NCBI GenBank assembly: GCA_007833815.1
Contig: CP033464.1
Location: 4,024,001 to 4,088,000 of the forward strand
Source of the DNA: Brevibacillus laterosporus
Lineage (GTDB): Bacteria > Bacillota > Bacilli > Brevibacillales > Brevibacillaceae
Length of the DNA stretch: 64,000 nt
Direction: 5' to 3'
A program made the translations under genes and the position numbers. Positions 1-64,000 of the stretch are shown in pieces. Below the pieces are notes generated by a model. The model worked only from the letters and a program-made list of their open reading frames with translations. It was not told the DNA's origin and did no database searches. Position 1 is the stretch's first letter, and each line of letters starts with the position of its first letter.

Positions 1-505
1 ACGTTCCTGTAATGGTGTAAGCTGGGATACCGATTTTTTCTAGCTCAGCAACACTGCCAATGCCTTTAGCCGTAAATGCAGAGCTTCTGCCAACAACGAA
101 ATCAGGCTCCACACTTAGAAAAACTTCTAAAGAAGGGTACTGTTTAGACAAGAGTTTGATCAAATCATATTTTCCCTTGTATTCAGGCAATACTTCATCG
201 TCAGGATAAGCAGTACCAACCATTACATCTTGCACACCTAGCGCTAGCAACATTTCAGTAATATGCTGATTCATACTGACTACTCGCTTAGGTGCCTGTT
301 CAAACGTTAGCGTATGTTCCCCATTCGTAATTTGCATTTTCTCAGACGTTGGTTGGACATTGGATGTTGCTTGAGGAGTTGCTTCGTTTCCACAGCCACT
401 CACAAGTAGCGTAAGACCTGCAAACATAGCAATCATCATCCGCTGACCTCTATTCATGAGGCCCTGTTTCTTCGTTGTGGCATTTCGAATGTTACGTTTG
501 TTCAT
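1..505 (-). CDS. ABC transporter substrate-binding lipoprotein, BtuF/FhuD-like (partial, 3' end off left edge)
   Basis: The reading frame is open from ATG at 505 to the window edge, about 168 codons. The N-terminus is basic, followed by a hydrophobic stretch ending in a lipobox, LLVSGC (Cys near residue 38), so a secreted lipoprotein is expected. After a Thr/Gln/Pro-rich linker comes a segment typical of class III periplasmic-binding proteins (ITNGEHTLTFEQAPKRVVSM, then a TEMLLALGV helix). It is the third gene after a cobalamin riboswitch and lies just downstream of a permease and an ATPase, so it most likely binds cobalamin or cobinamide outside the membrane and hands it to the permease. A siderophore-binding role is the alternative from family alone; the riboswitch tips the balance. 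The C-terminal lobe is outside the window. Confidence 0.85.
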   Translation of the reverse strand, partial: MNKRNIRNATTKKQGLMNRGQRMMIAMFAGLTLLVSGCGNEATPQATSNVQPTSEKMQITNGEHTLTFEQAPKRVVSMNQHITEMLLALGVQDVMVGTAYPDDEVLPEYKGKYDLIKLLSKQYPSLEVFLSVEPDFVVGRSSAFTAKGIGSVAELEKIGIPAYTITGT

Positions 506-539
506 CTCGTTTTCCTACCTTTTCATATCATTTTTTCAA

Positions 540-1340
540 CTATGAGCATTGGTCTGGTGTCATATAACTTATGTTAACTCTGCCCGTACTTGGATGAATG
601 GTTACTTCTGTTTGAATCTTATAGACTTGCTCTAAAATATCAGGTCTAAGCACTTCCTGAGGGGTTCCTGAGCAAACCACAACCCCTTTTTCTAAAACAT
701 AGAGACGATCACAGAACATAGCAGCCAAGTTCAGATCATGTAAGGCAGCCAGTACGCTTTTTTGCTGTTGTTTCAGCAAATGTAGCATCCCCAGCTGATG
801 ATGTATGTCTAAATGATTTGTTGGTTCATCTAGCAATAAAAGATCGGTCTCTTGTACAATGGCCCTTGCCAGTAAAACACGTTGTTTTTCCCCACCGGAC
901 AAACTTAAATAACTGCGGTCTGCCTTGTCCTGCAAGCCTACTTGGGCTAGTGCACGATCTACTAAAGCTACGTCATGCTTATTCTCACTCTCCCACATAC
1001 TTTTGTGTGGAGAACGTCCCATCATTACAAGCTCGTATACATTAAAATCAAATTGAATCTGTGTCTCCTGCACTACCGCACTCAACTCTTTTGCCAATTG
1101 TTTCTGGTGATAGCGTCCAAGTTCTTTTTCAAGTAGCAGGATACTGCCTGCAGTGGGAGAGAGAGTCCGATATACTTGCTTTAAGAGAGTGGATTTACCA
1201 CTACCATTAGGGCCAAGTAGCCCAACGAATTCTCCTTTTTGCACATGCAAATCTATGTTATGCAATATACCTATTCCCTGGATCTCATACCCCACTTGCC
1301 TTAACTCGACATGTTTGTCTACTCCCATTTTTGCGGTCAC
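540..1340 (-). CDS. ABC transporter ATPase, BtuD/FecE family
   Basis: ATP-hydrolysing subunit of the B12-type importer. It shows Walker A (GPNGSGKST), a Q-loop region (VVQETQ), the signature LSGGEKQR, Walker B with the catalytic Glu (LLLLDEPTNHLD) and the H-loop His (ALHDLN). Length of about 266 aa is normal for the family. The frame can be opened at TTG 1355, but the GGAGGA ribosome binding site sits 7 nt before GTG 1340, so I prefer the GTG start. This almost abuts the permease stop codon at 1342-1344, indicating translational coupling. It is the second gene of the riboswitch-controlled operon. The specific substrate cannot be read from the ATPase alone. Confidence 0.9.
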   Translation of the reverse strand: MTAKMGVDKHVELRQVGYEIQGIGILHNIDLHVQKGEFVGLLGPNGSGKSTLLKQVYRTLSPTAGSILLLEKELGRYHQKQLAKELSAVVQETQIQFDFNVYELVMMGRSPHKSMWESENKHDVALVDRALAQVGLQDKADRSYLSLSGGEKQRVLLARAIVQETDLLLLDEPTNHLDIHHQLGMLHLLKQQQKSVLAALHDLNLAAMFCDRLYVLEKGVVVCSGTPQEVLRPDILEQVYKIQTEVTIHPSTGRVNISYMTPDQCS

Positions 1341-1341
1341 A

Positions 1342-2439
1342 TTAGCTTCCTCCAAACGTGTACGCTTTACGACGAAGTAACCAGATAAAAAATGGACCGC
1401 CGCATAGCGCTGTGACTATTCCTATCGGCAATTCCTCAGGTGCGATGATCAATCTTGCCAGCACATCTGCCCAGATCATAAAAATGGCTCCACCACAGGC
1501 ACATAGGGGAATAAGTCTCCTATGATCGGAACCCACCCACAGCCGAAAGATATGCGGTAGCATTAAACCGACAAACCCAATGCTACCGCTTACAGCAACC
1601 AACAACCCCGTCACAAGGGAAATAGTAATCAGAAGAATCTTACGCATATTTTCTGGTTGTAAACCCAACAGCGTAGATGTTTCTTCCCCTAAAATCAACA
1701 AATTTAAATTTCGTGCGTTCATCCACAGAAATAGAAAAAAAGAAACTACCGCAATGGTTGGCAATACAAGTGAGTCCCATTTGGCCCGGGTAAAGCTTCC
1801 CATCATCCAGTACAAAACACTAGAAAGACTTTCTGCTCGCGGAGCCAGCATAATAAAGAAACTAGTTAGTGCTGACAACATGATAGAAACAGCTATCCCA
1901 GCTAGCAAAAGGCGAATTAACTGTACTCTTCCCCCTACCAGAGACAAAAGAAACACTAATACAATGGAAGCTAAAGCGCCTAAAAAAGCAGCAAAAGAAA
2001 GCGCATACGAACCAAATACTCCTAAACTACCAAATAACAATACCGCTGTCGCCCCCACCGATGCCCCCGATGAAACGCCCAAGATATACGGATCGGCTAA
2101 AGGATTACGTATTAAGGCTTGAATGGCTATCCCTACGATGGACAAGCCCGCTCCCACAACAGCAGACAATAGGACACGAGGCATACGAATGTCCCAAATA
2201 ATATGCATCTGAGCTTTGGGCACATCAGTTGTTATCCACTGTTGGACAATGGGAAGATGAGAACCTATCACTTTCCATACAGTGACTGGGTCAATTTGCA
2301 CTGGTCCCAGTATGACTGCAACTGTCATTGATAAAAACAAAACCACGCCGCTTCCTATCAATTTTGCTATCCAGGTTTTTGAAGAATGCTTACCTATACT
2401 GTTAATTGACGTTGGGGCTGTCGTGGCGGATTGTTGCAT
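1342..2439 (-). CDS. ABC transporter permease, BtuC/FecCD family
   Basis: Integral membrane permease of about 365 aa with many hydrophobic helices. Family hallmarks include RMPRVLLSAVVGAGLSIVGI near the start, an NPLADPYILGVSSGAS segment, and GFVGLMLPHIFRLWVGSDHR, followed by a C-terminal ELPIGIVTALCGGPFFIWLL helix. The frame extends upstream to 2511, but the ATG at 2439 is preceded by a G-rich Shine-Dalgarno-like run, and the extra N-terminal residues do not look like the family, so 2439 is preferred. It is the first gene after the cobalamin riboswitch and terminator. With the downstream ATPase and lipoprotein it forms a complete importer, most likely for cobalamin or a precursor. Confidence 0.9.
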   Translation of the reverse strand: MQQSATTAPTSINSIGKHSSKTWIAKLIGSGVVLFLSMTVAVILGPVQIDPVTVWKVIGSHLPIVQQWITTDVPKAQMHIIWDIRMPRVLLSAVVGAGLSIVGIAIQALIRNPLADPYILGVSSGASVGATAVLLFGSLGVFGSYALSFAAFLGALASIVLVFLLSLVGGRVQLIRLLLAGIAVSIMLSALTSFFIMLAPRAESLSSVLYWMMGSFTRAKWDSLVLPTIAVVSFFLFLWMNARNLNLLILGEETSTLLGLQPENMRKILLITISLVTGLLVAVSGSIGFVGLMLPHIFRLWVGSDHRRLIPLCACGGAIFMIWADVLARLIIAPEELPIGIVTALCGGPFFIWLLRRKAYTFGGS

Positions 2440-2583
2440 ACTTCTTCCCCCCCTGTGTAAATCAAAATAAGCAAAAACATGTTTACAGTAAGAAAACTTG
2501 GCGATTGCCAAGCTTTAGGTGCCGATAGCGTCGTAGTTGGACCAATATGATCCCCAATAACATTTTATTCTTTCAGATCAAAC

Positions 2584-2625
2584 AAAAAAGCATCCGCTCC
2601 AGAGGAGACAGATGCTTGGGGTTTT
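2584..2625 (-). terminator. Rho-independent terminator, expression platform of the cobalamin riboswitch
   Basis: On the minus strand an AAGCATC...GATGCTT stem with inner CTCC/GGAG pairs is followed by a run of six T. It lies between the riboswitch aptamer and the permease start, so it is probably the ligand-controlled transcription terminator. Confidence 0.75.
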
Positions 2626-2711
2626 TTGGACAAAACAATTCCTTATAGGCCTATGTACAATAACACAACACGACCTGCCCAAACACCTGCCCATCCTCGT
2701 GGGAGTGTTAC

Positions 2712-2890
2712 ATTTTACGGCAGGTCTCCTGGCTCATGAGTCATCGCGCAATCATCCTACCTTCCCATTCCTAGCCCAAGCGAACAGTGGTATGCTTAGA
2801 TGTTGCTCCTCATTTACAGTGGCGGGACCGCATCGGATTTTCACCGAACTTCCCTTTTAAGTCTGATCCTTGAATCAAACACCGTAACAT
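2712..2890 (-). promoter_or_regulatory. Cobalamin (AdoCbl) riboswitch
   Basis: Read on the minus strand, the region carries the conserved cobalamin riboswitch blocks in order: GGGAAG, GGTGAAAATCC, GCGGTCCCGCCACTGT, a GGAAGG block, and the B12-box GAGCCAGGAGACCTGCC. The aptamer ends about 270 nt before the permease ATG, with a terminator hairpin in between. B12 binding is expected to switch off the downstream uptake operon. Edges are approximate because the outer P1 stem was judged by eye. Confidence 0.95.
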
Positions 2891-2919
2891 GATGATATAA
2901 GTATGTAGCAATTGTCTGG

Positions 2920-2949
2920 AGTGTAACACGAGTTGGTGGAACATGGCAA
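2920..2949 (-). promoter_or_regulatory. Putative sigma-A promoter of the B12 uptake operon
   Basis: Minus strand: TTGCCA (-35, at 2949-2944), an 18-bp spacer, and TACACT (-10, at 2925-2920). A start near 2911 would put the riboswitch at the very 5' end of the transcript, as expected. Confidence 0.55.
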
Positions 2950-3438
2950 GACAATGGTGAAATTGTGATATGTTTGTAAGAATTTTGTAAAATTTTTACG
3001 GAATGTTTGTAGCTTGGTTGTGATCAGATGTATTTAAGTTTACGTAATGTTAATTATGTTAGTTTTTTGGAGCGTATTTTTTAGTGATTACTAGAATGGT
3101 TTTATCTTAACGGCATTTAGTGCAAAATCAAGTTTGGAAAATGGTCTTGAGAATTGAAATAAAAGAATCTGTATTACTCTCCTGTAATCGTTATTGGAAG
3201 TATAAAAAACGGATAATTTCATGGGTTGTCTACGGAATAAATGTTAATATTTTATTAAACAATTCCTTATGTTCAAGTTTCTTATTAGAAATAAGATTTA
3301 ATAATTCTTCTAAGCTCATCTTTGGTTAGCCAAGGTCTCTGTTGTGCCTGCTTTTCATCCTTTTGTCAAATTTACATGATCTCTTTCATTCTCTAGAATT
3401 GACTATGTTCATATCAAATTCATCTAGGCAAGCCCAGT
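2950..3438. other. AT-rich intergenic region
   Basis: No convincing gene. A 69-codon plus-strand frame at 3120-3329 lacks a ribosome binding site and looks random. On the minus strand, about 3290-3370 reads as a short coding-like tail (..QQRPWLTKDELRRIIKS.., then a stop) with no start. It could be a remnant, but this is weak. Confidence 0.4.
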
Positions 3439-3729
3439 TTAGCTTAATAGTTTCTTCCACAGCTCATCATAGTCACCTTTTGTTCTCAGGTTCTTGAGTT
3501 CTTCATCAGTGATCGCTACGGGAATGTCTCTCTTTGAAGCTATCAATTGTACATGCTCTTTACAGTACGTTGATCTAACTATTACCTGAATTGCTTTACT
3601 TTCTCGATTAGGAATCGCACACTGGATGTAAGAGGCATCTTCATCACATTGAATACATGTTATGTTTGATGGGATTATTTGCGTTGGTTTCAATAGTTCA
3701 ACGTTTACGTATGCTTTCTTATTCGGCAT
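3439..3729 (-). CDS. Small hypothetical protein with paired Cys motifs
   Basis: Predicted 96-aa protein of unknown function. Start ATG 3729 is chosen because GGAGG lies 6 nt upstream; a longer start at 3750 has no such site. It contains a CIQC pair near residue 26, then YCKEH near residue 66 (Cys-x2-Cys plus Cys-x2-His). This could be a small zinc-binding fold, but the spacing (about 35 residues) does not match a family I recognise. The C-terminus is charged (EELKNLRTKGDYDELWKKLL). No signal peptide or membrane helix is seen. It is flanked by intergenic DNA and not obviously in an operon. Confidence 0.6.
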   Translation of the reverse strand: MPNKKAYVNVELLKPTQIIPSNITCIQCDEDASYIQCAIPNRESKAIQVIVRSTYCKEHVQLIASKRDIPVAITDEELKNLRTKGDYDELWKKLLS

Positions 3730-3955
3730 TTGATTCCTCCATGATTTCATTAGGATTTTGAATTTCTTTTCCTGTATTATCCTTCAAATAACTCTCACTA
3801 TTCTTCGTTGTTCGCTTATTTTATTAGCTTATCAGTATGTGTATACAACATTTGGAATTTATATCATCTTATAGCACTACTGCTGATTTGTAAAATAGAC
3901 TTCTACAAAAGTGCTACATATGTTCTCCACTCGTTCGTCTTTTTCCCTACTCATT

Positions 3956-3996
3956 ATCAATGATACGGAGTGTTGCTCATGGTCCGTATCATTGAT
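3956..3996 (-). terminator. 14-bp perfect hairpin downstream of the helicase gene
   Basis: ATCAATGATACGGA is repeated as its perfect inverse 13 nt later. It begins 35 bp past the helicase stop codon on the minus strand. No T-run follows on that strand, so it may be a weak or processing terminator rather than a classical one. Confidence 0.5.
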
Positions 3997-4030
3997 ATTT
4001 GTCAAAACGCAACTTGGCTTAGTTACAGCA

Positions 4031-7000
4031 TCAGATCATTAGAATCTCCCGGATTTCCTGCTCGGTTAGAGTGGACAAAGTTTCTTGACCTGGCTGGATC
4101 ACTTCCTCAATGAGATTTTTCTTTTTCTGTTGAAGCTCGTACATCTTCTCTTCTACTGTTCCTTGGGTGACGAGGCGAATGACTTGTACTACGTTCTTTT
4201 GCCCGATGCGATGGGCACGATCGGCTGCTTGCTGTTCTACAGCTGGGTTCCACCACAGGTCATAAAGAATAACGGTGTCTGCTCCGGTCAGGTTCAGTCC
4301 GGTACCCCCGGCTTTTAATGAGAGTAGGAACAAGTCTCGCTCGCCTTCGTTAAACCTGCTACACAGCTCGACACGCTCAGAAGTAGGCGTATTCCCATCC
4401 AAATAAAAATACGGAACTCCCAGGTAACCTAGCTCCAGCCCAATCATTCCCAGCATCTGGGTAAATTGTGAGAATACCAGTACGCGCTTTCCCGAGCTTC
4501 GGCATTCCTGAACAATCTCTAGCAGTTGCTCGAACTTGGCTGAGCTTCCTGAATATTTTTCGACAAACAAAGCTGGATGGCAGCATAGCTGACGAAGTCG
4601 GGTTAGGCCAGCCAGAATTTTAATCCTGTTTTTCTGAAATCCGTCCTCGTCCAGATGTTTCAATGTCTCCTGTCGCAATTTTGCGAGATAAGCCACATAC
4701 AACTTCTTCTGATCCGGTAAAAGCTTGGATGCTTGTAGCGATTCTATCTTTTCGGGTAGCTCCTTCAATACGTCTATTTTCAACCGACGTAGCAAAAAGG
4801 GACGAATCCTCTTGGCCACCATTTCTTGTGTTATATTATTGAACGCCTTCCTACTCTGAAACAGTGCTGGGAATACCGCGTCGAAGATAGACCATAATTC
4901 CTCCAGCTTGTTCTCCACAGGAGTCCCGGTAAGAGCAAACCGATATCGGGCTTCAATTTCCTTGACTGCCTTTGCTGTCTGCGTTGCGTGGTTCTTAAAG
5001 ACTTGCGCCTCGTCTAGAATAAGAGTATAGAAAGCTGGAACAACATACATATCAATATCCCTACGCAACAGTGGGTAAGAAGTGATGATAACATCTACCT
5101 TAGATACATCCCGCACGATACTGCTTCTCTCCACTCTGCTACCGTCAGCGATGACCGTCCGAATTTCAGGTGCGAATTTTTTCAGCTCATTTCGCCAGTT
5201 ATAAACCAAAGAAGCAGGGGAGACGATTAACGCTGGCATACCCTGTTTTCTGATTTCTGGTAACACGGAGACGATAAATGCGATACTTTGCAACGTCTTG
5301 CCAAGTCCCATATCATCTGCAAGAATACCGCCGAAATGGTAGTGGGCAAGCGTCTTCATCCATTGAAATCCATACACCTGGTAATCCCGAAGCACAGGTG
5401 CTAAGTGATCTGGTACTGTGAAGTCCAGGTTGTCAGGATTTCGCACATTTTCCAAGAGCCGTCTGAACGATTTACCCAATCTGACGTTTCTTCCCCTATC
5501 ATGTGAATCCATCAAGTGGAGTCCGTGGACTATCGGGAGGCGAATTTCCGTTCCTTTCAGATCCTCTCTACGTACACCTATTTCGCTCATGAAGCTGGTA
5601 ATTTCCTGAAACGCCTCACTCTCCAGCGGTACTAATGCTCCGTTAGGTAGTCGGTAGTATTTACGCTTTTCTTCAAGGGACTTTAGCAAATTACGGATTT
5701 CTGAATCAGGAATCCCAGCCATATCAAAATTAAACTCCAGCCACTGCATTCGGTCATCTACATTCACCGTTACCTTAGGAGGAGTATGTCCGGTGTGAAG
5801 TCTTACTTTTACGGCGGTGGTTGCATATACTTTTAATAGCTTTTCTAATTGCGGAACGACGTGGTACAAAAATTCGTATTCCGCCTCTTCGTCATCCATA
5901 AAATACCCAGCTTCCGTCATGACAAAGGAACTTTGCTCCATAAGTTCTAAGATTCGTCGCTCCTGATCTCCATCCCTCATGAGAATAGGGTCAGTGTCTC
6001 GCTTATGGCCAACGCCTTCCAACGGATTTATGACAATATCACCGTATTGAAACTCAAGACCTGCAAGTAGTCGATCCCTTACACGGTCCAAATACAGCCT
6101 CGCCCTTAATGGTGTTTGTACAATTCGCTCGGAAACAGATTGAGCCATATGCACACTTCCCAGTTTTATTAGACCGGGTATAACCTTTTCCATAAAGGGT
6201 TCCATTTGCTCCGTTGGAATCTGGACTTGATTCTTGTGTGAGGTTTCTAGCATTTTCTTTAGCTCTATCAGACGTTTGCAGTGTTCTTGTTGTAGCTTTA
6301 AAAGTTTTCCTTCTGAAAGAACAACCTCATATGATTCCATAACTGTAATCTTCTCCAAGCCTTGGATGTCCAATTGATATCCTTCAGATTGCGCTTGGTC
6401 GAACTCAAAGTGTAGCGGTAGTGGTTCATCGGATATATGGACGCCATTGAATGTACGATCCCCCTGCTCATGCTTAACTACTGGTGCCTTGGTAAGCAAG
6501 GATAGAAGTGGTTCCCATGTGAAGGGAGGAATCAGGAGCATCCGATCACCGCTCTTACTGTTGGCATAAACGGAATTATTCCAAGTATCGCGATACATCT
6601 TTTCATTATGGTAGATTTGGATTAGTTGCCGGAGTACTTCATCATTTTCTTTTTGAAAGCTGTGAAGCTCTGGATCATAAGCAAAGTGTTTGGAGAATAC
6701 AAATCCTTCTCCCCGATCGATTCGGTCGAGAAATTCTCTTATATTTTTAACAATATATAGTCGCTTTGATCCTACTTTAAGCTCAATTCCAAACATGTAC
6801 TTTCCATAACCGTAATGGAAGGGGCTACAATTGAACTCCACATCAAGTACTTCCCTTGTTTCGAATAAAGCTCGGGTACTGCTTGGACGCAACGGTTTGT
6901 GGCCGAATACCTTCAACATGCTATTTGTCAGTTGAATGTCTCCATCTGAAAAACCGTCTCTCCCTGATACCACGTCGTTAGACTGCACCTTGGAATCAGC

Positions 7001-7312
7001 TGAACGAATGGAATGCTTGTCGTCCTGTTTCCTATCTCGTATGCCCAGCAAAACAGCCGCAATATGCTGACAAAATTTGTCGTATGAAGAAAGCGTGGGG
7101 CATGTACACTTCGCATTCACATTCCCTCTTCGATCTAATGTAACGGTAATCTGATAGCTACTATTGCCTTTTACCGTTGCTTCATAGCTATGATTATCGG
7201 GTTCATAATTCTTAAAAGTCACTTTTCCAGCTCGGTAATATACCTCACCTCTATCGTAAGATATCTGGCCGCACAAGGTTTTAATGATCCTTCGAGTCAG
7301 CAGAAAGCTCAT
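4031..7312 (-). CDS. SNF2-family DEAD/DEAH-like helicase with N-terminal SWIM zinc finger
   Basis: A 1093-aa ATP-dependent DNA translocase of the bacterial SNF2 (Rad54-like) group. The SWIM finger is at residues about 60-90 (KCTCPTLSSYDKFCQHIAAV, CxC...CxH). A long middle domain of bacterial SNF2 type follows. The helicase core starts near 640: motif I DDMGLGKTLQ, motif II LDEAQ, motif III LTGTPVEN, and C-terminal lobe motifs VLVFSQFTQM, LSLKAGGTGLNLT and AADRAHRIGQ. GGAAGG precedes the ATG. The gene stands alone. Family knowledge suggests a role in DNA or transcription-complex remodelling; its cellular role in Bacillales is not well defined. Confidence 0.93.
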   Translation of the reverse strand: MSFLLTRRIIKTLCGQISYDRGEVYYRAGKVTFKNYEPDNHSYEATVKGNSSYQITVTLDRRGNVNAKCTCPTLSSYDKFCQHIAAVLLGIRDRKQDDKHSIRSADSKVQSNDVVSGRDGFSDGDIQLTNSMLKVFGHKPLRPSSTRALFETREVLDVEFNCSPFHYGYGKYMFGIELKVGSKRLYIVKNIREFLDRIDRGEGFVFSKHFAYDPELHSFQKENDEVLRQLIQIYHNEKMYRDTWNNSVYANSKSGDRMLLIPPFTWEPLLSLLTKAPVVKHEQGDRTFNGVHISDEPLPLHFEFDQAQSEGYQLDIQGLEKITVMESYEVVLSEGKLLKLQQEHCKRLIELKKMLETSHKNQVQIPTEQMEPFMEKVIPGLIKLGSVHMAQSVSERIVQTPLRARLYLDRVRDRLLAGLEFQYGDIVINPLEGVGHKRDTDPILMRDGDQERRILELMEQSSFVMTEAGYFMDDEEAEYEFLYHVVPQLEKLLKVYATTAVKVRLHTGHTPPKVTVNVDDRMQWLEFNFDMAGIPDSEIRNLLKSLEEKRKYYRLPNGALVPLESEAFQEITSFMSEIGVRREDLKGTEIRLPIVHGLHLMDSHDRGRNVRLGKSFRRLLENVRNPDNLDFTVPDHLAPVLRDYQVYGFQWMKTLAHYHFGGILADDMGLGKTLQSIAFIVSVLPEIRKQGMPALIVSPASLVYNWRNELKKFAPEIRTVIADGSRVERSSIVRDVSKVDVIITSYPLLRRDIDMYVVPAFYTLILDEAQVFKNHATQTAKAVKEIEARYRFALTGTPVENKLEELWSIFDAVFPALFQSRKAFNNITQEMVAKRIRPFLLRRLKIDVLKELPEKIESLQASKLLPDQKKLYVAYLAKLRQETLKHLDEDGFQKNRIKILAGLTRLRQLCCHPALFVEKYSGSSAKFEQLLEIVQECRSSGKRVLVFSQFTQMLGMIGLELGYLGVPYFYLDGNTPTSERVELCSRFNEGERDLFLLSLKAGGTGLNLTGADTVILYDLWWNPAVEQQAADRAHRIGQKNVVQVIRLVTQGTVEEKMYELQQKKKNLIEEVIQPGQETLSTLTEQEIREILMI

Positions 7313-7614
7313 AGTGTTAATCCTTCCTTTTGCATGGAAATTTGATATTCCGAGATTTACTATCTTCTTATGATAGCAGAATCAAGCAAAAATAAGAAAA
7401 GGTTCGGCGCTAGAGGGTAAAAATACAGGTATGTAATCTTTCCCTCGTAGTCTACGGGGTTATAACCTTTTGCTTCCTTGGCACAATCCTCACTTATTGA
7501 GAAACAAGTGTCACTAGTTACAGTTATTCAAGCCAAAAAATCTGCCCCCCCATCAATACTTTGTTGGGATTGCGATATAATGGTGGGATTGTCAGACTTA
7601 AGAGAGAACAGGTT
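7313..7614. other. Divergent intergenic region
   Basis: About 300 bp separating the minus-strand helicase gene from the plus-strand RpiR-type regulator. It must hold the helicase promoter, which I could not pick out. No ORF with coding character is seen. Confidence 0.5.
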
Positions 7615-7643
7615 TTGTCCAAATGTAATTCAAACAGTATAAT
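7615..7643 (+). promoter_or_regulatory. Sigma-A promoter of the RpiR-type regulator
   Basis: TTGTCC (7615-7620), exactly 17 bp, then consensus TATAAT (7638-7643). A transcript from here starts about 30 nt before the TTG start codon at 7681. Confidence 0.7.
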
Positions 7644-7680
7644 ATAGGTAATTCATCCATGAGAGGTAGGTGCCTATCTT

Positions 7681-8493
7681 TTGTCTACAGCAGGAGTTTT
7701 AGAACGCATCCAAATTAATTTTCACCTGCTATCTTCCAAAGAAAAAGAAATCGCAGAATACATCCGTAAGCATAAAGACCTGATTCTAAATATTAATATT
7801 AAGGAATTGGCTCAAAAAGTGGAAACATCCACTTCAACCATTACCCGTTTCTGCAAGAAGATCGGCTGTAATAATTTTGTGGAGTTTAAAATTATGCTAA
7901 GTCGCGATGTTGCTCCTGTCGAAACGAGTGAAAATACGTTTGCGCAAGTAGGAAATACCTACTTACAGATCATCCAATCTACTATTGAAATGATTGACCC
8001 TACTATCATCAAGCAGATTGTTCAATTGATTATGAATTCGCGCGTTATCCATATCTATGGTATCGGCAGTTCAGGATTAACCGCCTTGGAGATGAAAAAC
8101 AGATTAGTTCGGTTCGGTTTAATTGTGGATGCTATTATTGATCCACATATGATGCTTATGGATGCTGCGCTGTTAACCAACAACGATTTGGTCATTTGCT
8201 TATCAAACACGGGTATGACCCGTGAAGTCATTGATGCAGCAAGAGAGGCTAAGTCACATGAGGCGACCGTCGTCAGCATCACGAATTATAATCATACGCC
8301 CCTCACTGATACTTCCGATGTGGTCCTGTTCACATCGAACTTGCGAAGAAGTGATGAGCTACAGTTAGTGCAAAGCCAACTTGCCTTCTATTTCATCATA
8401 GATGTCATTTCCATGTTGTTAGCTGAGGATACTCTTTTATTGGCTAAAAGAAGAGAAACCCTGCGAGTACTCTATCAGCACAAGCAAGGATAA
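7681..8493 (+). CDS. RpiR/MurR-family transcriptional regulator (HTH + SIS)
   Basis: A 270-aa regulator. The N-terminal helix-turn-helix (residues 1-77) contains IKELAQKVETSTSTITRFCKKIGCNNFVEFK, shown here only by its key ends IKELA and FKIML. The C-terminal SIS sugar-phosphate domain (about 125-260) contains IYGIGSSGLTALEMKNR and CLSNTGMTREVIDAA. The start is TTG 7681, supported by GAGAGGTAGG upstream; the nearby ATG at 7659 is out of frame. It is convergent with nanE and the PTS gene, so it probably senses an amino-sugar phosphate and represses or activates that pair; a palindrome upstream of the PTS gene is a candidate binding site. The target and effector are inferred from context only. 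Confidence 0.9.
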   Translation: MSTAGVLERIQINFHLLSSKEKEIAEYIRKHKDLILNINIKELAQKVETSTSTITRFCKKIGCNNFVEFKIMLSRDVAPVETSENTFAQVGNTYLQIIQSTIEMIDPTIIKQIVQLIMNSRVIHIYGIGSSGLTALEMKNRLVRFGLIVDAIIDPHMMLMDAALLTNNDLVICLSNTGMTREVIDAAREAKSHEATVVSITNYNHTPLTDTSDVVLFTSNLRRSDELQLVQSQLAFYFIIDVISMLLAEDTLLLAKRRETLRVLYQHKQG

Positions 8494-8500
8494 TTTGTGC

Positions 8501-8541
8501 AAAAAAGAAGGCTACGCCAAACAATCGGCAAAGCCTTCTTT
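8501..8541. terminator. Bidirectional terminator between convergent genes
   Basis: Stem AAGAAGGCT / AGCCTTCTT with inner GCC/GGC pairs. It is flanked by an A-run on the left and T-rich sequence on the right, so it can stop rpiR transcription (plus) and nanE transcription (minus). Confidence 0.75.
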
Positions 8542-8603
8542 CTGATATCCCTTCTCTTTCACACTTTCCGCTTGAAAGAATCGATGAGAAGAAACATATC
8601 TCT

Positions 8604-9308
8604 TTACTTCGAGATTTGATCGACAAAACGTTTAGTAATTTGTTGCGGTCGAGTTATCGCTCCTCCTACAACAACGGCATACACTCCTAATTCCAAGCAG
8701 CGCTTTGCCATATCAGGAGTCAAAATATTTCCCTCCGCAATCATTGGAACAGAAATATGTGTAAGCATGTCCTTTAGAATGGCAAAATCGTTATCGTACA
8801 GCTTTTGACCTTTACTCTGAGGAGTGTAACCAATGAGCGTGGTAGAAATAAAATCGAAGCCAAGCTCCTCCGCTTTTTTCGCTTCTGCCAAGGTGGCAAT
8901 GTCCGCCATTAGCAATTGGTGAGGATATTTCACCTTTATTTCCTGAACAAATTGTTCCAGTGTTTTACCTGTAGGGCGAATTCGATCAGTCGCATCCAGC
9001 GCAATAATCTCGCAACCTGTCTCTACCAGCTCATCGATTTCTTTCATGGTGGTGGTAATATAGATTTCCGAATCTTCGTAATCGCGTTTCACGATTCCCA
9101 TGATGGGTAGATTGACCTGCTTTTTAATTTCTGCAATATCTTCTTTCGTATTGGCGCGAATGCCAACAGCTCCACCATCTTTAGCTGCCCGTGCCATTCT
9201 GCCCATGATAAAGGAGCTGTGCAAAGGTTCATCCGACAATGCTTGACATGATACCACCAAGCCACGTTTGATTTGTGCTTTTATTGCTTCGTTTGTCATT
9301 TCATTCAC
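8604..9308 (-). CDS. nanE: N-acylglucosamine-6-phosphate 2-epimerase (ManNAc-6-P epimerase)
   Basis: A 234-aa TIM-barrel enzyme converting N-acetylmannosamine-6-P to N-acetylglucosamine-6-P in the cytoplasm. Recognisable NanE segments are [15 protein letters not shown] at the start, [50 protein letters not shown], and IAEGNI with [10 protein letters not shown] near the end. Length is normal. It starts 5 nt after the stop of the PTS gene, so the two are one operon: imported sugar-6-P feeds directly into this enzyme. The genes for the next steps (nagA/nagB) are not in the window. Confidence 0.95.
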
Positions 9309-9313
9309 GGTAC

Positions 9314-10855
9314 CTACACTCCTAATGTCTCTTCAATTTCATTCTTGATGATAGTTACGTGCGGTCCATAAATTACTTGAACTCCATTTCCTTTCATAAT
9401 GACACCTTTTGCTCCCGTTTTCTTAAGATCTTCTTCTGAAACTTTTTGTCCGTCAAAAACAGTCATGCGTAAGCGAGTAGCGCAACAGTCCACATCTTTA
9501 ATATTTTGGCTGCCACCTAAGGCTTCAATTATAATAGCTGCACGATTCGTTTGTGTTACATCTATTCCATTCTCGTATGATGTCTGATCATCTTCACGTC
9601 CAGGAGTTTTAATATTCCACTTCATAATCGCGAAACGGAATGTGAAGTAATACAGGAAGAACCAAAAAGCCCCAATCATCGGCACATAAATCCAGTTGGT
9701 TTTCGCAGTACCTTGTAGAATACCAAACAAGACAAAGTCAATAAATCCACCTGAGAAGGTTTGACCAATGGTAATTTGGAAAATATGAGCCACCATAAAC
9801 GCTAAACCGTCAAAAAATGCATGTACAACATACAGAACAGGAGCAATAAATAGGAACGAAAATTCAATGGGTTCCGTAATCCCTGTCAAAAAGCATGTTA
9901 GACCTGCTGAAAGCAAAAGACCGGCTACTTTTTTGCGATTTTCCGGCTTCACACATTGATATATGGCGAGTACTGCACCTAACAATCCAAACATCATTGT
10001 TATAAAACGACCGGACATAAAACGTGCTGTTCCGATATAAAATTGTGTTGTGTTTGGATCAGCCAATTGTGCAAAGAAAATTTTCTGTGTTCCTTCTACC
10101 AAAGTTCCATTAACGACTAACGAACCACCAAGGCCCGTCGTCCAGAACGGCATATAGAAAATATGATGTAATCCAAAAGGCCCCAATAGACGAAGAATAA
10201 ATCCGTATAAGAACGTTCCAATATACCCTGTTGATTCAACCAAGCCACCTAGCTTAAAGATCCCTGCCTGAATTGGTGGCCATATAAGAAACATAGCTAC
10301 CCCCAAGAGAATGGAAGCAAAAGAAGTGATAATGGGAATAAAGCGTGAGCCGCCAAAGAATCCTAAAAATTGAGGTAGCTCTACCTTGTTGTAACGGTTA
10401 TGCAACAGAGATGTTAAGACACCGACGACAGCACCGCCGAAAACCCCAGTTTCTAATGTTTGAATTCCCAGCGTCATTCCCTGACCAACGGCTGCCAAAT
10501 TATCTGTTGCCAGCTTACTTGTAATTATGAGCATCGCGTTGATCGTAGCATTCATGACCAAGTAGCCCAGTACAGCTGCGAGACCAGCAGTTCCTTTATC
10601 GGAACGTGCCAGACCTACTGCGATCCCAACCGCAAAGATAATAGCTAGGTTAGCAAACACAATGGAACCTGCTGAGCTCATAATGGTGAAAATGGCTTGT
10701 AACCACGGCACATCTAAAAATGGATACGCTACCAAGGTATTGGGATTAGACAAAGCCCCCCCGATACCAAGTAATAAACCCGCCGCAGGAAGAACAGCGA
10801 TGGGCAACATGAATGATTTCCCAAAGCGTTGTGCTTGTTCAAAGAATACGCTCAT
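9314..10855 (-). CDS. PTS system EIICB component, GlcNAc/glucose family, probably amino-sugar specific
   Basis: A 513-aa phosphotransferase permease. The EIIC membrane domain (about 1-405) shows the family's [21 protein letters not shown] start, the [18 protein letters not shown] motif and many helices. A charged linker leads to EIIB (about 430-513) with the phospho-cysteine motif [11 protein letters not shown] and [10 protein letters not shown] at the end. No EIIA is fused, so a glucose-type EIIA from elsewhere must donate phosphate. It shares an operon with nanE and faces an RpiR regulator. This suggests import of ManNAc, GlcNAc or a related amino sugar; exact specificity is not readable. 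GGGGAG precedes the ATG. Confidence 0.9.
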
Positions 10856-10878
10856 TTTCTTCTCCCCAATTCTATTAT

Positions 10879-10891
10879 GAAAATTATTTTC
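10879..10891. promoter_or_regulatory. Palindromic operator candidate for the RpiR regulator
   Basis: GAAAATTATTTTC, a perfect 6+1+6 palindrome 24-36 bp before the PTS start codon and just upstream of its ribosome binding site. Its placement suits repression by the neighbouring RpiR-type protein. Assignment to that regulator is an inference. Confidence 0.5.
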
Positions 10892-10970
10892 GTTTTTATT
10901 TTAAATTACGGTATTCATTTTCGTCAAGGTGTTTTTGTAATCGCTCTCATGATTTTCAATCCTAAAAATA

Positions 10971-11011
10971 AAACCAGTGCACTCCTGTAGATACAGAAAT
11001 ACACTGATTTT
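10971..11011 (-). terminator. Rho-independent terminator after the lacD remnant
   Basis: Minus strand: CAGTG...CTGTA-TC-TACAG...CACTG two-step stem followed by TTTTATTTTT. It lies about 40 bp past the stop codon of the decayed lacD frame, so it is probably that gene's original terminator. Confidence 0.6.
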
Positions 11012-11052
11012 TCTTTTATATTTTATACAAACCTATCTCAAAAGGGGTTAGT

Positions 11053-11355
11053 CTATAATTTCGGTGAGGCTTTATCTAGCAATTCATTTAAATGATCAAT
11101 ATTGTATTTTCCTTTGGTTTGTAACCATTTCCGTAACGGGAACCCCTACTTTTAACACATCAATGCCATATCGCGGCTTAGAAAACTCTTGAATGGATGC
11201 TTTCACTTTAGCAGGTTTGATTTTGGCGAACTCTAAGCTTTTAGTGTCTTCCAAGTTTTGATCATAAACAATTGGTTCCACAAACAGGGGATATCTACCG
11301 CTATACATTCTGCACCAATTCGTTCTAGAAATGCATGTTTCTTTTCGTTAATTTC
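11053..11355 (-). pseudogene. lacD: lacD (tagatose 1,6-bisphosphate aldolase) remnant
   Basis: Three broken pieces of one aldolase lie in order on the minus strand. First is EINEKKHAFLERIGAECIAVDIP. After a one-base frameshift near 11288 comes LFVEPIVYDQN...LEFAKIKPAKV...EFSKPRYGIDVLKVGVPV. A further deletion and frame change lead to GKYNIDHLNELLDKASPKL and a stop at 11053-11055. These match the middle, the conserved DVLKVEVPV strand and the C-terminus of LacD-type aldolases. The N-terminal half and about 80 residues before the tail are missing. The gene cannot be functional. It may once have belonged to a sugar pathway with the PTS gene. Recognition is from remembered family motifs. Confidence 0.7.
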
Positions 11356-11356
11356 A

Positions 11357-11470
11357 GGGCATCCATTCTACTTCTACACCTTTTTCCTTTACTATCTCGT
11401 CTAAAGGACCTTTTCCTAAAAAACAAAATGGACATATAAAATCAGAATAAGCTTTAATTTTTATAGTCAT
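11357..11470 (-). pseudogene. 5' fragment of a DsbA-family (FrnE-like) oxidoreductase gene
   Basis: From ATG 11470 the frame reads MTIKIKAYSDFICPFCFLGK and on to VEVEWMP, then hits a stop exactly where lacD sequence begins. It contains the thioredoxin-like CPFC active-site motif typical of the start of FrnE/2-hydroxychromene isomerase-type DsbA proteins. Only 38 codons of a usual 220 or so remain. The junction with lacD suggests a deletion joined two genes. The promoter region with a palindrome at 11510-11544 is still intact. Confidence 0.7.
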
Positions 11471-11509
11471 GTTTACATTACCTCATCTTTCTTTTTATCG
11501 TTCGTTCAT

Positions 11510-11544
11510 CACCTAGTTGTAACCATATCATTTACAACTAGGTG
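11510..11544. promoter_or_regulatory. Perfect 13-bp inverted repeat, probable operator
   Basis: CACCTAGTTGTAA, a 9-bp spacer, and its exact inverse. It sits 40 bp upstream of the ATG of the decayed DsbA-family gene. On the minus strand no T-run follows the hairpin, so an operator for a dimeric regulator (MarR/HxlR-like, by analogy) is more likely than a terminator. Confidence 0.5.
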
Positions 11545-11680
11545 CAAAAAAATGTGCATGCTCTACTATAGAGAATGGCACATCAATACTTATAAGCTTA
11601 CTGTAAGAAACACGCAACAGCATGTAACAATTTCCCACTCAACCGTAGATTACGATCCTCGCTGCCTCTTTTTTCTGCGC

Positions 11681-11717
11681 AAAAAAAGAGCCTTCTTAGA
11701 CTTTTTGGGAAGGCTCT
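11681..11717 (-). terminator. Rho-independent terminator of the acyl-CoA synthetase gene
   Basis: Minus strand: AGAGCCTTC...GAAGGCTCT stem followed by seven T. It lies about 45 bp past the stop codon at 11760. Confidence 0.85.
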
Positions 11718-11759
11718 CTGCTCGCTCCTTAACAAAAATGACTTGTTAGACGCCTCTCC

Positions 11760-13349
11760 TCATTGCAATCCAGCATCCTGCTCACCCAATGTTGCGTAGC
11801 GTACACGTAGCTCTCTTTTTAAAATTTTCCCACTAGGATTACGTGGTAATTGCTCGGCTAGCACAACGAACTTAGGTGCTTTAAAAGAGGAAAGTTTATT
11901 TTTGCAAAATTGCAATATTTCTTCTTCTAGCAAGTCTTCTCCTGCCTTTGGTACCACAATAGCTGTAACCGCTTCAATCCAATACGGATGCGGAACACCG
12001 ATTACTGCTACTTCAGACACTTTAGGATGCTGGTAAATCCATTCTTCTATTTCCCTACTAGCTACATTCTCTCCCCCTGTTTTAATCATATCCTTCTTGC
12101 GATCTACCACCGTTACATACCCTTCTTCATCCATCACACCAAGATCACCACTATGAAACCAGCCCCCTTGAAAAGCACTTCTGGTCTTCTCCTCATCCTT
12201 ATAATAGCCAAGCATGGCGTGGCTGGTCCGATGCACAATTTCACCGATACTGCCCACAGGCACTTCATTCCCGATCTCATCGACAATCTTTGTTTCTACT
12301 TGTAGGGCAGGCTTTCCTGCCGAGCCTGTTTTACGTAGTTGGTCATGTGGCTTTAAAACAGTTGCTAGCGGTGCTACTTCCGTTTGCCCATAAAAATTAT
12401 ATAACCGACTTTGAGGTAAGCGCTTACTAAGTTCTTTAACAATTTCCACGGGCATTATGGCAGCTCCGTAATAGCACTTTTGTAAGGTAGACAAATTTCG
12501 TATTTCAAAATCCTCAGATCGCAATAAAGCAATCCAGACAGTAGGTGGACAAAAAAGCTGCGTTGCTCTGTACTGTTCTACCGTCTCTAATATCAGAGCA
12601 GGCGTAGTTTGTTCCAAAATAATTCCACTACCCCCTAGAAATAAATAGGGACCTAAAAAACAATGAAGTTGGGCACAATGGAACAACGGCAATGCATGGA
12701 TCGAGATATCCTGCTCCGTCATATCACCATCTATGATTGTACTCACGTATTCTGCTAACAAATTTTTATGAGTGAGCATGACCCCTTTGGGTTTAGACTC
12801 TGTACCGCTTGTATACATAATTTGAACGACATCATCATCTTCCACGTCCACATCAGGTTCCTCTGTTGACCGATGAGCAAGCATTGTACGTAGTGGCATC
12901 CATTCCCCTATAGGATCGGCTAGGCGAGAAATAATAGAGAGAAGTCGTGGATTACATTCAGCCGACTTAATAGCCTTGTTGGCGACAGACAGGAATTCCG
13001 GTGAAACGAAGCAAGCATTCACTTCTGCATGCCCCATAATATATGCGATATCGTCTTCATTCAGCATGTAGTTAATCGGGACCATAATAACCCCCGCTTT
13101 TGCTAAGGCAAACGTCACGATTGCAAAATCAAGTGAGTTACGGGAGAGAACGGCGGCCCGATCTCCTTTTTGCAAACCTTGAGAGTAAATGTATTGAGCC
13201 GTTTGGTTGATCAATGAATCCAGTTGTTGGTAGGTAACCTCCTCGGTTTCAAAGCGAAGTGCCATTTTATTCGGAAAACGGCGACTGCTTCTCCGTACAA
13301 TGTCCCCTAGTGTATTGCGGCGAGTTCGTTGAATTTCTCTCATTTCCAT
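11760..13349 (-). CDS. Acyl-CoA synthetase (AMP-forming, fatty-acid--CoA ligase family)
   Basis: A 529-aa member of the ANL superfamily that activates a carboxylic acid with ATP and transfers it to CoA. The P-loop is MYTSGTESKPKGVMLTHKN (near 185), followed by NFYGQTEVAPL, then SGDLGVMDEEGYVTVVDRKKDMI and the C-terminal catalytic Lys in NPSGKILKRELR (near 510). It is monocistronic with its own terminator. The substrate is unknown; medium- or long-chain fatty acids are usual for this type. It lies about 4 kb from the NRPS cluster end and could in principle supply an acyl starter, but nothing links it directly. The start follows a weak GGAGGTATGG-type site. Confidence 0.9.
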   Translation of the reverse strand: MEMREIQRTRRNTLGDIVRRSSRRFPNKMALRFETEEVTYQQLDSLINQTAQYIYSQGLQKGDRAAVLSRNSLDFAIVTFALAKAGVIMVPINYMLNEDDIAYIMGHAEVNACFVSPEFLSVANKAIKSAECNPRLLSIISRLADPIGEWMPLRTMLAHRSTEEPDVDVEDDDVVQIMYTSGTESKPKGVMLTHKNLLAEYVSTIIDGDMTEQDISIHALPLFHCAQLHCFLGPYLFLGGSGIILEQTTPALILETVEQYRATQLFCPPTVWIALLRSEDFEIRNLSTLQKCYYGAAIMPVEIVKELSKRLPQSRLYNFYGQTEVAPLATVLKPHDQLRKTGSAGKPALQVETKIVDEIGNEVPVGSIGEIVHRTSHAMLGYYKDEEKTRSAFQGGWFHSGDLGVMDEEGYVTVVDRKKDMIKTGGENVASREIEEWIYQHPKVSEVAVIGVPHPYWIEAVTAIVVPKAGEDLLEEEILQFCKNKLSSFKAPKFVVLAEQLPRNPSGKILKRELRVRYATLGEQDAGLQ

Positions 13350-13453
13350 ACCTCCCCACTGTTTCTCCTTATTATATATGGGTTTGTTTTATTTCCAGAA
13401 TGTTTTGTCATAAAAAAACATTCTTTTTTTCCATGAAACGCATAACCAACACA

Positions 13454-13481
13454 GAGACTGCTCAGACATGTGAACAGTCTC
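13454..13481 (-). terminator. Hairpin downstream of the hemerythrin-like gene
   Basis: GAGACTG...CAGTCTC stem just after the stop codon at 13497. There is no clear T-run on the minus strand, so it is a weak terminator call. Confidence 0.4.
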
Positions 13482-13496
13482 CTTTATCTGTCATTT

Positions 13497-14006
13497 CTAT
13501 CCTTTTCTTTCTATTAAACGTCTATTTAGTTCGTCCTTCTGTTCTTCTAAGAGCAGCTGGTTGGCCATTGGGAAAAGAACCATCTCTTCTTTCATAAAAT
13601 GATCTGATAAAACTACGTACGCCTTTGCTACCTGGTCAGCGATAATAATAGCTGTATTTTTATTGATGGTCAAACCTACCGTGCTCATTTTTTCTTTGAA
13701 CCGCGCAAAGTGGTTTTTAGCTTCCTTGTGTTCCTCTTCCATGACGGCAATAGGTCCGTTTTCTCCACCCGTTAGCGTATACATCATGGGGAAAAAAATA
13801 GCTTCTTCTTGCTTAGAATGTTCTTCTAGCAATACCAAAAAGCTGTCTACTTTCTCTTCTAATGATCGCAAGCTTTCGACATAGCTTCTCTCGTCCCCTG
13901 TTTTCCCCATTGTAATGGCTTGTTCATAAAACTCTTCCATTAATTCACGGAGCGGCTCATGCTCGTTCTTTAATTGCGCAAAAGCGGGGGATAAATCTTT
14001 ATGCAT
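13497..14006 (-). CDS. Hemerythrin HHE-domain protein
   Basis: A 169-aa four-helix-bundle protein with spaced metal ligands of hemerythrin-like domains: NEHEPLRELM near residue 15, EEHSKQEEAIFFPMM near 61, a third EEEHKEAK near 90, and DHFMKEEMVLFPMA near 137. Proteins of this kind bind a di-iron centre and act in oxygen, NO or iron handling. No fused domain is present. AGGAGG precedes ATG 14006, and TATACT upstream could be its -10. Neighbouring genes do not suggest a specific partner. Confidence 0.9.
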   Translation of the reverse strand: MHKDLSPAFAQLKNEHEPLRELMEEFYEQAITMGKTGDERSYVESLRSLEEKVDSFLVLLEEHSKQEEAIFFPMMYTLTGGENGPIAVMEEEHKEAKNHFARFKEKMSTVGLTINKNTAIIIADQVAKAYVVLSDHFMKEEMVLFPMANQLLLEEQKDELNRRLIERKG

Positions 14007-14100
14007 GGCTCTTTCCTCCTTTTTTTATATGCTTCTAGTATACTTGTTTTTACTAGAAATGGTGTACACGGTGTATATGTTGTAACGTTTTTACCAAAAT

Positions 14101-14139
14101 AAAAAAGGCATCTCCTTTGCAGCTTTGATAGAGATGCCT
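14101..14139 (-). terminator. Rho-independent terminator
   Basis: AGGCATCTC/GAGATGCCT perfect 9-bp stem followed on the minus strand by TTTTTTATTTT. It terminates the hypothetical gene ending at 14204. Confidence 0.85.
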
Positions 14140-14203
14140 ATCGTTTTTCTTTCGTTTATGGATACCTACCCCTATTTAGTCTCAACGCCTTACTCTCTCC
14201 TGC

Positions 14204-14779
14204 CTAGTGCCCCAATTCCTGCTCAGCTAGTTCATGATGAAAACGTAAAAAGTGTAAATAAACACGAACAGCTTCCTCAAATCGCTCCATACGACTCTGC
14301 AATTGTTGCTGCTCACCAAGACCATTGAATCGGCACTCGTTAACATGCATCACCCATCTGTCAAAATCCCCATTTCCAAACCAAATGCGTTGATGAAAAA
14401 ATTGCCTCATAATATACAAAAAGGATTCTTGTGAATAATGGTCTTCAAACTTTTCTACCTGGTGATCCCATTCTTGTTGGAACTCCTCATGAAAAATGCT
14501 TAGAAACCACTTCATCGTACCTTCCACTAATAGTCCAATATTGGTCCAAGCTAGTAATAAATCCCCAGGTTCTGTGCTCTGCATATCAATCCAACGACGG
14601 AGACTTTTCGATAAACTAATTTGACACAATAAGGTATCCACCGTTACTAAATGAGCAACAGACAACTTTTCTGATCGGGGAGGAATGCTCCAGCTTGCAT
14701 GAATGCTAGTGTGGCGTTCGATCACTTCATCTACAACTTGTTCAATTGGCATATGTTCAACTTGTTCCCATGACACCAT
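14204..14779 (-). CDS. Hypothetical protein, mostly helical
   Basis: A 191-aa protein of unknown function. ATG 14779 is preceded by GAGGGGAG at good spacing; a GTG at 14797 would overlap that site and is less likely. The sequence is helical and rich in Trp, His and Glu, with segments LSVAHLVTVDTLLCQISLSKSL and LLLAWTNIGLLVEGTMKWFLSIF. The pattern resembles a group of short Firmicutes proteins with HEPN-like helices, but the R-x4-H motif of active HEPN nucleases is not seen, so I make no functional claim. No signal peptide. It is monocistronic with its own terminator. Confidence 0.7.
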   Translation of the reverse strand: MVSWEQVEHMPIEQVVDEVIERHTSIHASWSIPPRSEKLSVAHLVTVDTLLCQISLSKSLRRWIDMQSTEPGDLLLAWTNIGLLVEGTMKWFLSIFHEEFQQEWDHQVEKFEDHYSQESFLYIMRQFFHQRIWFGNGDFDRWVMHVNECRFNGLGEQQQLQSRMERFEEAVRVYLHFLRFHHELAEQELGH

Positions 14780-14860
14780 AACAATTTCTCCCCTCACTCT
14801 GTTATAATACAGTTATTCTACTCGTTTTTTCATATTTTGTATAGCGCAACTGTTGCTCTG

Positions 14861-15043
14861 TTATTCTTGAACTAAGCCATTTAAATTTACTTTAATTTCA
14901 GGTTCAGCAGCAATCTGTGAGGCTGCAAGTGCATTCCCCCAATCATTCTCCACCCTTTTCCAATCCTTATATACCGCAGTGGGAGGTTTGTAAACCTGGG
15001 TGTCACTGGGTAATTGAATGGGATTATATCGGAGGTCCTGTTA
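14861..15043 (-). pseudogene. Orphan C-terminal coding remnant (minus strand)
   Basis: A stop-to-stop frame with strong coding character but no start codon: RYNPIQLPSDTQVYKPP, then AVYKDWKRVENDWGNALAAS, then EIKVNLNGLVQE and a stop at 14861-14863. It reads like the tail of a secreted or solute-binding protein, but I cannot name the family. It is truncated where it meets the plus-strand remnant at about 15014-15043. Confidence 0.4.
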
Positions 15044-15151
15044 GATGCAGTTGCTAGAGTAAAACCAAGAAATTCGGAACAGAATATTGTGCAGCTCCAG
15101 TCTGTTGTTACTGACCGCTTACAGGTTCTGCTCCTATATGCTTTGTCCTGA
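15014..15151 (+). pseudogene. Orphan C-terminal coding remnant (plus strand)
   Basis: A 45-codon frame, LNGIISEVLLDAVARVKPRN then NIVQLQSVVTDRLQVLLLYALS and a stop. It has coding-like composition, but no ribosome binding site and no upstream extension. Family not recognised. Together with the opposite-strand remnant it marks a rearrangement scar just outside the biosynthetic cluster. Confidence 0.35.
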
Positions 15152-15163
15152 GTAGATAAAAAT

Positions 15164-15202
15164 AATGTAGCGGCAAGGAGATCACATTCTTGCCGCTACA
15201 TT
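15164..15202 (-). terminator. Strong terminator at the end of the NRPS/PKS operon
   Basis: A perfect 14-bp stem AATGTAGCGGCAAG / CTTGCCGCTACATT, followed on the minus strand by ATTTTTATC. It lies about 95 bp past the last NRPS stop codon and marks the downstream boundary of the cluster. Confidence 0.85.
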
Positions 15203-15296
15203 TCTTCCAATGGGTACACACTACTTACCTAAACTTGAATATCCTCGTGCACCACTATTAACATGTAAATCAATCCCCACCTAAATCCCTTTAATC

Positions 15297-18200
15297 TTAA
15301 AAATCAAAATCTTCGTTTTCGAAAGCATCCGGTTCATTAGAAATACTTTCTTCTCCTGTAGGTAACCCAAGCTCAAAGCTAGCGATCGACTCGTCTATCT
15401 TAGATGGAATTTGCTTTACTATCTGTAAATACGCTTCTCCTAAGGCTTGAGCCGTCTCTCGTTTGAACAAATTACTAGAATAGTACAGATCAAATAGTAG
15501 ACCATCAGGAGTCTCAATAGCAATGATTGAAAGATCCATTTTGGAGGTATTATCAGAAAATTCATAGGGTATATAAGTTAATTCTTCTGATTCAATTTTT
15601 GCTTGATTCATATTTTGCAGGGTAAACATGGTTTCAAGTAGCGGAGTTCGACTCAAATCTCTCGATATTTGAAGCATTTCCACTAGAGAATCAAAAGGAT
15701 AATCTTGATGATCGAACGCTTGCAGTGTACGCAATTTTACTTCTGCAAAAAATTCCCGAAAAGTCTTGGATGCTTGCGGATAGTTACGCATAGCTAGTGT
15801 GTTAATGAACATTCCTACGACTCTCTCCAAGTCAGCATGCTGTCTCCCCGCGACTGGAGTACCGACAATGATATCTTCCTGTCCCGTACACTTGAACAGT
15901 AATACGTTGTACGCCGCCAGCAAAACCATGTACAAGGTAGATCCACTATCTTGAGCCATGCTGTTGAGTTCATCACTCTCTGCCTTAGACAGCACAAACG
16001 AAATGTGGTCCCCTACGTTGGTACGTACACGAGGACGTGGATAGTCGGTCAGCAATCGCAGAACAGGAAGATCACCAGCAAACGTGTCAAGCCAAAATTG
16101 CTCTTGTTTTTTTATTTGCTCAGAGGTAAAACATAGATTCTGCCAGTGTGTGAAGTCTTTATATTGTATAGGCAACGGCAATAATTCTTGGCCTTTATAG
16201 AATTGAATAAGATCTTCGAGCAAGATAGCCATAGATACACCATCAGAAATGATATGGTGCATATCCATAATTAAGAAGTAACGCTCTGCTTCAAGCTGAT
16301 ATAACCCAACGCGAAACAGTGGAGCCTGTGACAAATCGAACGGTTTTACAAACCCTCGGATCAAATCGGCAATCTGGTCTTCTTGCAACTTGTGTTGACT
16401 CATGATAAATCCTACATTTTTATGTACGCGTTGAACCTGCTCTTCCCCTTGCCATTCAAATGAGGTGCGTAATGCTTCATGACGCTCGATGAGACGAGTA
16501 AGAGCTTTTTCCAAACGTTCTGGGTCGACTGGTCCTTCAATGACTACGCAAGATGGAATGTTATAACTTGTATCCCCTTGGTTTAGTTCGTCGACGATCA
16601 GCATCCGCTTTTGCGCAGCGGAAATTGGATAGTACAACTGCTCTTCCACGGGTATCAATGGAATTTGAGTATAGGCGGAGTCACCAGATACTTCAATCAC
16701 CTGTGCCAACAATTCAATGGTTGGATTATCAAAGATTTGTTTAATCGAAAGGTTCACATTGAGTTCTTTATGAAGGATCGTTAAGAACATCATAGCTTTA
16801 AGGGAGTGGCCACCTATTCGGAAAAAGTTATCGTTTATTCCGACTCTCTCTATGTTCAAAAGACTTTGCCATATTCTTTGCAATTGTGCTTGTAGTGGAG
16901 TCTTAGCAGCTTCATACGGACTAGATGAAGCAAGGCTACCATTTAGCTCAGTCAATGCCAACCGATTGATCTTGCCATTTGGGGTAAGCGGAAATTCAGG
17001 CAATTGCATAAATTGAGACGGCACCATATAATCTGGCAAATGATTTTGAACAAAATTGGAAATGTGATCAAGAGACACTTCATTCTCTGCAACAAAATAG
17101 GCGAACAAATATTTCATTCCATAGTCGTCTATTTTGTCAAGAACGATCACTTCTTTCATACCAGGGTATTGCAACAGCTTGGCTTCGATCTCCCCCAGCT
17201 CGATACGGAATCCTCGAATTTTGACCTGATGATCGATCCTTCCTATGAATTCGAGGTCACCAGTTTCGAGCCAGCGCATCAGATCACCTGTTCTGTATAC
17301 ACGTGGTACGTTTAGATGGGGGGTGTCGACAAAATGCTCGTGTGTTAGCTCCAACGCGTTGAAGTAACCATTTCCCACTCCTTCTCCACCAATACATAAT
17401 TCACCTGGAATGCCGGGCGGAAGCAATTGCATATGCTTGTCTAAAATATAGAGCTTAGCATTATGAACTGGTTTACCGACAGGAATGGGGGTAATCTGAT
17501 CTAATTCTTCATTCCCTAAAATATGGTAACTAGAAATATCTGTGCACTCTGTTGGACCATATGTGTTGGAGAGTTCTGTTTTGAAATGAACAGATTTGAT
17601 CCAAGGTTTTAGTTTGATCATGTTGATTGGTTCACCTCCAAGACTAACGTGTCGGAGGCTTCTCAGTTTAATGAAATCATCGTCCACGTTCCCATGAACC
17701 AACGGATAAAATGCGCTCGGAGCGCAGTTAATCATAGTTATCTGTTCTCTGTCGATCACTTCAGACATATGGCGATAATCATATGGGCCTGGTGAATAGA
17801 CAATCAGGCTTCCCCCTAATAGCAGTACACTAAACAGATTCTTCTGTGCTAAATCAAAACTGCTAGGTGCAATTAACAGGGCCCGTTCATTTTCTGTAAA
17901 CGACAACGCATGGATGTGCCAATACAACAGGTTGACAAACGAATGGTGTTTAATCATGGCTCCTTTAGGATTCCCTGTAGAACCTGATGTATAGAGTACA
18001 TACAAGAGATTTTCAGGATTATAAGGAAGGCTCAAATTATCGGTACGATAACCTGTTTGCGCTAAAATATCTTCGATGACAAACCTATGAGCCTGCTTCA
18101 GATTAGTGCTATCCAAATGTTTTTGTTGAGTTAGAATCACAGTCGTTTGAGAATGTGTAAGTAGATAGTTGATTCGTTCCGCTGGATAATCCGGGTCCAC

Positions 18201-19253
18201 CTGTAGATATGTAGCTCCCGATTTGATAATACCAAGGATACCAATAAGTAATTCAAGGGAACGTTCCACCATAAAACCAACAATGGTACCTTCCCCCACC
18301 GCTTGTCCACGTAAGAACCATGCTACATGGTTCGCACGCTCGTTTAATTCACGATAGGTCAATTGTTGTCCTTCGAATACAACTGCAATCCTATCAGGCG
18401 TACGCTCTGCCTGCTCTTCGAAAAGCTGGGAGACCGATTTATGACGTGGATAATCAAAGCTACTCAGATTAAAATCAGACAGTAATTGTTGTTTCTCAGC
18501 TTCACGTAAGAATGAAACGTCCATTAGACTTTTGTCAGGCTCTTTAGTCACTTCGGTAAGATAGTTATCCAGATGATGAACAATCATTTGCATCCGAGTT
18601 TCACTATACAGACTAGCATTATATTCCAGGGTGAGATGCAGGTTATCCTTATGAGTAGAAAAGACGAACAGCGAGTCAGCTTTTATATGATCTACGCTAT
18701 CTTTCGCATGGATGCCTTCTAGCATAACGCTTGTATTGCACAGTGGATATATACCATCTTCAACCTGTAAACCAAGATTTTTCATCAATAGGTGGAACGG
18801 ATAGTTAGAATTTTGACTTGCTTCATTGACGTTTTTGCTCATTTGCATTAGTAAATGTTTAAAAGTCATTTCTCTGCGTTGAACCTGAACGCGCAGTGGT
18901 AGTAATGTATTTACCATCTTCATTTCTTTCTTTTGATTAAACACAGGCATGCTAAATACAATGTCATCTGCTTCCGTATAACGTGAAAGCAAGTCTGCGA
19001 GAGCGGTCGCAAGGATAATGAATATCGCGTATGGAGACTGATTTCCAATGGTTCGAATTTTTTCTGTGGTCTCTAACGTGAACGAATGAGTGATGACTCC
19101 CTTTTCGTAGGAATCTAAGGATGTTCGCGAATATTCGATGGGAAACGTAGAGAGCACACTGATTCCCTTCATTTGGTCCAGCCAGTATACTTCTTCTTTT
19201 TCTACCTTTTTGCTTGAGAGTAAGAGATTTTCTGATATTTTGCTGGTCGTCAT
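15297..19253 (-). CDS. NRPS: half-C (C-lobe) - A - PCP - C, with F-x-F tail
   Basis: A 1318-aa megasynthase subunit. Residues 1-240 align only with the C-terminal lobe of a condensation domain: they start at the inter-lobe linker (EEVYWLDQMKG) and lack HHxxxDG. The A domain follows (about 260-760): TSGSTGNPKG near 424, NTYGPTECTD, YRTGDL, VKIRGFRIELGEIE and NGKINR. Pocket residues read D-L-K-N-S-G-T-D-I, which I cannot assign to an amino acid. PCP has GGHSLKA near 818. The C domain (about 868-1290) has intact MHHIISDG near 1004. The C-terminus is acidic and ends ENEDFDF. It is the last gene of the operon, yet ends in a C domain rather than a thioesterase, so it probably donates to another subunit and gene order is not assembly order. 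GGAGG precedes the ATG. Confidence 0.93.
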   Translation of the reverse strand: MTTSKISENLLLSSKKVEKEEVYWLDQMKGISVLSTFPIEYSRTSLDSYEKGVITHSFTLETTEKIRTIGNQSPYAIFIILATALADLLSRYTEADDIVFSMPVFNQKKEMKMVNTLLPLRVQVQRREMTFKHLLMQMSKNVNEASQNSNYPFHLLMKNLGLQVEDGIYPLCNTSVMLEGIHAKDSVDHIKADSLFVFSTHKDNLHLTLEYNASLYSETRMQMIVHHLDNYLTEVTKEPDKSLMDVSFLREAEKQQLLSDFNLSSFDYPRHKSVSQLFEEQAERTPDRIAVVFEGQQLTYRELNERANHVAWFLRGQAVGEGTIVGFMVERSLELLIGILGIIKSGATYLQVDPDYPAERINYLLTHSQTTVILTQQKHLDSTNLKQAHRFVIEDILAQTGYRTDNLSLPYNPENLLYVLYTSGSTGNPKGAMIKHHSFVNLLYWHIHALSFTENERALLIAPSSFDLAQKNLFSVLLLGGSLIVYSPGPYDYRHMSEVIDREQITMINCAPSAFYPLVHGNVDDDFIKLRSLRHVSLGGEPINMIKLKPWIKSVHFKTELSNTYGPTECTDISSYHILGNEELDQITPIPVGKPVHNAKLYILDKHMQLLPPGIPGELCIGGEGVGNGYFNALELTHEHFVDTPHLNVPRVYRTGDLMRWLETGDLEFIGRIDHQVKIRGFRIELGEIEAKLLQYPGMKEVIVLDKIDDYGMKYLFAYFVAENEVSLDHISNFVQNHLPDYMVPSQFMQLPEFPLTPNGKINRLALTELNGSLASSSPYEAAKTPLQAQLQRIWQSLLNIERVGINDNFFRIGGHSLKAMMFLTILHKELNVNLSIKQIFDNPTIELLAQVIEVSGDSAYTQIPLIPVEEQLYYPISAAQKRMLIVDELNQGDTSYNIPSCVVIEGPVDPERLEKALTRLIERHEALRTSFEWQGEEQVQRVHKNVGFIMSQHKLQEDQIADLIRGFVKPFDLSQAPLFRVGLYQLEAERYFLIMDMHHIISDGVSMAILLEDLIQFYKGQELLPLPIQYKDFTHWQNLCFTSEQIKKQEQFWLDTFAGDLPVLRLLTDYPRPRVRTNVGDHISFVLSKAESDELNSMAQDSGSTLYMVLLAAYNVLLFKCTGQEDIIVGTPVAGRQHADLERVVGMFINTLAMRNYPQASKTFREFFAEVKLRTLQAFDHQDYPFDSLVEMLQISRDLSRTPLLETMFTLQNMNQAKIESEELTYIPYEFSDNTSKMDLSIIAIETPDGLLFDLYYSSNLFKRETAQALGEAYLQIVKQIPSKIDESIASFELGLPTGEESISNEPDAFENEDFDF

Positions 19254-19295
19254 GGATTACAGCCTCCTAGATGCGAAAAATAGCCTTTTATTTAA

Positions 19296-20900
19296 TTAAT
19301 CTATGCGTTCCATTTTCCAAGAGCAATGTAAGCGAAAATAGGGAACTTGACCTTGTTCGTCTAAGTGGAATTGTACGGATTTAAAATTATCACTCACGAA
19401 TAAACCATCTCCAATAGGAATTAGAGCCTCTGTTACTCCATCCTCTTCCATGAAGAGTTTATTGTCTTGATATGTAACATGGTAGACCCAGTCTGGAAAT
19501 CCGTGATGTGAATAGGTTCCACAACATGCTTCTAGTGACGCTGTTGATGATGAAGACATGTCGGATGACGGTGTGTAGCGATGGCAACGATTGTTGTTGA
19601 TCATAAGATATTGCACGCAGCCATCCACTTCCCTTACGACTCCTACATTTACCACATGATTGCCCTGTTCGTCATAGCCAAGTAAGAAATCGTCCGTCTG
19701 AGAATGAAGCTGTATAAGTTGCTGATTTAGGGTCAACTGCAACTGATCTTCAATCGTAATTTCTACAAACCCTACGTTTGTGCCAAAGAAGGTTCCTGTA
19801 ATTGATTGCCAATTCTCTTTGTTGTTGATGACTTTAGCTACCCCTTTTGAGGTATTTGCTTTAGCAAGTGGCAGATGTAATTGTTCGAAAACGAGACGAG
19901 TAATTTTGTCATGTGAGAATGGTCGATTATTGAGAATAATCACAGCACTCCCTGCTTCTGTATGCATAACAAAGTCACCACTATAGCTGCTAATATCACC
20001 AAAATGACGAGAGATACGCAGTCCAGCATCTGTTTCTTGCAGGAAAAATCCTAAGCCAAAGCCACTCTGATAAGTGTTAAACAGTGGTGTGTTATAGTCA
20101 TGCATTTGTTTTATCGATTTATTTTGAAGTAATTGTTTTTCTGAATAGCGTCCCTCGTTCATATGTAAGAGGGCAAACTGAGCCAAATCTGTCACCGTCG
20201 ACATCGCAAAAAAAGACGGATGATAAGCAGTGTTTTCCAAAAAGCGGTGCAGTACACAAATATGATCATCATTTAGATAATGCGGCAAGGCCAACGAGTG
20301 AGTCATCGCAAACAGCGGGTCGTACGTGCTACTGTGCATTTTTAGAGGAGAAAAGACTAGCTCTTGAATCAAAGTAGCAAAAGATTTACCGGTAACCTCT
20401 TCCGCTACACAGCCAGCTAGATTGTAATGGAAGTTACTATACGTATGAAGTTTTCCTGGTGGTGCCATCAATTCAATTTTTGAAAGCTCTTCACATACAT
20501 GACGACGTAAACCATCTGGTTCACGACTCCCTAGATAATCGCCACCGTTGCTGAAACCTGCGGAATGGCTCAATAAAGTGCGGAGTGTTAACAAGCGATT
20601 ATACGCAGAATTTTGAAGTGTAAACCAAGGAATGTAATTCGTGATTGGAGTATCCAAGTCAAGAATACTTTCCTCCACCAGTCGCATTATCAACGTAGCA
20701 GTAAACAACTTAGAAATCGAACCTATACGAAATAAAGTCTGTGGAGTTATAGCTACCCCTGAGTCTTGGACACTAGTAACACCAAATCCATTCGCATAGA
20801 TCAATTCCTTTTCATGAATAATAGCGATGGCCAGACCCGGTACCCGGGCCTGTTCCATTTCCATCATGATTTGATGCTCGAGCTCTTCAATACGTAGCAT
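19296..20900 (-). CDS. Beta-lactamase/PBP-family serine hydrolase, candidate trans-acting release enzyme
   Basis: A 534-aa serine hydrolase of the class C beta-lactamase / penicillin-binding-protein fold. Catalytic SxxK is S61-I-S-K64, the YxN motif is Y154-S-N156, and RHFGDISSYSGDFV supplies the third (HxG) motif. The last 180 residues hold two beta-rich repeats that look lipocalin-like (ITGTFFG... and CCGTYSHHGF...). No signal peptide or anchor is seen, so it is cytoplasmic. It lies inside the NRPS operon, 21 bp after an NRPS that ends in an epimerase domain, and the window has no thioesterase. PBP-type thioesterases of the SurE kind release peptides with D-residues in trans and share this layout, so a release or cyclising role is plausible. 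A D-peptidase for self-resistance or maturation is the alternative. Confidence 0.85.
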   Translation of the reverse strand: MLRIEELEHQIMMEMEQARVPGLAIAIIHEKELIYANGFGVTSVQDSGVAITPQTLFRIGSISKLFTATLIMRLVEESILDLDTPITNYIPWFTLQNSAYNRLLTLRTLLSHSAGFSNGGDYLGSREPDGLRRHVCEELSKIELMAPPGKLHTYSNFHYNLAGCVAEEVTGKSFATLIQELVFSPLKMHSSTYDPLFAMTHSLALPHYLNDDHICVLHRFLENTAYHPSFFAMSTVTDLAQFALLHMNEGRYSEKQLLQNKSIKQMHDYNTPLFNTYQSGFGLGFFLQETDAGLRISRHFGDISSYSGDFVMHTEAGSAVIILNNRPFSHDKITRLVFEQLHLPLAKANTSKGVAKVINNKENWQSITGTFFGTNVGFVEITIEDQLQLTLNQQLIQLHSQTDDFLLGYDEQGNHVVNVGVVREVDGCVQYLMINNNRCHRYTPSSDMSSSSTASLEACCGTYSHHGFPDWVYHVTYQDNKLFMEEDGVTEALIPIGDGLFVSDNFKSVQFHLDEQGQVPYFRLHCSWKMERID

Positions 20901-20921
20901 GCAAATCTCTCCTTTTCATTT

Positions 20922-23900
20922 CTATAAATGCTCTAGATAATCAGCCAACTCTTCAATTGAAAGCGTATCATTCCCCACATCACTTGGAGTAATTTCATTT
21001 TCTTTCTTATTGAGACAATGGTTGATAATTGCAAGCAAATGTTTTTTGTATAAGGTAATAATATTTTGCACTGTGCTGGAATTGTACATTTTTTCGTTAT
21101 ATTCAAAATGTAGACGTAACGTACTATCTTGAATAATACCGACAATTTCAAAATGATACTGTCTCTCCACTTTGTGACTGAGAGTTGGACCTGTATTGAA
21201 TGGTGAGATTTGAAATGTGTCAGTTGAGATATCTTGGTCAAATTGCCCCAAGTAATTGAACATAATCTGGGGCTTCATAATGAGACAACTCGCTTCCTCT
21301 GTTTCAACTGAGGTTAGATAACGTAGAATACCGTAGCCAATTCCCTTATTTGGTACTTTGCGCAAACACTCTTTTGTGTATTTAATTTGATAGGCTACGT
21401 CTTCTTCCTCTTTACTTTCAAGCATTACGGGATAAAGGGAAGTAAACCAGCCAACCGTCCGCGAAATGTCAACATTTTCACTGATTGGTTCCCGCCCATG
21501 TCCCTCTAAATGTATGAGTGTATGATTTTGGCCAGTCCACTCCCTCATTGCAAGAGCAAGAGCCGTCAGTAGAATGTCATTTATCTCGGTATTGTAAGCA
21601 TGGTTAACATCTTTTAATAAATGGTTGGTCTCTTCCGAATTTAGGTGCATGGTCAATGTCCTACTGTCCTGCATTCTATTGTCGGTCACAGTCTGATCTT
21701 GAGGTAACGATACCACCGGCACTTTAGCCAGCTGTTCCCAATAAGAAGATTCCTTTCGTAAGGTTTGACTATTGGCATAGACATGTAGTTCTGTAGACCA
21801 TTCTTTAAAAGAGTCGGTCTTATCTTGGAAGTGAATCGCCTCTCCATTTAGCGCCTGCACGTAGCCACTTGCAAGATCATCAAGCAGAATTCGCCAAGAA
21901 ATTCCATCCACTACAAGATGATGAATGACAATCAACAGATGGTCACCATGATCTGTTTTGAAATGTCCAATCGCCATCAATGGACCTGTGCTAAGATCAA
22001 AACCAGCTTGAATATTAGAGGCTTCGGCTTCGATAATAGCTGGTGTCACATGTTCGCCCCTAAAATCCACCAATGTGTAGTCAAACAGCCTATCGGTAAG
22101 TCCACGGATCTGCTGTATGACTCGCTCCCCTTCTATCATAAAAGTCATACGCAGTGCATCATGGTGTTCAACAAGTCGTGTAAATACTTTTCGGAGCAAT
22201 AACTCGTCCCAGCCTTGTTCATGATGTATCATGACTGCATGATTGTAATGATGGGTATCCGTTAGATTTTGCTGAAAGAACCAATGTTGAATCGGTGTTA
22301 AACGTACGCCCCCCTCAACCAATTGGTTGGTTGTTCGTTTTGTTTTAATTGGTTTAACATACTGCGACAGTTCTCTGATTGTTGGGTATTTGAATAAATC
22401 ATTAATTTGGATTTTGTATTGATATTTTTGAATTAAAGAAGACACTTGTATCGCTCTTATGGAATCTCCACCTAGGGAGAAAAAATTGTCATGGACGCTT
22501 ACTTTGTTGATACCAAGGACTTTTTGCCAAACACTAACTAGTATATCCTCTTTATCATTGGATGCCTCGACATACTCAACTCCAGTGTCTATCAAAGTCC
22601 AATCTACAGGCAAAGCGCGTCGATCTATTTTACCATTTGGTGTTAGAGGCAATTGTTCCAAAGTAGCAAAATAAGCAGGAATCATGTAACCTGGCAAACT
22701 CTCTGCAAGGAAGCTGCGAAGTTGAGCCACGTTTTTACTTCTTTTGTCTGTATTAGGTTTCCAAACCATGTAGGCAATGAGTTGCTTATCACCGTGCTCA
22801 TCCGCTTGAGTAGTAATCGCTACTTCTGCAACATCGGAATGCCTAAGGATCGCTGTTTCAATCTCTCCTAGTTCCATTCGATAGCCACGGATTTTAACCT
22901 GGAAGTCTTTCCGCTCAATAAATTCCAGCGTGCCATCCGCTCGATATCGTCCCAAATCACCTGTTTGGTACAATCGTGAAAGTGGGTCAGAAGAAAATGG
23001 ATTCGGAATAAATTTTTCAAAAGTCAAGCTATCCCGACTCCAGTATCCCTTCACTACACCCCTTCCACCGATATATATTTCACCGATAACACCAATCGGT
23101 AGAACATGGTGGTGTTCATCAAGTATATAAATCTGGGTATTAGCAATCGGTTTCCCAATGTAGGCAATTTGATCTGTGTCGACTACCTCATGCATTGCCG
23201 ACCAAATTGTCGTTTCCGTTGGGCCATACATATTATAGATATTTGCAGTTGTTTTGCTCCGCATCTGTTGCATGAGTGAAGGCGGAAACGCTTCACCACC
23301 TACTAACAAGGTATCAAGTGATTGTAAAAATTGTTGTGAGTTAGGATCAGCCGCAATCATCTTGAGCCTTGACGGTGTAGTTTGCAGCATAGTGATCGGA
23401 CGAATGTATGTCGTAGTTTCTCTAGTTATAGCTTCGAGCTCACTTTTTTTGGCGTATCTATCTTTGAATTGAGCAAGATGATGCAAGCCACGGACAACAG
23501 AAGCATGATCGATACCAAAGTCAAGTAAGCAGGCGATCTCATTAACACCAATATGATAGAGCTGCTCGACCAGTCTGTTGCAACTCTCTGGTGTACCAAG
23601 CAATGTTGCCGTATTCCAATAGCGTTGGAACGCTACTTCGAGAATTTGCTCAATATCCTCCTCTGATACGTTATTAATGTCGAACTCATCTGTGCCGATG
23701 TTAAGGTTTTGTGCTAAATTGCGAATTAAACTGACACTTGATCGCAGATAATCGCAAAACGGTTTTTTTACCTTATCTTGTACGTATTCAATGTCGTCAT
23801 CAATAAAAGTATGCAACATGATTGACACTTTGAAGTGCTTAGGATCGTACCCGTTATCAAGTAGCGTTTCATGATACAGGCGAATGTTTTTCGCTAAATT

Positions 23901-26612
23901 GTGAATGTCTTGCCCAAGAAAATGGGTTAAGATGTTAGTCCCCATTTTTCCCGCTTGAATAAAAGATTCAGCAGTTCCCGTTGTCGTCACCCAAACTGGA
24001 ACCTCGGATTGGATTGGTTTTGGAAAAGATTGAACTTCTATGGAGTATCCTTTGCCATTAGAACGAGTTAGTTTCTCACCACGCCATAATTGGCGGACTT
24101 CTTCCATTTGTCTAAACATATGAGCATAACGCTCTTCATAGTTTTCTGGACGTAAAACGAAGTCGTCCACATGCCATCCTGGTGCAAACGATAGGCCTAC
24201 GCGTCCTTTTGAAAGATTATCCACGACCGACCACTCTTCAGCAATGCGCAGTGAGTCATGTAAAGGAGAAACGATGCTACCAGAGCGCAATTGCAAGTTT
24301 TGAGTAATCATAGCGAGCGCTGAGCTGATTACGGACGGATTAGGGTATAGCCCACCGAACTCGTGAAAATGGCGTTCTGGAGTCCATACAGCATTGAAGC
24401 CATGCTCATCTGCGAACTTCGTTGTCTCCAAAAGCAACGAATATTTATCGTCCACCTGTTGGTGATCGTAGCTTGAGAAAAAGAATACGCTGAAATCCAT
24501 CTGTGGCTGTTCCTTATTCGTCAAGAAGCTGTCGTAGTTTTCATACGTATCATCTGGGCTAATTACAACTTGAATTCCACGCGTAAGTGTCCAGAATAGT
24601 TCTAGCACAGAAATATCAAAGGAGATCGTCGTTACCGATAAAAAGGCATCTGTTGCATTTGGCTGCAGCGTTTGATCCATCGCTGTAAAAAAGTTGCTTA
24701 CATTGTCATGAGTAACCATTACACCTTTTGGATTACCAGTCGAGCCAGATGTGTAGATGACATAAGCCAAATCTGATCCTTGATTTATCACATGCGGTGT
24801 AGCGGTCGACTGCTTCACCAGCTCAGCATGTATCTGATCGAGGAATAGGCTAACAGTCTCAGACGTATCTACTAAACGTTGTTGGAAACGTGATTCTGTC
24901 AAGAGCACTTTCATGTGACTATCTTGGATAATATAACGAATGCGATCGGCTGGATACGTAGGATCGATTGGCACATAGGCTGCTCCGGATTTCAAAATAG
25001 CCAGCAAAGTTACAATCATCTGTTCACTACGATCTGCCATTATACCGATTAAGTCGCTGGGTTGAATTTGATATTGTATCCGCAAATAATGTGCAAGCTG
25101 ATTAGAAAACTCATCCAGTTGACGATAGGTCAATGTTCGTTCTTGATAGACGACTGCCACTTCGTCAGGAGTTTTCTTTACTTGTTCATGGAACCAGTCT
25201 TGAATTGTTTTTTCATCAAATAAACATTGTTCAGTTTTATTAAACTCACTAATTATGTTATTTTTTTCCACCTGATCCAACAATTCTAGTTCAGCAATCA
25301 AGGGATCCGACACAGACGTAACTGTACGAAGGATATGCATAAAATGAGTTTTGAATTGTTCAGCTTGCTCTTTTTTGTAAACCAATTCATTGTAAATAAG
25401 CTTGATCTTTACCACCTGTTCAATCTGAATATGCAAGGTCAAATCATAATTTGGATGCTCAGTAAATTGTATATTAGTTACAGAAAAGCCCATGTTTTGT
25501 TTATCTTGCAAACGATCTAATCCTTTTGATAATGGATAATTATCAAAAATCAACAGGTGTGAAATAAGCTCTTGCTTCAGCTGAGATTGTGACTGAATTT
25601 CATAGAGCGGATAGTGCTCATAATCTTTAGCCTCAAGTGAAGCTCGTTGTATTTTTTGTAGTAAGCTTGAAAAAACTTGATTATCTTCACATTTCACTCG
25701 TTTTGGAACTGTATTAATGAACAAGCCGACCATGTTATCAATGCCTGGTAACGTAGGTGGACGACCCGAAACAACCGACCCGAATACGACATCTGTATGA
25801 TTGCTGTACTTCTGCAAAAATACACCGAAGCATGCTTCGAATACCGTATTGATGGTAACTTGGTGTTGCTTAGAAATCTCTTTCAGCTTATCGGTAATCT
25901 CCTCATCTAATTCAAAGAAAATTTCACCGTGTTTAAACTGCCCTGATGCACTTCCTCTATCTAATGCTGGTAGACTCCTTGGTTGTTCATATTGATCAAG
26001 ATATTGGTTCCAAAATGCTTTTGCTTCCTCATGATTTTGTTGCTCTAGCCATTTCACGAACTGGCTGAAAGGCTGTACAGCTTCAAGTTCACATGTTTTT
26101 TCGGCCCGTAGGCAAGCATACATGCGGAATAGCTCGTCTAGAACAATGCCTGATGACCAGCCGTCCATAAGGATATGATGATATCCCCAGACAATGTGAC
26201 AACTATCAATACCTGTTTGAATAACTGTTACTCTAAATAAGTTGTCATGAGTGAGATCAAAGCCTATTGAGCGATCTGATGTAATAAAATCATCGACATA
26301 AGTCTTTTTCTTTTCATCATCGAGATGTGTTATATCGATGACACGAACCTGAAGTGGTCGCTCCTTCAATACGATTTGTTTGGGTGTTTGAATTTTTTCA
26401 TATACAAACATCGTCCGAAAAATCTCGTACCGCTCGATCACTAGATTAAAGCTTTTTTCTAAAAGTTCTGGATCTAGCAAGCCATTTACTGTAAACACCG
26501 CTTGCTGATAGTAGGTTCCAGATGTACGGTCGATTATAGAATGAAACAGCATGCCTTCTTGTGTCGAAGTGAGTGAATATATTTTCTGAATTTGTGCGTT
26601 GTTTGTCTCCAT
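20922..26612 (-). CDS. NRPS: C - A(Gly-type, with embedded luciferase-like monooxygenase) - PCP - E
   Basis: An 1896-aa one-module subunit. The N-terminus (LTSTQEGMLFHSI) is of the COM-acceptor type. C has HHILMDGWS near 149. The A domain has TSGSTGNPKG near 624, then, after the A4 region (FDISVLELFW), is interrupted at about 704-1057 by a flavin-dependent luciferase-like monooxygenase (MDFSVFFFSSYD, AVWTPERHFHEFGG, GRVGLSFAPGWH). The A domain resumes with ITMLQTTPSRL and NMYGPTETTIW. The pocket reads D-I-L-Q-L-G-M-I-W, a glycine-type code, so alpha-hydroxylation of PCP-bound Gly is likely. PCP has LGGDSI near 1386. The E domain has HHLVVDGISW and EGHGRE. The tail TPSDVGNDTLSIEELADYL is a COM donor. 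It matches its neighbour (starting at 30650), whose E-domain tail should dock here. Confidence 0.93.
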   Translation of the reverse strand: METNNAQIQKIYSLTSTQEGMLFHSIIDRTSGTYYQQAVFTVNGLLDPELLEKSFNLVIERYEIFRTMFVYEKIQTPKQIVLKERPLQVRVIDITHLDDEKKKTYVDDFITSDRSIGFDLTHDNLFRVTVIQTGIDSCHIVWGYHHILMDGWSSGIVLDELFRMYACLRAEKTCELEAVQPFSQFVKWLEQQNHEEAKAFWNQYLDQYEQPRSLPALDRGSASGQFKHGEIFFELDEEITDKLKEISKQHQVTINTVFEACFGVFLQKYSNHTDVVFGSVVSGRPPTLPGIDNMVGLFINTVPKRVKCEDNQVFSSLLQKIQRASLEAKDYEHYPLYEIQSQSQLKQELISHLLIFDNYPLSKGLDRLQDKQNMGFSVTNIQFTEHPNYDLTLHIQIEQVVKIKLIYNELVYKKEQAEQFKTHFMHILRTVTSVSDPLIAELELLDQVEKNNIISEFNKTEQCLFDEKTIQDWFHEQVKKTPDEVAVVYQERTLTYRQLDEFSNQLAHYLRIQYQIQPSDLIGIMADRSEQMIVTLLAILKSGAAYVPIDPTYPADRIRYIIQDSHMKVLLTESRFQQRLVDTSETVSLFLDQIHAELVKQSTATPHVINQGSDLAYVIYTSGSTGNPKGVMVTHDNVSNFFTAMDQTLQPNATDAFLSVTTISFDISVLELFWTLTRGIQVVISPDDTYENYDSFLTNKEQPQMDFSVFFFSSYDHQQVDDKYSLLLETTKFADEHGFNAVWTPERHFHEFGGLYPNPSVISSALAMITQNLQLRSGSIVSPLHDSLRIAEEWSVVDNLSKGRVGLSFAPGWHVDDFVLRPENYEERYAHMFRQMEEVRQLWRGEKLTRSNGKGYSIEVQSFPKPIQSEVPVWVTTTGTAESFIQAGKMGTNILTHFLGQDIHNLAKNIRLYHETLLDNGYDPKHFKVSIMLHTFIDDDIEYVQDKVKKPFCDYLRSSVSLIRNLAQNLNIGTDEFDINNVSEEDIEQILEVAFQRYWNTATLLGTPESCNRLVEQLYHIGVNEIACLLDFGIDHASVVRGLHHLAQFKDRYAKKSELEAITRETTTYIRPITMLQTTPSRLKMIAADPNSQQFLQSLDTLLVGGEAFPPSLMQQMRSKTTANIYNMYGPTETTIWSAMHEVVDTDQIAYIGKPIANTQIYILDEHHHVLPIGVIGEIYIGGRGVVKGYWSRDSLTFEKFIPNPFSSDPLSRLYQTGDLGRYRADGTLEFIERKDFQVKIRGYRMELGEIETAILRHSDVAEVAITTQADEHGDKQLIAYMVWKPNTDKRSKNVAQLRSFLAESLPGYMIPAYFATLEQLPLTPNGKIDRRALPVDWTLIDTGVEYVEASNDKEDILVSVWQKVLGINKVSVHDNFFSLGGDSIRAIQVSSLIQKYQYKIQINDLFKYPTIRELSQYVKPIKTKRTTNQLVEGGVRLTPIQHWFFQQNLTDTHHYNHAVMIHHEQGWDELLLRKVFTRLVEHHDALRMTFMIEGERVIQQIRGLTDRLFDYTLVDFRGEHVTPAIIEAEASNIQAGFDLSTGPLMAIGHFKTDHGDHLLIVIHHLVVDGISWRILLDDLASGYVQALNGEAIHFQDKTDSFKEWSTELHVYANSQTLRKESSYWEQLAKVPVVSLPQDQTVTDNRMQDSRTLTMHLNSEETNHLLKDVNHAYNTEINDILLTALALAMREWTGQNHTLIHLEGHGREPISENVDISRTVGWFTSLYPVMLESKEEEDVAYQIKYTKECLRKVPNKGIGYGILRYLTSVETEEASCLIMKPQIMFNYLGQFDQDISTDTFQISPFNTGPTLSHKVERQYHFEIVGIIQDSTLRLHFEYNEKMYNSSTVQNIITLYKKHLLAIINHCLNKKENEITPSDVGNDTLSIEELADYLEHL

Positions 26613-26639
26613 ATTTCACCTCTGCTAGTGTGTGAGAAA

Positions 26640-29600
26640 TCACTCTTCTAACAGACTCAGAATATCATCCAAGTCTGACATAGAAAGATTGTTGTCTCCA
26701 AAATCGCTTGGCGTATACTCTTGGGTCTTTTTACTCGTACAGTGACGGATAAGTTCTTGCAGTTGTCCTAAAAAGGTTTCCAATAAATGCTGCATTGTAA
26801 CTCGCGAAAATTCGTTTCTGTCATACTCCACCCAAAATGTCAGTTCTCCATTCTGGACCATACCAGTGAAGATGAGATTATGGGTGCGTTCGTTGGCAGT
26901 GCTGATTGTTCTATCTGGTTGAATGGAAGAAAGCTGAAAAACAGCATCTTCTATACCAGTATCCATTTGCCCGAGATAGTTGAATAAAAGAATCGATTGC
27001 GAATCACCTGACAATGTTTGTTTGTTAATGTCAGTTCCCAGATATTTAAGCAGACCATAACCTATACCTTGATTGGGAATTCTCTTTACGTGCTCTTTTA
27101 TTTCTTTAATTTGCGTCGAGAGGTCTGCATGATGCCTCATGTCCAAAAGAATTGGATACATCGTGGTAAACCAACCGACAGTGCGGGTTATATCCAATTG
27201 ATCGCTCCACTCGTGACGTCCGTGACCCTCGACATCAATGAGGATCTTGTCCATTTGCATCCATGAGCGAAGAGACATACCAAGTCCAGTCAATAGGATG
27301 TCATAAATTTGGGTATTGTAGGTGCGGTGAACCTCTTTTAACAATAACTGAGTATCAGATGCCGAAAGACTTCCGATAAGACGTTCGTTCTCGACCATTT
27401 TTCCCTTTATACCACCGCTACTCACAAAGGAATTTCCCTTTATTTTCTCCCAGTATGCAAGCTCATTTTGTAGCTCAGACGTTTTCACGTATTCTTGTAG
27501 TTGTTGTGACCATGTCAAGTAAGAGTCCGTTTTGTCTGAGAACGTAATAGGCTGATTTTTTACCGCCAACTGGTAACCTAGTTCTAAATCCTCCAACAAA
27601 ATTCGTAACGATACCGTGTCGACAATTAAATGATGGAATGTAAGGAATAAATGGTCACCGTAAGCAGTGTGAAACAAAGCAGCTTTAAACAGCTTGCCGT
27701 TCCACAGATCGAGGCTTGCTTGAAGTTCTCGACAAACGCTTTGGATGACATTCTTCACATCTGTTTCTGGTTTTGATTCACTTGATAAGTCAACAACACG
27801 ACATTCATAGACAGATTGTGTCGTATCCCGAATAGCCTGCACAACATCACTATTTTCCTGACGATATTCCATCCGTAGAGCATCATGATGGATAGTTAGC
27901 TCATCCAAAACTTTAATCAAGCTTTCATAATCAATGGCAGACTCACTAGATAACATCAACGATTGATTAAAATGATGTCTATCTTCCATCGATAGGGCAA
28001 AAAACCAGTGTTGAATAGGCGTCAACGGTACAAGCCCCTGGACAACATCCTGATTGGCCCGATGGTTGATGGGTTGTACATGTGGCCGCAATTCTATAAT
28101 CGTCGGATACTCGAACAAATCTTTAATTTGAAGTTTGTACCCAAGTTTATAAAGCTCAGATACAACCTTCATAGCTTTTATTGAATCACCGCCCAAATCG
28201 ATAAAACGCTCATGAATGCTAATCGTATCTTCTCCAAGTACCTGCTTCCATACAGTGGTGAGAATCTCTTCCTCTTCATCCCGAGCCGCTTCAAACAGTG
28301 TTGATGATACATCGTTTCTGGCCAGCTTGGCGAGTGCTTGACGATCAATTTTGCCATTAGGTTTAAGTGGAAGAGTAGATATCTTGATAAAGAAATGAGG
28401 CACCATATACACGGGCAAATGCTGCATGAGATATTCACGTATTTCATGCGACGACGTCCCTGACCCTGCTTCTTGATTCCAGACTAGATATGCTGAGAGT
28501 TGCATATCTCCTTGATGATCTGGTTGAGCCAACACTACAGCATTAGAGATATCAGGATGTTGGCATAATGTATTTTCGATCTCGCCTAATTCAATGCGGT
28601 ACCCACGTATTTTTACCAAATGATCGGCGCGTCCAAGAAATTGTATGTTTCCATCAGGCAACCATTTCCCTATGTCTCCCGTTTTAAACATTTTTTCGTT
28701 CTCAGTTGCACCATAGGGATTGGATACAAACTTTTCCTGTGTTAGTTCCAAGCGATTCAGATATCCGTTGGCTACTCCCTCACCCGCTATACAAATCTCC
28801 CCCTGCACTCCGATAGGGACCAGCTTTTGATGTTGATCAAGGATATAGATTTGAGTATTTGCGATTGGCTTTCCTATCGTTATGTTTTCGCTCTGTTTAG
28901 TAGCTTGTCTAGGCAACTCATATACGGCCGACCAGATCGTAGTCTCTGTAGGACCATACATGTTAAAAATTCGTGCATTGGTTTTCGTATGTAGTTCAGT
29001 TACATATTGGGCAGGAAATGCTTCGCCACCCACTAATAAAATCCGAAGAGACTGTAATAAGCGTTGTGAGCTAGGAGCGTCCAGCAGCAGCTTAAGTCGG
29101 GACGGTGTGCATTGCATCATTGTAATCGATCCAACATTTGGTAGATCAAAATAGTGATCGTAACCACCAAAAGAATCCTCCTGCTGTTCTGCCAATACTA
29201 GACGAATTCCCCTTGTTATCGTCCATAATAGCTCCAATACAGAAATATCAAATGATATGGTCGTCACTGATAAAAACGTATCTCCCTCTTTAGGTTGTAG
29301 GCTTTCATCCATCCCCATAAAAAAATTACCTACATTAGTATGATTCACCATAACACCTTTAGGATTCCCTGTTGAACCTGACGTATAGATAACATAAGCT
29401 AGGTTGTCAGCGCTATGGATTGACTCCAATGCAGTGGTTGGTTCCTGAGCAATCAAAGCTTGACTCTGATCAAGAAGCACAAGAGAAATATTTTGGCTGT
29501 CATCAGCATTATCATGATCTAAATGGTACAAATAAGCGGATTGTGTAACTACCGCTTTCATCCTGCTATCTTCCATCATATAAGCTATACGCTCAGTTGG

Positions 29601-30650
29601 ATATGTAGGATCAATTGGTACATAAGCTGCTCCTGATTTCAGAACGGCAAGTAAACTAATCACCGCTTGCTCTGTTCTCTCCACCATTACTCCAACACAA
29701 TCATCTGCCTGAACAAAGTCATGACGACGCAAATGGTGCGCAAGCTGATTAGCTCTTTCATCTACCTCTTTGTAGGTAAGCGACTGGTCTTTATACACCA
29801 CAGCAATCCGGTCAGGCGTCTTTTTAACTTGTACTTCCCACCATTCCGAAATGGTTTTTTCACGTGGGAAAGATCTCTCTGTTCGATTAAAATCACAGAT
29901 GATTTGATTACATTCCTCTTTGCTCATTACTTGTAGCTCAGCTACTGGCATAGAAGAACTCTTCATGAAAGTGGCAAACACATTGCAGAGATGCCCGATA
30001 AATTGCCTCATTGTCTCCGAGCTAAATAATGCTTTAGAGTATACAACTTCCCCTGCTAGTTGCTCTTCAGAATAGTGAAAACGGAAAAGAAGGTCCGAAT
30101 TGTTATGTACATCTTTATGAATGTTGTTGAGACTTACTGACACTGGAAAAAGCGGTATGCGCTTATCTTCCGTTAGCAAAGCAAGCTCATCAAGAATTTT
30201 TACCATAGGAATATTTTGATACTGATCTGCTTCCATTACTGATTGCTTCACTTGATTCAAAATGGTACGAAAGGTGTCACTTGATGTCATCTGCGTTCGT
30301 ATGGCAAGTAGTGGGCTCAGGTCTGCTGTGGCATCGTTATGGAACACAGGCATTCCAATGATCAAATCCTCGTAGCCTGTATATTTATAGAGTAAGCAAT
30401 TGATTCCGCTTAAGAGTACCATATAGATGCCGTACTCTGATCCGTTAACCAATTGTACAATCCATTCCCCTACTTCATCCGGAAAAGTAAAGGGTATACT
30501 CATCGTGCCGGTCTCTTTATTCTCACCCCTCGAAAAATCAGGCGGATAAATGGTGATCTGCTCTGCTCCATCCAGCTTTTTCAGCCAGTAACGTCTTTCC
30601 TCTTCTAATTCTCCACTTGAGAGAAGCAGATTTTGTGTAATGCTATCCAT
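26640..30650 (-). CDS. NRPS: half-C (C-lobe) - A(Gly-type) - PCP - E-type domain
   Basis: A 1336-aa subunit. Residues 1-240 are a condensation C-lobe only, starting NLLLSSGELEEERRYWLKKL, with no HHxxxDG. The A domain has TSGSTGNPKG near 428 and NMYGPTETTIW; its pocket reads D-I-L-Q-L-G-M-I-W, the same glycine-type code as the next protein. PCP has GGDSIKAM near 820. The E-type domain (about 873-1303) carries HHLIVDTVSLRIL, where the usual Gly-x-Ser-Trp is changed to Thr-Val-Ser-Leu, and VEGHGRHEW. An epimerase after glycine would have no stereocentre to act on, so it may be non-catalytic or serve as the docking partner. The tail TPSDFGDNNLSMSDLDDIL is a classical COM donor for the next gene, which starts 27 bp downstream. 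Confidence 0.93.
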   Translation of the reverse strand: MDSITQNLLLSSGELEEERRYWLKKLDGAEQITIYPPDFSRGENKETGTMSIPFTFPDEVGEWIVQLVNGSEYGIYMVLLSGINCLLYKYTGYEDLIIGMPVFHNDATADLSPLLAIRTQMTSSDTFRTILNQVKQSVMEADQYQNIPMVKILDELALLTEDKRIPLFPVSVSLNNIHKDVHNNSDLLFRFHYSEEQLAGEVVYSKALFSSETMRQFIGHLCNVFATFMKSSSMPVAELQVMSKEECNQIICDFNRTERSFPREKTISEWWEVQVKKTPDRIAVVYKDQSLTYKEVDERANQLAHHLRRHDFVQADDCVGVMVERTEQAVISLLAVLKSGAAYVPIDPTYPTERIAYMMEDSRMKAVVTQSAYLYHLDHDNADDSQNISLVLLDQSQALIAQEPTTALESIHSADNLAYVIYTSGSTGNPKGVMVNHTNVGNFFMGMDESLQPKEGDTFLSVTTISFDISVLELLWTITRGIRLVLAEQQEDSFGGYDHYFDLPNVGSITMMQCTPSRLKLLLDAPSSQRLLQSLRILLVGGEAFPAQYVTELHTKTNARIFNMYGPTETTIWSAVYELPRQATKQSENITIGKPIANTQIYILDQHQKLVPIGVQGEICIAGEGVANGYLNRLELTQEKFVSNPYGATENEKMFKTGDIGKWLPDGNIQFLGRADHLVKIRGYRIELGEIENTLCQHPDISNAVVLAQPDHQGDMQLSAYLVWNQEAGSGTSSHEIREYLMQHLPVYMVPHFFIKISTLPLKPNGKIDRQALAKLARNDVSSTLFEAARDEEEEILTTVWKQVLGEDTISIHERFIDLGGDSIKAMKVVSELYKLGYKLQIKDLFEYPTIIELRPHVQPINHRANQDVVQGLVPLTPIQHWFFALSMEDRHHFNQSLMLSSESAIDYESLIKVLDELTIHHDALRMEYRQENSDVVQAIRDTTQSVYECRVVDLSSESKPETDVKNVIQSVCRELQASLDLWNGKLFKAALFHTAYGDHLFLTFHHLIVDTVSLRILLEDLELGYQLAVKNQPITFSDKTDSYLTWSQQLQEYVKTSELQNELAYWEKIKGNSFVSSGGIKGKMVENERLIGSLSASDTQLLLKEVHRTYNTQIYDILLTGLGMSLRSWMQMDKILIDVEGHGRHEWSDQLDITRTVGWFTTMYPILLDMRHHADLSTQIKEIKEHVKRIPNQGIGYGLLKYLGTDINKQTLSGDSQSILLFNYLGQMDTGIEDAVFQLSSIQPDRTISTANERTHNLIFTGMVQNGELTFWVEYDRNEFSRVTMQHLLETFLGQLQELIRHCTSKKTQEYTPSDFGDNNLSMSDLDDILSLLEE

Positions 30651-30839
30651 AACTATTTTTTCCTCCTCTCCTACCTTCGTGATTAACCCTGACCAAGCTT
30701 TTCTTCCAGCTTCATCGTAATCACTGTAAAAGTAAGCATGCTAACAATCTATTTGTCTCAAATTCTATATCGAATTCTTCTTCCATACTGACAATCAAGC
30801 TCATATCCGAATAAATTCCCCGTTTTCTCAATCAATCCC

Positions 30840-30880
30840 CTATCACCCCGCGACTAAAATCCTTAGTCCTAGGGTGATAG
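30840..30880 (-). other. Intercistronic hairpin after the 4302-aa gene
   Basis: CTATCACCC / GGGTGATAG outer stem with an inner GACTAA/TTAGTC stem, in the 247-bp gap between two megasynthase genes. There is no T-run on the minus strand, so mRNA processing or stability is as likely as termination. The rest of the gap (30651-30839) shows no gene. Confidence 0.5.
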
Positions 30881-30897
30881 AGTTATGGTTCAGGTTT

Positions 30898-33800
30898 CTA
30901 GAAATTAAAATCAATTTCTTTTTGAATCGATTTCCTTACCTTATGGAAAGGTTTCTCCAAGATAATGTCGCGTAATTTTACTTGATCATCTAACACTACA
31001 GCTTGCAGAATGTGTTGATAATCCCGGATAATCCGTTCTGCTGTTTCCCGTTTAAATAAGCTAACTGCATATTCTAGTTCAAAATATAGTTGGTTCTCCT
31101 GCTCTTTTGCCTCTAATGTTAGGTCAAACTTAGCGACTTTAGGAGCATATGGATATGGAGCAAATCGGATGCCTTCCAATGCCAATTCTGGGATTTCCAT
31201 GTTCTGCATAGTGAACATAGTATCGAATAGCGGATTTCGGCTAAGATCACGTGAAAGCTTCAACATTTCTGGCAATTGTTCCATTGGAAATTGTTGGTAC
31301 TCAAATGCCTGAAGTATCTGTTGCTTCACTTCATAGAGAAATTGAACAAATGTTTTACCACTATGCGGCTGAGTTCGTATTGGTAAGATATTAATAAACA
31401 TACCCATAACATTTTCAAGATCGGAATGCGAACGTCCGGCGACTGCTGTACCTGTTACGACATCTTCTTGATTTGCATATTTAGCTAGTAAGATTTGATA
31501 GGTAGCCATTAGCACCATAAATGTGGTTGTGCCACTCTCTTTACTTATCTTCTGCACTCCTTGACTTATAACTGGATCAATCCCGAAACGTATACGTTCA
31601 CCCTCATATCTCTTCACAGCCGGGCGATCCAAATCTGTTGGAAGAGTAAGAACGGGTACTTCATTAGCAAAAATATTTTTCCAATATTCTCCTTGGGTCT
31701 CCAAAATTCTTTTCCCTGCTTGTGTCTGCCAATGACTAAAGTCCTTATACTGGATAGGAAGTGGTGCAAGCTCTTTACCCTGGTACAAATCCATGATATC
31801 TCGGATGAGAACTCCCATAGAAACCCCATCGGAAATGATGTGATGCAAGTCAACCAATAACAAATGTCTCTTATCAGACAGCTCTGCTAGGGTAACCCGA
31901 AGCAGTGGAGACTGACTCAAATCGAACGGTCGGACAAAAAGCCTAATTTGTTCATCTATATCTTGCTCTGCCACTTTCATATGAGTAAAAGGTAGCTGAG
32001 GTGCTTCTTGAATGATCTGCATCGGTTCTCCATCTACTAAGTCAAACGAAGTGCGAAGGCTTTCGTGACGATTTACGATTTCTTGCAACACGTTTTCAAG
32101 TCGCACTTTATCCAGCTCACCTTCCATCAACATTACGCCCGGCATATTGTAGCTCGTGCTTTCAATGTTTAGCTGATGTTGCAGGAAGAGACGCTTCTGT
32201 CCATCGGATAGCGGATAGCAATCCTGTTTTGGTGCAGGTTGAATGGATAGATGCATGCTTTTTTCCGCATTGCGAAGGTACGTGGCCTGTTCCCTGATCG
32301 TCGGCATTTCAAAGATTTGCCGCAGACTCATATCGACATTAAAAACCTTGTGAATGCGTGAGAGAAGCATAATTGCTTTTAATGAATGCCCACCGTTTTC
32401 AAAGAAATGATCGGTCACGCTGACACTCTTCATACCAAGTACACTTTCCCATATCTGAACCAATTTTATTTCTGTTACGTTTTCTGCCTCAATCAACTCT
32501 CTGGTCGATTCTAGTACAGGTACAGGTAACGCTTTACGATCTACCTTTCCATTGGTATTGACCGGCATCTGATCTAATTGGATAAGGTACGATGGAATCA
32601 TATAAGCAGGCAACACTTCCGCTAAGGATGCTTTCACTTCTGCAATGTCTATCTGGCTTTTACATACCATATATCCGCAAAGATACTTGTTACCAAATTC
32701 ATCTACATGATCCGTTACAATGGCTTCATTGATTGACGGAATTTGAACCAATTTGCTTTCAATTTCGCCCAATTCTATACGGAAGCCACGAATTTTCACC
32801 TGATGGTCCTTACGTCCAAAAAATTCGATGATACCACCTGGAAGCCATCTTCCCAAATCACCTGTTTTATACAAACGGCGTCCTTTTTCCACAGTAAACG
32901 GATCATCCATAAATGAGGCTTGTGTCCGCTCTGGATCATACAAATAGCCTCGACCTACACCAATTCCCGAGACGATAATCTCACCTTTTACACCAATCGG
33001 ACACTGTTGAAGATGTTCGTTGACAATGTAAATGTTAAAGTTTTGCAGAGGTTGTCCGATTGGGATAATCGCTATATCTGGTATGGAATCCATAAGGTAA
33101 TGAGTAATATCGTCGGATGCCTCAGTTGGACCGTATGCGTTGATTACAGGAATTGAAGGGTAGAGTCTGAACCATTTCTCCACTACGTTTTGTTTAAGGG
33201 TCTCTCCTGTAACAAGTAGGTACTCCAGTGAATTGAATGCTTGGAATTCTCTCTCAAGCAGATCAAGCATTACTGACAGATAGGAAGGCACTACTTCTAG
33301 TACAGTCACACCGTAATGGTTTACTTTTTCTATAAAGTGTTTCGTATCAACGATCAAATCGTTTGGATAGATCACTGTAGTTCCACCGCAGACAAGGGCA
33401 ACAAAAAACTGCCAGACTGAGATATCAAAACAATGGGAAGAATTTTGTGCCACAACACTTTCTCTCGTTATTTTTGCGCCATGGACTTTAGCAAAAATAT
33501 GGTTCATCATGCCGATGTGCTCCACCATTGCACCTTTTGGTTTTCCTGTGGAACCTGACGTGTAAATGACGTAAGAAAGTTGGTTCATATCAATTGACAA
33601 GTGTAGATTTTCTATACTTTCCTGCATAAGGTCATCTGTTAACTGGTCAAGAATGATTATTTTCCCTGCAAAACCTTCTCTTAATGCGTCGCTCACCAAA
33701 TCACTAGTAGTCAGTAACACCTGCGCTTTCGATTCTTGCAGAATCCCAACGACACGATCTAGTGGATATTCCGAATCAATCGGTGTATAAACTGCTCCTG

Positions 33801-36800
33801 CTTTCCACACAGCGAGAATGCTTTCTACCATACGTGGTGATCGCTCCATGTAGATACCGACCAGTCCTTCTGTTGTCAGTCCCGTTTTACCTAGTAAATG
33901 CCCTAAGCGATTCGCCCATTCATTTAATTCTTGATAGGTAACCCGACAATCTTGATAGTGTAGCGCTACCTTCTCGGGTTGTTTCAACGCGTACTCTTCC
34001 ACATAGTGATGAATGGAACGTTCTGTATCAAAATCGCGTTCAGTTGCGTTGTATTGATTGATCATCTCCGACTGATTTCCGAGATAATCTAATTCTGACA
34101 AGATTTTTTTTCCATTTATAATCTGTTTAGCTACGTGAATAAAACAATCTAAAAACGATTCGCCTGGAAACGCTTTTTGATTATAGTGTATGGCAAGCTC
34201 AACCGAATTTGACAACGATTTGACCATTACATTCACCTGTCGGTCAGAATAATTAAGATGCTCGTTCAACTGAACCATCTCGCCCTGTATCGAAACCATC
34301 GTAAAATTAAGATAGTTGAAGTAAAATGCGTTTTCTTCTTCTCCAAGAATATCCTTTTGCGCCAGCATGGAAATATCTCGATGTTTAGCATCATCTGTTT
34401 TCATTTTCATCAAGTGGGCGAAATAATCACCAATCTCCATACCTGATTTAAAAATTTGTTGTGAAAACAACATTGGTGTCACTTGATAAAAGTTCCCTAC
34501 GGTCTGTACATGCTTACGTGAGCGTCCATTAATAATGTTGCGTATCACAAAATCTGCCTGTTGGTTGCTGTACATTTTAACTAACAGACCATACAGTCCC
34601 CAAAAGAATTGTGGCAACCTCACTTGTTCTTTTTCGCAATAACTCTTTATCTGTTCGAACAATTCAACAGGTATCTGAGTCCTTTGAGTTGCTAAGCCTG
34701 ATCTCTTCTCTACGCCAAGCGTGGAAGGCTGTTCTACAGCAGAGAGCTTTTCTTTCCAATAATCCTGGATGACACCTGTGTCAAACGACTGCAGATTATA
34801 CGGCACATAACGGGAAAAGCTTTCTGTTTCCTTTGTCGTACATTCTTTACCGGTCTCCAAAGCTTCATAGCTTGCAGCAATACGCTCAAGAAGAATTTTT
34901 ACTGAAGCACCATCAATGACGAGATTATGAACCAAGATACCAAACGTATGATTGCCGTCTGGATCGCTAGCAAGTAAAAATTTAACCAGCATTGGCTCAA
35001 ACAAGTTCCAAGAAGCATTTATCTCTTGATCTATCAGCTTGTTTATAAAACTGCTACTTGATTCCACTCCACTTGTTATGTGTTCATCATAGGAAAACGG
35101 ACTATTTCTCCTCACAGCTTGATAGAGTGTATCGCCATCCTTAATCAGATGCGTATGAATCTGCGGTGTTTGATTAAAGACATTCTCAGTTGCTCGTTTC
35201 CATAACTCTTTGTTGATCTTTGCTGGAAGATCTATTGAAAAGGCGTAAAGATAGACTTGCTCATTGTTCTGGTCAAGTAGGATATCGTAGTACATATCCC
35301 GTTGAGTAGTAGTGAGCGGATAGACACACTCATAATCAGCTTTAGATAATGCTAAATGGTTAAATAATGAGCTTTCCGTGCCATTACTCATTTGTATCTT
35401 ACGAATTTCGACTTGTGGATGCTCAAGAAGTTCAGTAATCAGCTTGTTGAACCAATCACTCAACACATCCAGCTTTGTTTCGTTAAAAATTTCAGCATTG
35501 CATTCCATAAGGCAGGACAAGCCATCATTCGTTTCTTGGATTAGCAAGCTCAAATCAGTACGAGAAGCTGAATTTTTAACCTCAAATGGTGTCAGCGTTA
35601 AACCTCCTGCCGACAAGGTATCCGGCAATTCTTGATCTGCGCTTTGATACGTAAAGCCTGCACGAACCTTTTCCATGGGGAATTCAAGCCGTTCTACCAT
35701 GTATTCGAGTGGGTAATCCTGATTTTCAATCATTCCCACAATTTGCTGTTTCATCTCTTCAATCAAACCTAGCCACGTTTTATTGCTTGTCACTTGTAGC
35801 CGGACAGGTAATGTGTTAACGAACATACCCACCATATTTTCCACTAATGGATGAGTACGACCCGAGGTCACAGTGACTACCAAGATATCTTCGGCATAAC
35901 AACATTTGGCAAGAAAAATCTCATATACGGCAAAGAGAGTATGATATAACGTTGCCCTACACTGATCACTTATCTTTTTGAGAGCTGCTGTCGTTTCTGC
36001 ATCAATCTTGAAACTTTGCACATATCCCCGATCATTTTGAACAGAAGACGCTGTTGTATCAGCAGGAAGATTTAAATCTGGCAGTGGTTCGGCCAACACA
36101 TTACGCCAATACTCTTCTTGTTTCTGCACATTTTCAGTAGATAGGAATTTATTTTGCCAAGATGCAAAATCTTTGTATGTGACACTTAGCTCAGGTAACT
36201 GTTCACCTTGATATAGATGAAGCAGTTCCTTTATCAGGATATTCATACTGAGACCATCTGAAATAATGTGATGCATATCCAGTAGCAAAATGTGTTTTTT
36301 CTCTGTTATTTTTACTACTTGCAGACGTATAAGAGGTGCTTGGGAAAGCACAAAAGGTCTGATAAATTCCTCTGTGATGCTACTTAGCTGCTCCTCTGTT
36401 CCTTCTGTAAACACCAATGGAATGTCTACTTCATCGTGAATTCGTTGAACAATTTCACCATCTCTAAGATGAAAAGAGGTGCGCAACGATTCGTGGCGCG
36501 AAATGACGTGCTTGATCTGCTCACGAAGTTTTGTATAGTCCAGTATTCCATCGATACTAACTCCAGCAGGTAGGTTGTAGCTGGTTCCATTATCAGCCTG
36601 CTGCTCTGTTAGAACATACAAACGTTTCTGGACAGAAGAAACTGGATAATAGTCTTGTTTCTCCACTTTTGTGAAATCAGGTACACTCCCACCATCTTTA
36701 TTTACAATATTGACCGCTAGCTCCCTTATGGTTGGATATAGAAACATATGAAGCAAAGGGATAAAACAATCAAATTCTTTCTGCACTCTCATCGCAATTG

Positions 36801-39800
36801 TAGATGCTTGTAGAGATTGACCCCCTAGATCAAAAAAGTTATCTTCCGTACCAAATTGTTCTGTTCCCAAAACATCACTCCAGATGGACCAAATTTTCTT
36901 CTCCATATCGTTGGCAGGTGGAGTAGCACTGTTCCAATGTTCTTGGCTGGAGAACGGATCAGGTAAGGCAGAAAGCTCAATGCTTCCATCACTCCGAAGA
37001 GGCTTTTCCTGTTGTCTCACAAAATTGGTAGGACGCATTGATTCTGGGAGATTAGTTAATAAGAACGAGCGAAGCCTCTGGATATCAAATTGATTTGGCA
37101 CGCTAGTAAAGATATAAGCAGAAAGAATCTCCCTATTTTTGTTTAAACCCTCACTCTGATCCAAATGTGAATTGCACCCTATCATCACCAATGAGCTATC
37201 CACATCAGGATATAGCTCAAGCACCGCTTCAATCTCTTGTGGGTGTATGCGATAATTATTACGTTTTGTCCACCGCTCTTTTTTTCCTATATATCCCAAA
37301 TCCCCGTCAGGTAACAATCGAGCTAGCTCTTTGGTAGGATATGTAATCTGATTGTCACCATGTTCCCATGTAAGACATAGTTCGCCTACTACGCCCGTTG
37401 CGACTGGTAACCTTCGATCATCCACGATGTATGGATGAAGAAAACCTATTGGTTGTCCCAAAGACACTTTATGCAGTGGTGTGACAGTCGTATCTACATC
37501 TGATATATCATGAACCGTAACAAGCATCGGAAAATGTTTTATGCTGAAAGTACGTAACAAACTGAAATCACCCGATAAAACCTCTCTCCATAAAGGCAGA
37601 TGGTGTTGCAACAATAAACCCGTGTCGAGGACTACAAGCTTGAGATGATCAGCTTCCTGTAAAGACACAAGTAACTGTTTTGTTCTTTCGTCTGCTTTGT
37701 TACCTTTATGAATTAAAATCGTGTCGAGGGTCTGATCAGTATCGTAGATAGGACATTCTCCTTGATGAGACATCCGCAACGTTGCCCCACTGACCAAAGT
37801 CGGTATCCACAGCTTTTCCCAAAAGCCTACTTCCTCTGTTGCGCTAACATGAACACAATCTGTATTGGTGATCTTGAATTTTTCACTGATTGTATCTGCG
37901 TAATCCATAAGCTGTTGATGAGTAAAACCGCCCACACCTGGAATTATTTGGACACATTTATTCTCGATGTTCTCGCGGTGTAAGTTTGATTTATCTATTT
38001 TTTCCAGTTCTTCCTTTCGTTCTTGAAGATCAATTATTTGCTTAGCATTTGCTCTGAAGACAGGAGATGTTGCCTCTCGTGTCAAGACGACTGCATCTTG
38101 TAATTTGTCAGCTATCTCTTCATGTAAGTAAGAATATGCGTAACCTACTTTCATCACAGCAAGAATACTAATGATAGCTTCAGCAGATGGAGGCAAGCAG
38201 ATGATCACTGGTTCATTTGTCTCTATCTCTATTTTCTCTAACCAGCGTGCCAGTTGGTTAGCCTGTTCATTTAGGGACTGATATGTCATTTTCCCATAAC
38301 CACATAAAACGGCATTCTTGTCTGGATGTTCCAACGCCCATTTTTCCACTTGCTCATGAACAAGAGATTTCTCCTTACTTGCTCGAATACTTCGCTCTCC
38401 CCTGTCTTGTGGTGCTACCAGCTGTGTTGGCAATGAAATGGTTGTTAGTGACTGCTCAGGAGATCTCACCAAATGTTCTAACAAGCTAGAAAAGCCATTT
38501 ATCCATCCATCTATAACACCATTTTCTGAGAGATCAGCATTGTATTCAAACTCAAGCTGTAATTCAACTCCCACTTCAATAACATTAAGTCCGATATCTT
38601 GTTTGGTTGAAACTTTTGGAAAAGGGACGAACTCTACTTCACACTCAGGAAATTGCAACTTATCAATCGGACGATCCATGTTAAACGTTGCAGTAATGCC
38701 TGGAAGTTTAGGACTATCCGGTTGGGAAGCTAGCAGTTTACCAATCAGAGCCATTGAACAATGTTGATATTGATAAGCCTCTAGGGTATTCTTTTTCACC
38801 AAGCTACTGACCTCTGCAAAGGTCATATCTGAGTCTATCTGACCATGGATGGGTAACATATTTACGCATTGACCAACCAAATGTGAGGAACCCGAAAGGG
38901 CTTGTCCTCCACTAGGGATGCCAATGAACATGGAATTTTGGCCCGTCACCTTTTGCAAAAACACCTGAAATGCGGCTAAAAGAGTCATAAATAAGCTATT
39001 TCTCTGTCTTTTACTGAATTCTCTCAGATTGTAGGATAAATCAGCATCTAGAATCAGAGAAGTTCGATTCCCTAAGTAGCTACGTTTAGCAGGCTTGATT
39101 TTTGAAATCGGAAAATCCAGCACTTCGAACGGCTTTCTACTCTGTTGTGTCCAAAAGGATATTGCTTCCGGAAGTTGACTGAGTTGCTGTTCTTGCCATG
39201 TTATAAATTGTCGGTATTGCATAGGTTCTGGTAGATTAATAGCCTGCCCATTATATGCGGCCGCGTAAAGGGACTCCAGTTCTTTCACAAGAATACCTAT
39301 CGACCAGCCATCCGCAATAATATGATGAATAATGAAAACAAGTTGGTAGACATCATTCTCCAGTTGAAGGATATAGGCTTTAAACAAGGGACCTTTTTCA
39401 AGGTCAAATACTTGTTTCCCTGCGTTATCCAGCCAAATTTGCACCTGTTCTATTGCTTCATTTCCTTTCCACTCCCGAAAATCAACAAGCGGAACATCAA
39501 TCTCAAGCGTTGGCTGTATACGCTGGAATTCTCCATCTACACTGAAAGTTGTTCGCAGTGATTCATGCCTATCGACAAGTTTTTGCAGTGCTTGACGAAT
39601 CTCATCTATTTTTAATTGACCTGTTAGTTGAAGCGTGAAGCATTCGTTATAGGAACGAGACTCTTCCTCTCCCAGTTGGCAAAAAAACCACATTTGCTTT
39701 TGCTCTTCTGAAAGTGATGCCTGTAGCTCCGCTTTTACTCCCTTACTTCTGCTCTCTAATAAGGGAGTGTTAGGAAAAAAACCAGCTTCTTTCATCTCCT

Positions 39801-42800
39801 CAATGCTCCCTATAACTGCATCAATAATTTTTTCGACGTCATGGTCACTATGAGCAGTAGACAAAAAGCAATTTCTTCCTTCCCAGGTGTAAATTCCACG
39901 TTGTAGCAAATGATAGAATAAGATTTCCTGAGCACCTTTCAATACAAAACGGAACAAAGATCCGAAATGAACCATTCGAATGGAAATATTCTGCTCCTTG
40001 AAGTAAGCATTTAAGATCTGGCACATCCGAGCTGTTCGTTGATTTACCTCTTCTTGTAAGCTACTGCCATGTTGTTTTAAGTGCTCCAAAGTCACTTTGG
40101 CGGCTACCATGGTAAGGGGATGATGACAAAAGGTTCCCGCAACAAAAGTACGTTTCTCCGCATTTGGCGGATAAGACTGATCACCATATTGCCAGTATCC
40201 TCCATCAATACAATCTAGGAAGGCAGTTTTACCCGCAACAACACCGATCGGCATGCCACCGCCAACAATTTTTCCATAGGTAACTATGTCCGCTTGAATA
40301 CCAAACCACGCTTGCGCACCTCCTGGATGGATACGGAATCCAGTAATCACTTCATCAAAGATAAGCGCAGTGCCAAGCTCAGTTGTAAGCGAACGTAGAG
40401 CGTGTAAAAACTCTTTTGGTTGTAAATCTGGCTCACGACTTTGAACTGGCTCAACCAATACAGCCGCCAAATCATGAGCATTTTCCCGAATGATTTGCAA
40501 TGACTTCTCACTACCGTATTCAAGAACAAGCACATCTTCGGTCATGCTTGAAGGAACTCCTGGAGCCATTGGATTGGAGCTTCCATCTCCTCTAGTCGTA
40601 TTAGAGCGGGCTAAAATACCGTCAAAGCTGCCATGGTAAGAACCCGCAAAAATTGCAATTTTTGAACGGCCAGTAAAGGCACGCGCTACCCGTACAGCGA
40701 CCATAACTGCTTCCGTGCCTGAGTTATAGAAAGCAACCCTGTCAACTCCTGCAACATCAGCAATTAATTGAGCCACTTCCCCACTCAAGCGTGACATAGG
40801 CCCAACTGGGAAACCACGCTTCAACTCTTCATTAATCGCTTCTGTAATAAAATCAGGATTATGTCCAAGTAGGTTAACCCCAAATCCCATGCATATGTCT
40901 ATATATTCGTTTCCATCTATATCCCAGAGTCTAGAGCCCATAGCTCGATCGCTGACTATAGGGTAAATCATCTCTTTCCATGTGGAACGGAATCCCGCCA
41001 CATTTCGGTTGTTTGCAAGTACATTTCGATACGTTTGCGCCATCAACTTAGAAGAACGAGTTCTGTCAGAATATCTATTCATAAAATCATTTACATAGTT
41101 CTGTTCTTGCACTGTTACGTTATTCGGTGACTCGATAGCAACCTTTTGATAAGGAATGAACACGTCTCTTTTATTTTCTACTTTTTCTATCTGTCTAGAA
41201 GTGGTGGAGGTTTCTTTTACAACTACAGGTGCTGGTGATGGTGTTTGTGAATTGCTTTCATTCGTTTTCACGTAAGACTGTGGTAAGGTCGCCATCTGAG
41301 CTTCTGGTTGTAGGAACCGCAGGACATCGAGTTGTTTCGCCATTATTTCTAATTGTTGACTCATCAGTTGTTCAAACCCCGCAGAAAGGGTATTTCCAGT
41401 ACTGGAAAGAGTTTGTTTTTGGTCAACAGAAGGCATTATTTGTGTATATGCAATACTGTTTTCTTGCATATTCTCTTGAGGCGAGTATATTGGCGTTGCA
41501 GGCAAAGCCGCCTGCTCCATATTTGTTAGTACAGATTCATCTGGTAACATTTGCGCTATATAATTTGCTACATTGTATGTGTTATTTAATTCTTCAAAAA
41601 ACATATTAAACGAAATTTGAACACCATATGTATCTTTGATTTGGTTGTTCAATTGAATAAATAGAATCGAGTCAAATCCTAGATCATAAAAATTAGCTTG
41701 CACATCAAATTCCTGTTCATCTATTCCTGCTTGCACGCATACCATACGTTTCAAGGTTTGTAAGATTTTTTCCAATCGTGTCGCATCGGAATGACTACTT
41801 TTTTCTTCTGAGTTGCTTGTCTGTGCGTTCACAATGCTTTCCTCCCTTTTTTTAACAACCGGTGTACGGGATTCAATCCAATGTCGCTTGCGGTCAAAAG
41901 CATATACGGGTACGCTGATACGCTTTCGATTCTCTCTACTATAGATGACATCCCATTCGATAAAAGCTCCCCTTACATAGGCGCGGCATAAATTGGATAA
42001 AGCTTCGGCATTTGTTCGTTCTGTTTCTATGTATATCTCGGCTACTGCTTTTGCTTCCTTCGAGAATCCTTCGATGTCACTTTCGCTAACGTTTCCCCTA
42101 AGAAGGTCTCTCTGTTTTTCTGGCACAATCTTATGTGTCCCATGAAACGAGCTTGTACTCAAATTCAGCATCGACTCTTTCGAATCAACCGTCGCTAGTT
42201 CAATAGACGCTTGTTCTAGCTGTTCGATTAGCTCTTGCTTGTTGCAAAATGTTATGGCAAGACGATGGGTATAGTGTGATCGCCCTCTATTAGCTGTATA
42301 ACAAATATCGGATAGCGTCTCCTCCGATTTATCAGACAAAAAACTTACATAACTCTGTACAAGCGCTTGAAGAGAGACCGAATTTTTGGCAGAAAGCGCT
42401 AAAACGTCAACCCGCTGTAATGAAAAATCAGCTACCTCATCCTCCTGTATCGGGGCTTCTTCTAAGATCATGTGGCAGTTCGTTCCACTTAATCCAAATG
42501 AGCTGACACCGCATCTCAGAGGACTTTCATCTGCTTCCCATGTACGCAAAGCCGTATTTACATATACAGGAGAATCTTCAAATGTAATTTGGCGATTAGG
42601 CATCTCAAAATGAAGAGTTGGAGGCAGTTTTTTGTGTTTTAAAGCTAGAACCGCCTTGATAATTCCTGCAATTCCGGCCGCTGTCCCAAGATGGCCAATA
42701 TTTGACTTAACAGATCCGATTGCGCAAAACTGGCGGCGATCCGTGAACGTACGGAATGCTTTTTTAATCGCCTCTACTTCAATAGGATCACCTAGTGACG

Positions 42801-43806
42801 TCCCCGTACCATGCGCTTCTATATAGGAAATGGTTTCGGGTTCAATTCCAGCATCTTGCCAAGCGGCAAGGATTACGTCTTTTTGCGCCATCACATTGGG
42901 CGCAGTCAGACCGTTTGACGTACCATCATGATTAAGCGCACTCCCTTTAATCACTGCATAGATATGGTCACGATCATGGAGAGCTTGATGCAATGGTTTC
43001 AAAATGAGAGCGGCTACACCTTCACCTACCCCTGTCCCATCCGAATTCCTATCGAATGTGCGAGTACGCCGAGTTGACGATTCAATTCCTAGTTTTAACT
43101 CATTGTCTAGCGGCAGAAAATGAAGACCCACACTTCCCGCAATTGCCATGCTGCACTCCCCATTACGGATCGCTTGGCAAGCGGTATGAATAGCCACCGC
43201 TGATGAAGAGCAAGTTGTATCAATTGTCAGGGATGGCCCATGTAAATCCAATATATACGCTATTCGACTTGCGATAATCGCTGATAGATTTCCTGGTATA
43301 AACAACGGGATCGAATCATGTCCAACTTCCGTAATCAAACCTTTGTAGTCATGTAAAGCATCTCCACTGAATCCCACGTATACTCCAGTTTTGGTACCTT
43401 TACATGTATCACCGCCGTACCCCGCATCTTCAAGAGCATGCCATGCTGTCTCTAGAAACAAGCGCTGATTTGGATTCATGAATGAGGCTTCTTTAGGAGA
43501 AAGACGAAAAAAAGTAGCATCAAATTTGTCGATTTCTTCCAGAAAGGCACCCTCATAATACGTAGCTTCAGCAGAAGAATTGATCGCATGTAAATACGCT
43601 TCAGTATCCCCCCTCCTAGTTTCGGGAAACGGGGTGATACAATCTTCCCCGTTGCAGATGTTATTCCAAAAATCTTCTATATGATCAGCCATTGGGAATT
43701 GACCAGACATACCAATAATTGCAATAGCTTTCTTATCAACATCTTTAATCTCACTTATATTTTCTTTGATTAGACCGTCAAGTTTGAATGAATGAAAATC
43801 GAGCAA
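30898..43806 (-). CDS. Hybrid PKS/NRPS: KS(AT-less) - ACP - aminotransferase - C - A(dead) - PCP - C - C(degenerate) - A(Dab) - PCP - C
   Basis: A 4302-aa megasynthase starting at TTG 43806 with AAGGAG upstream. KS: Cys in DTTCSSS near 197, HGTGT near 330, NIGHLG near 370. No AT follows, only a docking-type linker ending YAFDRKRHW near 640, so malonyl loading must occur in trans. ACP has GFDSI near 714. A class III aminotransferase is at about 900-1340 (PLP Lys in TYGKIVGGGMPIG). No KR is present, so a beta-keto group would become a beta-amine, as in MycA/ItuA-type enzymes. C1 has HHIIADG. The next A domain has lost A3, A5 and the A10 Lys. PCP has LGGQSL. C2 (HHIISDG) is followed directly by C3 with HNLVIDG. 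The final A has pocket D-I-W-E-L-T-A-D-D (Dab type), then PCP, C4 and tail KEIDFNF. Confidence 0.93.
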   Translation of the reverse strand: MLDFHSFKLDGLIKENISEIKDVDKKAIAIIGMSGQFPMADHIEDFWNNICNGEDCITPFPETRRGDTEAYLHAINSSAEATYYEGAFLEEIDKFDATFFRLSPKEASFMNPNQRLFLETAWHALEDAGYGGDTCKGTKTGVYVGFSGDALHDYKGLITEVGHDSIPLFIPGNLSAIIASRIAYILDLHGPSLTIDTTCSSSAVAIHTACQAIRNGECSMAIAGSVGLHFLPLDNELKLGIESSTRRTRTFDRNSDGTGVGEGVAALILKPLHQALHDRDHIYAVIKGSALNHDGTSNGLTAPNVMAQKDVILAAWQDAGIEPETISYIEAHGTGTSLGDPIEVEAIKKAFRTFTDRRQFCAIGSVKSNIGHLGTAAGIAGIIKAVLALKHKKLPPTLHFEMPNRQITFEDSPVYVNTALRTWEADESPLRCGVSSFGLSGTNCHMILEEAPIQEDEVADFSLQRVDVLALSAKNSVSLQALVQSYVSFLSDKSEETLSDICYTANRGRSHYTHRLAITFCNKQELIEQLEQASIELATVDSKESMLNLSTSSFHGTHKIVPEKQRDLLRGNVSESDIEGFSKEAKAVAEIYIETERTNAEALSNLCRAYVRGAFIEWDVIYSRENRKRISVPVYAFDRKRHWIESRTPVVKKREESIVNAQTSNSEEKSSHSDATRLEKILQTLKRMVCVQAGIDEQEFDVQANFYDLGFDSILFIQLNNQIKDTYGVQISFNMFFEELNNTYNVANYIAQMLPDESVLTNMEQAALPATPIYSPQENMQENSIAYTQIMPSVDQKQTLSSTGNTLSAGFEQLMSQQLEIMAKQLDVLRFLQPEAQMATLPQSYVKTNESNSQTPSPAPVVVKETSTTSRQIEKVENKRDVFIPYQKVAIESPNNVTVQEQNYVNDFMNRYSDRTRSSKLMAQTYRNVLANNRNVAGFRSTWKEMIYPIVSDRAMGSRLWDIDGNEYIDICMGFGVNLLGHNPDFITEAINEELKRGFPVGPMSRLSGEVAQLIADVAGVDRVAFYNSGTEAVMVAVRVARAFTGRSKIAIFAGSYHGSFDGILARSNTTRGDGSSNPMAPGVPSSMTEDVLVLEYGSEKSLQIIRENAHDLAAVLVEPVQSREPDLQPKEFLHALRSLTTELGTALIFDEVITGFRIHPGGAQAWFGIQADIVTYGKIVGGGMPIGVVAGKTAFLDCIDGGYWQYGDQSYPPNAEKRTFVAGTFCHHPLTMVAAKVTLEHLKQHGSSLQEEVNQRTARMCQILNAYFKEQNISIRMVHFGSLFRFVLKGAQEILFYHLLQRGIYTWEGRNCFLSTAHSDHDVEKIIDAVIGSIEEMKEAGFFPNTPLLESRSKGVKAELQASLSEEQKQMWFFCQLGEEESRSYNECFTLQLTGQLKIDEIRQALQKLVDRHESLRTTFSVDGEFQRIQPTLEIDVPLVDFREWKGNEAIEQVQIWLDNAGKQVFDLEKGPLFKAYILQLENDVYQLVFIIHHIIADGWSIGILVKELESLYAAAYNGQAINLPEPMQYRQFITWQEQQLSQLPEAISFWTQQSRKPFEVLDFPISKIKPAKRSYLGNRTSLILDADLSYNLREFSKRQRNSLFMTLLAAFQVFLQKVTGQNSMFIGIPSGGQALSGSSHLVGQCVNMLPIHGQIDSDMTFAEVSSLVKKNTLEAYQYQHCSMALIGKLLASQPDSPKLPGITATFNMDRPIDKLQFPECEVEFVPFPKVSTKQDIGLNVIEVGVELQLEFEYNADLSENGVIDGWINGFSSLLEHLVRSPEQSLTTISLPTQLVAPQDRGERSIRASKEKSLVHEQVEKWALEHPDKNAVLCGYGKMTYQSLNEQANQLARWLEKIEIETNEPVIICLPPSAEAIISILAVMKVGYAYSYLHEEIADKLQDAVVLTREATSPVFRANAKQIIDLQERKEELEKIDKSNLHRENIENKCVQIIPGVGGFTHQQLMDYADTISEKFKITNTDCVHVSATEEVGFWEKLWIPTLVSGATLRMSHQGECPIYDTDQTLDTILIHKGNKADERTKQLLVSLQEADHLKLVVLDTGLLLQHHLPLWREVLSGDFSLLRTFSIKHFPMLVTVHDISDVDTTVTPLHKVSLGQPIGFLHPYIVDDRRLPVATGVVGELCLTWEHGDNQITYPTKELARLLPDGDLGYIGKKERWTKRNNYRIHPQEIEAVLELYPDVDSSLVMIGCNSHLDQSEGLNKNREILSAYIFTSVPNQFDIQRLRSFLLTNLPESMRPTNFVRQQEKPLRSDGSIELSALPDPFSSQEHWNSATPPANDMEKKIWSIWSDVLGTEQFGTEDNFFDLGGQSLQASTIAMRVQKEFDCFIPLLHMFLYPTIRELAVNIVNKDGGSVPDFTKVEKQDYYPVSSVQKRLYVLTEQQADNGTSYNLPAGVSIDGILDYTKLREQIKHVISRHESLRTSFHLRDGEIVQRIHDEVDIPLVFTEGTEEQLSSITEEFIRPFVLSQAPLIRLQVVKITEKKHILLLDMHHIISDGLSMNILIKELLHLYQGEQLPELSVTYKDFASWQNKFLSTENVQKQEEYWRNVLAEPLPDLNLPADTTASSVQNDRGYVQSFKIDAETTAALKKISDQCRATLYHTLFAVYEIFLAKCCYAEDILVVTVTSGRTHPLVENMVGMFVNTLPVRLQVTSNKTWLGLIEEMKQQIVGMIENQDYPLEYMVERLEFPMEKVRAGFTYQSADQELPDTLSAGGLTLTPFEVKNSASRTDLSLLIQETNDGLSCLMECNAEIFNETKLDVLSDWFNKLITELLEHPQVEIRKIQMSNGTESSLFNHLALSKADYECVYPLTTTQRDMYYDILLDQNNEQVYLYAFSIDLPAKINKELWKRATENVFNQTPQIHTHLIKDGDTLYQAVRRNSPFSYDEHITSGVESSSSFINKLIDQEINASWNLFEPMLVKFLLASDPDGNHTFGILVHNLVIDGASVKILLERIAASYEALETGKECTTKETESFSRYVPYNLQSFDTGVIQDYWKEKLSAVEQPSTLGVEKRSGLATQRTQIPVELFEQIKSYCEKEQVRLPQFFWGLYGLLVKMYSNQQADFVIRNIINGRSRKHVQTVGNFYQVTPMLFSQQIFKSGMEIGDYFAHLMKMKTDDAKHRDISMLAQKDILGEEENAFYFNYLNFTMVSIQGEMVQLNEHLNYSDRQVNVMVKSLSNSVELAIHYNQKAFPGESFLDCFIHVAKQIINGKKILSELDYLGNQSEMINQYNATERDFDTERSIHHYVEEYALKQPEKVALHYQDCRVTYQELNEWANRLGHLLGKTGLTTEGLVGIYMERSPRMVESILAVWKAGAVYTPIDSEYPLDRVVGILQESKAQVLLTTSDLVSDALREGFAGKIIILDQLTDDLMQESIENLHLSIDMNQLSYVIYTSGSTGKPKGAMVEHIGMMNHIFAKVHGAKITRESVVAQNSSHCFDISVWQFFVALVCGGTTVIYPNDLIVDTKHFIEKVNHYGVTVLEVVPSYLSVMLDLLEREFQAFNSLEYLLVTGETLKQNVVEKWFRLYPSIPVINAYGPTEASDDITHYLMDSIPDIAIIPIGQPLQNFNIYIVNEHLQQCPIGVKGEIIVSGIGVGRGYLYDPERTQASFMDDPFTVEKGRRLYKTGDLGRWLPGGIIEFFGRKDHQVKIRGFRIELGEIESKLVQIPSINEAIVTDHVDEFGNKYLCGYMVCKSQIDIAEVKASLAEVLPAYMIPSYLIQLDQMPVNTNGKVDRKALPVPVLESTRELIEAENVTEIKLVQIWESVLGMKSVSVTDHFFENGGHSLKAIMLLSRIHKVFNVDMSLRQIFEMPTIREQATYLRNAEKSMHLSIQPAPKQDCYPLSDGQKRLFLQHQLNIESTSYNMPGVMLMEGELDKVRLENVLQEIVNRHESLRTSFDLVDGEPMQIIQEAPQLPFTHMKVAEQDIDEQIRLFVRPFDLSQSPLLRVTLAELSDKRHLLLVDLHHIISDGVSMGVLIRDIMDLYQGKELAPLPIQYKDFSHWQTQAGKRILETQGEYWKNIFANEVPVLTLPTDLDRPAVKRYEGERIRFGIDPVISQGVQKISKESGTTTFMVLMATYQILLAKYANQEDVVTGTAVAGRSHSDLENVMGMFINILPIRTQPHSGKTFVQFLYEVKQQILQAFEYQQFPMEQLPEMLKLSRDLSRNPLFDTMFTMQNMEIPELALEGIRFAPYPYAPKVAKFDLTLEAKEQENQLYFELEYAVSLFKRETAERIIRDYQHILQAVVLDDQVKLRDIILEKPFHKVRKSIQKEIDFNF

Positions 43807-43842
43807 CGGTGTCTCACTCCTTTTTCAGGTTACAAAGACTGC

Positions 43843-43887
43843 TGCCTGATCCCTAAAGCATGAAATAAATCGATAAGGCATCAGGCA
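43843..43887. other. Intercistronic hairpin between two megasynthase genes
   Basis: TGCCTGAT / ATCAGGCA stem, extended by CC/GG, in the 108-bp gap. The T-run lies on the plus-strand side (TTTTTT at 43895-43900), so on the transcribed minus strand it is not a textbook terminator. Confidence 0.45.
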
Positions 43888-43914
43888 ACAATCGTTTTTT
43901 GTGTATACGGAGCT

Positions 43915-46900
43915 TTACGAAGTTTGATAGTTTTCTATTATCATCGTCAGAAGTTTCATATACGCATTGAACAGCTCTTTCATCTTTTCGCTTCGAAGTC
44001 GTTGAGGCTGATAATCGAGACGGAGGTATATATTTTGGCTACCTCGGTCAATTTCAAGCAGGATATCAAAAATGTCATTCATCTCACTGCGCTTTGTTGC
44101 AAGTCCTTTTCGATAAAGTAACGGTGTAACGGTAAATGGTTCTTTGGACATTACTAAACCAGAAAGCTCATCTACCCTATATATCTTCGTATCATCTATC
44201 GCTTTCTGTTTTTGATGGACAAAGCGGAACAACTCTGGGAAGTTAGACATCGAGCTTACATCTGCGTCTAGTGACACAAATTGATTCGAGTTTTGCATCA
44301 GTAGCTGGATTGCCATCTGCTTAGTTCCACTAATTTGGGAAAGTAAGAATACATAAGCAGCGACAAAGATATCTTCTATGGTCACATGTTCTGCTTCCGC
44401 CATCTGCTGTAACTTAATCACAGCAGCCGCTTTTAGTTCTGCTTCAAACAAGGAACCCGACTGAATCTGATTACTGGTAAAGTAATCTCGGTCCAGCGAA
44501 ATGCTTGGTAAAGTAAGTGCCTGCGATTGCTCTATATCACCATGCAAAATATGGGATATTTTACCAATTGATGGGTAGGTAAACATATCAGTCACAGTCA
44601 CACGATTTGGATATTTTTCATCAACAAGACTGTGCATTCGTACAAGTAACAAAGAATTTCCACCAAGGTCAAAGAAGTTATCATGAATACCAAAGCCTGT
44701 AACGCCAAGTAATTCTTCCCAAATGGAAAGCAACACTTCTTCTACCTCATTGGATGCCGCAACAAATGCAGTGCCTGTAGCGAGTTTCGTCGTTGTCTTT
44801 TCAAGAGATTTACGATCGGCCTTACCACTTGGAGTAAGTGGCATCTTATCTATTTGTACAAAATGCGCTGGCACCATATACTCTGGAAGTGCTTCTTTAA
44901 CAAAATCACGCAGAGGTGCAGCCGAAAGTTGGGTTTGAGAGACAATGTAGGCAATCAATGTTTTATTGCCAAACGTATCTTCGCTAATGAGAACGACCGC
45001 TTCAGTGATCTCTTCGTGGCTCTGCAAGCGTTCCTCAATCTCTCCTAATTCAATGCGATAACCCCTAATTTTCACCTGATGATCAGATCGCCCCAAATAT
45101 TCAAGGGTACCATCCTCACGCCATCTTGCTAAATCACCTGTGCAATACATTCGAGCCGAGTTGTCTTCTACATCAAACGGGTCGGGTACAAACTTTTCAA
45201 AAGTCAGGTCAGGTCGATATAAATACCCTCTTGCTACTCCATCTCCTGCAATACACAGTTCCCCTTGTACCCCAATAGGTACCACATTTTTTTCTTTATC
45301 TACAATGTAGATACTGGTGTTACCGATTGGCTGACCAATGGTTACTGTTTCTTTTCCGGTTAAATCTGCAATCGTGGAGTATACAGTCGTCTCAGTAGGT
45401 CCATACAAATTAAATAGCTTGGCATGCGTGATGGATTGCAGTCCTTTTAATTGAACTGTTGAAAAAGCTTCTCCACCAATCATAATGACTTCAAGCAGAC
45501 TTAAACTGTTATGACATCCCTCGTCGTTCATCAGCAATTGAAGCCGTGATGGAGTGACTTGTATCATGCTCGTCTCGTTGTTAATAATTAACTCGCTCAA
45601 ACGTCTCGGATCGCGCTGTTCACTTTCCGTAGCGATAATCACAGTGACTCCTTTAACGAGAGGTACAAAGGTTTCCAGCACGAGAACATCAAAGCTAATA
45701 TTAGTAACAGAAACAAGACGTTTTCCCTCTTGATAAGGAATGACTTTTACAGCAGCTTCAATAAAATTATGCACACCACGATGCTCGATCATTACGCCTT
45801 TCGGTTTTCCCGTTGAGCCAGAAGTAAAGCAAACGTAGCTAAGTGAATTAGCAGGTACTGGTGTATTAATTTCATCTGTAGGGTGTCCAGTTATGATGGA
45901 CACACCATGTTGATTCTTGTGTCTAGTAGCTACATCTTGTTTTGCCAAAGCATCCTCTCGAAAACACTCTTTATCAACGTTAAATAAGGCGTCGTAACGG
46001 TACCGGGTCAACTCGTTTTCGATGCTGTGTTCTTTTTTAGAAAAAGCAACATGAGTGACCTCAGCATTCTCCTCTAGCCAATCTTCTAGGAATGAACGAG
46101 AGATAAACAGTTCAGATGTAAACTCTGTTTTGGTACGATATTTTTCATCGACCTGTGCTCTCTTAAAATCGGTTAATGACTGGATCATCTCTTCTTTCAA
46201 CGTCAAATCCATAATGTCACCAATAAACAGGATTCCATTTTTTCCTAACATCTCTAATGCCCTCGCTAGCACAAAGCGTAAATAGTTATAATTAGGGAAA
46301 TATTGGATAACACTATTCAAAATCACAACATCAAAGTCCCGCTCTTTCAATTGATTAATCTGATGAGCAGCCAAAGTAGCAAGTTTAATGTTAGAAACAC
46401 CTTCGCGTTCCATTTTTTGTCGATTTTTTTCGATGATGACACTAGATAAATCCGTACCATAATAAGAACCAACATATGGAGCCAACTCGAACATAGTTAA
46501 GCCAGATGAACACCCAATCTCCAATACCCTCGTTCGGGAATTTAGATGAGGCTTTAGCTTATGCAGTACGTTTTTGCTGTACTCGCTCATTTCTACTTGA
46601 GAGAATGGTTGTCCAGTAAAACTGCTGACCCATCCACCAATAGCGATCTCATCTTTACCAACTGAACCGATATGATTCCACAATTTCTGGTCAATCAACT
46701 CGTTCGTTTGGCTAGATTCAATGGCATTGATCTCATCGTTGTCAAGGCAAACAAAGGTAGTAAAAGTCGGGCATTCCCATTGCAACGCATTAAGCTGATG
46801 GACAAAACGGGTCGTTGATAGCACAACACTTATTTTTGCTTCATTAACGATTACCTTTATCCGTTCATCAGGTAACACTGGATCAATTGGAACATAGGCA

Positions 46901-49900
46901 GCCCCTGCCTTAAGAATTCCAAGCATAGCGATCAGCATTAATTCAGATCGTTCAATAAGGATTCCAATTAATTGATTAGGTTTTACCTGATGATGTTCGA
47001 GTAAATAATGCGCAATTTGGTTGGCCTGAGCATCTACTTCTTGATAAGTTAGTGATCGTTCCTCACAAATCACTGCGATTTGATTTGGTGATAACTTTAC
47101 ACGATCAGCAAATAATTGATGAATGGTCTTATCCCGATCATAGGACATTGCTGTATGGTTAAATTCCACTAAAAGCTGATTTTTTTCTTCCGGCAATAGA
47201 AAATCCACTCTGCCAAAGGTCAAATCAGGGTTCTTCGTGACGATTTTCAATAGATTAATGAAATGTTTTAATAGCTGTTCTCCCGTCTTTTTGTAGAATA
47301 AATCCTTGCAGTATTCTAAACGGAAATGATATCGTCCTTCCTTTTCTTTTGCTTCGAGAGTCAAATCGAACTTTGATGTTTTTGTTGGAAATACAGATTG
47401 GCTAATCCTTGCATCATCTAAAGTTAGTTCTTTACTTTCCATATTTTGCAGGATAAGCATGGTATCAAACAGCGGATTTCTTTCTACATTGCGCTCCACA
47501 TCCAGCTTTTGCACCAATTCTTCAAATGGATACTCCTGATGCTCAATAGCCAATAATACGTTTTGTTTCACTCTAGCAAGGAAAGAACGGAAACTCTCCT
47601 GTTGTTCCACGCGATTACGGAACGGCAATGTATTTACAAACATTCCCATTATATTTTGTAAATCAGCATGTGTCCGCCCTGCAATAGGAGAACCAATTAC
47701 TTGATCATCTTGTCCTGAATATTTAGCCAACAAAACATGATATGTCGCAAGAAGCACCATAAAAGGAGTTACGTTATTTTCCAATGCAAATCGATTGATG
47801 ACAGTAGTCTCTTCTTTATCCAATTCCATCAGCACATGATCCCCAGCGAAGCTTTTAGATGGAGGACGGGTAAAGTCAGTAGGCAAATGTAATATTGGAA
47901 TTTCGTCAGCAAATTGCGATAACCAATATTGCTCCTTTTTTTCCCATTCATCTGAAGCAAGACGGGCGTTGTGCCAGACGGTATAATCTTTATACTGGAT
48001 AGACAGATCAGGCAATGTTTCGCCTGCATACAAACTCATAAATTCTTTGATGAACAGCTCTATCGTTGACCCATCAGAAATAATATGATGCATATCAAAC
48101 AAGAGAAGATATTCTTCATTCTCTAGATGTACTAGCTCAACTCTTAATAGCGGAGCTTGTTCCAAATCAAACGGCTGCACAAAAGCGTCGATTAATTGGG
48201 AGATAACGATTGATTGATCCATTCCTACGTCCATACGCTCCAGTATTCGGTTTTCTTGAATGGAGAACTCGACATGCTGATGAATCCGTTGCACTACTTC
48301 GCTATTTACAAAATGAAAAGAGGTTCGTAAAGCCTCGTGCCGATTCAACAATTGGTGAAGTGCCTTTTCCATGCGAGTACGATCTACGTTGCCCTTCAGC
48401 GATAGCATCCCTGGCATGTTATAAGTCGTTAAACCCTCATCCATTTTATTCAGGACAAACAATCGTTTCTGTGCAGAAGAAATCGGATAGTAATCTTGTA
48501 ACGGTGCCTTTTCAATTTTCATATAATCAATTAATGTCTCATCCTCAATCAATGCCGCTAACTCCGCAATTGTAGGTGTGTTAAATACGGCTCGTAGCGG
48601 AAGATGCTTGTGAGAGACTTTTCCTAATGTAGAGATAAATTGAGATGCTTTGAGAGAATGACCACCCAATTCAAAAAAATTATCGTTCATTCCCACTTTT
48701 TCTATCCCTAAGATTTCACACCAGATTTTTTCCATTTTAGCTTCTATTTCTGTACGAGGTGCTACGTATTCCACTCCCGTATGGATGCTGCTACCCTCTG
48801 GGGCAGGCAAAGCCTTACGATCGATCTTTCCGTTTGGTGAATGGGGCATTTTATCCAACTGCACGAAGTAAGACGGGATCATGTAGCTAGGCAGTTCACG
48901 AGACAAGCTACTTTTTAGTTCACTCATGGTCAATTGCTTTTCTGCCACAATATACGCGCATAATTGTTTGAGCCCAGCTTGGTCTTCCCGTGCGATTACC
49001 ACGGCTTCCTGCACCGCTTCCATGTTTACTAGCTGTGCTTCTACTTCCCCAAGCTCAATACGATAGCCCCGGATTTTAACTTGATGATCGATTCGACCCA
49101 GACACTCAATGGTGCCATCGGGAAGCCACTTTGCCAAATCTCCTGTTTTATGCATTTTACTTCCTGGCATAAACGGGTTTTCCACAAATTTCTCCGCCGT
49201 TAATTCTGGACGGTTCCAGTAGCCTCTTGCTAGTCCCTCCCCCGCGATACATAGCTCACCTGCTACCCCAATCGGTTGAAGTTGGCTCTGAGCACTTAAA
49301 ATATAGAAATATTTGTTCATAAGGGGCTTGCCGACCGTGATGGGCTCTCTTATCGTTACTTCCGCAACCGATGACCAAACCGTTGTTTCAGTCGGACCGT
49401 ACATATTGTATAAACGTGCCTGAGTGTGCTCACGTAACGTATTGAGCAAAAAAGCAGGAGGAGCTTCTCCACCGAGCATAATCTCTCTTACTCCCTGTAA
49501 ACATTTCACCCGCTCTGTACCATGCATAGATGACAACAGCATCTGCATACGAGGAGGCGTCATTTGAATCATATCGATTTGCTGTTCCCAAATGACATTG
49601 CACAAGGCTTTCGGATCGGCCTGTTGATCCTCACTAGCTAGGACGACCCTTACCCCTTTACTTAACGAAAGGAACGTTTCTACTACGAAGGGATCAAACG
49701 AAATTGTGGTAACGGAAAGGATTGACTTTCCTTGAGCAAAGTCGATCCGATCTGTTATACCATGCACCTGATTGACAACTGCCTGATGAGTAATCATGAC
49801 TCCTTTAGGCTTACCTGTCGATCCTGATGTGTACATGACATAGGCTAAATCAGCTGGACCACTAATCGGCTCAGGGTTGTACGCATCTTTCTGATAGGAA

Positions 49901-51681
49901 GCTTCCTCATCCAGAATGAGGCATTTTCCGGCAAAAGAAATACGCTTCTGCAAATGGTTGTGCACCACTACCAGCTTGGCTCCCGTATCTTCTAGCATGT
50001 AGCGAATGCGCTCTTCCGGATATGCTGGATCAATCGGTACGTAAGCTCCCCCCGCTTTCAGGATTCCTAACAGCCCAACCATCATGTCAAGAGAACGCTC
50101 CACCATAATGCCAACGAGTTGATCGGGCCCTATCCCTTCTGCTCGCAGAGTTCGTGCCAATTGATTGGCTCGCTCGTTTACTTCACGGTACGTCAGTTGC
50201 TCACCTTCATAGACTACAGCCACTTGATCCGGTGTACGCTCTACCTGACTCTCAAATAACTGATGAATCGTTTGCTCCTGTAGATCATCCACTGTCGTAT
50301 CGTTGAACGTTTCGAGAATCAATGTCTTCTCCTGAGGCGTCATCATCTCAATGGAGAAGAGTTTTGCGTGTGGAGCGTTCATAATCCCTTCGATCATTTG
50401 TAGGAAGTGCCCAGTAATACGCTCAATGGTAGATTCATCAAAGCGATGTTCATGATAAGTAATTCGCAATTCCACGTCATCTTTCATGACGACTTCCAAA
50501 CACAGCGGATAGTTGGTTAATTCGTTCATCTCATAGGATAGAACAGACAACTCGGAAAATTTGTTCATCAAGCTAAAATCAATCGGATAATTCTGGACGA
50601 TCATGATAGAATCAAATATCGATTCTTGATTGTCCAAATCAGTCCATGCTTTTACATCAACAAGCGGAATCGATTCATATGCCTCTCGTTCCTTCACCTG
50701 CTGATGAATCATTTGCAAAACATCAATAATCGTCTCATCTGAACGATTTTTTACTCGGAACGGTAGAGTGTTAATAAAGAGACCAACCATTTGCTCAATC
50801 CCTTTAATGGGAGCCGTACGTCCCGAACTAGTCACACCAAACACTACATCCTGGTTGTTATTGTAGCGTTGTAACACTAGACCCCACACCGTGTAAAAAA
50901 AAGAAGCAATTGTAATATTCTGTTCTTGTACAAATGCTTTCATACGATTAGTCAAGCTTTGCGAGAAACCATATGTATAGCTTTTCCCAAGCTTCGAGGA
51001 TTCGAGGTTATACTCTGTACGGGCAAGCACAACTGATTTTGTATCAAATCCATCGAGAAGGTTTTTCCAAAACAGAGTGACCTCTTCCTTGTTCCGCTGA
51101 GATTGACTCCATTTGACAAAATCTTTGAATGTACTTTTCTCTATTCCTGTACTTTCCTGTCCTACTTTGAGATTATGATAAGCTTGGAAAAATTCGTTAA
51201 GTAACACTCCATTGCTCCAGCCATCATATAAGATATGGTGATTAGTAATAATCATTTCATACTGATTGTCCGACAACTTACACAAGGTAATACGGAACGG
51301 CTCTGTATGTAAATGCAACGGCTCTTTGTGATCTTGTAGTTTTACATTTGCAAGTCTTTCAGCTTTTTGCTCTATAGGTACCATCGACAGGTCAATCTGT
51401 CGAACAGAAACAGGTTTATCTTTTAAGATGATCTGCACTGGTTTTTTTAAATTCTCCCAGCGAAAAATCGTTCGTAGCATTTCATTATGTAGAACAGTGT
51501 AATCCCATGCTCTCTTAATTAGTTCTGGTTGAACCATTCCTTCTAAATTCAAGCACAATTGTTCATAATACTCTCTACTTTCAAGATTATATAAATAGTA
51601 AAATAATATTCCTTCTTGAGAAGGCGTTAATGCCAAAATTTCTTCTACGTTTGTTTTATCTACCTTCATCGTCTTCCCCAC
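43915..51681 (-). CDS. NRPS: C - A - PCP - C - A(with embedded methyltransferase) - PCP - half-C (C-lobe)
   Basis: A 2588-aa bimodular subunit, start GTG 51681 with AAGGAG upstream. The N-terminus (ILALTPSQEGILFYYL) is COM-acceptor-like. C1: NHHILYDGWS near 149. A1: TSGSTGKPKG near 623, pocket D-P-V-Q-M-G-M-V-W, not assigned. PCP1: LGGHSLKA near 1004. C2: HHIISDGS near 1202. A2 is split between A2 (LKAGAAYVPIDP, near 1597) and A3 (FTSGSTGKPKG, near 1955) by an SAM-dependent methyltransferase (SSFTGQPFSQVEM, VLEIGCSSG near 1720). A2 pocket D-V-L-Q-M-G-L-V-Y, not assigned. PCP2: LGGNSL near 2337. The last 190 residues are a condensation C-lobe without HHxxxDG, and there is no F-x-F tail. The methylated atom (N or O) cannot be told from sequence alone. 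Confidence 0.93.
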   Translation of the reverse strand: MGKTMKVDKTNVEEILALTPSQEGILFYYLYNLESREYYEQLCLNLEGMVQPELIKRAWDYTVLHNEMLRTIFRWENLKKPVQIILKDKPVSVRQIDLSMVPIEQKAERLANVKLQDHKEPLHLHTEPFRITLCKLSDNQYEMIITNHHILYDGWSNGVLLNEFFQAYHNLKVGQESTGIEKSTFKDFVKWSQSQRNKEEVTLFWKNLLDGFDTKSVVLARTEYNLESSKLGKSYTYGFSQSLTNRMKAFVQEQNITIASFFYTVWGLVLQRYNNNQDVVFGVTSSGRTAPIKGIEQMVGLFINTLPFRVKNRSDETIIDVLQMIHQQVKEREAYESIPLVDVKAWTDLDNQESIFDSIMIVQNYPIDFSLMNKFSELSVLSYEMNELTNYPLCLEVVMKDDVELRITYHEHRFDESTIERITGHFLQMIEGIMNAPHAKLFSIEMMTPQEKTLILETFNDTTVDDLQEQTIHQLFESQVERTPDQVAVVYEGEQLTYREVNERANQLARTLRAEGIGPDQLVGIMVERSLDMMVGLLGILKAGGAYVPIDPAYPEERIRYMLEDTGAKLVVVHNHLQKRISFAGKCLILDEEASYQKDAYNPEPISGPADLAYVMYTSGSTGKPKGVMITHQAVVNQVHGITDRIDFAQGKSILSVTTISFDPFVVETFLSLSKGVRVVLASEDQQADPKALCNVIWEQQIDMIQMTPPRMQMLLSSMHGTERVKCLQGVREIMLGGEAPPAFLLNTLREHTQARLYNMYGPTETTVWSSVAEVTIREPITVGKPLMNKYFYILSAQSQLQPIGVAGELCIAGEGLARGYWNRPELTAEKFVENPFMPGSKMHKTGDLAKWLPDGTIECLGRIDHQVKIRGYRIELGEVEAQLVNMEAVQEAVVIAREDQAGLKQLCAYIVAEKQLTMSELKSSLSRELPSYMIPSYFVQLDKMPHSPNGKIDRKALPAPEGSSIHTGVEYVAPRTEIEAKMEKIWCEILGIEKVGMNDNFFELGGHSLKASQFISTLGKVSHKHLPLRAVFNTPTIAELAALIEDETLIDYMKIEKAPLQDYYPISSAQKRLFVLNKMDEGLTTYNMPGMLSLKGNVDRTRMEKALHQLLNRHEALRTSFHFVNSEVVQRIHQHVEFSIQENRILERMDVGMDQSIVISQLIDAFVQPFDLEQAPLLRVELVHLENEEYLLLFDMHHIISDGSTIELFIKEFMSLYAGETLPDLSIQYKDYTVWHNARLASDEWEKKEQYWLSQFADEIPILHLPTDFTRPPSKSFAGDHVLMELDKEETTVINRFALENNVTPFMVLLATYHVLLAKYSGQDDQVIGSPIAGRTHADLQNIMGMFVNTLPFRNRVEQQESFRSFLARVKQNVLLAIEHQEYPFEELVQKLDVERNVERNPLFDTMLILQNMESKELTLDDARISQSVFPTKTSKFDLTLEAKEKEGRYHFRLEYCKDLFYKKTGEQLLKHFINLLKIVTKNPDLTFGRVDFLLPEEKNQLLVEFNHTAMSYDRDKTIHQLFADRVKLSPNQIAVICEERSLTYQEVDAQANQIAHYLLEHHQVKPNQLIGILIERSELMLIAMLGILKAGAAYVPIDPVLPDERIKVIVNEAKISVVLSTTRFVHQLNALQWECPTFTTFVCLDNDEINAIESSQTNELIDQKLWNHIGSVGKDEIAIGGWVSSFTGQPFSQVEMSEYSKNVLHKLKPHLNSRTRVLEIGCSSGLTMFELAPYVGSYYGTDLSSVIIEKNRQKMEREGVSNIKLATLAAHQINQLKERDFDVVILNSVIQYFPNYNYLRFVLARALEMLGKNGILFIGDIMDLTLKEEMIQSLTDFKRAQVDEKYRTKTEFTSELFISRSFLEDWLEENAEVTHVAFSKKEHSIENELTRYRYDALFNVDKECFREDALAKQDVATRHKNQHGVSIITGHPTDEINTPVPANSLSYVCFTSGSTGKPKGVMIEHRGVHNFIEAAVKVIPYQEGKRLVSVTNISFDVLVLETFVPLVKGVTVIIATESEQRDPRRLSELIINNETSMIQVTPSRLQLLMNDEGCHNSLSLLEVIMIGGEAFSTVQLKGLQSITHAKLFNLYGPTETTVYSTIADLTGKETVTIGQPIGNTSIYIVDKEKNVVPIGVQGELCIAGDGVARGYLYRPDLTFEKFVPDPFDVEDNSARMYCTGDLARWREDGTLEYLGRSDHQVKIRGYRIELGEIEERLQSHEEITEAVVLISEDTFGNKTLIAYIVSQTQLSAAPLRDFVKEALPEYMVPAHFVQIDKMPLTPSGKADRKSLEKTTTKLATGTAFVAASNEVEEVLLSIWEELLGVTGFGIHDNFFDLGGNSLLLVRMHSLVDEKYPNRVTVTDMFTYPSIGKISHILHGDIEQSQALTLPSISLDRDYFTSNQIQSGSLFEAELKAAAVIKLQQMAEAEHVTIEDIFVAAYVFLLSQISGTKQMAIQLLMQNSNQFVSLDADVSSMSNFPELFRFVHQKQKAIDDTKIYRVDELSGLVMSKEPFTVTPLLYRKGLATKRSEMNDIFDILLEIDRGSQNIYLRLDYQPQRLRSEKMKELFNAYMKLLTMIIENYQTS

Positions 51682-51899
51682 GTATATCCACTCCTTTTTT
51701 ACTGTGGGCGGCCTCTGTTCAGATATGGAATCATACTTATCTGGACAGCTTGTTATGCTTATTTCTTGTAGGCATAAGCAAATATAAAGAAGTTCATGAA
51801 TAAATCAAATATTTCGTTACACCAAAAAATTCCATGACTTAACAATATCATACATTTAAAAATTTTTCACTATTACTATAATTTATAAAAGGAAGAGAG

Positions 51900-51931
51900 G
51901 TAAGACCATGGATATAAACCCAAGGTCTTAC
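51900..51931 (-). terminator. Hairpin after the 2587-aa NRPS gene, possible attenuator
   Basis: GTAAGACC(T)TGG / CCA(T)GGTCTTAC 12-bp stem starting 17 bp past the stop codon. It is followed on the minus strand by CTCTCTTCCTTTTAT, a weak T-rich tail. It may partly terminate transcription between the early and late halves of the cluster. The remaining gap (51682-51899) is AT-rich with no gene and could hold an internal promoter. Confidence 0.55.
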
Positions 51932-51947
51932 TCAAATGTAATTTTTA

Positions 51948-54900
51948 TTAAAAATGAAAATGTAACTGATCAGAGATATCCATTTCAATCAGATCATAGG
52001 ATTCTGCTATCTCAATATCACATAATCTCTTATCCGTCCCATTTACGATTATAGTAAGTAGCTTGAGGAAGGATTCACCTAAAATGTGTATGGTGCTATC
52101 TGTAAATAATTTATTGGCATATTCAAATTGGAATAGTAATTCATCCTCTGCTTCTATGGTAATTACACTCAGATCAAATTTAGATATGCGGTACTTAAAC
52201 TCAAAACGAGATATAGATAGCTTATCAGTAGCATCATTACCATCAGTGATGTATGGATCCTCTATATTTTGCAGGATAAACATCGTGTCAAATAGAGGAT
52301 TTCTACTTTCATCGTGGGCTGCATCTAACTGCTCCACTAGCGTGTCAAACTGATAGTCCTGATTATCAAAAGCTTGTAATACATGTTCCTTGACTACAAG
52401 TAAGAAATCACCAAAAGTCTGTTGGCTCTCCGATTGCAATCGTATGGCTAATGTATTAACAAACATGCCGACTACGTTTTCAAGATCTGCATGATGCCTA
52501 CCAGCAATCGGTGTTCCAATAATAATATCTTGCTGACGAGCATATTTAGATAGCATCACGTGGTACGCAGCTAGTAGAACCATGTAAAGTGTTGTACCTG
52601 TAGAACTGGCTAAGTTACGCAATCCCAACGTCAGTTCCTTGCTGGCGAAGAACTGAACGTAGTCTCCTTCAAAGCTTTTCACTGACGGACGCGGATAATC
52701 AGTTGGCAAAGCAAGAACAGGTAGTTGACCCGTAAACTGGCTTAACCAATATTTTTCTTGGCGCTGCATTACCTCTGACGTCAGTAGTTTGTTCTGCCAA
52801 GCTGAAAAATCTTTGTATTGAATCCTTTGTTCAGGAATCTGCATTCCCTGATAGAATTGCACAAATTCATCTAATAGGATTGCTATAGATGAGCCATCCA
52901 TGATGATATGATGCATGTCCAAGACAAGCACATGGTATTCTTCCTCCACTGTGACAACTGAAACACGTAGTAGTGGTGCCTTGCTTAAGTCAAAAGGACC
53001 AATAAGTGAATGCACAAAATCGTGGAGCTGTTCGTGTGTTGATGTCCGTTCATTCATTTCTATGTTCAGATTGTCATGCACGTATTGAACAGGCTCTCCT
53101 TTTTCCCATCCAAAGGAAGTGCGAAGAATTTCATGACGTTGAACCAGTTTTTGTAAAGCCTGATGAAGACGTTTTTTGTTAAGTTTTCCTTCAATAATAA
53201 ACATGTTCGGAATGTTATAAGCAGTACTGTCTGGGTCTCGCAAATTTACTATAAACATGCGTTTTTGTGCAGAAGAAAGCTGATAAGTCTCTTGTTTTTG
53301 AACAGGTTGAATCGTCGGGTAATCTTTTTTCGCACTACGTTCTACCAGCTGTGCTAGATCCTTGATGATCGGCCTAATAAAGATTTCGCGTAGCGAGATG
53401 TCCACCTGTAATTCTTTATTTATGCGAGATATAACAGTTGTTGCCTTGAGTGAATGACCACCATTTTCAAAGAAATGATCTTCAATACCGAGTCCGCTTG
53501 TATCAAGTACACTTTCCCAAATAGCAATTATTTTCTCCTCAATAATCGTACGTGGTGCCACGTATTTACTTTCGACTCCGTTACGGTCTGGTTTTGGCAA
53601 AGCCTTGCGATCTACTTTCCCATTTGACGTTAGAGGAAGTCTCTCCATCTTTACAAAAAAGGCTGGAATCATATAGTCAGGTAGCGTGTTTGCTAGATGA
53701 CTTTTCAGATGGTTAATAGGTACATCTTGTTTCAATACAACATATGCGCACAGGCTCTTATTACCACGTGCATCCTCGATATCCATGACAACTGTTTCTA
53801 AAATATTTGGATGGTTGTTAATCTGATTTTCGATCTCTTCCAGTTCAATACGGAAGCCCCGAATTTTTACCTGATAATCTTTGCGTCCAAAAAACTCAAG
53901 TGTTCCATCAGGAAGCCAACGCCCCATGTCACCTGTTTTGTAAAGACGTACTCCTTTATGATCAGCAAATGGATCTTCCATAAACGCTTTCGCGGTTCTT
54001 TCTGAATCCTGCAAGTAGCCTCGTCCAACCCCCAAACCAGACACACAAATTTCGCCTTTAATACCAATCGGACAAAGATTCATCTTTTCATCAACGATGT
54101 AAATCTTAAAATTGTGTAAAGGTTTACCAATAGGTACAATATCGCTTTGAGGCAATTCATCAAGGATATGAATCGTAACATCATCTGATGCCTCACTAGG
54201 ACCATAGGCATTAGCTAAAGGGATATGTGGGAAGAGCTTAAACCATCTAGCTGCCAGACTGCGTTTAATGGCTTCTCCTGTTACACTTACATAGCGGAAA
54301 CAATCCAAAGACAATTTGGTTTCTTCCACATGGTCCAACATAACGGACAATACCGAGGGAACAACTTGGAAAATATTGATACGATCTTGAACAATCTGCT
54401 CTATGCACAAGTTAGGTTCCATTGTCATCTGATTATCATAGATGATAGTAGTCCCACCCAAGGTAATAGATGCAAAAAACTGCCAAACAGAAATGTCAAA
54501 GCAGTGAGAAGCAGTCTGAGCAATGCGAGAGTCTTCACTCAACTGTAGTTGCTTTATCATCATGTGGATATGATTGTTTAACCCAATATGCTCGACCATC
54601 GCGCCTTTTGGCTTACCTGTTGAACCTGATGTGTAGATGATATAGGCAAGATGATTCGGATCAACTACGGCTCTGAGATTATCTTGATTTTCTTGATTGA
54701 TGGCATCCATCTGTTCATCAATACAAATAATTATGCCGTTGTAGGCTTGTGTTATTTCTGGAGTAACAAATTGCGATTTAGTAATAAGCACAGTCGTACT
54801 GGAATCTTCGAGAATACCAGTAATTCGCTGCATTGGATATTCAGGATCGATAGGTATATAAGCCCCACCTGCTTTCCAAATACCAAGAATACTTTCCATC

Positions 54901-57900
54901 ATTGTAATAGAGCGATCAAGCAGAACAGCAATGATTTCTTCTTTTTTAATACCAGTTCTATGAATAAAGCGTGCCATTTGATTTGCGCGGGTATTCAACG
55001 CTTTATACGTTAGCTGTTGATCCCGATGTATAGCAACGATGTCATTTGGTCGCTGTGCCACCTGCTCTTCAAATAATTCATGCACTGTTTTGTCCATTGG
55101 AAAATCGCATTTTGTGTCATTAAATTCGTAGAAAATCTGCTGTTTTTCTTGCTTTGTCAACATGTTAAGATCAGAAATTGGCTGCTCTGGAATTGCCACA
55201 ATGGATTCAAGCAGTTCCTGATAATGCTCCATCATGCGACCAATAGTAGTTGAGAAAAATATATCCATGTTATATTCTGCTACCAATAACAGACCATCTG
55301 GGTGCTCTGCTATATCAAATAAAAGATCGAACATGGACGTCCCTCTATCGATTTCCGGATGAATCAATGTCTCATCAGAGAGCTTGAAATCTGTGCGACG
55401 AGTATTTTGTAATGTGAACATCACTTGGAAAATCGGAGTAATGTTTTTCGTCCGTTCAGGCTGTAGTACTTCCACTAGCTTTTCGAATGGAACGTCTTGA
55501 TTTGAAAATGCTTCAAGCGTGACTTCACGCACTTGTTTTAGAAGATCAGTAAATGTCGGGTTATCTGTTAATTGAGAACGTAACACGATTGTATTAGCAA
55601 AGAATCCAATCATACTCTCTGTTTCTAAACGCGTACGATTGGCAATCGGGGAACCAACTAAAATATCTGTTTCTCCCGAATATCGACTAAGCAATACTTT
55701 GAAAGCTGTAAGTAAGGCCATGTAAAGAGTCACGCCTTGTCGTTTGCAAAGAACATGCAGTTTATTCACAAGCTCTGTCGGCATGACTAATGTGTCTCGT
55801 TGGCCTGCACCGCTGGCTACACTTGGACGTTGGCGGTCTATCGGTAGTTGTAGAACAGGTAAATTACCACCCAATTGCTTTTTCCAATAGGCAAGCTGCT
55901 GATTCATCACTTTACCATCGAGCCAATTGCGTTGCCATGCGGCAAAATCAGCATATTGCAGTTGCATCTCTGGCAAAGGAGATGGCTTTCCTTGACTGAA
56001 AGCTTCATATAAAACAGATAATTCGTGCGTGAATATTTGTAGAGACCATCCATCCATTATGAGGTGATGCATTGTGTAATAGAAGACGTAGCTCTCTTCA
56101 TCCTTCTTAAACAATATGAAACGCACCAACGGACACTTTGTTAGATCAAACGGTTGATTTGCGTCCTGATTGGCCATCTCGATGATGCGCTGATGACGTT
56201 CTGTAGATGGAGCATCACTCACATCGACCAAAGGAATACGAATGGATTCAAATGGATGACTGACTTGATATGGTTTCCCATCTTTAGAAATAAAACTGGT
56301 TCGTAAGGTTTCATGTCGACGAATGATCTCGTTTACTGCACGCTCCAAAGCATCAATGTTTAATTTTCCTTTAAGCGTGTTTGCAACCGGGACATTATAG
56401 GTCGCGCTACCCGGTTCCAATTGCTCAATAAACCAAATTCCCTGTTGGGTATACGAGAGAACAAGATCATTATCACGTGATACGGATACTAGTGGCACGG
56501 AAACCGACTGCTTACCTGAAGATATGATTTCGTCCAACTGTTTTCCCAGTGCTTGGATCGTCGGATTTTCAAAGAACATTCGTAACGAAATTTCAATTGA
56601 AAAGGTATGGTATATCCGTGATAAAAGCTGAGTAGCAAGAAGAGAATGACCACCACTATTAAAAAAGTCATCCGTTATACTAATGCGATCAATTCCCAGA
56701 ATTTCTCGCCAGAATTCGGACAGTTGTTTCTCCATATCAGTCTTCGGTTCAACAAATGGTGTATCGCTGACTCCTCTCTCTATGGAAGGGGCTGGCAATG
56801 CCTTTCGGTCTACTTTTCCATTTGGAGTAACTGGTAGACTATTCAAATAGACAAACGAAGTAGGAATCATATGTGCTGGCATTTTATTCACTACAAAGCT
56901 GCGTAGTTCACTTATGGTAACCGCCTCTGGTTGGAAGGTAGTAAAATAGGCTACCAGTTGCTTGTTATCGTTTTGATCTACTCTCATCATAACCACGGCA
57001 TCACGAACTGCTGGATTTTGACCCAGAACAGCTTCAATTTCACCTAATTCAATCCGAAATCCACGTATTTTGACTTGATCATCTTTTCGTCCGATAAAGC
57101 TTAAGGTTCCATCTGGCAAATAACGGACAATGTCTCCAGTCTTATATAAACGATCCTCTTCATTTGAAGAGAAGATATTTTTAATGAAGCGTTCTTTGGT
57201 CAATTCGGGACGATGTAAGTATCCTGAGGCAAGCCCAGGCCCTCCCACATACAATTCACCTGGAACCCCGATAGGTACTACTTGCAGATATTGATCTAAA
57301 ATGTAGACCTGGGTGTTAGCAATTGGTTTTCCAATTGGAACTGATAGTGCGTCAGAAGCTATCTGTGTAACATGATGTGTAGTTGTAAAGACTGTGCATT
57401 CTGCTGGTCCATAGACGTTGATTAATTTCTTAGGTCGACCTTTTTCTAAGGCTACCCTCACCCATTTAGGATCAGCAGCCTCTCCCCCAAATAAGATCGT
57501 CCTATCTTTAAACATTTCGGGATTTTCCCCTGCGTATTGATTGAACAAGGCAGTAGTAACTAATAGAACGGTTATCCCATATTTGTTGATTTCTTTCTGT
57601 AAAGCAAAAGGAGATAAAACTACATCAGGCTGTATGATAACGAGTGTAGAGCCATGAAGCAAGGCTCCCCACAGTTCAAAGGTAAATGCATCAAAAGACG
57701 TATTACTTACCTGCCCTATACGATCAGTAGATTCCAAGTCTATATATGTATTGTTTTTAACTAGACGATTAATGCCACGATGTAGGATACTAGTACCTTT
57801 TGGAGTACCTGTCGAACCAGACGTATAGATAACATAGGCCAGATTAGTAGAAGTAGCTTCACTACTAGGTCGTGATATCTTTTCTTGTTCAAGGTCACCA

Positions 57901-59711
57901 TTGTCTATCATCACTATCGTTACATCATAGTCTGAAAACTGGTTATAATGTGATTGTTTTGTGATCAACACAGGTATTTGAGAATCCTTGATGATAAAAG
58001 AAATTCGCTCTTCAGGATAGGCAAGATCAATAGGGAGATAAGCAGCACCCGCTTTCAAAATTGCTAGGATGCCTACGATCATCTCTGACGAGCGCTCCAA
58101 ACTAATCCCCACTAGTGTGTCTGGTTGCAATCCTAATCTTTGGAGACGATGAGCCATTTGATTAGACTTCTCATGTAATTGCCGATAAGTAAGCTGGGTA
58201 TCTCCGTCAATAACTGCGATCTGGTCTGGATATCGTCTCATTTGTTCTTCAAATAACTCATGAACAAGTGAATCTGAAGGGAATGGAGTGTTGGTCTCGT
58301 TCCATTCATCAACAAGCAAATTACGCTCAGAATCATTCAAAAGGGAAACATGCCCGATAGCGGTAGTTGGATCAACCATAATATCCTGAAGCATAGTCGT
58401 AAGGTGCTGTGCTAACCGACCAATAGTCTCCTCTTTGAAGCATTCTGCATCAAAAAAGATTGTACCCACTAAAGCTGTCTCTGTATGTGAAACGGCAAGA
58501 ACAAGCTCTGCTTCCATACTCCATGATGAATGATTTATTTCTCCCGTTAAAAATAAAGTCTGAAAGGCAGTGGGCTGATAAACGGAAAACTCTTTTTCCG
58601 TTACGGCAGCTTCCATAGAACGGTGAACACGTCGAATCAATTCGGTGAAGCTAGGGTTACCTGAAAAATCACTATAAATAGGAAGCGGCGAAGCTTCGCT
58701 ATCCTTCCCCAGACTCTCCCATCCGCTTAAAATGTCATTTTCACCTGTATAACGGTGAAGAAGCAACTGCCAAGCACTTAACAGTGTGATAGAGAGAGAA
58801 GTGCCAGCTATTTCTGCTACTTCTGTTAGTCGTTTTTGTTCTTCCAACGAAAGAATAATTTCTGTATTTTTCCAATTTCTTTCAATCTTGGTTGATAATG
58901 AATGATCCACGGGCAACTGTAATCTAGGTACACCAGTAAATGAACCATTCCAATGAGAAAGGAATTGATCCATTCCTTGAAGTGTCTCACCCGTTTTGCT
59001 GGTAATTAGGTGCAATACTACGAATAAACGATTAACTAACTGACCGATCCTCTCTTCACCATACATGTCTTGATGATAGTCGACTTGAAGTGTCAGGCCA
59101 TCATCATGTTTTTTAAAGGTGAACACCACGTCGGCAGTGACCGATTCCAAGCTTGCTTGATCATGAATGGTGTCTAACTGAACGATAGTTCCTATAGAAG
59201 GTCTACTTTTTTCTTCACTTGAAATCCCCATACCCATCAAGTCAACAATCAGTTTGTATGGCAAGTTTTGATGCTTCACTGCTTCTGTTATTGTACGTTT
59301 TAATGAAGGAAGTACCTGTTTCCATGTTAGTTGACTGTCTAAATCGGAACGGATCGGCAAGATATTGGAAAAAGCCTGCTTACCATCCTCCTTTTGTTGA
59401 AAAACAGGCATCCCAACAATAATATCAGAATGCTGTTTGTATTTAGATAAAAGGTACTTTACCCCAGCAAGCAGGAACATGTAGATTCCGTAGTCGGAAT
59501 TGTTACTCATTCTATTGATTATTGCTACTATTTCAGCTGGTATTGGATAACTGACCGAAGTCATGTCCTCTACCTTGGTGGTAAGAGGACGCGTATCAAC
59601 AGGGAAACCACTAACATCAGTGTTTCCTGTCAAGTGTTGAAGCCAGTAGGCACGCTCTTGCTCAAATTGTCCGCTCGCAAGTAAAATATTATGCAAAAAA
59701 TTCGTACTCAT
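51948..59711 (-). CDS. NRPS: half-C - half-C - A - PCP - C - A(Dab-type) - PCP - C, with F-x-F tail
   Basis: A 2587-aa subunit. It begins with two condensation C-lobes in tandem (about 1-245, starting LLASGQFEQERAYWLQHLTG; about 250-470, starting near HWNGSFTG). Neither has HHxxxDG. A1 has TSGSTGTPKG near 634; pocket D-A-F-L-L-G-V-V-F suggests a bulky hydrophobic residue (weak). PCP1 has SGGHSLLA near 1019. C has MHHLIMDGWS near 1217. A2 has TSGSTGKPKG near 1699 and pocket D-I-W-Q-S-T-A-D-D, close to the Dab-type code of the 4302-aa protein. PCP2 has NGGHSLKA near 2082. The terminal C has MHHIIMDGSS near 2268. It ends SDQLHFHF. Upstream genes for diaminobutyrate supply are in the same operon, 32 bp away. 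Confidence 0.93.
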   Translation of the reverse strand: MSTNFLHNILLASGQFEQERAYWLQHLTGNTDVSGFPVDTRPLTTKVEDMTSVSYPIPAEIVAIINRMSNNSDYGIYMFLLAGVKYLLSKYKQHSDIIVGMPVFQQKEDGKQAFSNILPIRSDLDSQLTWKQVLPSLKRTITEAVKHQNLPYKLIVDLMGMGISSEEKSRPSIGTIVQLDTIHDQASLESVTADVVFTFKKHDDGLTLQVDYHQDMYGEERIGQLVNRLFVVLHLITSKTGETLQGMDQFLSHWNGSFTGVPRLQLPVDHSLSTKIERNWKNTEIILSLEEQKRLTEVAEIAGTSLSITLLSAWQLLLHRYTGENDILSGWESLGKDSEASPLPIYSDFSGNPSFTELIRRVHRSMEAAVTEKEFSVYQPTAFQTLFLTGEINHSSWSMEAELVLAVSHTETALVGTIFFDAECFKEETIGRLAQHLTTMLQDIMVDPTTAIGHVSLLNDSERNLLVDEWNETNTPFPSDSLVHELFEEQMRRYPDQIAVIDGDTQLTYRQLHEKSNQMAHRLQRLGLQPDTLVGISLERSSEMIVGILAILKAGAAYLPIDLAYPEERISFIIKDSQIPVLITKQSHYNQFSDYDVTIVMIDNGDLEQEKISRPSSEATSTNLAYVIYTSGSTGTPKGTSILHRGINRLVKNNTYIDLESTDRIGQVSNTSFDAFTFELWGALLHGSTLVIIQPDVVLSPFALQKEINKYGITVLLVTTALFNQYAGENPEMFKDRTILFGGEAADPKWVRVALEKGRPKKLINVYGPAECTVFTTTHHVTQIASDALSVPIGKPIANTQVYILDQYLQVVPIGVPGELYVGGPGLASGYLHRPELTKERFIKNIFSSNEEDRLYKTGDIVRYLPDGTLSFIGRKDDQVKIRGFRIELGEIEAVLGQNPAVRDAVVMMRVDQNDNKQLVAYFTTFQPEAVTISELRSFVVNKMPAHMIPTSFVYLNSLPVTPNGKVDRKALPAPSIERGVSDTPFVEPKTDMEKQLSEFWREILGIDRISITDDFFNSGGHSLLATQLLSRIYHTFSIEISLRMFFENPTIQALGKQLDEIISSGKQSVSVPLVSVSRDNDLVLSYTQQGIWFIEQLEPGSATYNVPVANTLKGKLNIDALERAVNEIIRRHETLRTSFISKDGKPYQVSHPFESIRIPLVDVSDAPSTERHQRIIEMANQDANQPFDLTKCPLVRFILFKKDEESYVFYYTMHHLIMDGWSLQIFTHELSVLYEAFSQGKPSPLPEMQLQYADFAAWQRNWLDGKVMNQQLAYWKKQLGGNLPVLQLPIDRQRPSVASGAGQRDTLVMPTELVNKLHVLCKRQGVTLYMALLTAFKVLLSRYSGETDILVGSPIANRTRLETESMIGFFANTIVLRSQLTDNPTFTDLLKQVREVTLEAFSNQDVPFEKLVEVLQPERTKNITPIFQVMFTLQNTRRTDFKLSDETLIHPEIDRGTSMFDLLFDIAEHPDGLLLVAEYNMDIFFSTTIGRMMEHYQELLESIVAIPEQPISDLNMLTKQEKQQIFYEFNDTKCDFPMDKTVHELFEEQVAQRPNDIVAIHRDQQLTYKALNTRANQMARFIHRTGIKKEEIIAVLLDRSITMMESILGIWKAGGAYIPIDPEYPMQRITGILEDSSTTVLITKSQFVTPEITQAYNGIIICIDEQMDAINQENQDNLRAVVDPNHLAYIIYTSGSTGKPKGAMVEHIGLNNHIHMMIKQLQLSEDSRIAQTASHCFDISVWQFFASITLGGTTIIYDNQMTMEPNLCIEQIVQDRINIFQVVPSVLSVMLDHVEETKLSLDCFRYVSVTGEAIKRSLAARWFKLFPHIPLANAYGPSEASDDVTIHILDELPQSDIVPIGKPLHNFKIYIVDEKMNLCPIGIKGEICVSGLGVGRGYLQDSERTAKAFMEDPFADHKGVRLYKTGDMGRWLPDGTLEFFGRKDYQVKIRGFRIELEEIENQINNHPNILETVVMDIEDARGNKSLCAYVVLKQDVPINHLKSHLANTLPDYMIPAFFVKMERLPLTSNGKVDRKALPKPDRNGVESKYVAPRTIIEEKIIAIWESVLDTSGLGIEDHFFENGGHSLKATTVISRINKELQVDISLREIFIRPIIKDLAQLVERSAKKDYPTIQPVQKQETYQLSSAQKRMFIVNLRDPDSTAYNIPNMFIIEGKLNKKRLHQALQKLVQRHEILRTSFGWEKGEPVQYVHDNLNIEMNERTSTHEQLHDFVHSLIGPFDLSKAPLLRVSVVTVEEEYHVLVLDMHHIIMDGSSIAILLDEFVQFYQGMQIPEQRIQYKDFSAWQNKLLTSEVMQRQEKYWLSQFTGQLPVLALPTDYPRPSVKSFEGDYVQFFASKELTLGLRNLASSTGTTLYMVLLAAYHVMLSKYARQQDIIIGTPIAGRHHADLENVVGMFVNTLAIRLQSESQQTFGDFLLVVKEHVLQAFDNQDYQFDTLVEQLDAAHDESRNPLFDTMFILQNIEDPYITDGNDATDKLSISRFEFKYRISKFDLSVITIEAEDELLFQFEYANKLFTDSTIHILGESFLKLLTIIVNGTDKRLCDIEIAESYDLIEMDISDQLHFHF

Positions 59712-59743
59712 TGGAATCCCCCATTACTTTTTCATGTTATGTA

Positions 59744-60712
59744 TTATTCCAATAGTTGCCCTACCTTTAATTCTTCTGCTTTTCGTAGAAAGTAATGACC
59801 CATCGAGATATCAAAAACGGCCATACCCATGGGGTTAAACATAATAGCTTGATCTTCGCGGTAATTATTCATAGCATCGTCGCAGACCACATTGATAATG
59901 GACTGAGTGTTTTCTTTTTGCAAACTACATTGCAAATGCATAGACTCTATATCCGTGTTTTCGCGACATACCTCTTCCCAGCTGTCTACAATGATGGAAT
60001 CTTTTACGTGCGGATAGATATCTGTAGTGAAATCTCGTAACGAAACGTTGAGTAATAGCGCCCCTGTTTTTGGTTTGACATCAATGTATGGGGCCTTGGA
60101 CACAGTGCATGTCATGAAGATATCCGAATTTTTGTAGGCTTCTTCCCATGATTTAGCAATGATGACCTTGTCTTTAAAGGACGAGTCAATTGTCTGGCTA
60201 TCAATTGGACGGAGATCGAATAAGTAAATGTTTTTGATCCGATCACCTAATAACGCCGTAACCATTTTGAAGTGATATTGGCCGATCGGTCCCCAGCCAA
60301 TAATACCAACTGTGATATCTTTGAGGTTGCGAACTCGATCATAGTGTTTGATTATCATACCGCTCACTGAAGCTGTTCGAATGACGCTAAGTAATGCCGT
60401 GTTAACAACAGCTTCTGGTACACCGTTGTCTGCATTGTTTAAAATTGTGACACTGTGGGCACGCGGAACACCCTGTTGAATATTATTCGGGAAGCTAGCA
60501 ATCCATTTGATCCCTGCTTGATTGATCGTTCCTCCCACAAAAGCTGGCATAGCAATAATGCGGTTTTGCTCTTGACCATAACGTAGATAAGGTTTTATCG
60601 GTTGTGCAAAGTCATTCTGATGTAAACATTTCACAGCTTCTTCAATAACAGAGGTCGTTTCATCCCAGTTCATTCCGATGGTAAGCAAGTCTTTTTCATG
60701 TAGATATCTCAT
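59744..60712 (-). CDS. SbnB-like dehydrogenase (ornithine cyclodeaminase/mu-crystallin family)
   Basis: A 322-aa NAD-dependent enzyme of the ornithine cyclodeaminase superfamily. SbnB-type segments are QPIKPYLRYG, RIIAMPAFVGG, AGIKWIASFPNN, an RTASVSGM helix, a Rossmann motif VGIIGWGPIGQYH near 136, TCTVSKAPYI, and FNPMGMAVFDIS near the end. SbnB of staphyloferrin B synthesis oxidises N-(2-amino-2-carboxyethyl)-glutamate to release L-2,3-diaminopropionate. The partner SbnA is not in the window, so it may be past the right edge, or this enzyme acts on a different diamino-acid conjugate. GGAG precedes ATG 60712. It sits between the aminotransferase and the NRPS genes in one operon, pointing to precursor supply. 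Confidence 0.85.
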   Translation of the reverse strand: MRYLHEKDLLTIGMNWDETTSVIEEAVKCLHQNDFAQPIKPYLRYGQEQNRIIAMPAFVGGTINQAGIKWIASFPNNIQQGVPRAHSVTILNNADNGVPEAVVNTALLSVIRTASVSGMIIKHYDRVRNLKDITVGIIGWGPIGQYHFKMVTALLGDRIKNIYLFDLRPIDSQTIDSSFKDKVIIAKSWEEAYKNSDIFMTCTVSKAPYIDVKPKTGALLLNVSLRDFTTDIYPHVKDSIIVDSWEEVCRENTDIESMHLQCSLQKENTQSIINVVCDDAMNNYREDQAIMFNPMGMAVFDISMGHYFLRKAEELKVGQLLE

Positions 60713-60749
60713 CTTTAGATTATCTCCTCTCGCTTCTTCTGGATTTCTT

Positions 60750-62030
60750 TCATTTATATAAACCGTTCAAACACTCCGTAATCACTTGGTGTAATATATT
60801 GCACCCTTTTTGTAATTCATCCAATTCAATGGTTAACGGTGGTAGAAGTTTGACCACTGTGTCATTGCGACCTACACACTCGATGATTAATCCACGTTCA
60901 TAGCAACGCTTCGCAATCTTTTTCGCAACATGTACTTCTGAACTACTAATGTTAGCCACATCCACGCCCCAAATTAAACCCATGCCACGAACTTCAATTT
61001 GATCGTGCAAGGTAGCAATTTGTGTTTCCAAAAATTGTTTAACAAATTGTTCTTTACGCAGAACCTCTGCTTCTAGTTGATATTGTTCCCGGTAATGTAA
61101 TGCCGCTTCAGCAGCGATGAAGGCTAGTTGATTACCTCGGAATGTTCCATTGTGCTCGGCAGGTTGCCAAATATCTAATTCTCGTTTAAACAACAAAAGC
61201 GACATTGGTAACCCATAACCACTGATAGATTTTGAAAGCACAACGATATCTGGCACAATATGAGCTCGTTCAAATGAGAAGAAAGATCCTGCCCGACCAC
61301 ATCCGATCTGAACTTCATCGCAAATTAACAAAATATCATGCTTGTCGCACAATTGACGCACTCTCTGAAGCCATTCGGTAGGGGCAACGTTAATACCTCC
61401 TTCTGCCTGAATCGTCTCACAAATAATCGCAGCTGGTTTGGCTATACCAGAATGACTGTCGCTAATCATTTTATCCATATATTCAATCGTATCGAACGAA
61501 AAATCAGTAGGATACGGCATGAACGTGACTTGAGGCATGTCAACTCCTGCCGCCTGTCGATTGTAGCTATTGGCTGTGACAGACAAAGCACCTAACGACA
61601 TTCCGTGAAAACCACCTGTAAAAGCAAAAATGCCTGAGCGTTGCTTTGTCTTACGAGCGATCTTTAGTCCTGCTTCTACTGCATTCGCCCCAGTAGGGCC
61701 ACAAAACATCACTTTATAATCTAAATTTCTAGGGCGAAGAATTAATTCATGAAACGTCTGCAAAAAGTCCTCTTTGGCAGAGGTATGCATATCTAAACCA
61801 TGAGCAAGTCCATCTGTTTCTAGATAAGCCATAAGCTTCTTTTTGATGAAATCATTATTGTGACCATAGTTTAGAGCTCCTGCTCCTGCAAAGAAATCGA
61901 TGAATTTTTCCCCCGATTTGGTATACATAGCCGAATTTTTCCCTTTAACAAATACATCCGGGAAAGCTCTACAATAAGAACGGACATTGGACTCTAGTTG
62001 TTCAAATATGGAAGGGGTTTGGGTAAGCAT
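60750..62030 (-). CDS. Diaminobutyrate--2-oxoglutarate aminotransferase, EctB-like
   Basis: A 426-aa class III PLP aminotransferase. It reads like EctB/diaminobutyrate aminotransferases: ESNVRSYCRAFPDVFVKGKN at the start, FAGAGALNYGHN, FCGPTGANAVEAGLKIARK, TGGFHGMSLGALS, ICETIQAEGGIN, the PLP-aspartate region ICDEVQIGCGRAG and the Schiff-base Lys in VLSKSISGYGLPM near 270. Length is normal. It makes L-2,4-diaminobutyrate from aspartate semialdehyde and glutamate, which fits the two Dab-type adenylation domains in this operon. GAGGAG precedes the ATG. Gaps of about 30-40 bp to both neighbours indicate one operon. Confidence 0.9.
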   Translation of the reverse strand: MLTQTPSIFEQLESNVRSYCRAFPDVFVKGKNSAMYTKSGEKFIDFFAGAGALNYGHNNDFIKKKLMAYLETDGLAHGLDMHTSAKEDFLQTFHELILRPRNLDYKVMFCGPTGANAVEAGLKIARKTKQRSGIFAFTGGFHGMSLGALSVTANSYNRQAAGVDMPQVTFMPYPTDFSFDTIEYMDKMISDSHSGIAKPAAIICETIQAEGGINVAPTEWLQRVRQLCDKHDILLICDEVQIGCGRAGSFFSFERAHIVPDIVVLSKSISGYGLPMSLLLFKRELDIWQPAEHNGTFRGNQLAFIAAEAALHYREQYQLEAEVLRKEQFVKQFLETQIATLHDQIEVRGMGLIWGVDVANISSSEVHVAKKIAKRCYERGLIIECVGRNDTVVKLLPPLTIELDELQKGCNILHQVITECLNGLYK

Positions 62031-62059
62031 TGAGATTCTCCTCTAGTTAGAATTGAGAG

Positions 62060-64000
62060 TTAGAAATTAAATTCAAAATCTCCCATGACACTTGATGTTT
62101 GTGAAGCTTTCAGTTCCTGCATCTGGACTTGTGACAAGAGCTGCACATCTGGAATCCGCAAACTACTATTGTTTATCTCATGCAAGATATTTACGTAATA
62201 CTCTGCCAGCTTTTTGATCGTTTCTACTTTGAAAAGATTCGTATTAAACTCGAATCGGAAATTTAATTGTTCTTCTTTGGCTTCGGCTAACAAGCTGACA
62301 TCGTACAAGCTTACACCATCGTTTGCATAAGGCATTGACTCGTGCCATTCAAACATTGTGGAAAAAATCGGACTACGTTGAGAACGACCAGCATTAACCT
62401 GAGCGACCACAGTATCAAATGGATAGCGACTGTGTGCACTTGCTGTACTTCTCTTCTCTTTAACGATTGTAAATAACTCCTGAACAGTATTTGCTTCTTC
62501 TACCTTCACTCGCATGCAAAGAATGTTCGTCAATGCTCCTACAATTTCATTGGTAGCTGGATCATCTCGGTGATGAGCATTCATTCCAACGATGATATCA
62601 GTATCAAGCGTAAGTTTGTGCAGCAGAAGGTAATACGCTGACAGCAGATAGGTTTCTAAGGTAATATCTACACGTTTGATTGTTTCCTGAATTGATTTCC
62701 ATAAGACCTCTTCCTCTATGTGAAAAGAAAGAAGGCTTCCTTGATAACTTGGCGTCTTAGAGCGTTGATAATCCGTTGCCAGATTCAAGACAGGAAGGGG
62801 ATTCCTTAATTCTTGTTGCCAGTAAGCTTGAGCTGTTTGATACATGTCACTTTTTTCCCAACTAAGCTGATTTTGTACCCAAGAAATATAGGTACGGGCT
62901 GGTGGAAGAAGAGGTATCTCCTGCTCTTCCTTCAAAGCGTTATATACTCGGACTATTTCGTCAGCAATACGCTCCAAACTCCACTGGTCTCCAATCAGTG
63001 AATGAATAACTAGACCAAAGAGAGTTTGCTTATCTGGCAAACGGTACACGATTGGACGCCATGTTGACTTGGAGAGGTCACACGCTCGAACTCTGGCCTC
63101 TGTTAACTTCGTTCTAGCTAGTTGCCATGCATTTGATTCAAAGGTTAGGTCTTCACATTCAACTTGTACTTCCATAAATGGCAAAATCACCTGTTTTGGT
63201 AGACCATTCTCTTCGCGGAAAATGGTACGCAGAGCCTGATGTTGATAGACAACTGTGTCAACGGCCTTTTGGAGCAGTTCTATGTCAACAGACGTAGGAA
63301 TTTCTTTTTCATAAAGCAAGGTAAGTTCTGTCATAGACGGATTATACGACTGAAGGAAATAGATATGACGCTGCATACCAGTAAGTTCGTAACCTTCCTC
63401 CGTCTTCGTTCTCGCGATAGATGCTACTGTAGATTGCTCAGGGACAGAGGTTTCTTCACTGCCTCCTTCTTGAGCACTAAGATGCGACGCAAGTGCATAG
63501 ATCGTTAAGTTCTGGAATATTTCACTGATCCCAACATTCTTGTTCAGATATTTTTGAATCGAATTAACGATCTTGACGGCAATAATGGAATCGCCCCCGA
63601 GACTAAAGAAATCATCGTAGATATTTATTTCATCAAGACCCAATTCTAAGCAAAATACTTGCGCCAATAATCGCTCATTTTTAGAATAAGTTTCATTGGC
63701 AATACGCCCTAACACTGTTATTTCTGGAAGTGTTTGTGACGTCACTGTGCCTTGTTTCGCACCTTTTGGTTTCCCGGCTTTCTTTAATCTGTCCATAATC
63801 GGTTTTGCCAGATTAAGTGTAAAGCCGCCTTCCATATTACCGTGGTCATTATCATAATTGACTTCCGCAAGCGTTACCCTTTTCACCTGCTTATGCAGAA
63901 CCTGGTGAAAAGCTTGTATCGCATTTTTGGTCGATAAGGACTTGAAGAATCCTGAATCGTGATTAGCTCCATATTCTACAGCCATCCCTACTTCTTTCCA
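62060..64000 (-). CDS. Hybrid PKS/NRPS subunit, C-terminal part: (KR) - PCP - C, with F-x-F tail (5' end off right edge)
   Basis: The frame is open to the right edge (WKEVG precedes the first Met at 63985), so this is the end of a longer protein. The first 70 or so residues (WKEVGMAVEYG... to LSTKNAIQAFHQVL and RVTLAEVNYD) match the C-terminal end of a PKS ketoreductase domain. A carrier protein follows with LGGDSIIAVKIV near residue 130 from the Met, then a condensation domain (about 190-620). Its active-site motif is VIHSLIGDQWS: the second, catalytic His of HHxxxDG is Ser, and the final Gly is Gln. It is therefore probably not an ordinary peptide-bond-forming domain. The tail ends VMGDFEFNF, like three other subunits here. 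Confidence 0.88.
   Translation of the reverse strand, partial: WKEVGMAVEYGANHDSGFFKSLSTKNAIQAFHQVLHKQVKRVTLAEVNYDNDHGNMEGGFTLNLAKPIMDRLKKAGKPKGAKQGTVTSQTLPEITVLGRIANETYSKNERLLAQVFCLELGLDEINIYDDFFSLGGDSIIAVKIVNSIQKYLNKNVGISEIFQNLTIYALASHLSAQEGGSEETSVPEQSTVASIARTKTEEGYELTGMQRHIYFLQSYNPSMTELTLLYEKEIPTSVDIELLQKAVDTVVYQHQALRTIFREENGLPKQVILPFMEVQVECEDLTFESNAWQLARTKLTEARVRACDLSKSTWRPIVYRLPDKQTLFGLVIHSLIGDQWSLERIADEIVRVYNALKEEQEIPLLPPARTYISWVQNQLSWEKSDMYQTAQAYWQQELRNPLPVLNLATDYQRSKTPSYQGSLLSFHIEEEVLWKSIQETIKRVDITLETYLLSAYYLLLHKLTLDTDIIVGMNAHHRDDPATNEIVGALTNILCMRVKVEEANTVQELFTIVKEKRSTASAHSRYPFDTVVAQVNAGRSQRSPIFSTMFEWHESMPYANDGVSLYDVSLLAEAKEEQLNFRFEFNTNLFKVETIKKLAEYYVNILHEINNSSLRIPDVQLLSQVQMQELKASQTSSVMGDFEFNF

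Follow-up and report, generated by a model that had tools for sequence, protein, structure and literature searches.

A C-terminal hydrophobic-x-Phe tail and an N-terminal half-condensation domain as a probable docking pair for NRPS modules split between C and A in Bacilli

Results

Subunit ends in the window

The window analysed here is a stretch of 64,000 nt of the Brevibacillus laterosporus contig CP033464.1. Its NRPS subunits are named below by the position at which their open reading frames (ORFs) stop. Four of them end in a full condensation (C) domain, and all four finish with an F-x-F tail (FEFNF, HFHF, IDFNF and DFDF), as an earlier reading of the sequence alone had claimed. The translated ORFs close with ...VMGDFEFNF (62060), ...ISDQLHFHF (51948), ...IQKEIDFNF (30898) and ...FENEDFDF (15297), and the full C domain detected with Pfam stops 16, 18, 19 and 23 residues before the C-terminus, respectively. 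ORF 62060 had appeared as a 641-aa protein starting at 63985, which was rejected: the open frame has 2031 aa and extends past the window edge into a KS-DH-KR-T-C subunit.

62063..62083, minus strand: donor tail GDFEFNF-COOH of the KS-DH-KR-T-C subunit (stop 62060-62062; ORF translation)
62111..63397, minus strand: full C domain preceding the GDFEFNF tail (Pfam)
51951..51971, minus strand: donor tail DQLHFHF-COOH of ORF 51948 (ORF translation)
52005..53297, minus strand: full C domain preceding the DQLHFHF tail (Pfam)
30901..30921, minus strand: donor tail KEIDFNF-COOH of ORF 30898 (ORF translation)
30958..32229, minus strand: full C domain preceding the KEIDFNF tail (Pfam)
15300..15320, minus strand: donor tail ENEDFDF-COOH of ORF 15297 (ORF translation)
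15369..16634, minus strand: full C domain preceding the ENEDFDF tail (Pfam)

The three other subunits ending in the window (26640, 20922 and 43915), which close with an E domain or a C-lobe, lack the tail (0/3), again as the sequence-only reading had it. The E-type subunits 26640 and 20922 carry COM-like tails, ...TPSDFGDNNLSMSDLDDILSLLEE and ...TPSDVGNDTLSIEELADYLEHL, respectively, and ORF 43915 has only a C-lobe at its C-terminal end, closing with ...IIENYQTS.

26643..26714, minus strand: COM-type donor tail of the E-ended subunit 26640 (for contrast; outside the tail/half-C pair)
20925..20996, minus strand: COM-type donor tail of the E-ended subunit 20922 (for contrast)

Anatomy of the half-Cs, the candidate receivers

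Three window subunits (15297, 26640 and 51948) begin with a half-C, a C-lobe without its N-lobe, and these starts proved to be real. The half-C corresponds to about columns 167-433 of the 433-column C model (homology to PF00668, C-lobe half). All three begin at columns 167-170, so that the N-lobe with HHxxxDG is absent and the half-C is not a working C domain. Pfam found only Condensation, AMP-binding, AMP-binding_C and PP-binding in the three receivers, and the sequence matches of the half-C in the PDB were C-domain-containing NRPS chains and their kin. The half-Cs of 26640 and 51948 share 31% and 30% identity, respectively, with that of 15297.

In comparison with 239 full C domains, 60-90% of half-Cs have gaps at the latch columns, and the floor loop is lost in part. 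The same comparison, made with 83 of 90 half-Cs (those that lie in the window or behind a C-ended ORF and have their A domain in view), yielded residues conserved specifically in half-Cs: S232, G243, V/I/L244, K/R295, V339, I344, H345, F372 and F374. The signature counts given below refer to columns picked from the same sequences on which the signature was scored.

58977..59711, minus strand: N-terminal half-C (C-lobe only) of ORF 51948, candidate receiver; signature 12/12
29901..30650, minus strand: N-terminal half-C of ORF 26640, candidate receiver; signature 12/12
18483..19253, minus strand: N-terminal half-C of ORF 15297, candidate receiver; signature 11/12
58317..58973, minus strand: second, internal half-C of ORF 51948, between the N-terminal half-C and the A domain; 0/12 signature residues (3/12 columns gapped in the alignment)

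Co-occurrence of tail and half-C across Bacilli

Co-occurrence across genomes had been set beforehand as one point on which the docking proposal could fail, and it was found. A C-ended subunit lies upstream of 82 of 90 half-C-start ORFs versus 2 of 26 full-C-start ORFs, where the 90 are those preceded by an NRPS ORF within the fetched sequence and the donor count is conditional on the selection of regions by half-C similarity. In Bacilli, 80 unique tails come from C-ended subunits that precede a half-C subunit; FxF closes 62 of them and [FLVI]xF 73, and after clustering at 60% identity FxF remains in 52 of 63. A fragment in L078 was counted as a half-C start. The chain ends 6-18 residues past the end of the C-domain model, a distance that is near-constant across donors. 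FxF was found at none of 95 other NRPS ends (0/29 E-ends, 0/24 T-ends, 0/42 other ends), and [FLVI]xF at one of the 42 other ends; the tail is almost exclusive to C-ended subunits. In the fetched loci, FxF closes 4 of 563 ORFs of at least 150 aa without an NRPS domain match; this background rules out a chance origin of the four window tails.

The strict F-x-F rule stood only as a description of the commonest form. It was rejected as a requirement, since 18 of the 80 tails lack FxF (IQLNF, IELDF and IDIIF also occur), and hydrophobic-x-F is preferred.

Twenty further regions yielded 14 pairs, several of them close kin of earlier ones, and in 14/14 the upstream subunit is C-ended; 13 tails end in hydrophobic-x-[FLI] and one has one extra residue after it. 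The remaining six regions hold first-gene half-Cs of the polymyxin type without an upstream NRPS ORF. The rest of the source genome contains four more tailed C-ended subunits (L042-L045), and in each case the next NRPS gene begins with a half-C. The C-ended proteins without a half-C start behind them (L048, L050, L109 and probably L049) are all tail-less, and a rule that every C-ended subunit bears the tail was rejected on L048, L050 and L109. C-ended subunits not directly before a half-C start carry FxF in 5 of 10 cases, some of which have a half-C farther along.

No donor was found in the stretch fetched for the signature-bearing half-Cs L054, L093 and L097, nor in extra contig stretches, which cover less than whole genomes, for the likewise signature-bearing orphan half-Cs L134 (L209), L145 (L207, L208) and L148 (L201-L204). 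A half-C-like start in L207 is preceded by an ORF that lacks both a C-end and the tail. A draw across phyla gave 2 of 398 genomes at the strict cut, and Bacilli is the only class searched in depth. A genome search gave 34/399, which is approximate as at most six candidates were scored per genome and the weakest matches include full C domains (L099); a looser cut, which admits many full C domains, was not used for counts.

Subunit order where gene order fails

In the window, a full-C subunit stands behind ORF 51948 (HFHF), the half-C of 15297 comes after an E-ended subunit, and four tails face three half-C starts, leaving one tail surplus in this cluster. Hence the partners in the window cannot all be gene neighbours. 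The assumption that the partner is always the adjacent gene was rejected on these two subunits and on the polymyxin type. One order that would keep every matching neighbour pair is 43915 > 30898 > 26640 > 20922 > (L010 ORF 4657) > 62060 > 51948 > 15297; other orders fit too.

In polymyxin-like clusters the gene order differs from the biosynthetic order. The PmxA-sized ORF begins with a half-C and has no donor upstream, and in 3/3 genomes a far-downstream PmxE-sized ORF ends in a full C domain with IDIIF. According to the accessible part of PMC3708778, the subunits act in the order pmxE-pmxA-pmxB; this order demands a donor tail on PmxE, which matches the tail found on the PmxE-sized ORF. In iturin-type subunits the tail/half-C pair occurs at both junctions in three genomes; the architecture, checked for one of them, agrees with the description in the part of PMC11751314 seen. 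A single assembly line can bear the pair at two or more of its junctions, and the pair also occurs across out-of-order genes.

Tail position -3 and half-C column 298

Phe at tail position -3 and Phe at half-C column 298 never occur together: none of the 76 pairs with Phe at -3 has Phe298. With an aliphatic residue at -3, Phe298 is present in 17 of 20 pairs, or 17 of 22 with two polymyxin-type pairs added. In two assembly lines, both sides change from one junction to the next: L141 (LEFHF with L298, then IELHL with F298) and L062 (VDFVF with L298, then IELIF with F298). A rule that aliphatic -3 always goes with Phe298 is weakened by three lineages with Leu298 (IEISI, LELMF and the polymyxin-type IDIIF). 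By mutual information, tail -5 with column 193 is strongest and -3/298 second, the latter with the highest z among the 20 pairs listed, from shuffles that ignore kinship. Phylogeny limits this pattern: the link is not significant by a sign test, because the half-C tree has only two independent tail-type switches on well-supported branches.

Contact predictions

Two AlphaFold read-through models left the peptides undocked. In the read-through chain containing tail and half-C, the tail had a pLDDT of about 31 and formed no strand; with 779 out-of-frame residues in between, this chain is a weak test, and it lends the contact no support.

A possible mirror arrangement at ketosynthase junctions

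The C-lobe that closes ORF 43915 may belong to a mirror system, in which it would receive an N-terminal peptide of the ketosynthase (KS) subunit. This arrangement was counted in 18 of 20 cases, plus one A-first case.

43918..44559, minus strand: C-lobe at the C-terminal end of ORF 43915, presumed to be the mirror-system receptor
43747..43806, minus strand: N-terminal peptide LLDFHSFKLDGLIKEN before the KS of ORF 30898, presumed to be the mirror-system ligand

Discussion

We consider it very probable that the tail and the half-C form a matched docking pair for an assembly-line module cut between C and A. The upstream subunit keeps the whole catalytic C domain and ends in a free strand-like peptide with the consensus [DE][DES][IV][DE]-F-x-F-COOH, and a copy of the C-lobe, about 245 aa long and non-catalytic, opens the downstream subunit before its A domain. 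We infer that the peptide binds the half-C, probably at the face exposed by the missing N-lobe, close to where two helices begin (model columns 231-244 and 293-305). Such binding would hold the upstream C domain beside the A-T pair whose acceptor it serves, with the half-C packed on A like a normal C-lobe. The suggestion of the sequence-only reading that the tail is a docking motif for the half-C is supported by the co-occurrence, the half-C-specific residues, the -3/298 pattern and the polymyxin-type order; the read-through models, which showed no docking, speak against it.

The C-lobe and the A domain normally pack together in C-A structures, and the half-C occupies the C-A platform position. 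It might be a structural cap for A, a relic of a gene split in a duplicated C domain, and the tail a frayed end of the C-A linker that binds nothing; the half-Cs for which no donor was found fit this idea. A frayed linker would not, however, retain [IV][DE]FxF at a free C-terminus in most of the 63 tail clusters, a mere cap would not acquire conserved residues absent from full C-lobes, and the half-C of L060, which has no NRPS subunit upstream, shows 0 signature residues (7/12 columns filled). We regard a mere cap as improbable. That the tail acts in cis, sealing the edge of its own C-terminal C domain and unrelated to the half-C, would suit the near-constant distance of 6-18 residues from the C model to the chain end, but the C-ended proteins L048, L050 and L109 lack both the tail and a half-C start behind them, and the residue at column 298 of the half-C tracks tail position -3, which makes this very improbable.

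Co-inheritance of both parts from one ancestral split, without interaction and with -3/298 as shared ancestry, gains from there being only two supported independent switches on the tree and from all finds lying within Bacilli, the only class searched in depth. Yet the tail and the signature are kept although half-Cs diverge to about 25-30% identity, and the pair recurs at two or more junctions per assembly line and across out-of-order genes; we give such co-inheritance, too, very little probability.

Docking decides the peptide product of an assembly line and is a main handle for recombining lines. A C/A connector made of tail and half-C would explain the junctions annotated as 'ends in C' and 'starts with A' in polymyxin, pelgipeptin and probably iturin synthetases, and would give order predictions for shuffled genes as well as a compact tag-receptor pair. 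We lean, though only slightly, towards a wider proposal, in which C-lobes have been recruited as docking receptors both ways: an N-terminal C-lobe for the [IV][DE]FxF tail at the C/A cut, and a C-terminal C-lobe for an N-terminal LxFxxFxL-like peptide at the passage from a peptide module to a ketosynthase. Together these would form an unrecognised connector code in polymyxin-type, iturin-type and many unnamed Bacilli lines; if true, this two-way code predicts subunit order where shuffled genes do not.

Comparison with known docking systems

Polymyxin, pelgipeptin and iturin-family synthetases have published subunits split exactly at this C/A junction. In the accessible parts of PMC3708778 and PMC3479019, PmxB and PlpF are described as A-T-TE, PlpE as starting with A-T and ending in C, and PlpD as C-A-T-C; those parts mention neither half-C nor tail. 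Among the listed matches in the open-access literature, no title or abstract opening concerned a tail/half-C connector. An incomplete condensation domain is likewise known from the palmerolide PKS-NRPS (133 aa); according to the part of PMC8739492 seen, however, it is C-terminal, keeps much of the HHxxxDG part and was proposed to act in product release, whereas the half-C is N-terminal and lacks that part.

Donor and receiver ends on successive subunits, as in docking pairs generally, were found in 82 of 90 cases and in the polymyxin-type order, with misses. PAX three-helix docking domains, the four-helix bundles of trans-AT PKS and DHD domains, which are listed in PMC9113145, also join subunits end to end but have other folds, the half-C being a C-lobe. 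Closer is the bHD domain with a C-terminal SLiM (EpoB, TubC, Kj12, Bamb_5915), in which the donor peptide binds the receptor as an added strand; like the pair described here, it joins a short disordered C-terminal donor peptide to a structured N-terminal receptor on the next subunit (PMC9113145). The tails found here are such C-terminal short linear motifs, and strand addition on the half-C would be plausible by analogy. The bHD receptor differs, being an alpha-beta-beta-alpha-alpha domain that is appended, mostly at PCP/C or PCP/Cy junctions, whereas here a 245-aa C-lobe stands at a C/A junction.

The COM system (SrfAB/SrfAC, TycA/TycB) shares a condensation-fold receptor and a C-terminal donor tail (PMC9113145, part seen), but there a complete C domain acts as acceptor through its N-terminus and strands, with a helical donor at an E/C junction, and the half-C lacks the N-lobe.

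COM donors are helical tails of the TPSD...L..EEL type behind an E domain. The donors here end in a C domain plus mostly [IV][DE]FxF, and it is the window's E-ended subunits that carry the COM type. Both ends therefore differ from COM, and COM-like ends and the tail/half-C pair stand side by side in the window, in line with the suggestion of the sequence-only reading that the system would be distinct from COM domains. Most likely, the pair is a new class of docking elements that serves modules cut between C and A.

Subunit ends in the NRPS/PKS cluster

The window is part of a large minus-strand NRPS/PKS cluster, the first NRPS-related genes of which are located within ~10 kb past the window's end. 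As the sequence-only reading had claimed, four window subunits (ORFs are named by stop coordinate) carry a full condensation (C) domain at the C-terminus, with FEFNF, HFHF, IDFNF and DFDF as last residues (the tail), and three begin with a bare C-lobe of PF00668 (half-C), which is ~245 residues long and precedes the A domain. The size it gave for ORF 62060 was too small, the open frame comprising 2031 aa. Two further subunits end in an E domain plus a COM-like tail and one in a bare C-lobe. In ORF 51948 a second half-C is located between the N-terminal half-C and the A domain:

58317-58973 (window): second half-C, directly behind the N-terminal half-C, lacking the receiver signature (12 columns of the 433-column C-domain model with residues typical of half-Cs)

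Most likely, the tail would act as the ligand and the half-C as the receptor, both together re-joining a module that is cut between C and A. No docking was obtained in two structure predictions; in the first, 779 foreign residues separated the partners.

The cluster also encodes an ornithine-cyclodeaminase-like and a PALP enzyme (window 59744-60712 and fetched locus L010, 9755-10699), reminiscent of the pair making 2,3-diaminopropionate; a protein with a start similar to the former occurs at L047 10057-11028. A luciferase-like monooxygenase domain is inserted in an A domain (window ORF 20922-26612, residues 705-1024). A beta-lactamase-fold protein (PF00144, 19296-20900) between the last two NRPS genes is a possible release enzyme.

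Tails and half-Cs across genomes

A profile search yielded 111 PF00668 matches in the same genome. Four further C-ended subunits there carry a tail, FTFTF (L042), IQFDF (L043), FIFEW (L044) and GDFNF (L045), and in all four cases the next NRPS gene starts with a half-C. The tail is absent from C-ended proteins without a half-C start behind, namely L048 (next gene starting with A), L050 (a lone C), L109 (last gene) and probably L049. For two half-C starts of this genome no C-ended subunit was found upstream:

L060, 4488-11543, minus strand: half-C start without signature and without upstream NRPS subunit
L054, 4064-10555, plus strand: N-terminal half-C, donor not found in the fetched stretch

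A profile built from eight half-Cs (A2) matched approximately 34 of 399 Bacilli and 15 of 145 genera at E 1e-52; in one further family, 88 of 344 genomes were matched at 1e-57. From each search 40 regions were opened and pooled with the own-genome loci. Co-occurrence across genomes, the check proposed by the sequence-only reading, was borne out: the upstream NRPS ORF was C-ended for 82 of 90 half-C starts, compared with 2 of 26 full-C starts. The eight exceptions among the half-C starts are L051, L077, L078 (a fragment), L079, L102 (the same gene as L060), L138, L148 and window ORF 15297. Twenty further regions gave 14 pairs, with a C-ended upstream subunit in 14/14 and a hydrophobic-x-[FLI] end in 13, L179 having one extra residue behind.

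The 82 directly adjacent pairs contain 80 unique tails, of which 62 end in strict FxF, 73 in [FLVI]xF and 74 in Phe; after clustering at 60% identity (n = 63) the numbers are 52, 57 and 58. In these clusters, I/V occupies position −5 in 44 (−1 being the last residue), E/D −4 in 48, F −3 in 53 and F −1 in 58. Strict FxF was found at 0/29 E-ends, 0/24 T-ends and 0/42 other NRPS ends ([FLVI]xF 1/42), and at 4/563 ends of ORFs without NRPS domains in the fetched loci. Ten C-ended subunits without a half-C directly behind had FxF in five and [FLVI]xF in six cases; they include window ORFs 51948 and 15297, L112 (a second copy of the L045 gene), and L051 and L155, where a half-C follows one gene further on.

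Six N-terminal half-Cs with 8-11 of the 12 signature residues (L054, L093, L097, L134, L145, L148) had no donor in the fetched stretches; their donors are predicted to be located elsewhere.

Assembly lines of known product type

Three genomes contain ORFs of 3981-3992 aa followed by open frames of 5365-5377 and 2615-2632 aa, sizes that we take to match the iturin/mycosubtilin family. Both junctions possess a tail/half-C pair in all three, with the tails IQLNF and IELDF or IELNF. A domain scan in one genome gave acyl ligase, ACP, KS, aminotransferase, C, PCP, C, A, PCP and C, in agreement with the ItuA description in an excerpt of PMC11751314; the excerpt gives no position for the last C.

Polymyxin-type clusters provided a test that could have failed. 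Their half-C starts an ORF of ~5020 aa; no NRPS ORF was found in up to 17 kb upstream, and the gene in front appeared aminotransferase-like by eye. According to the part of PMC3708778 consulted, PmxE (6312 aa) is the subunit that acts first and is encoded last, behind PmxA (5010 aa) and PmxB (1102 aa). At the PmxE place, the ORF (6328 aa in one genome) terminates with a full C and IDIIF in 3/3 genomes. From size, order and domains we infer that these clusters encode polymyxin synthetases. The same look around the orphan half-Cs L134, L145 and L148 revealed no donor.

Sequence features of half-Cs and tails

In an alignment of 83 half-Cs with 239 full C domains taken from the fetched loci, the half-C lacks the appearance of a C domain in decay. 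Flagged columns between 350 and 363 are gapped in 60-90% of half-Cs and columns 275-276 in ~70%; by position, we read these as the latch, which would be lost, and the floor loop, which would be partly lost, the two cross-over elements between C-domain lobes (PMC11186497, in the part available). Residues common to half-Cs and missing in full C-lobes are S232, G243, V/I/L244, K or R295, V339, I344, H345, F372 and F374. The 12-column signature averages 9.95 in half-Cs versus 1.76 in full C domains, the columns having been chosen on the same data. A score of 0 was obtained for the internal half-C of ORF 51948 (3/12 columns unaligned) and for L060 (5/12 unaligned), which is perhaps a true remnant. 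Columns 372-374 form a conserved F-x-F strand in the half-C itself (Phe 87% and 82%), compared with mostly L and V or A in full C-lobes.

Tail position −3 and column 298, which lies in the helix TFKxLL, vary in the manner of a size swap in the aligned pairs. Among the first 82 pairs, Phe298 accompanied Phe at −3 in 0/66 and an aliphatic −3 in 15/16, after two tails with an additional C-terminal residue had been put in register; the 14 later pairs gave 0/10 and 2/4. Polymyxin-type pairs of two genomes combine an aliphatic −3 with Leu298, bringing the count for an aliphatic −3 to 17/22. Both sides switch between successive junctions in two clusters (L141, L062). The pattern is a lead for contact, short of proof, because only two switches fall on well-supported branches of the half-C tree; these run in step in nearly all pairings and are too few for significance. 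Where a tail has no I/V at −5 (e.g. DFDDFNF, DLGDFEF), its half-C mostly has Arg/Lys at column 235, with too little tree independence.

A putative mirror system and a possible subunit order

Some subunits end in a bare C-lobe, and the KS-first subunits that come next have an N-terminal peptide, e.g. LLDFHSFKLDGL, MLRLSDLNLDEL or FDDIHLNF:

43918-44559 and 43747-43806 (window)
4657-8445 with 1-4632 (L010)
L157-L176 (fetched loci)

A C-lobe profile (A6) matched 15 of 250 Bacilli. Of 20 loci opened, some with orthologues of window genes, 18 showed the peptide on the next KS subunit when inspected by eye; in L174 it precedes an A-first subunit, and in L158 no KS was found behind the C-lobe. No such peptide was seen by eye on KS-first ORFs that lack a preceding C-lobe (0/12).

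In gene order, the junctions 51948 (C end) to 43915 (C start) and 20922 (E end) to 15297 (half-C, A start) are chemically odd. Joining only ends of matching class (C-lobe end with KS peptide, tail with half-C, COM with full C) and keeping all matching neighbour pairs suggests the order 43915, 30898, 26640, 20922, L010 4657 (the cluster's first NRPS gene), 62060, 51948, 15297, at the end of which one tail is left unused; further orders are compatible with the classes.

Comparison with known docking classes

Among 48 PDB sequences matching the half-C profile no stand-alone half-C was seen; by names and ranges they are C, Cy or related domains within larger chains. Half-C docking was absent as a topic from the titles and abstract openings listed in searches of open-access literature. 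The docking classes in the consulted part of a review are COM, PAX, bHD-SLiM and PKS (PMC9113145). The tail/half-C pair would resemble SLiM docking in its way of working, whereas receptor fold, junction type and donor motif set it apart from COM and bHD, and it most likely represents a new docking class.
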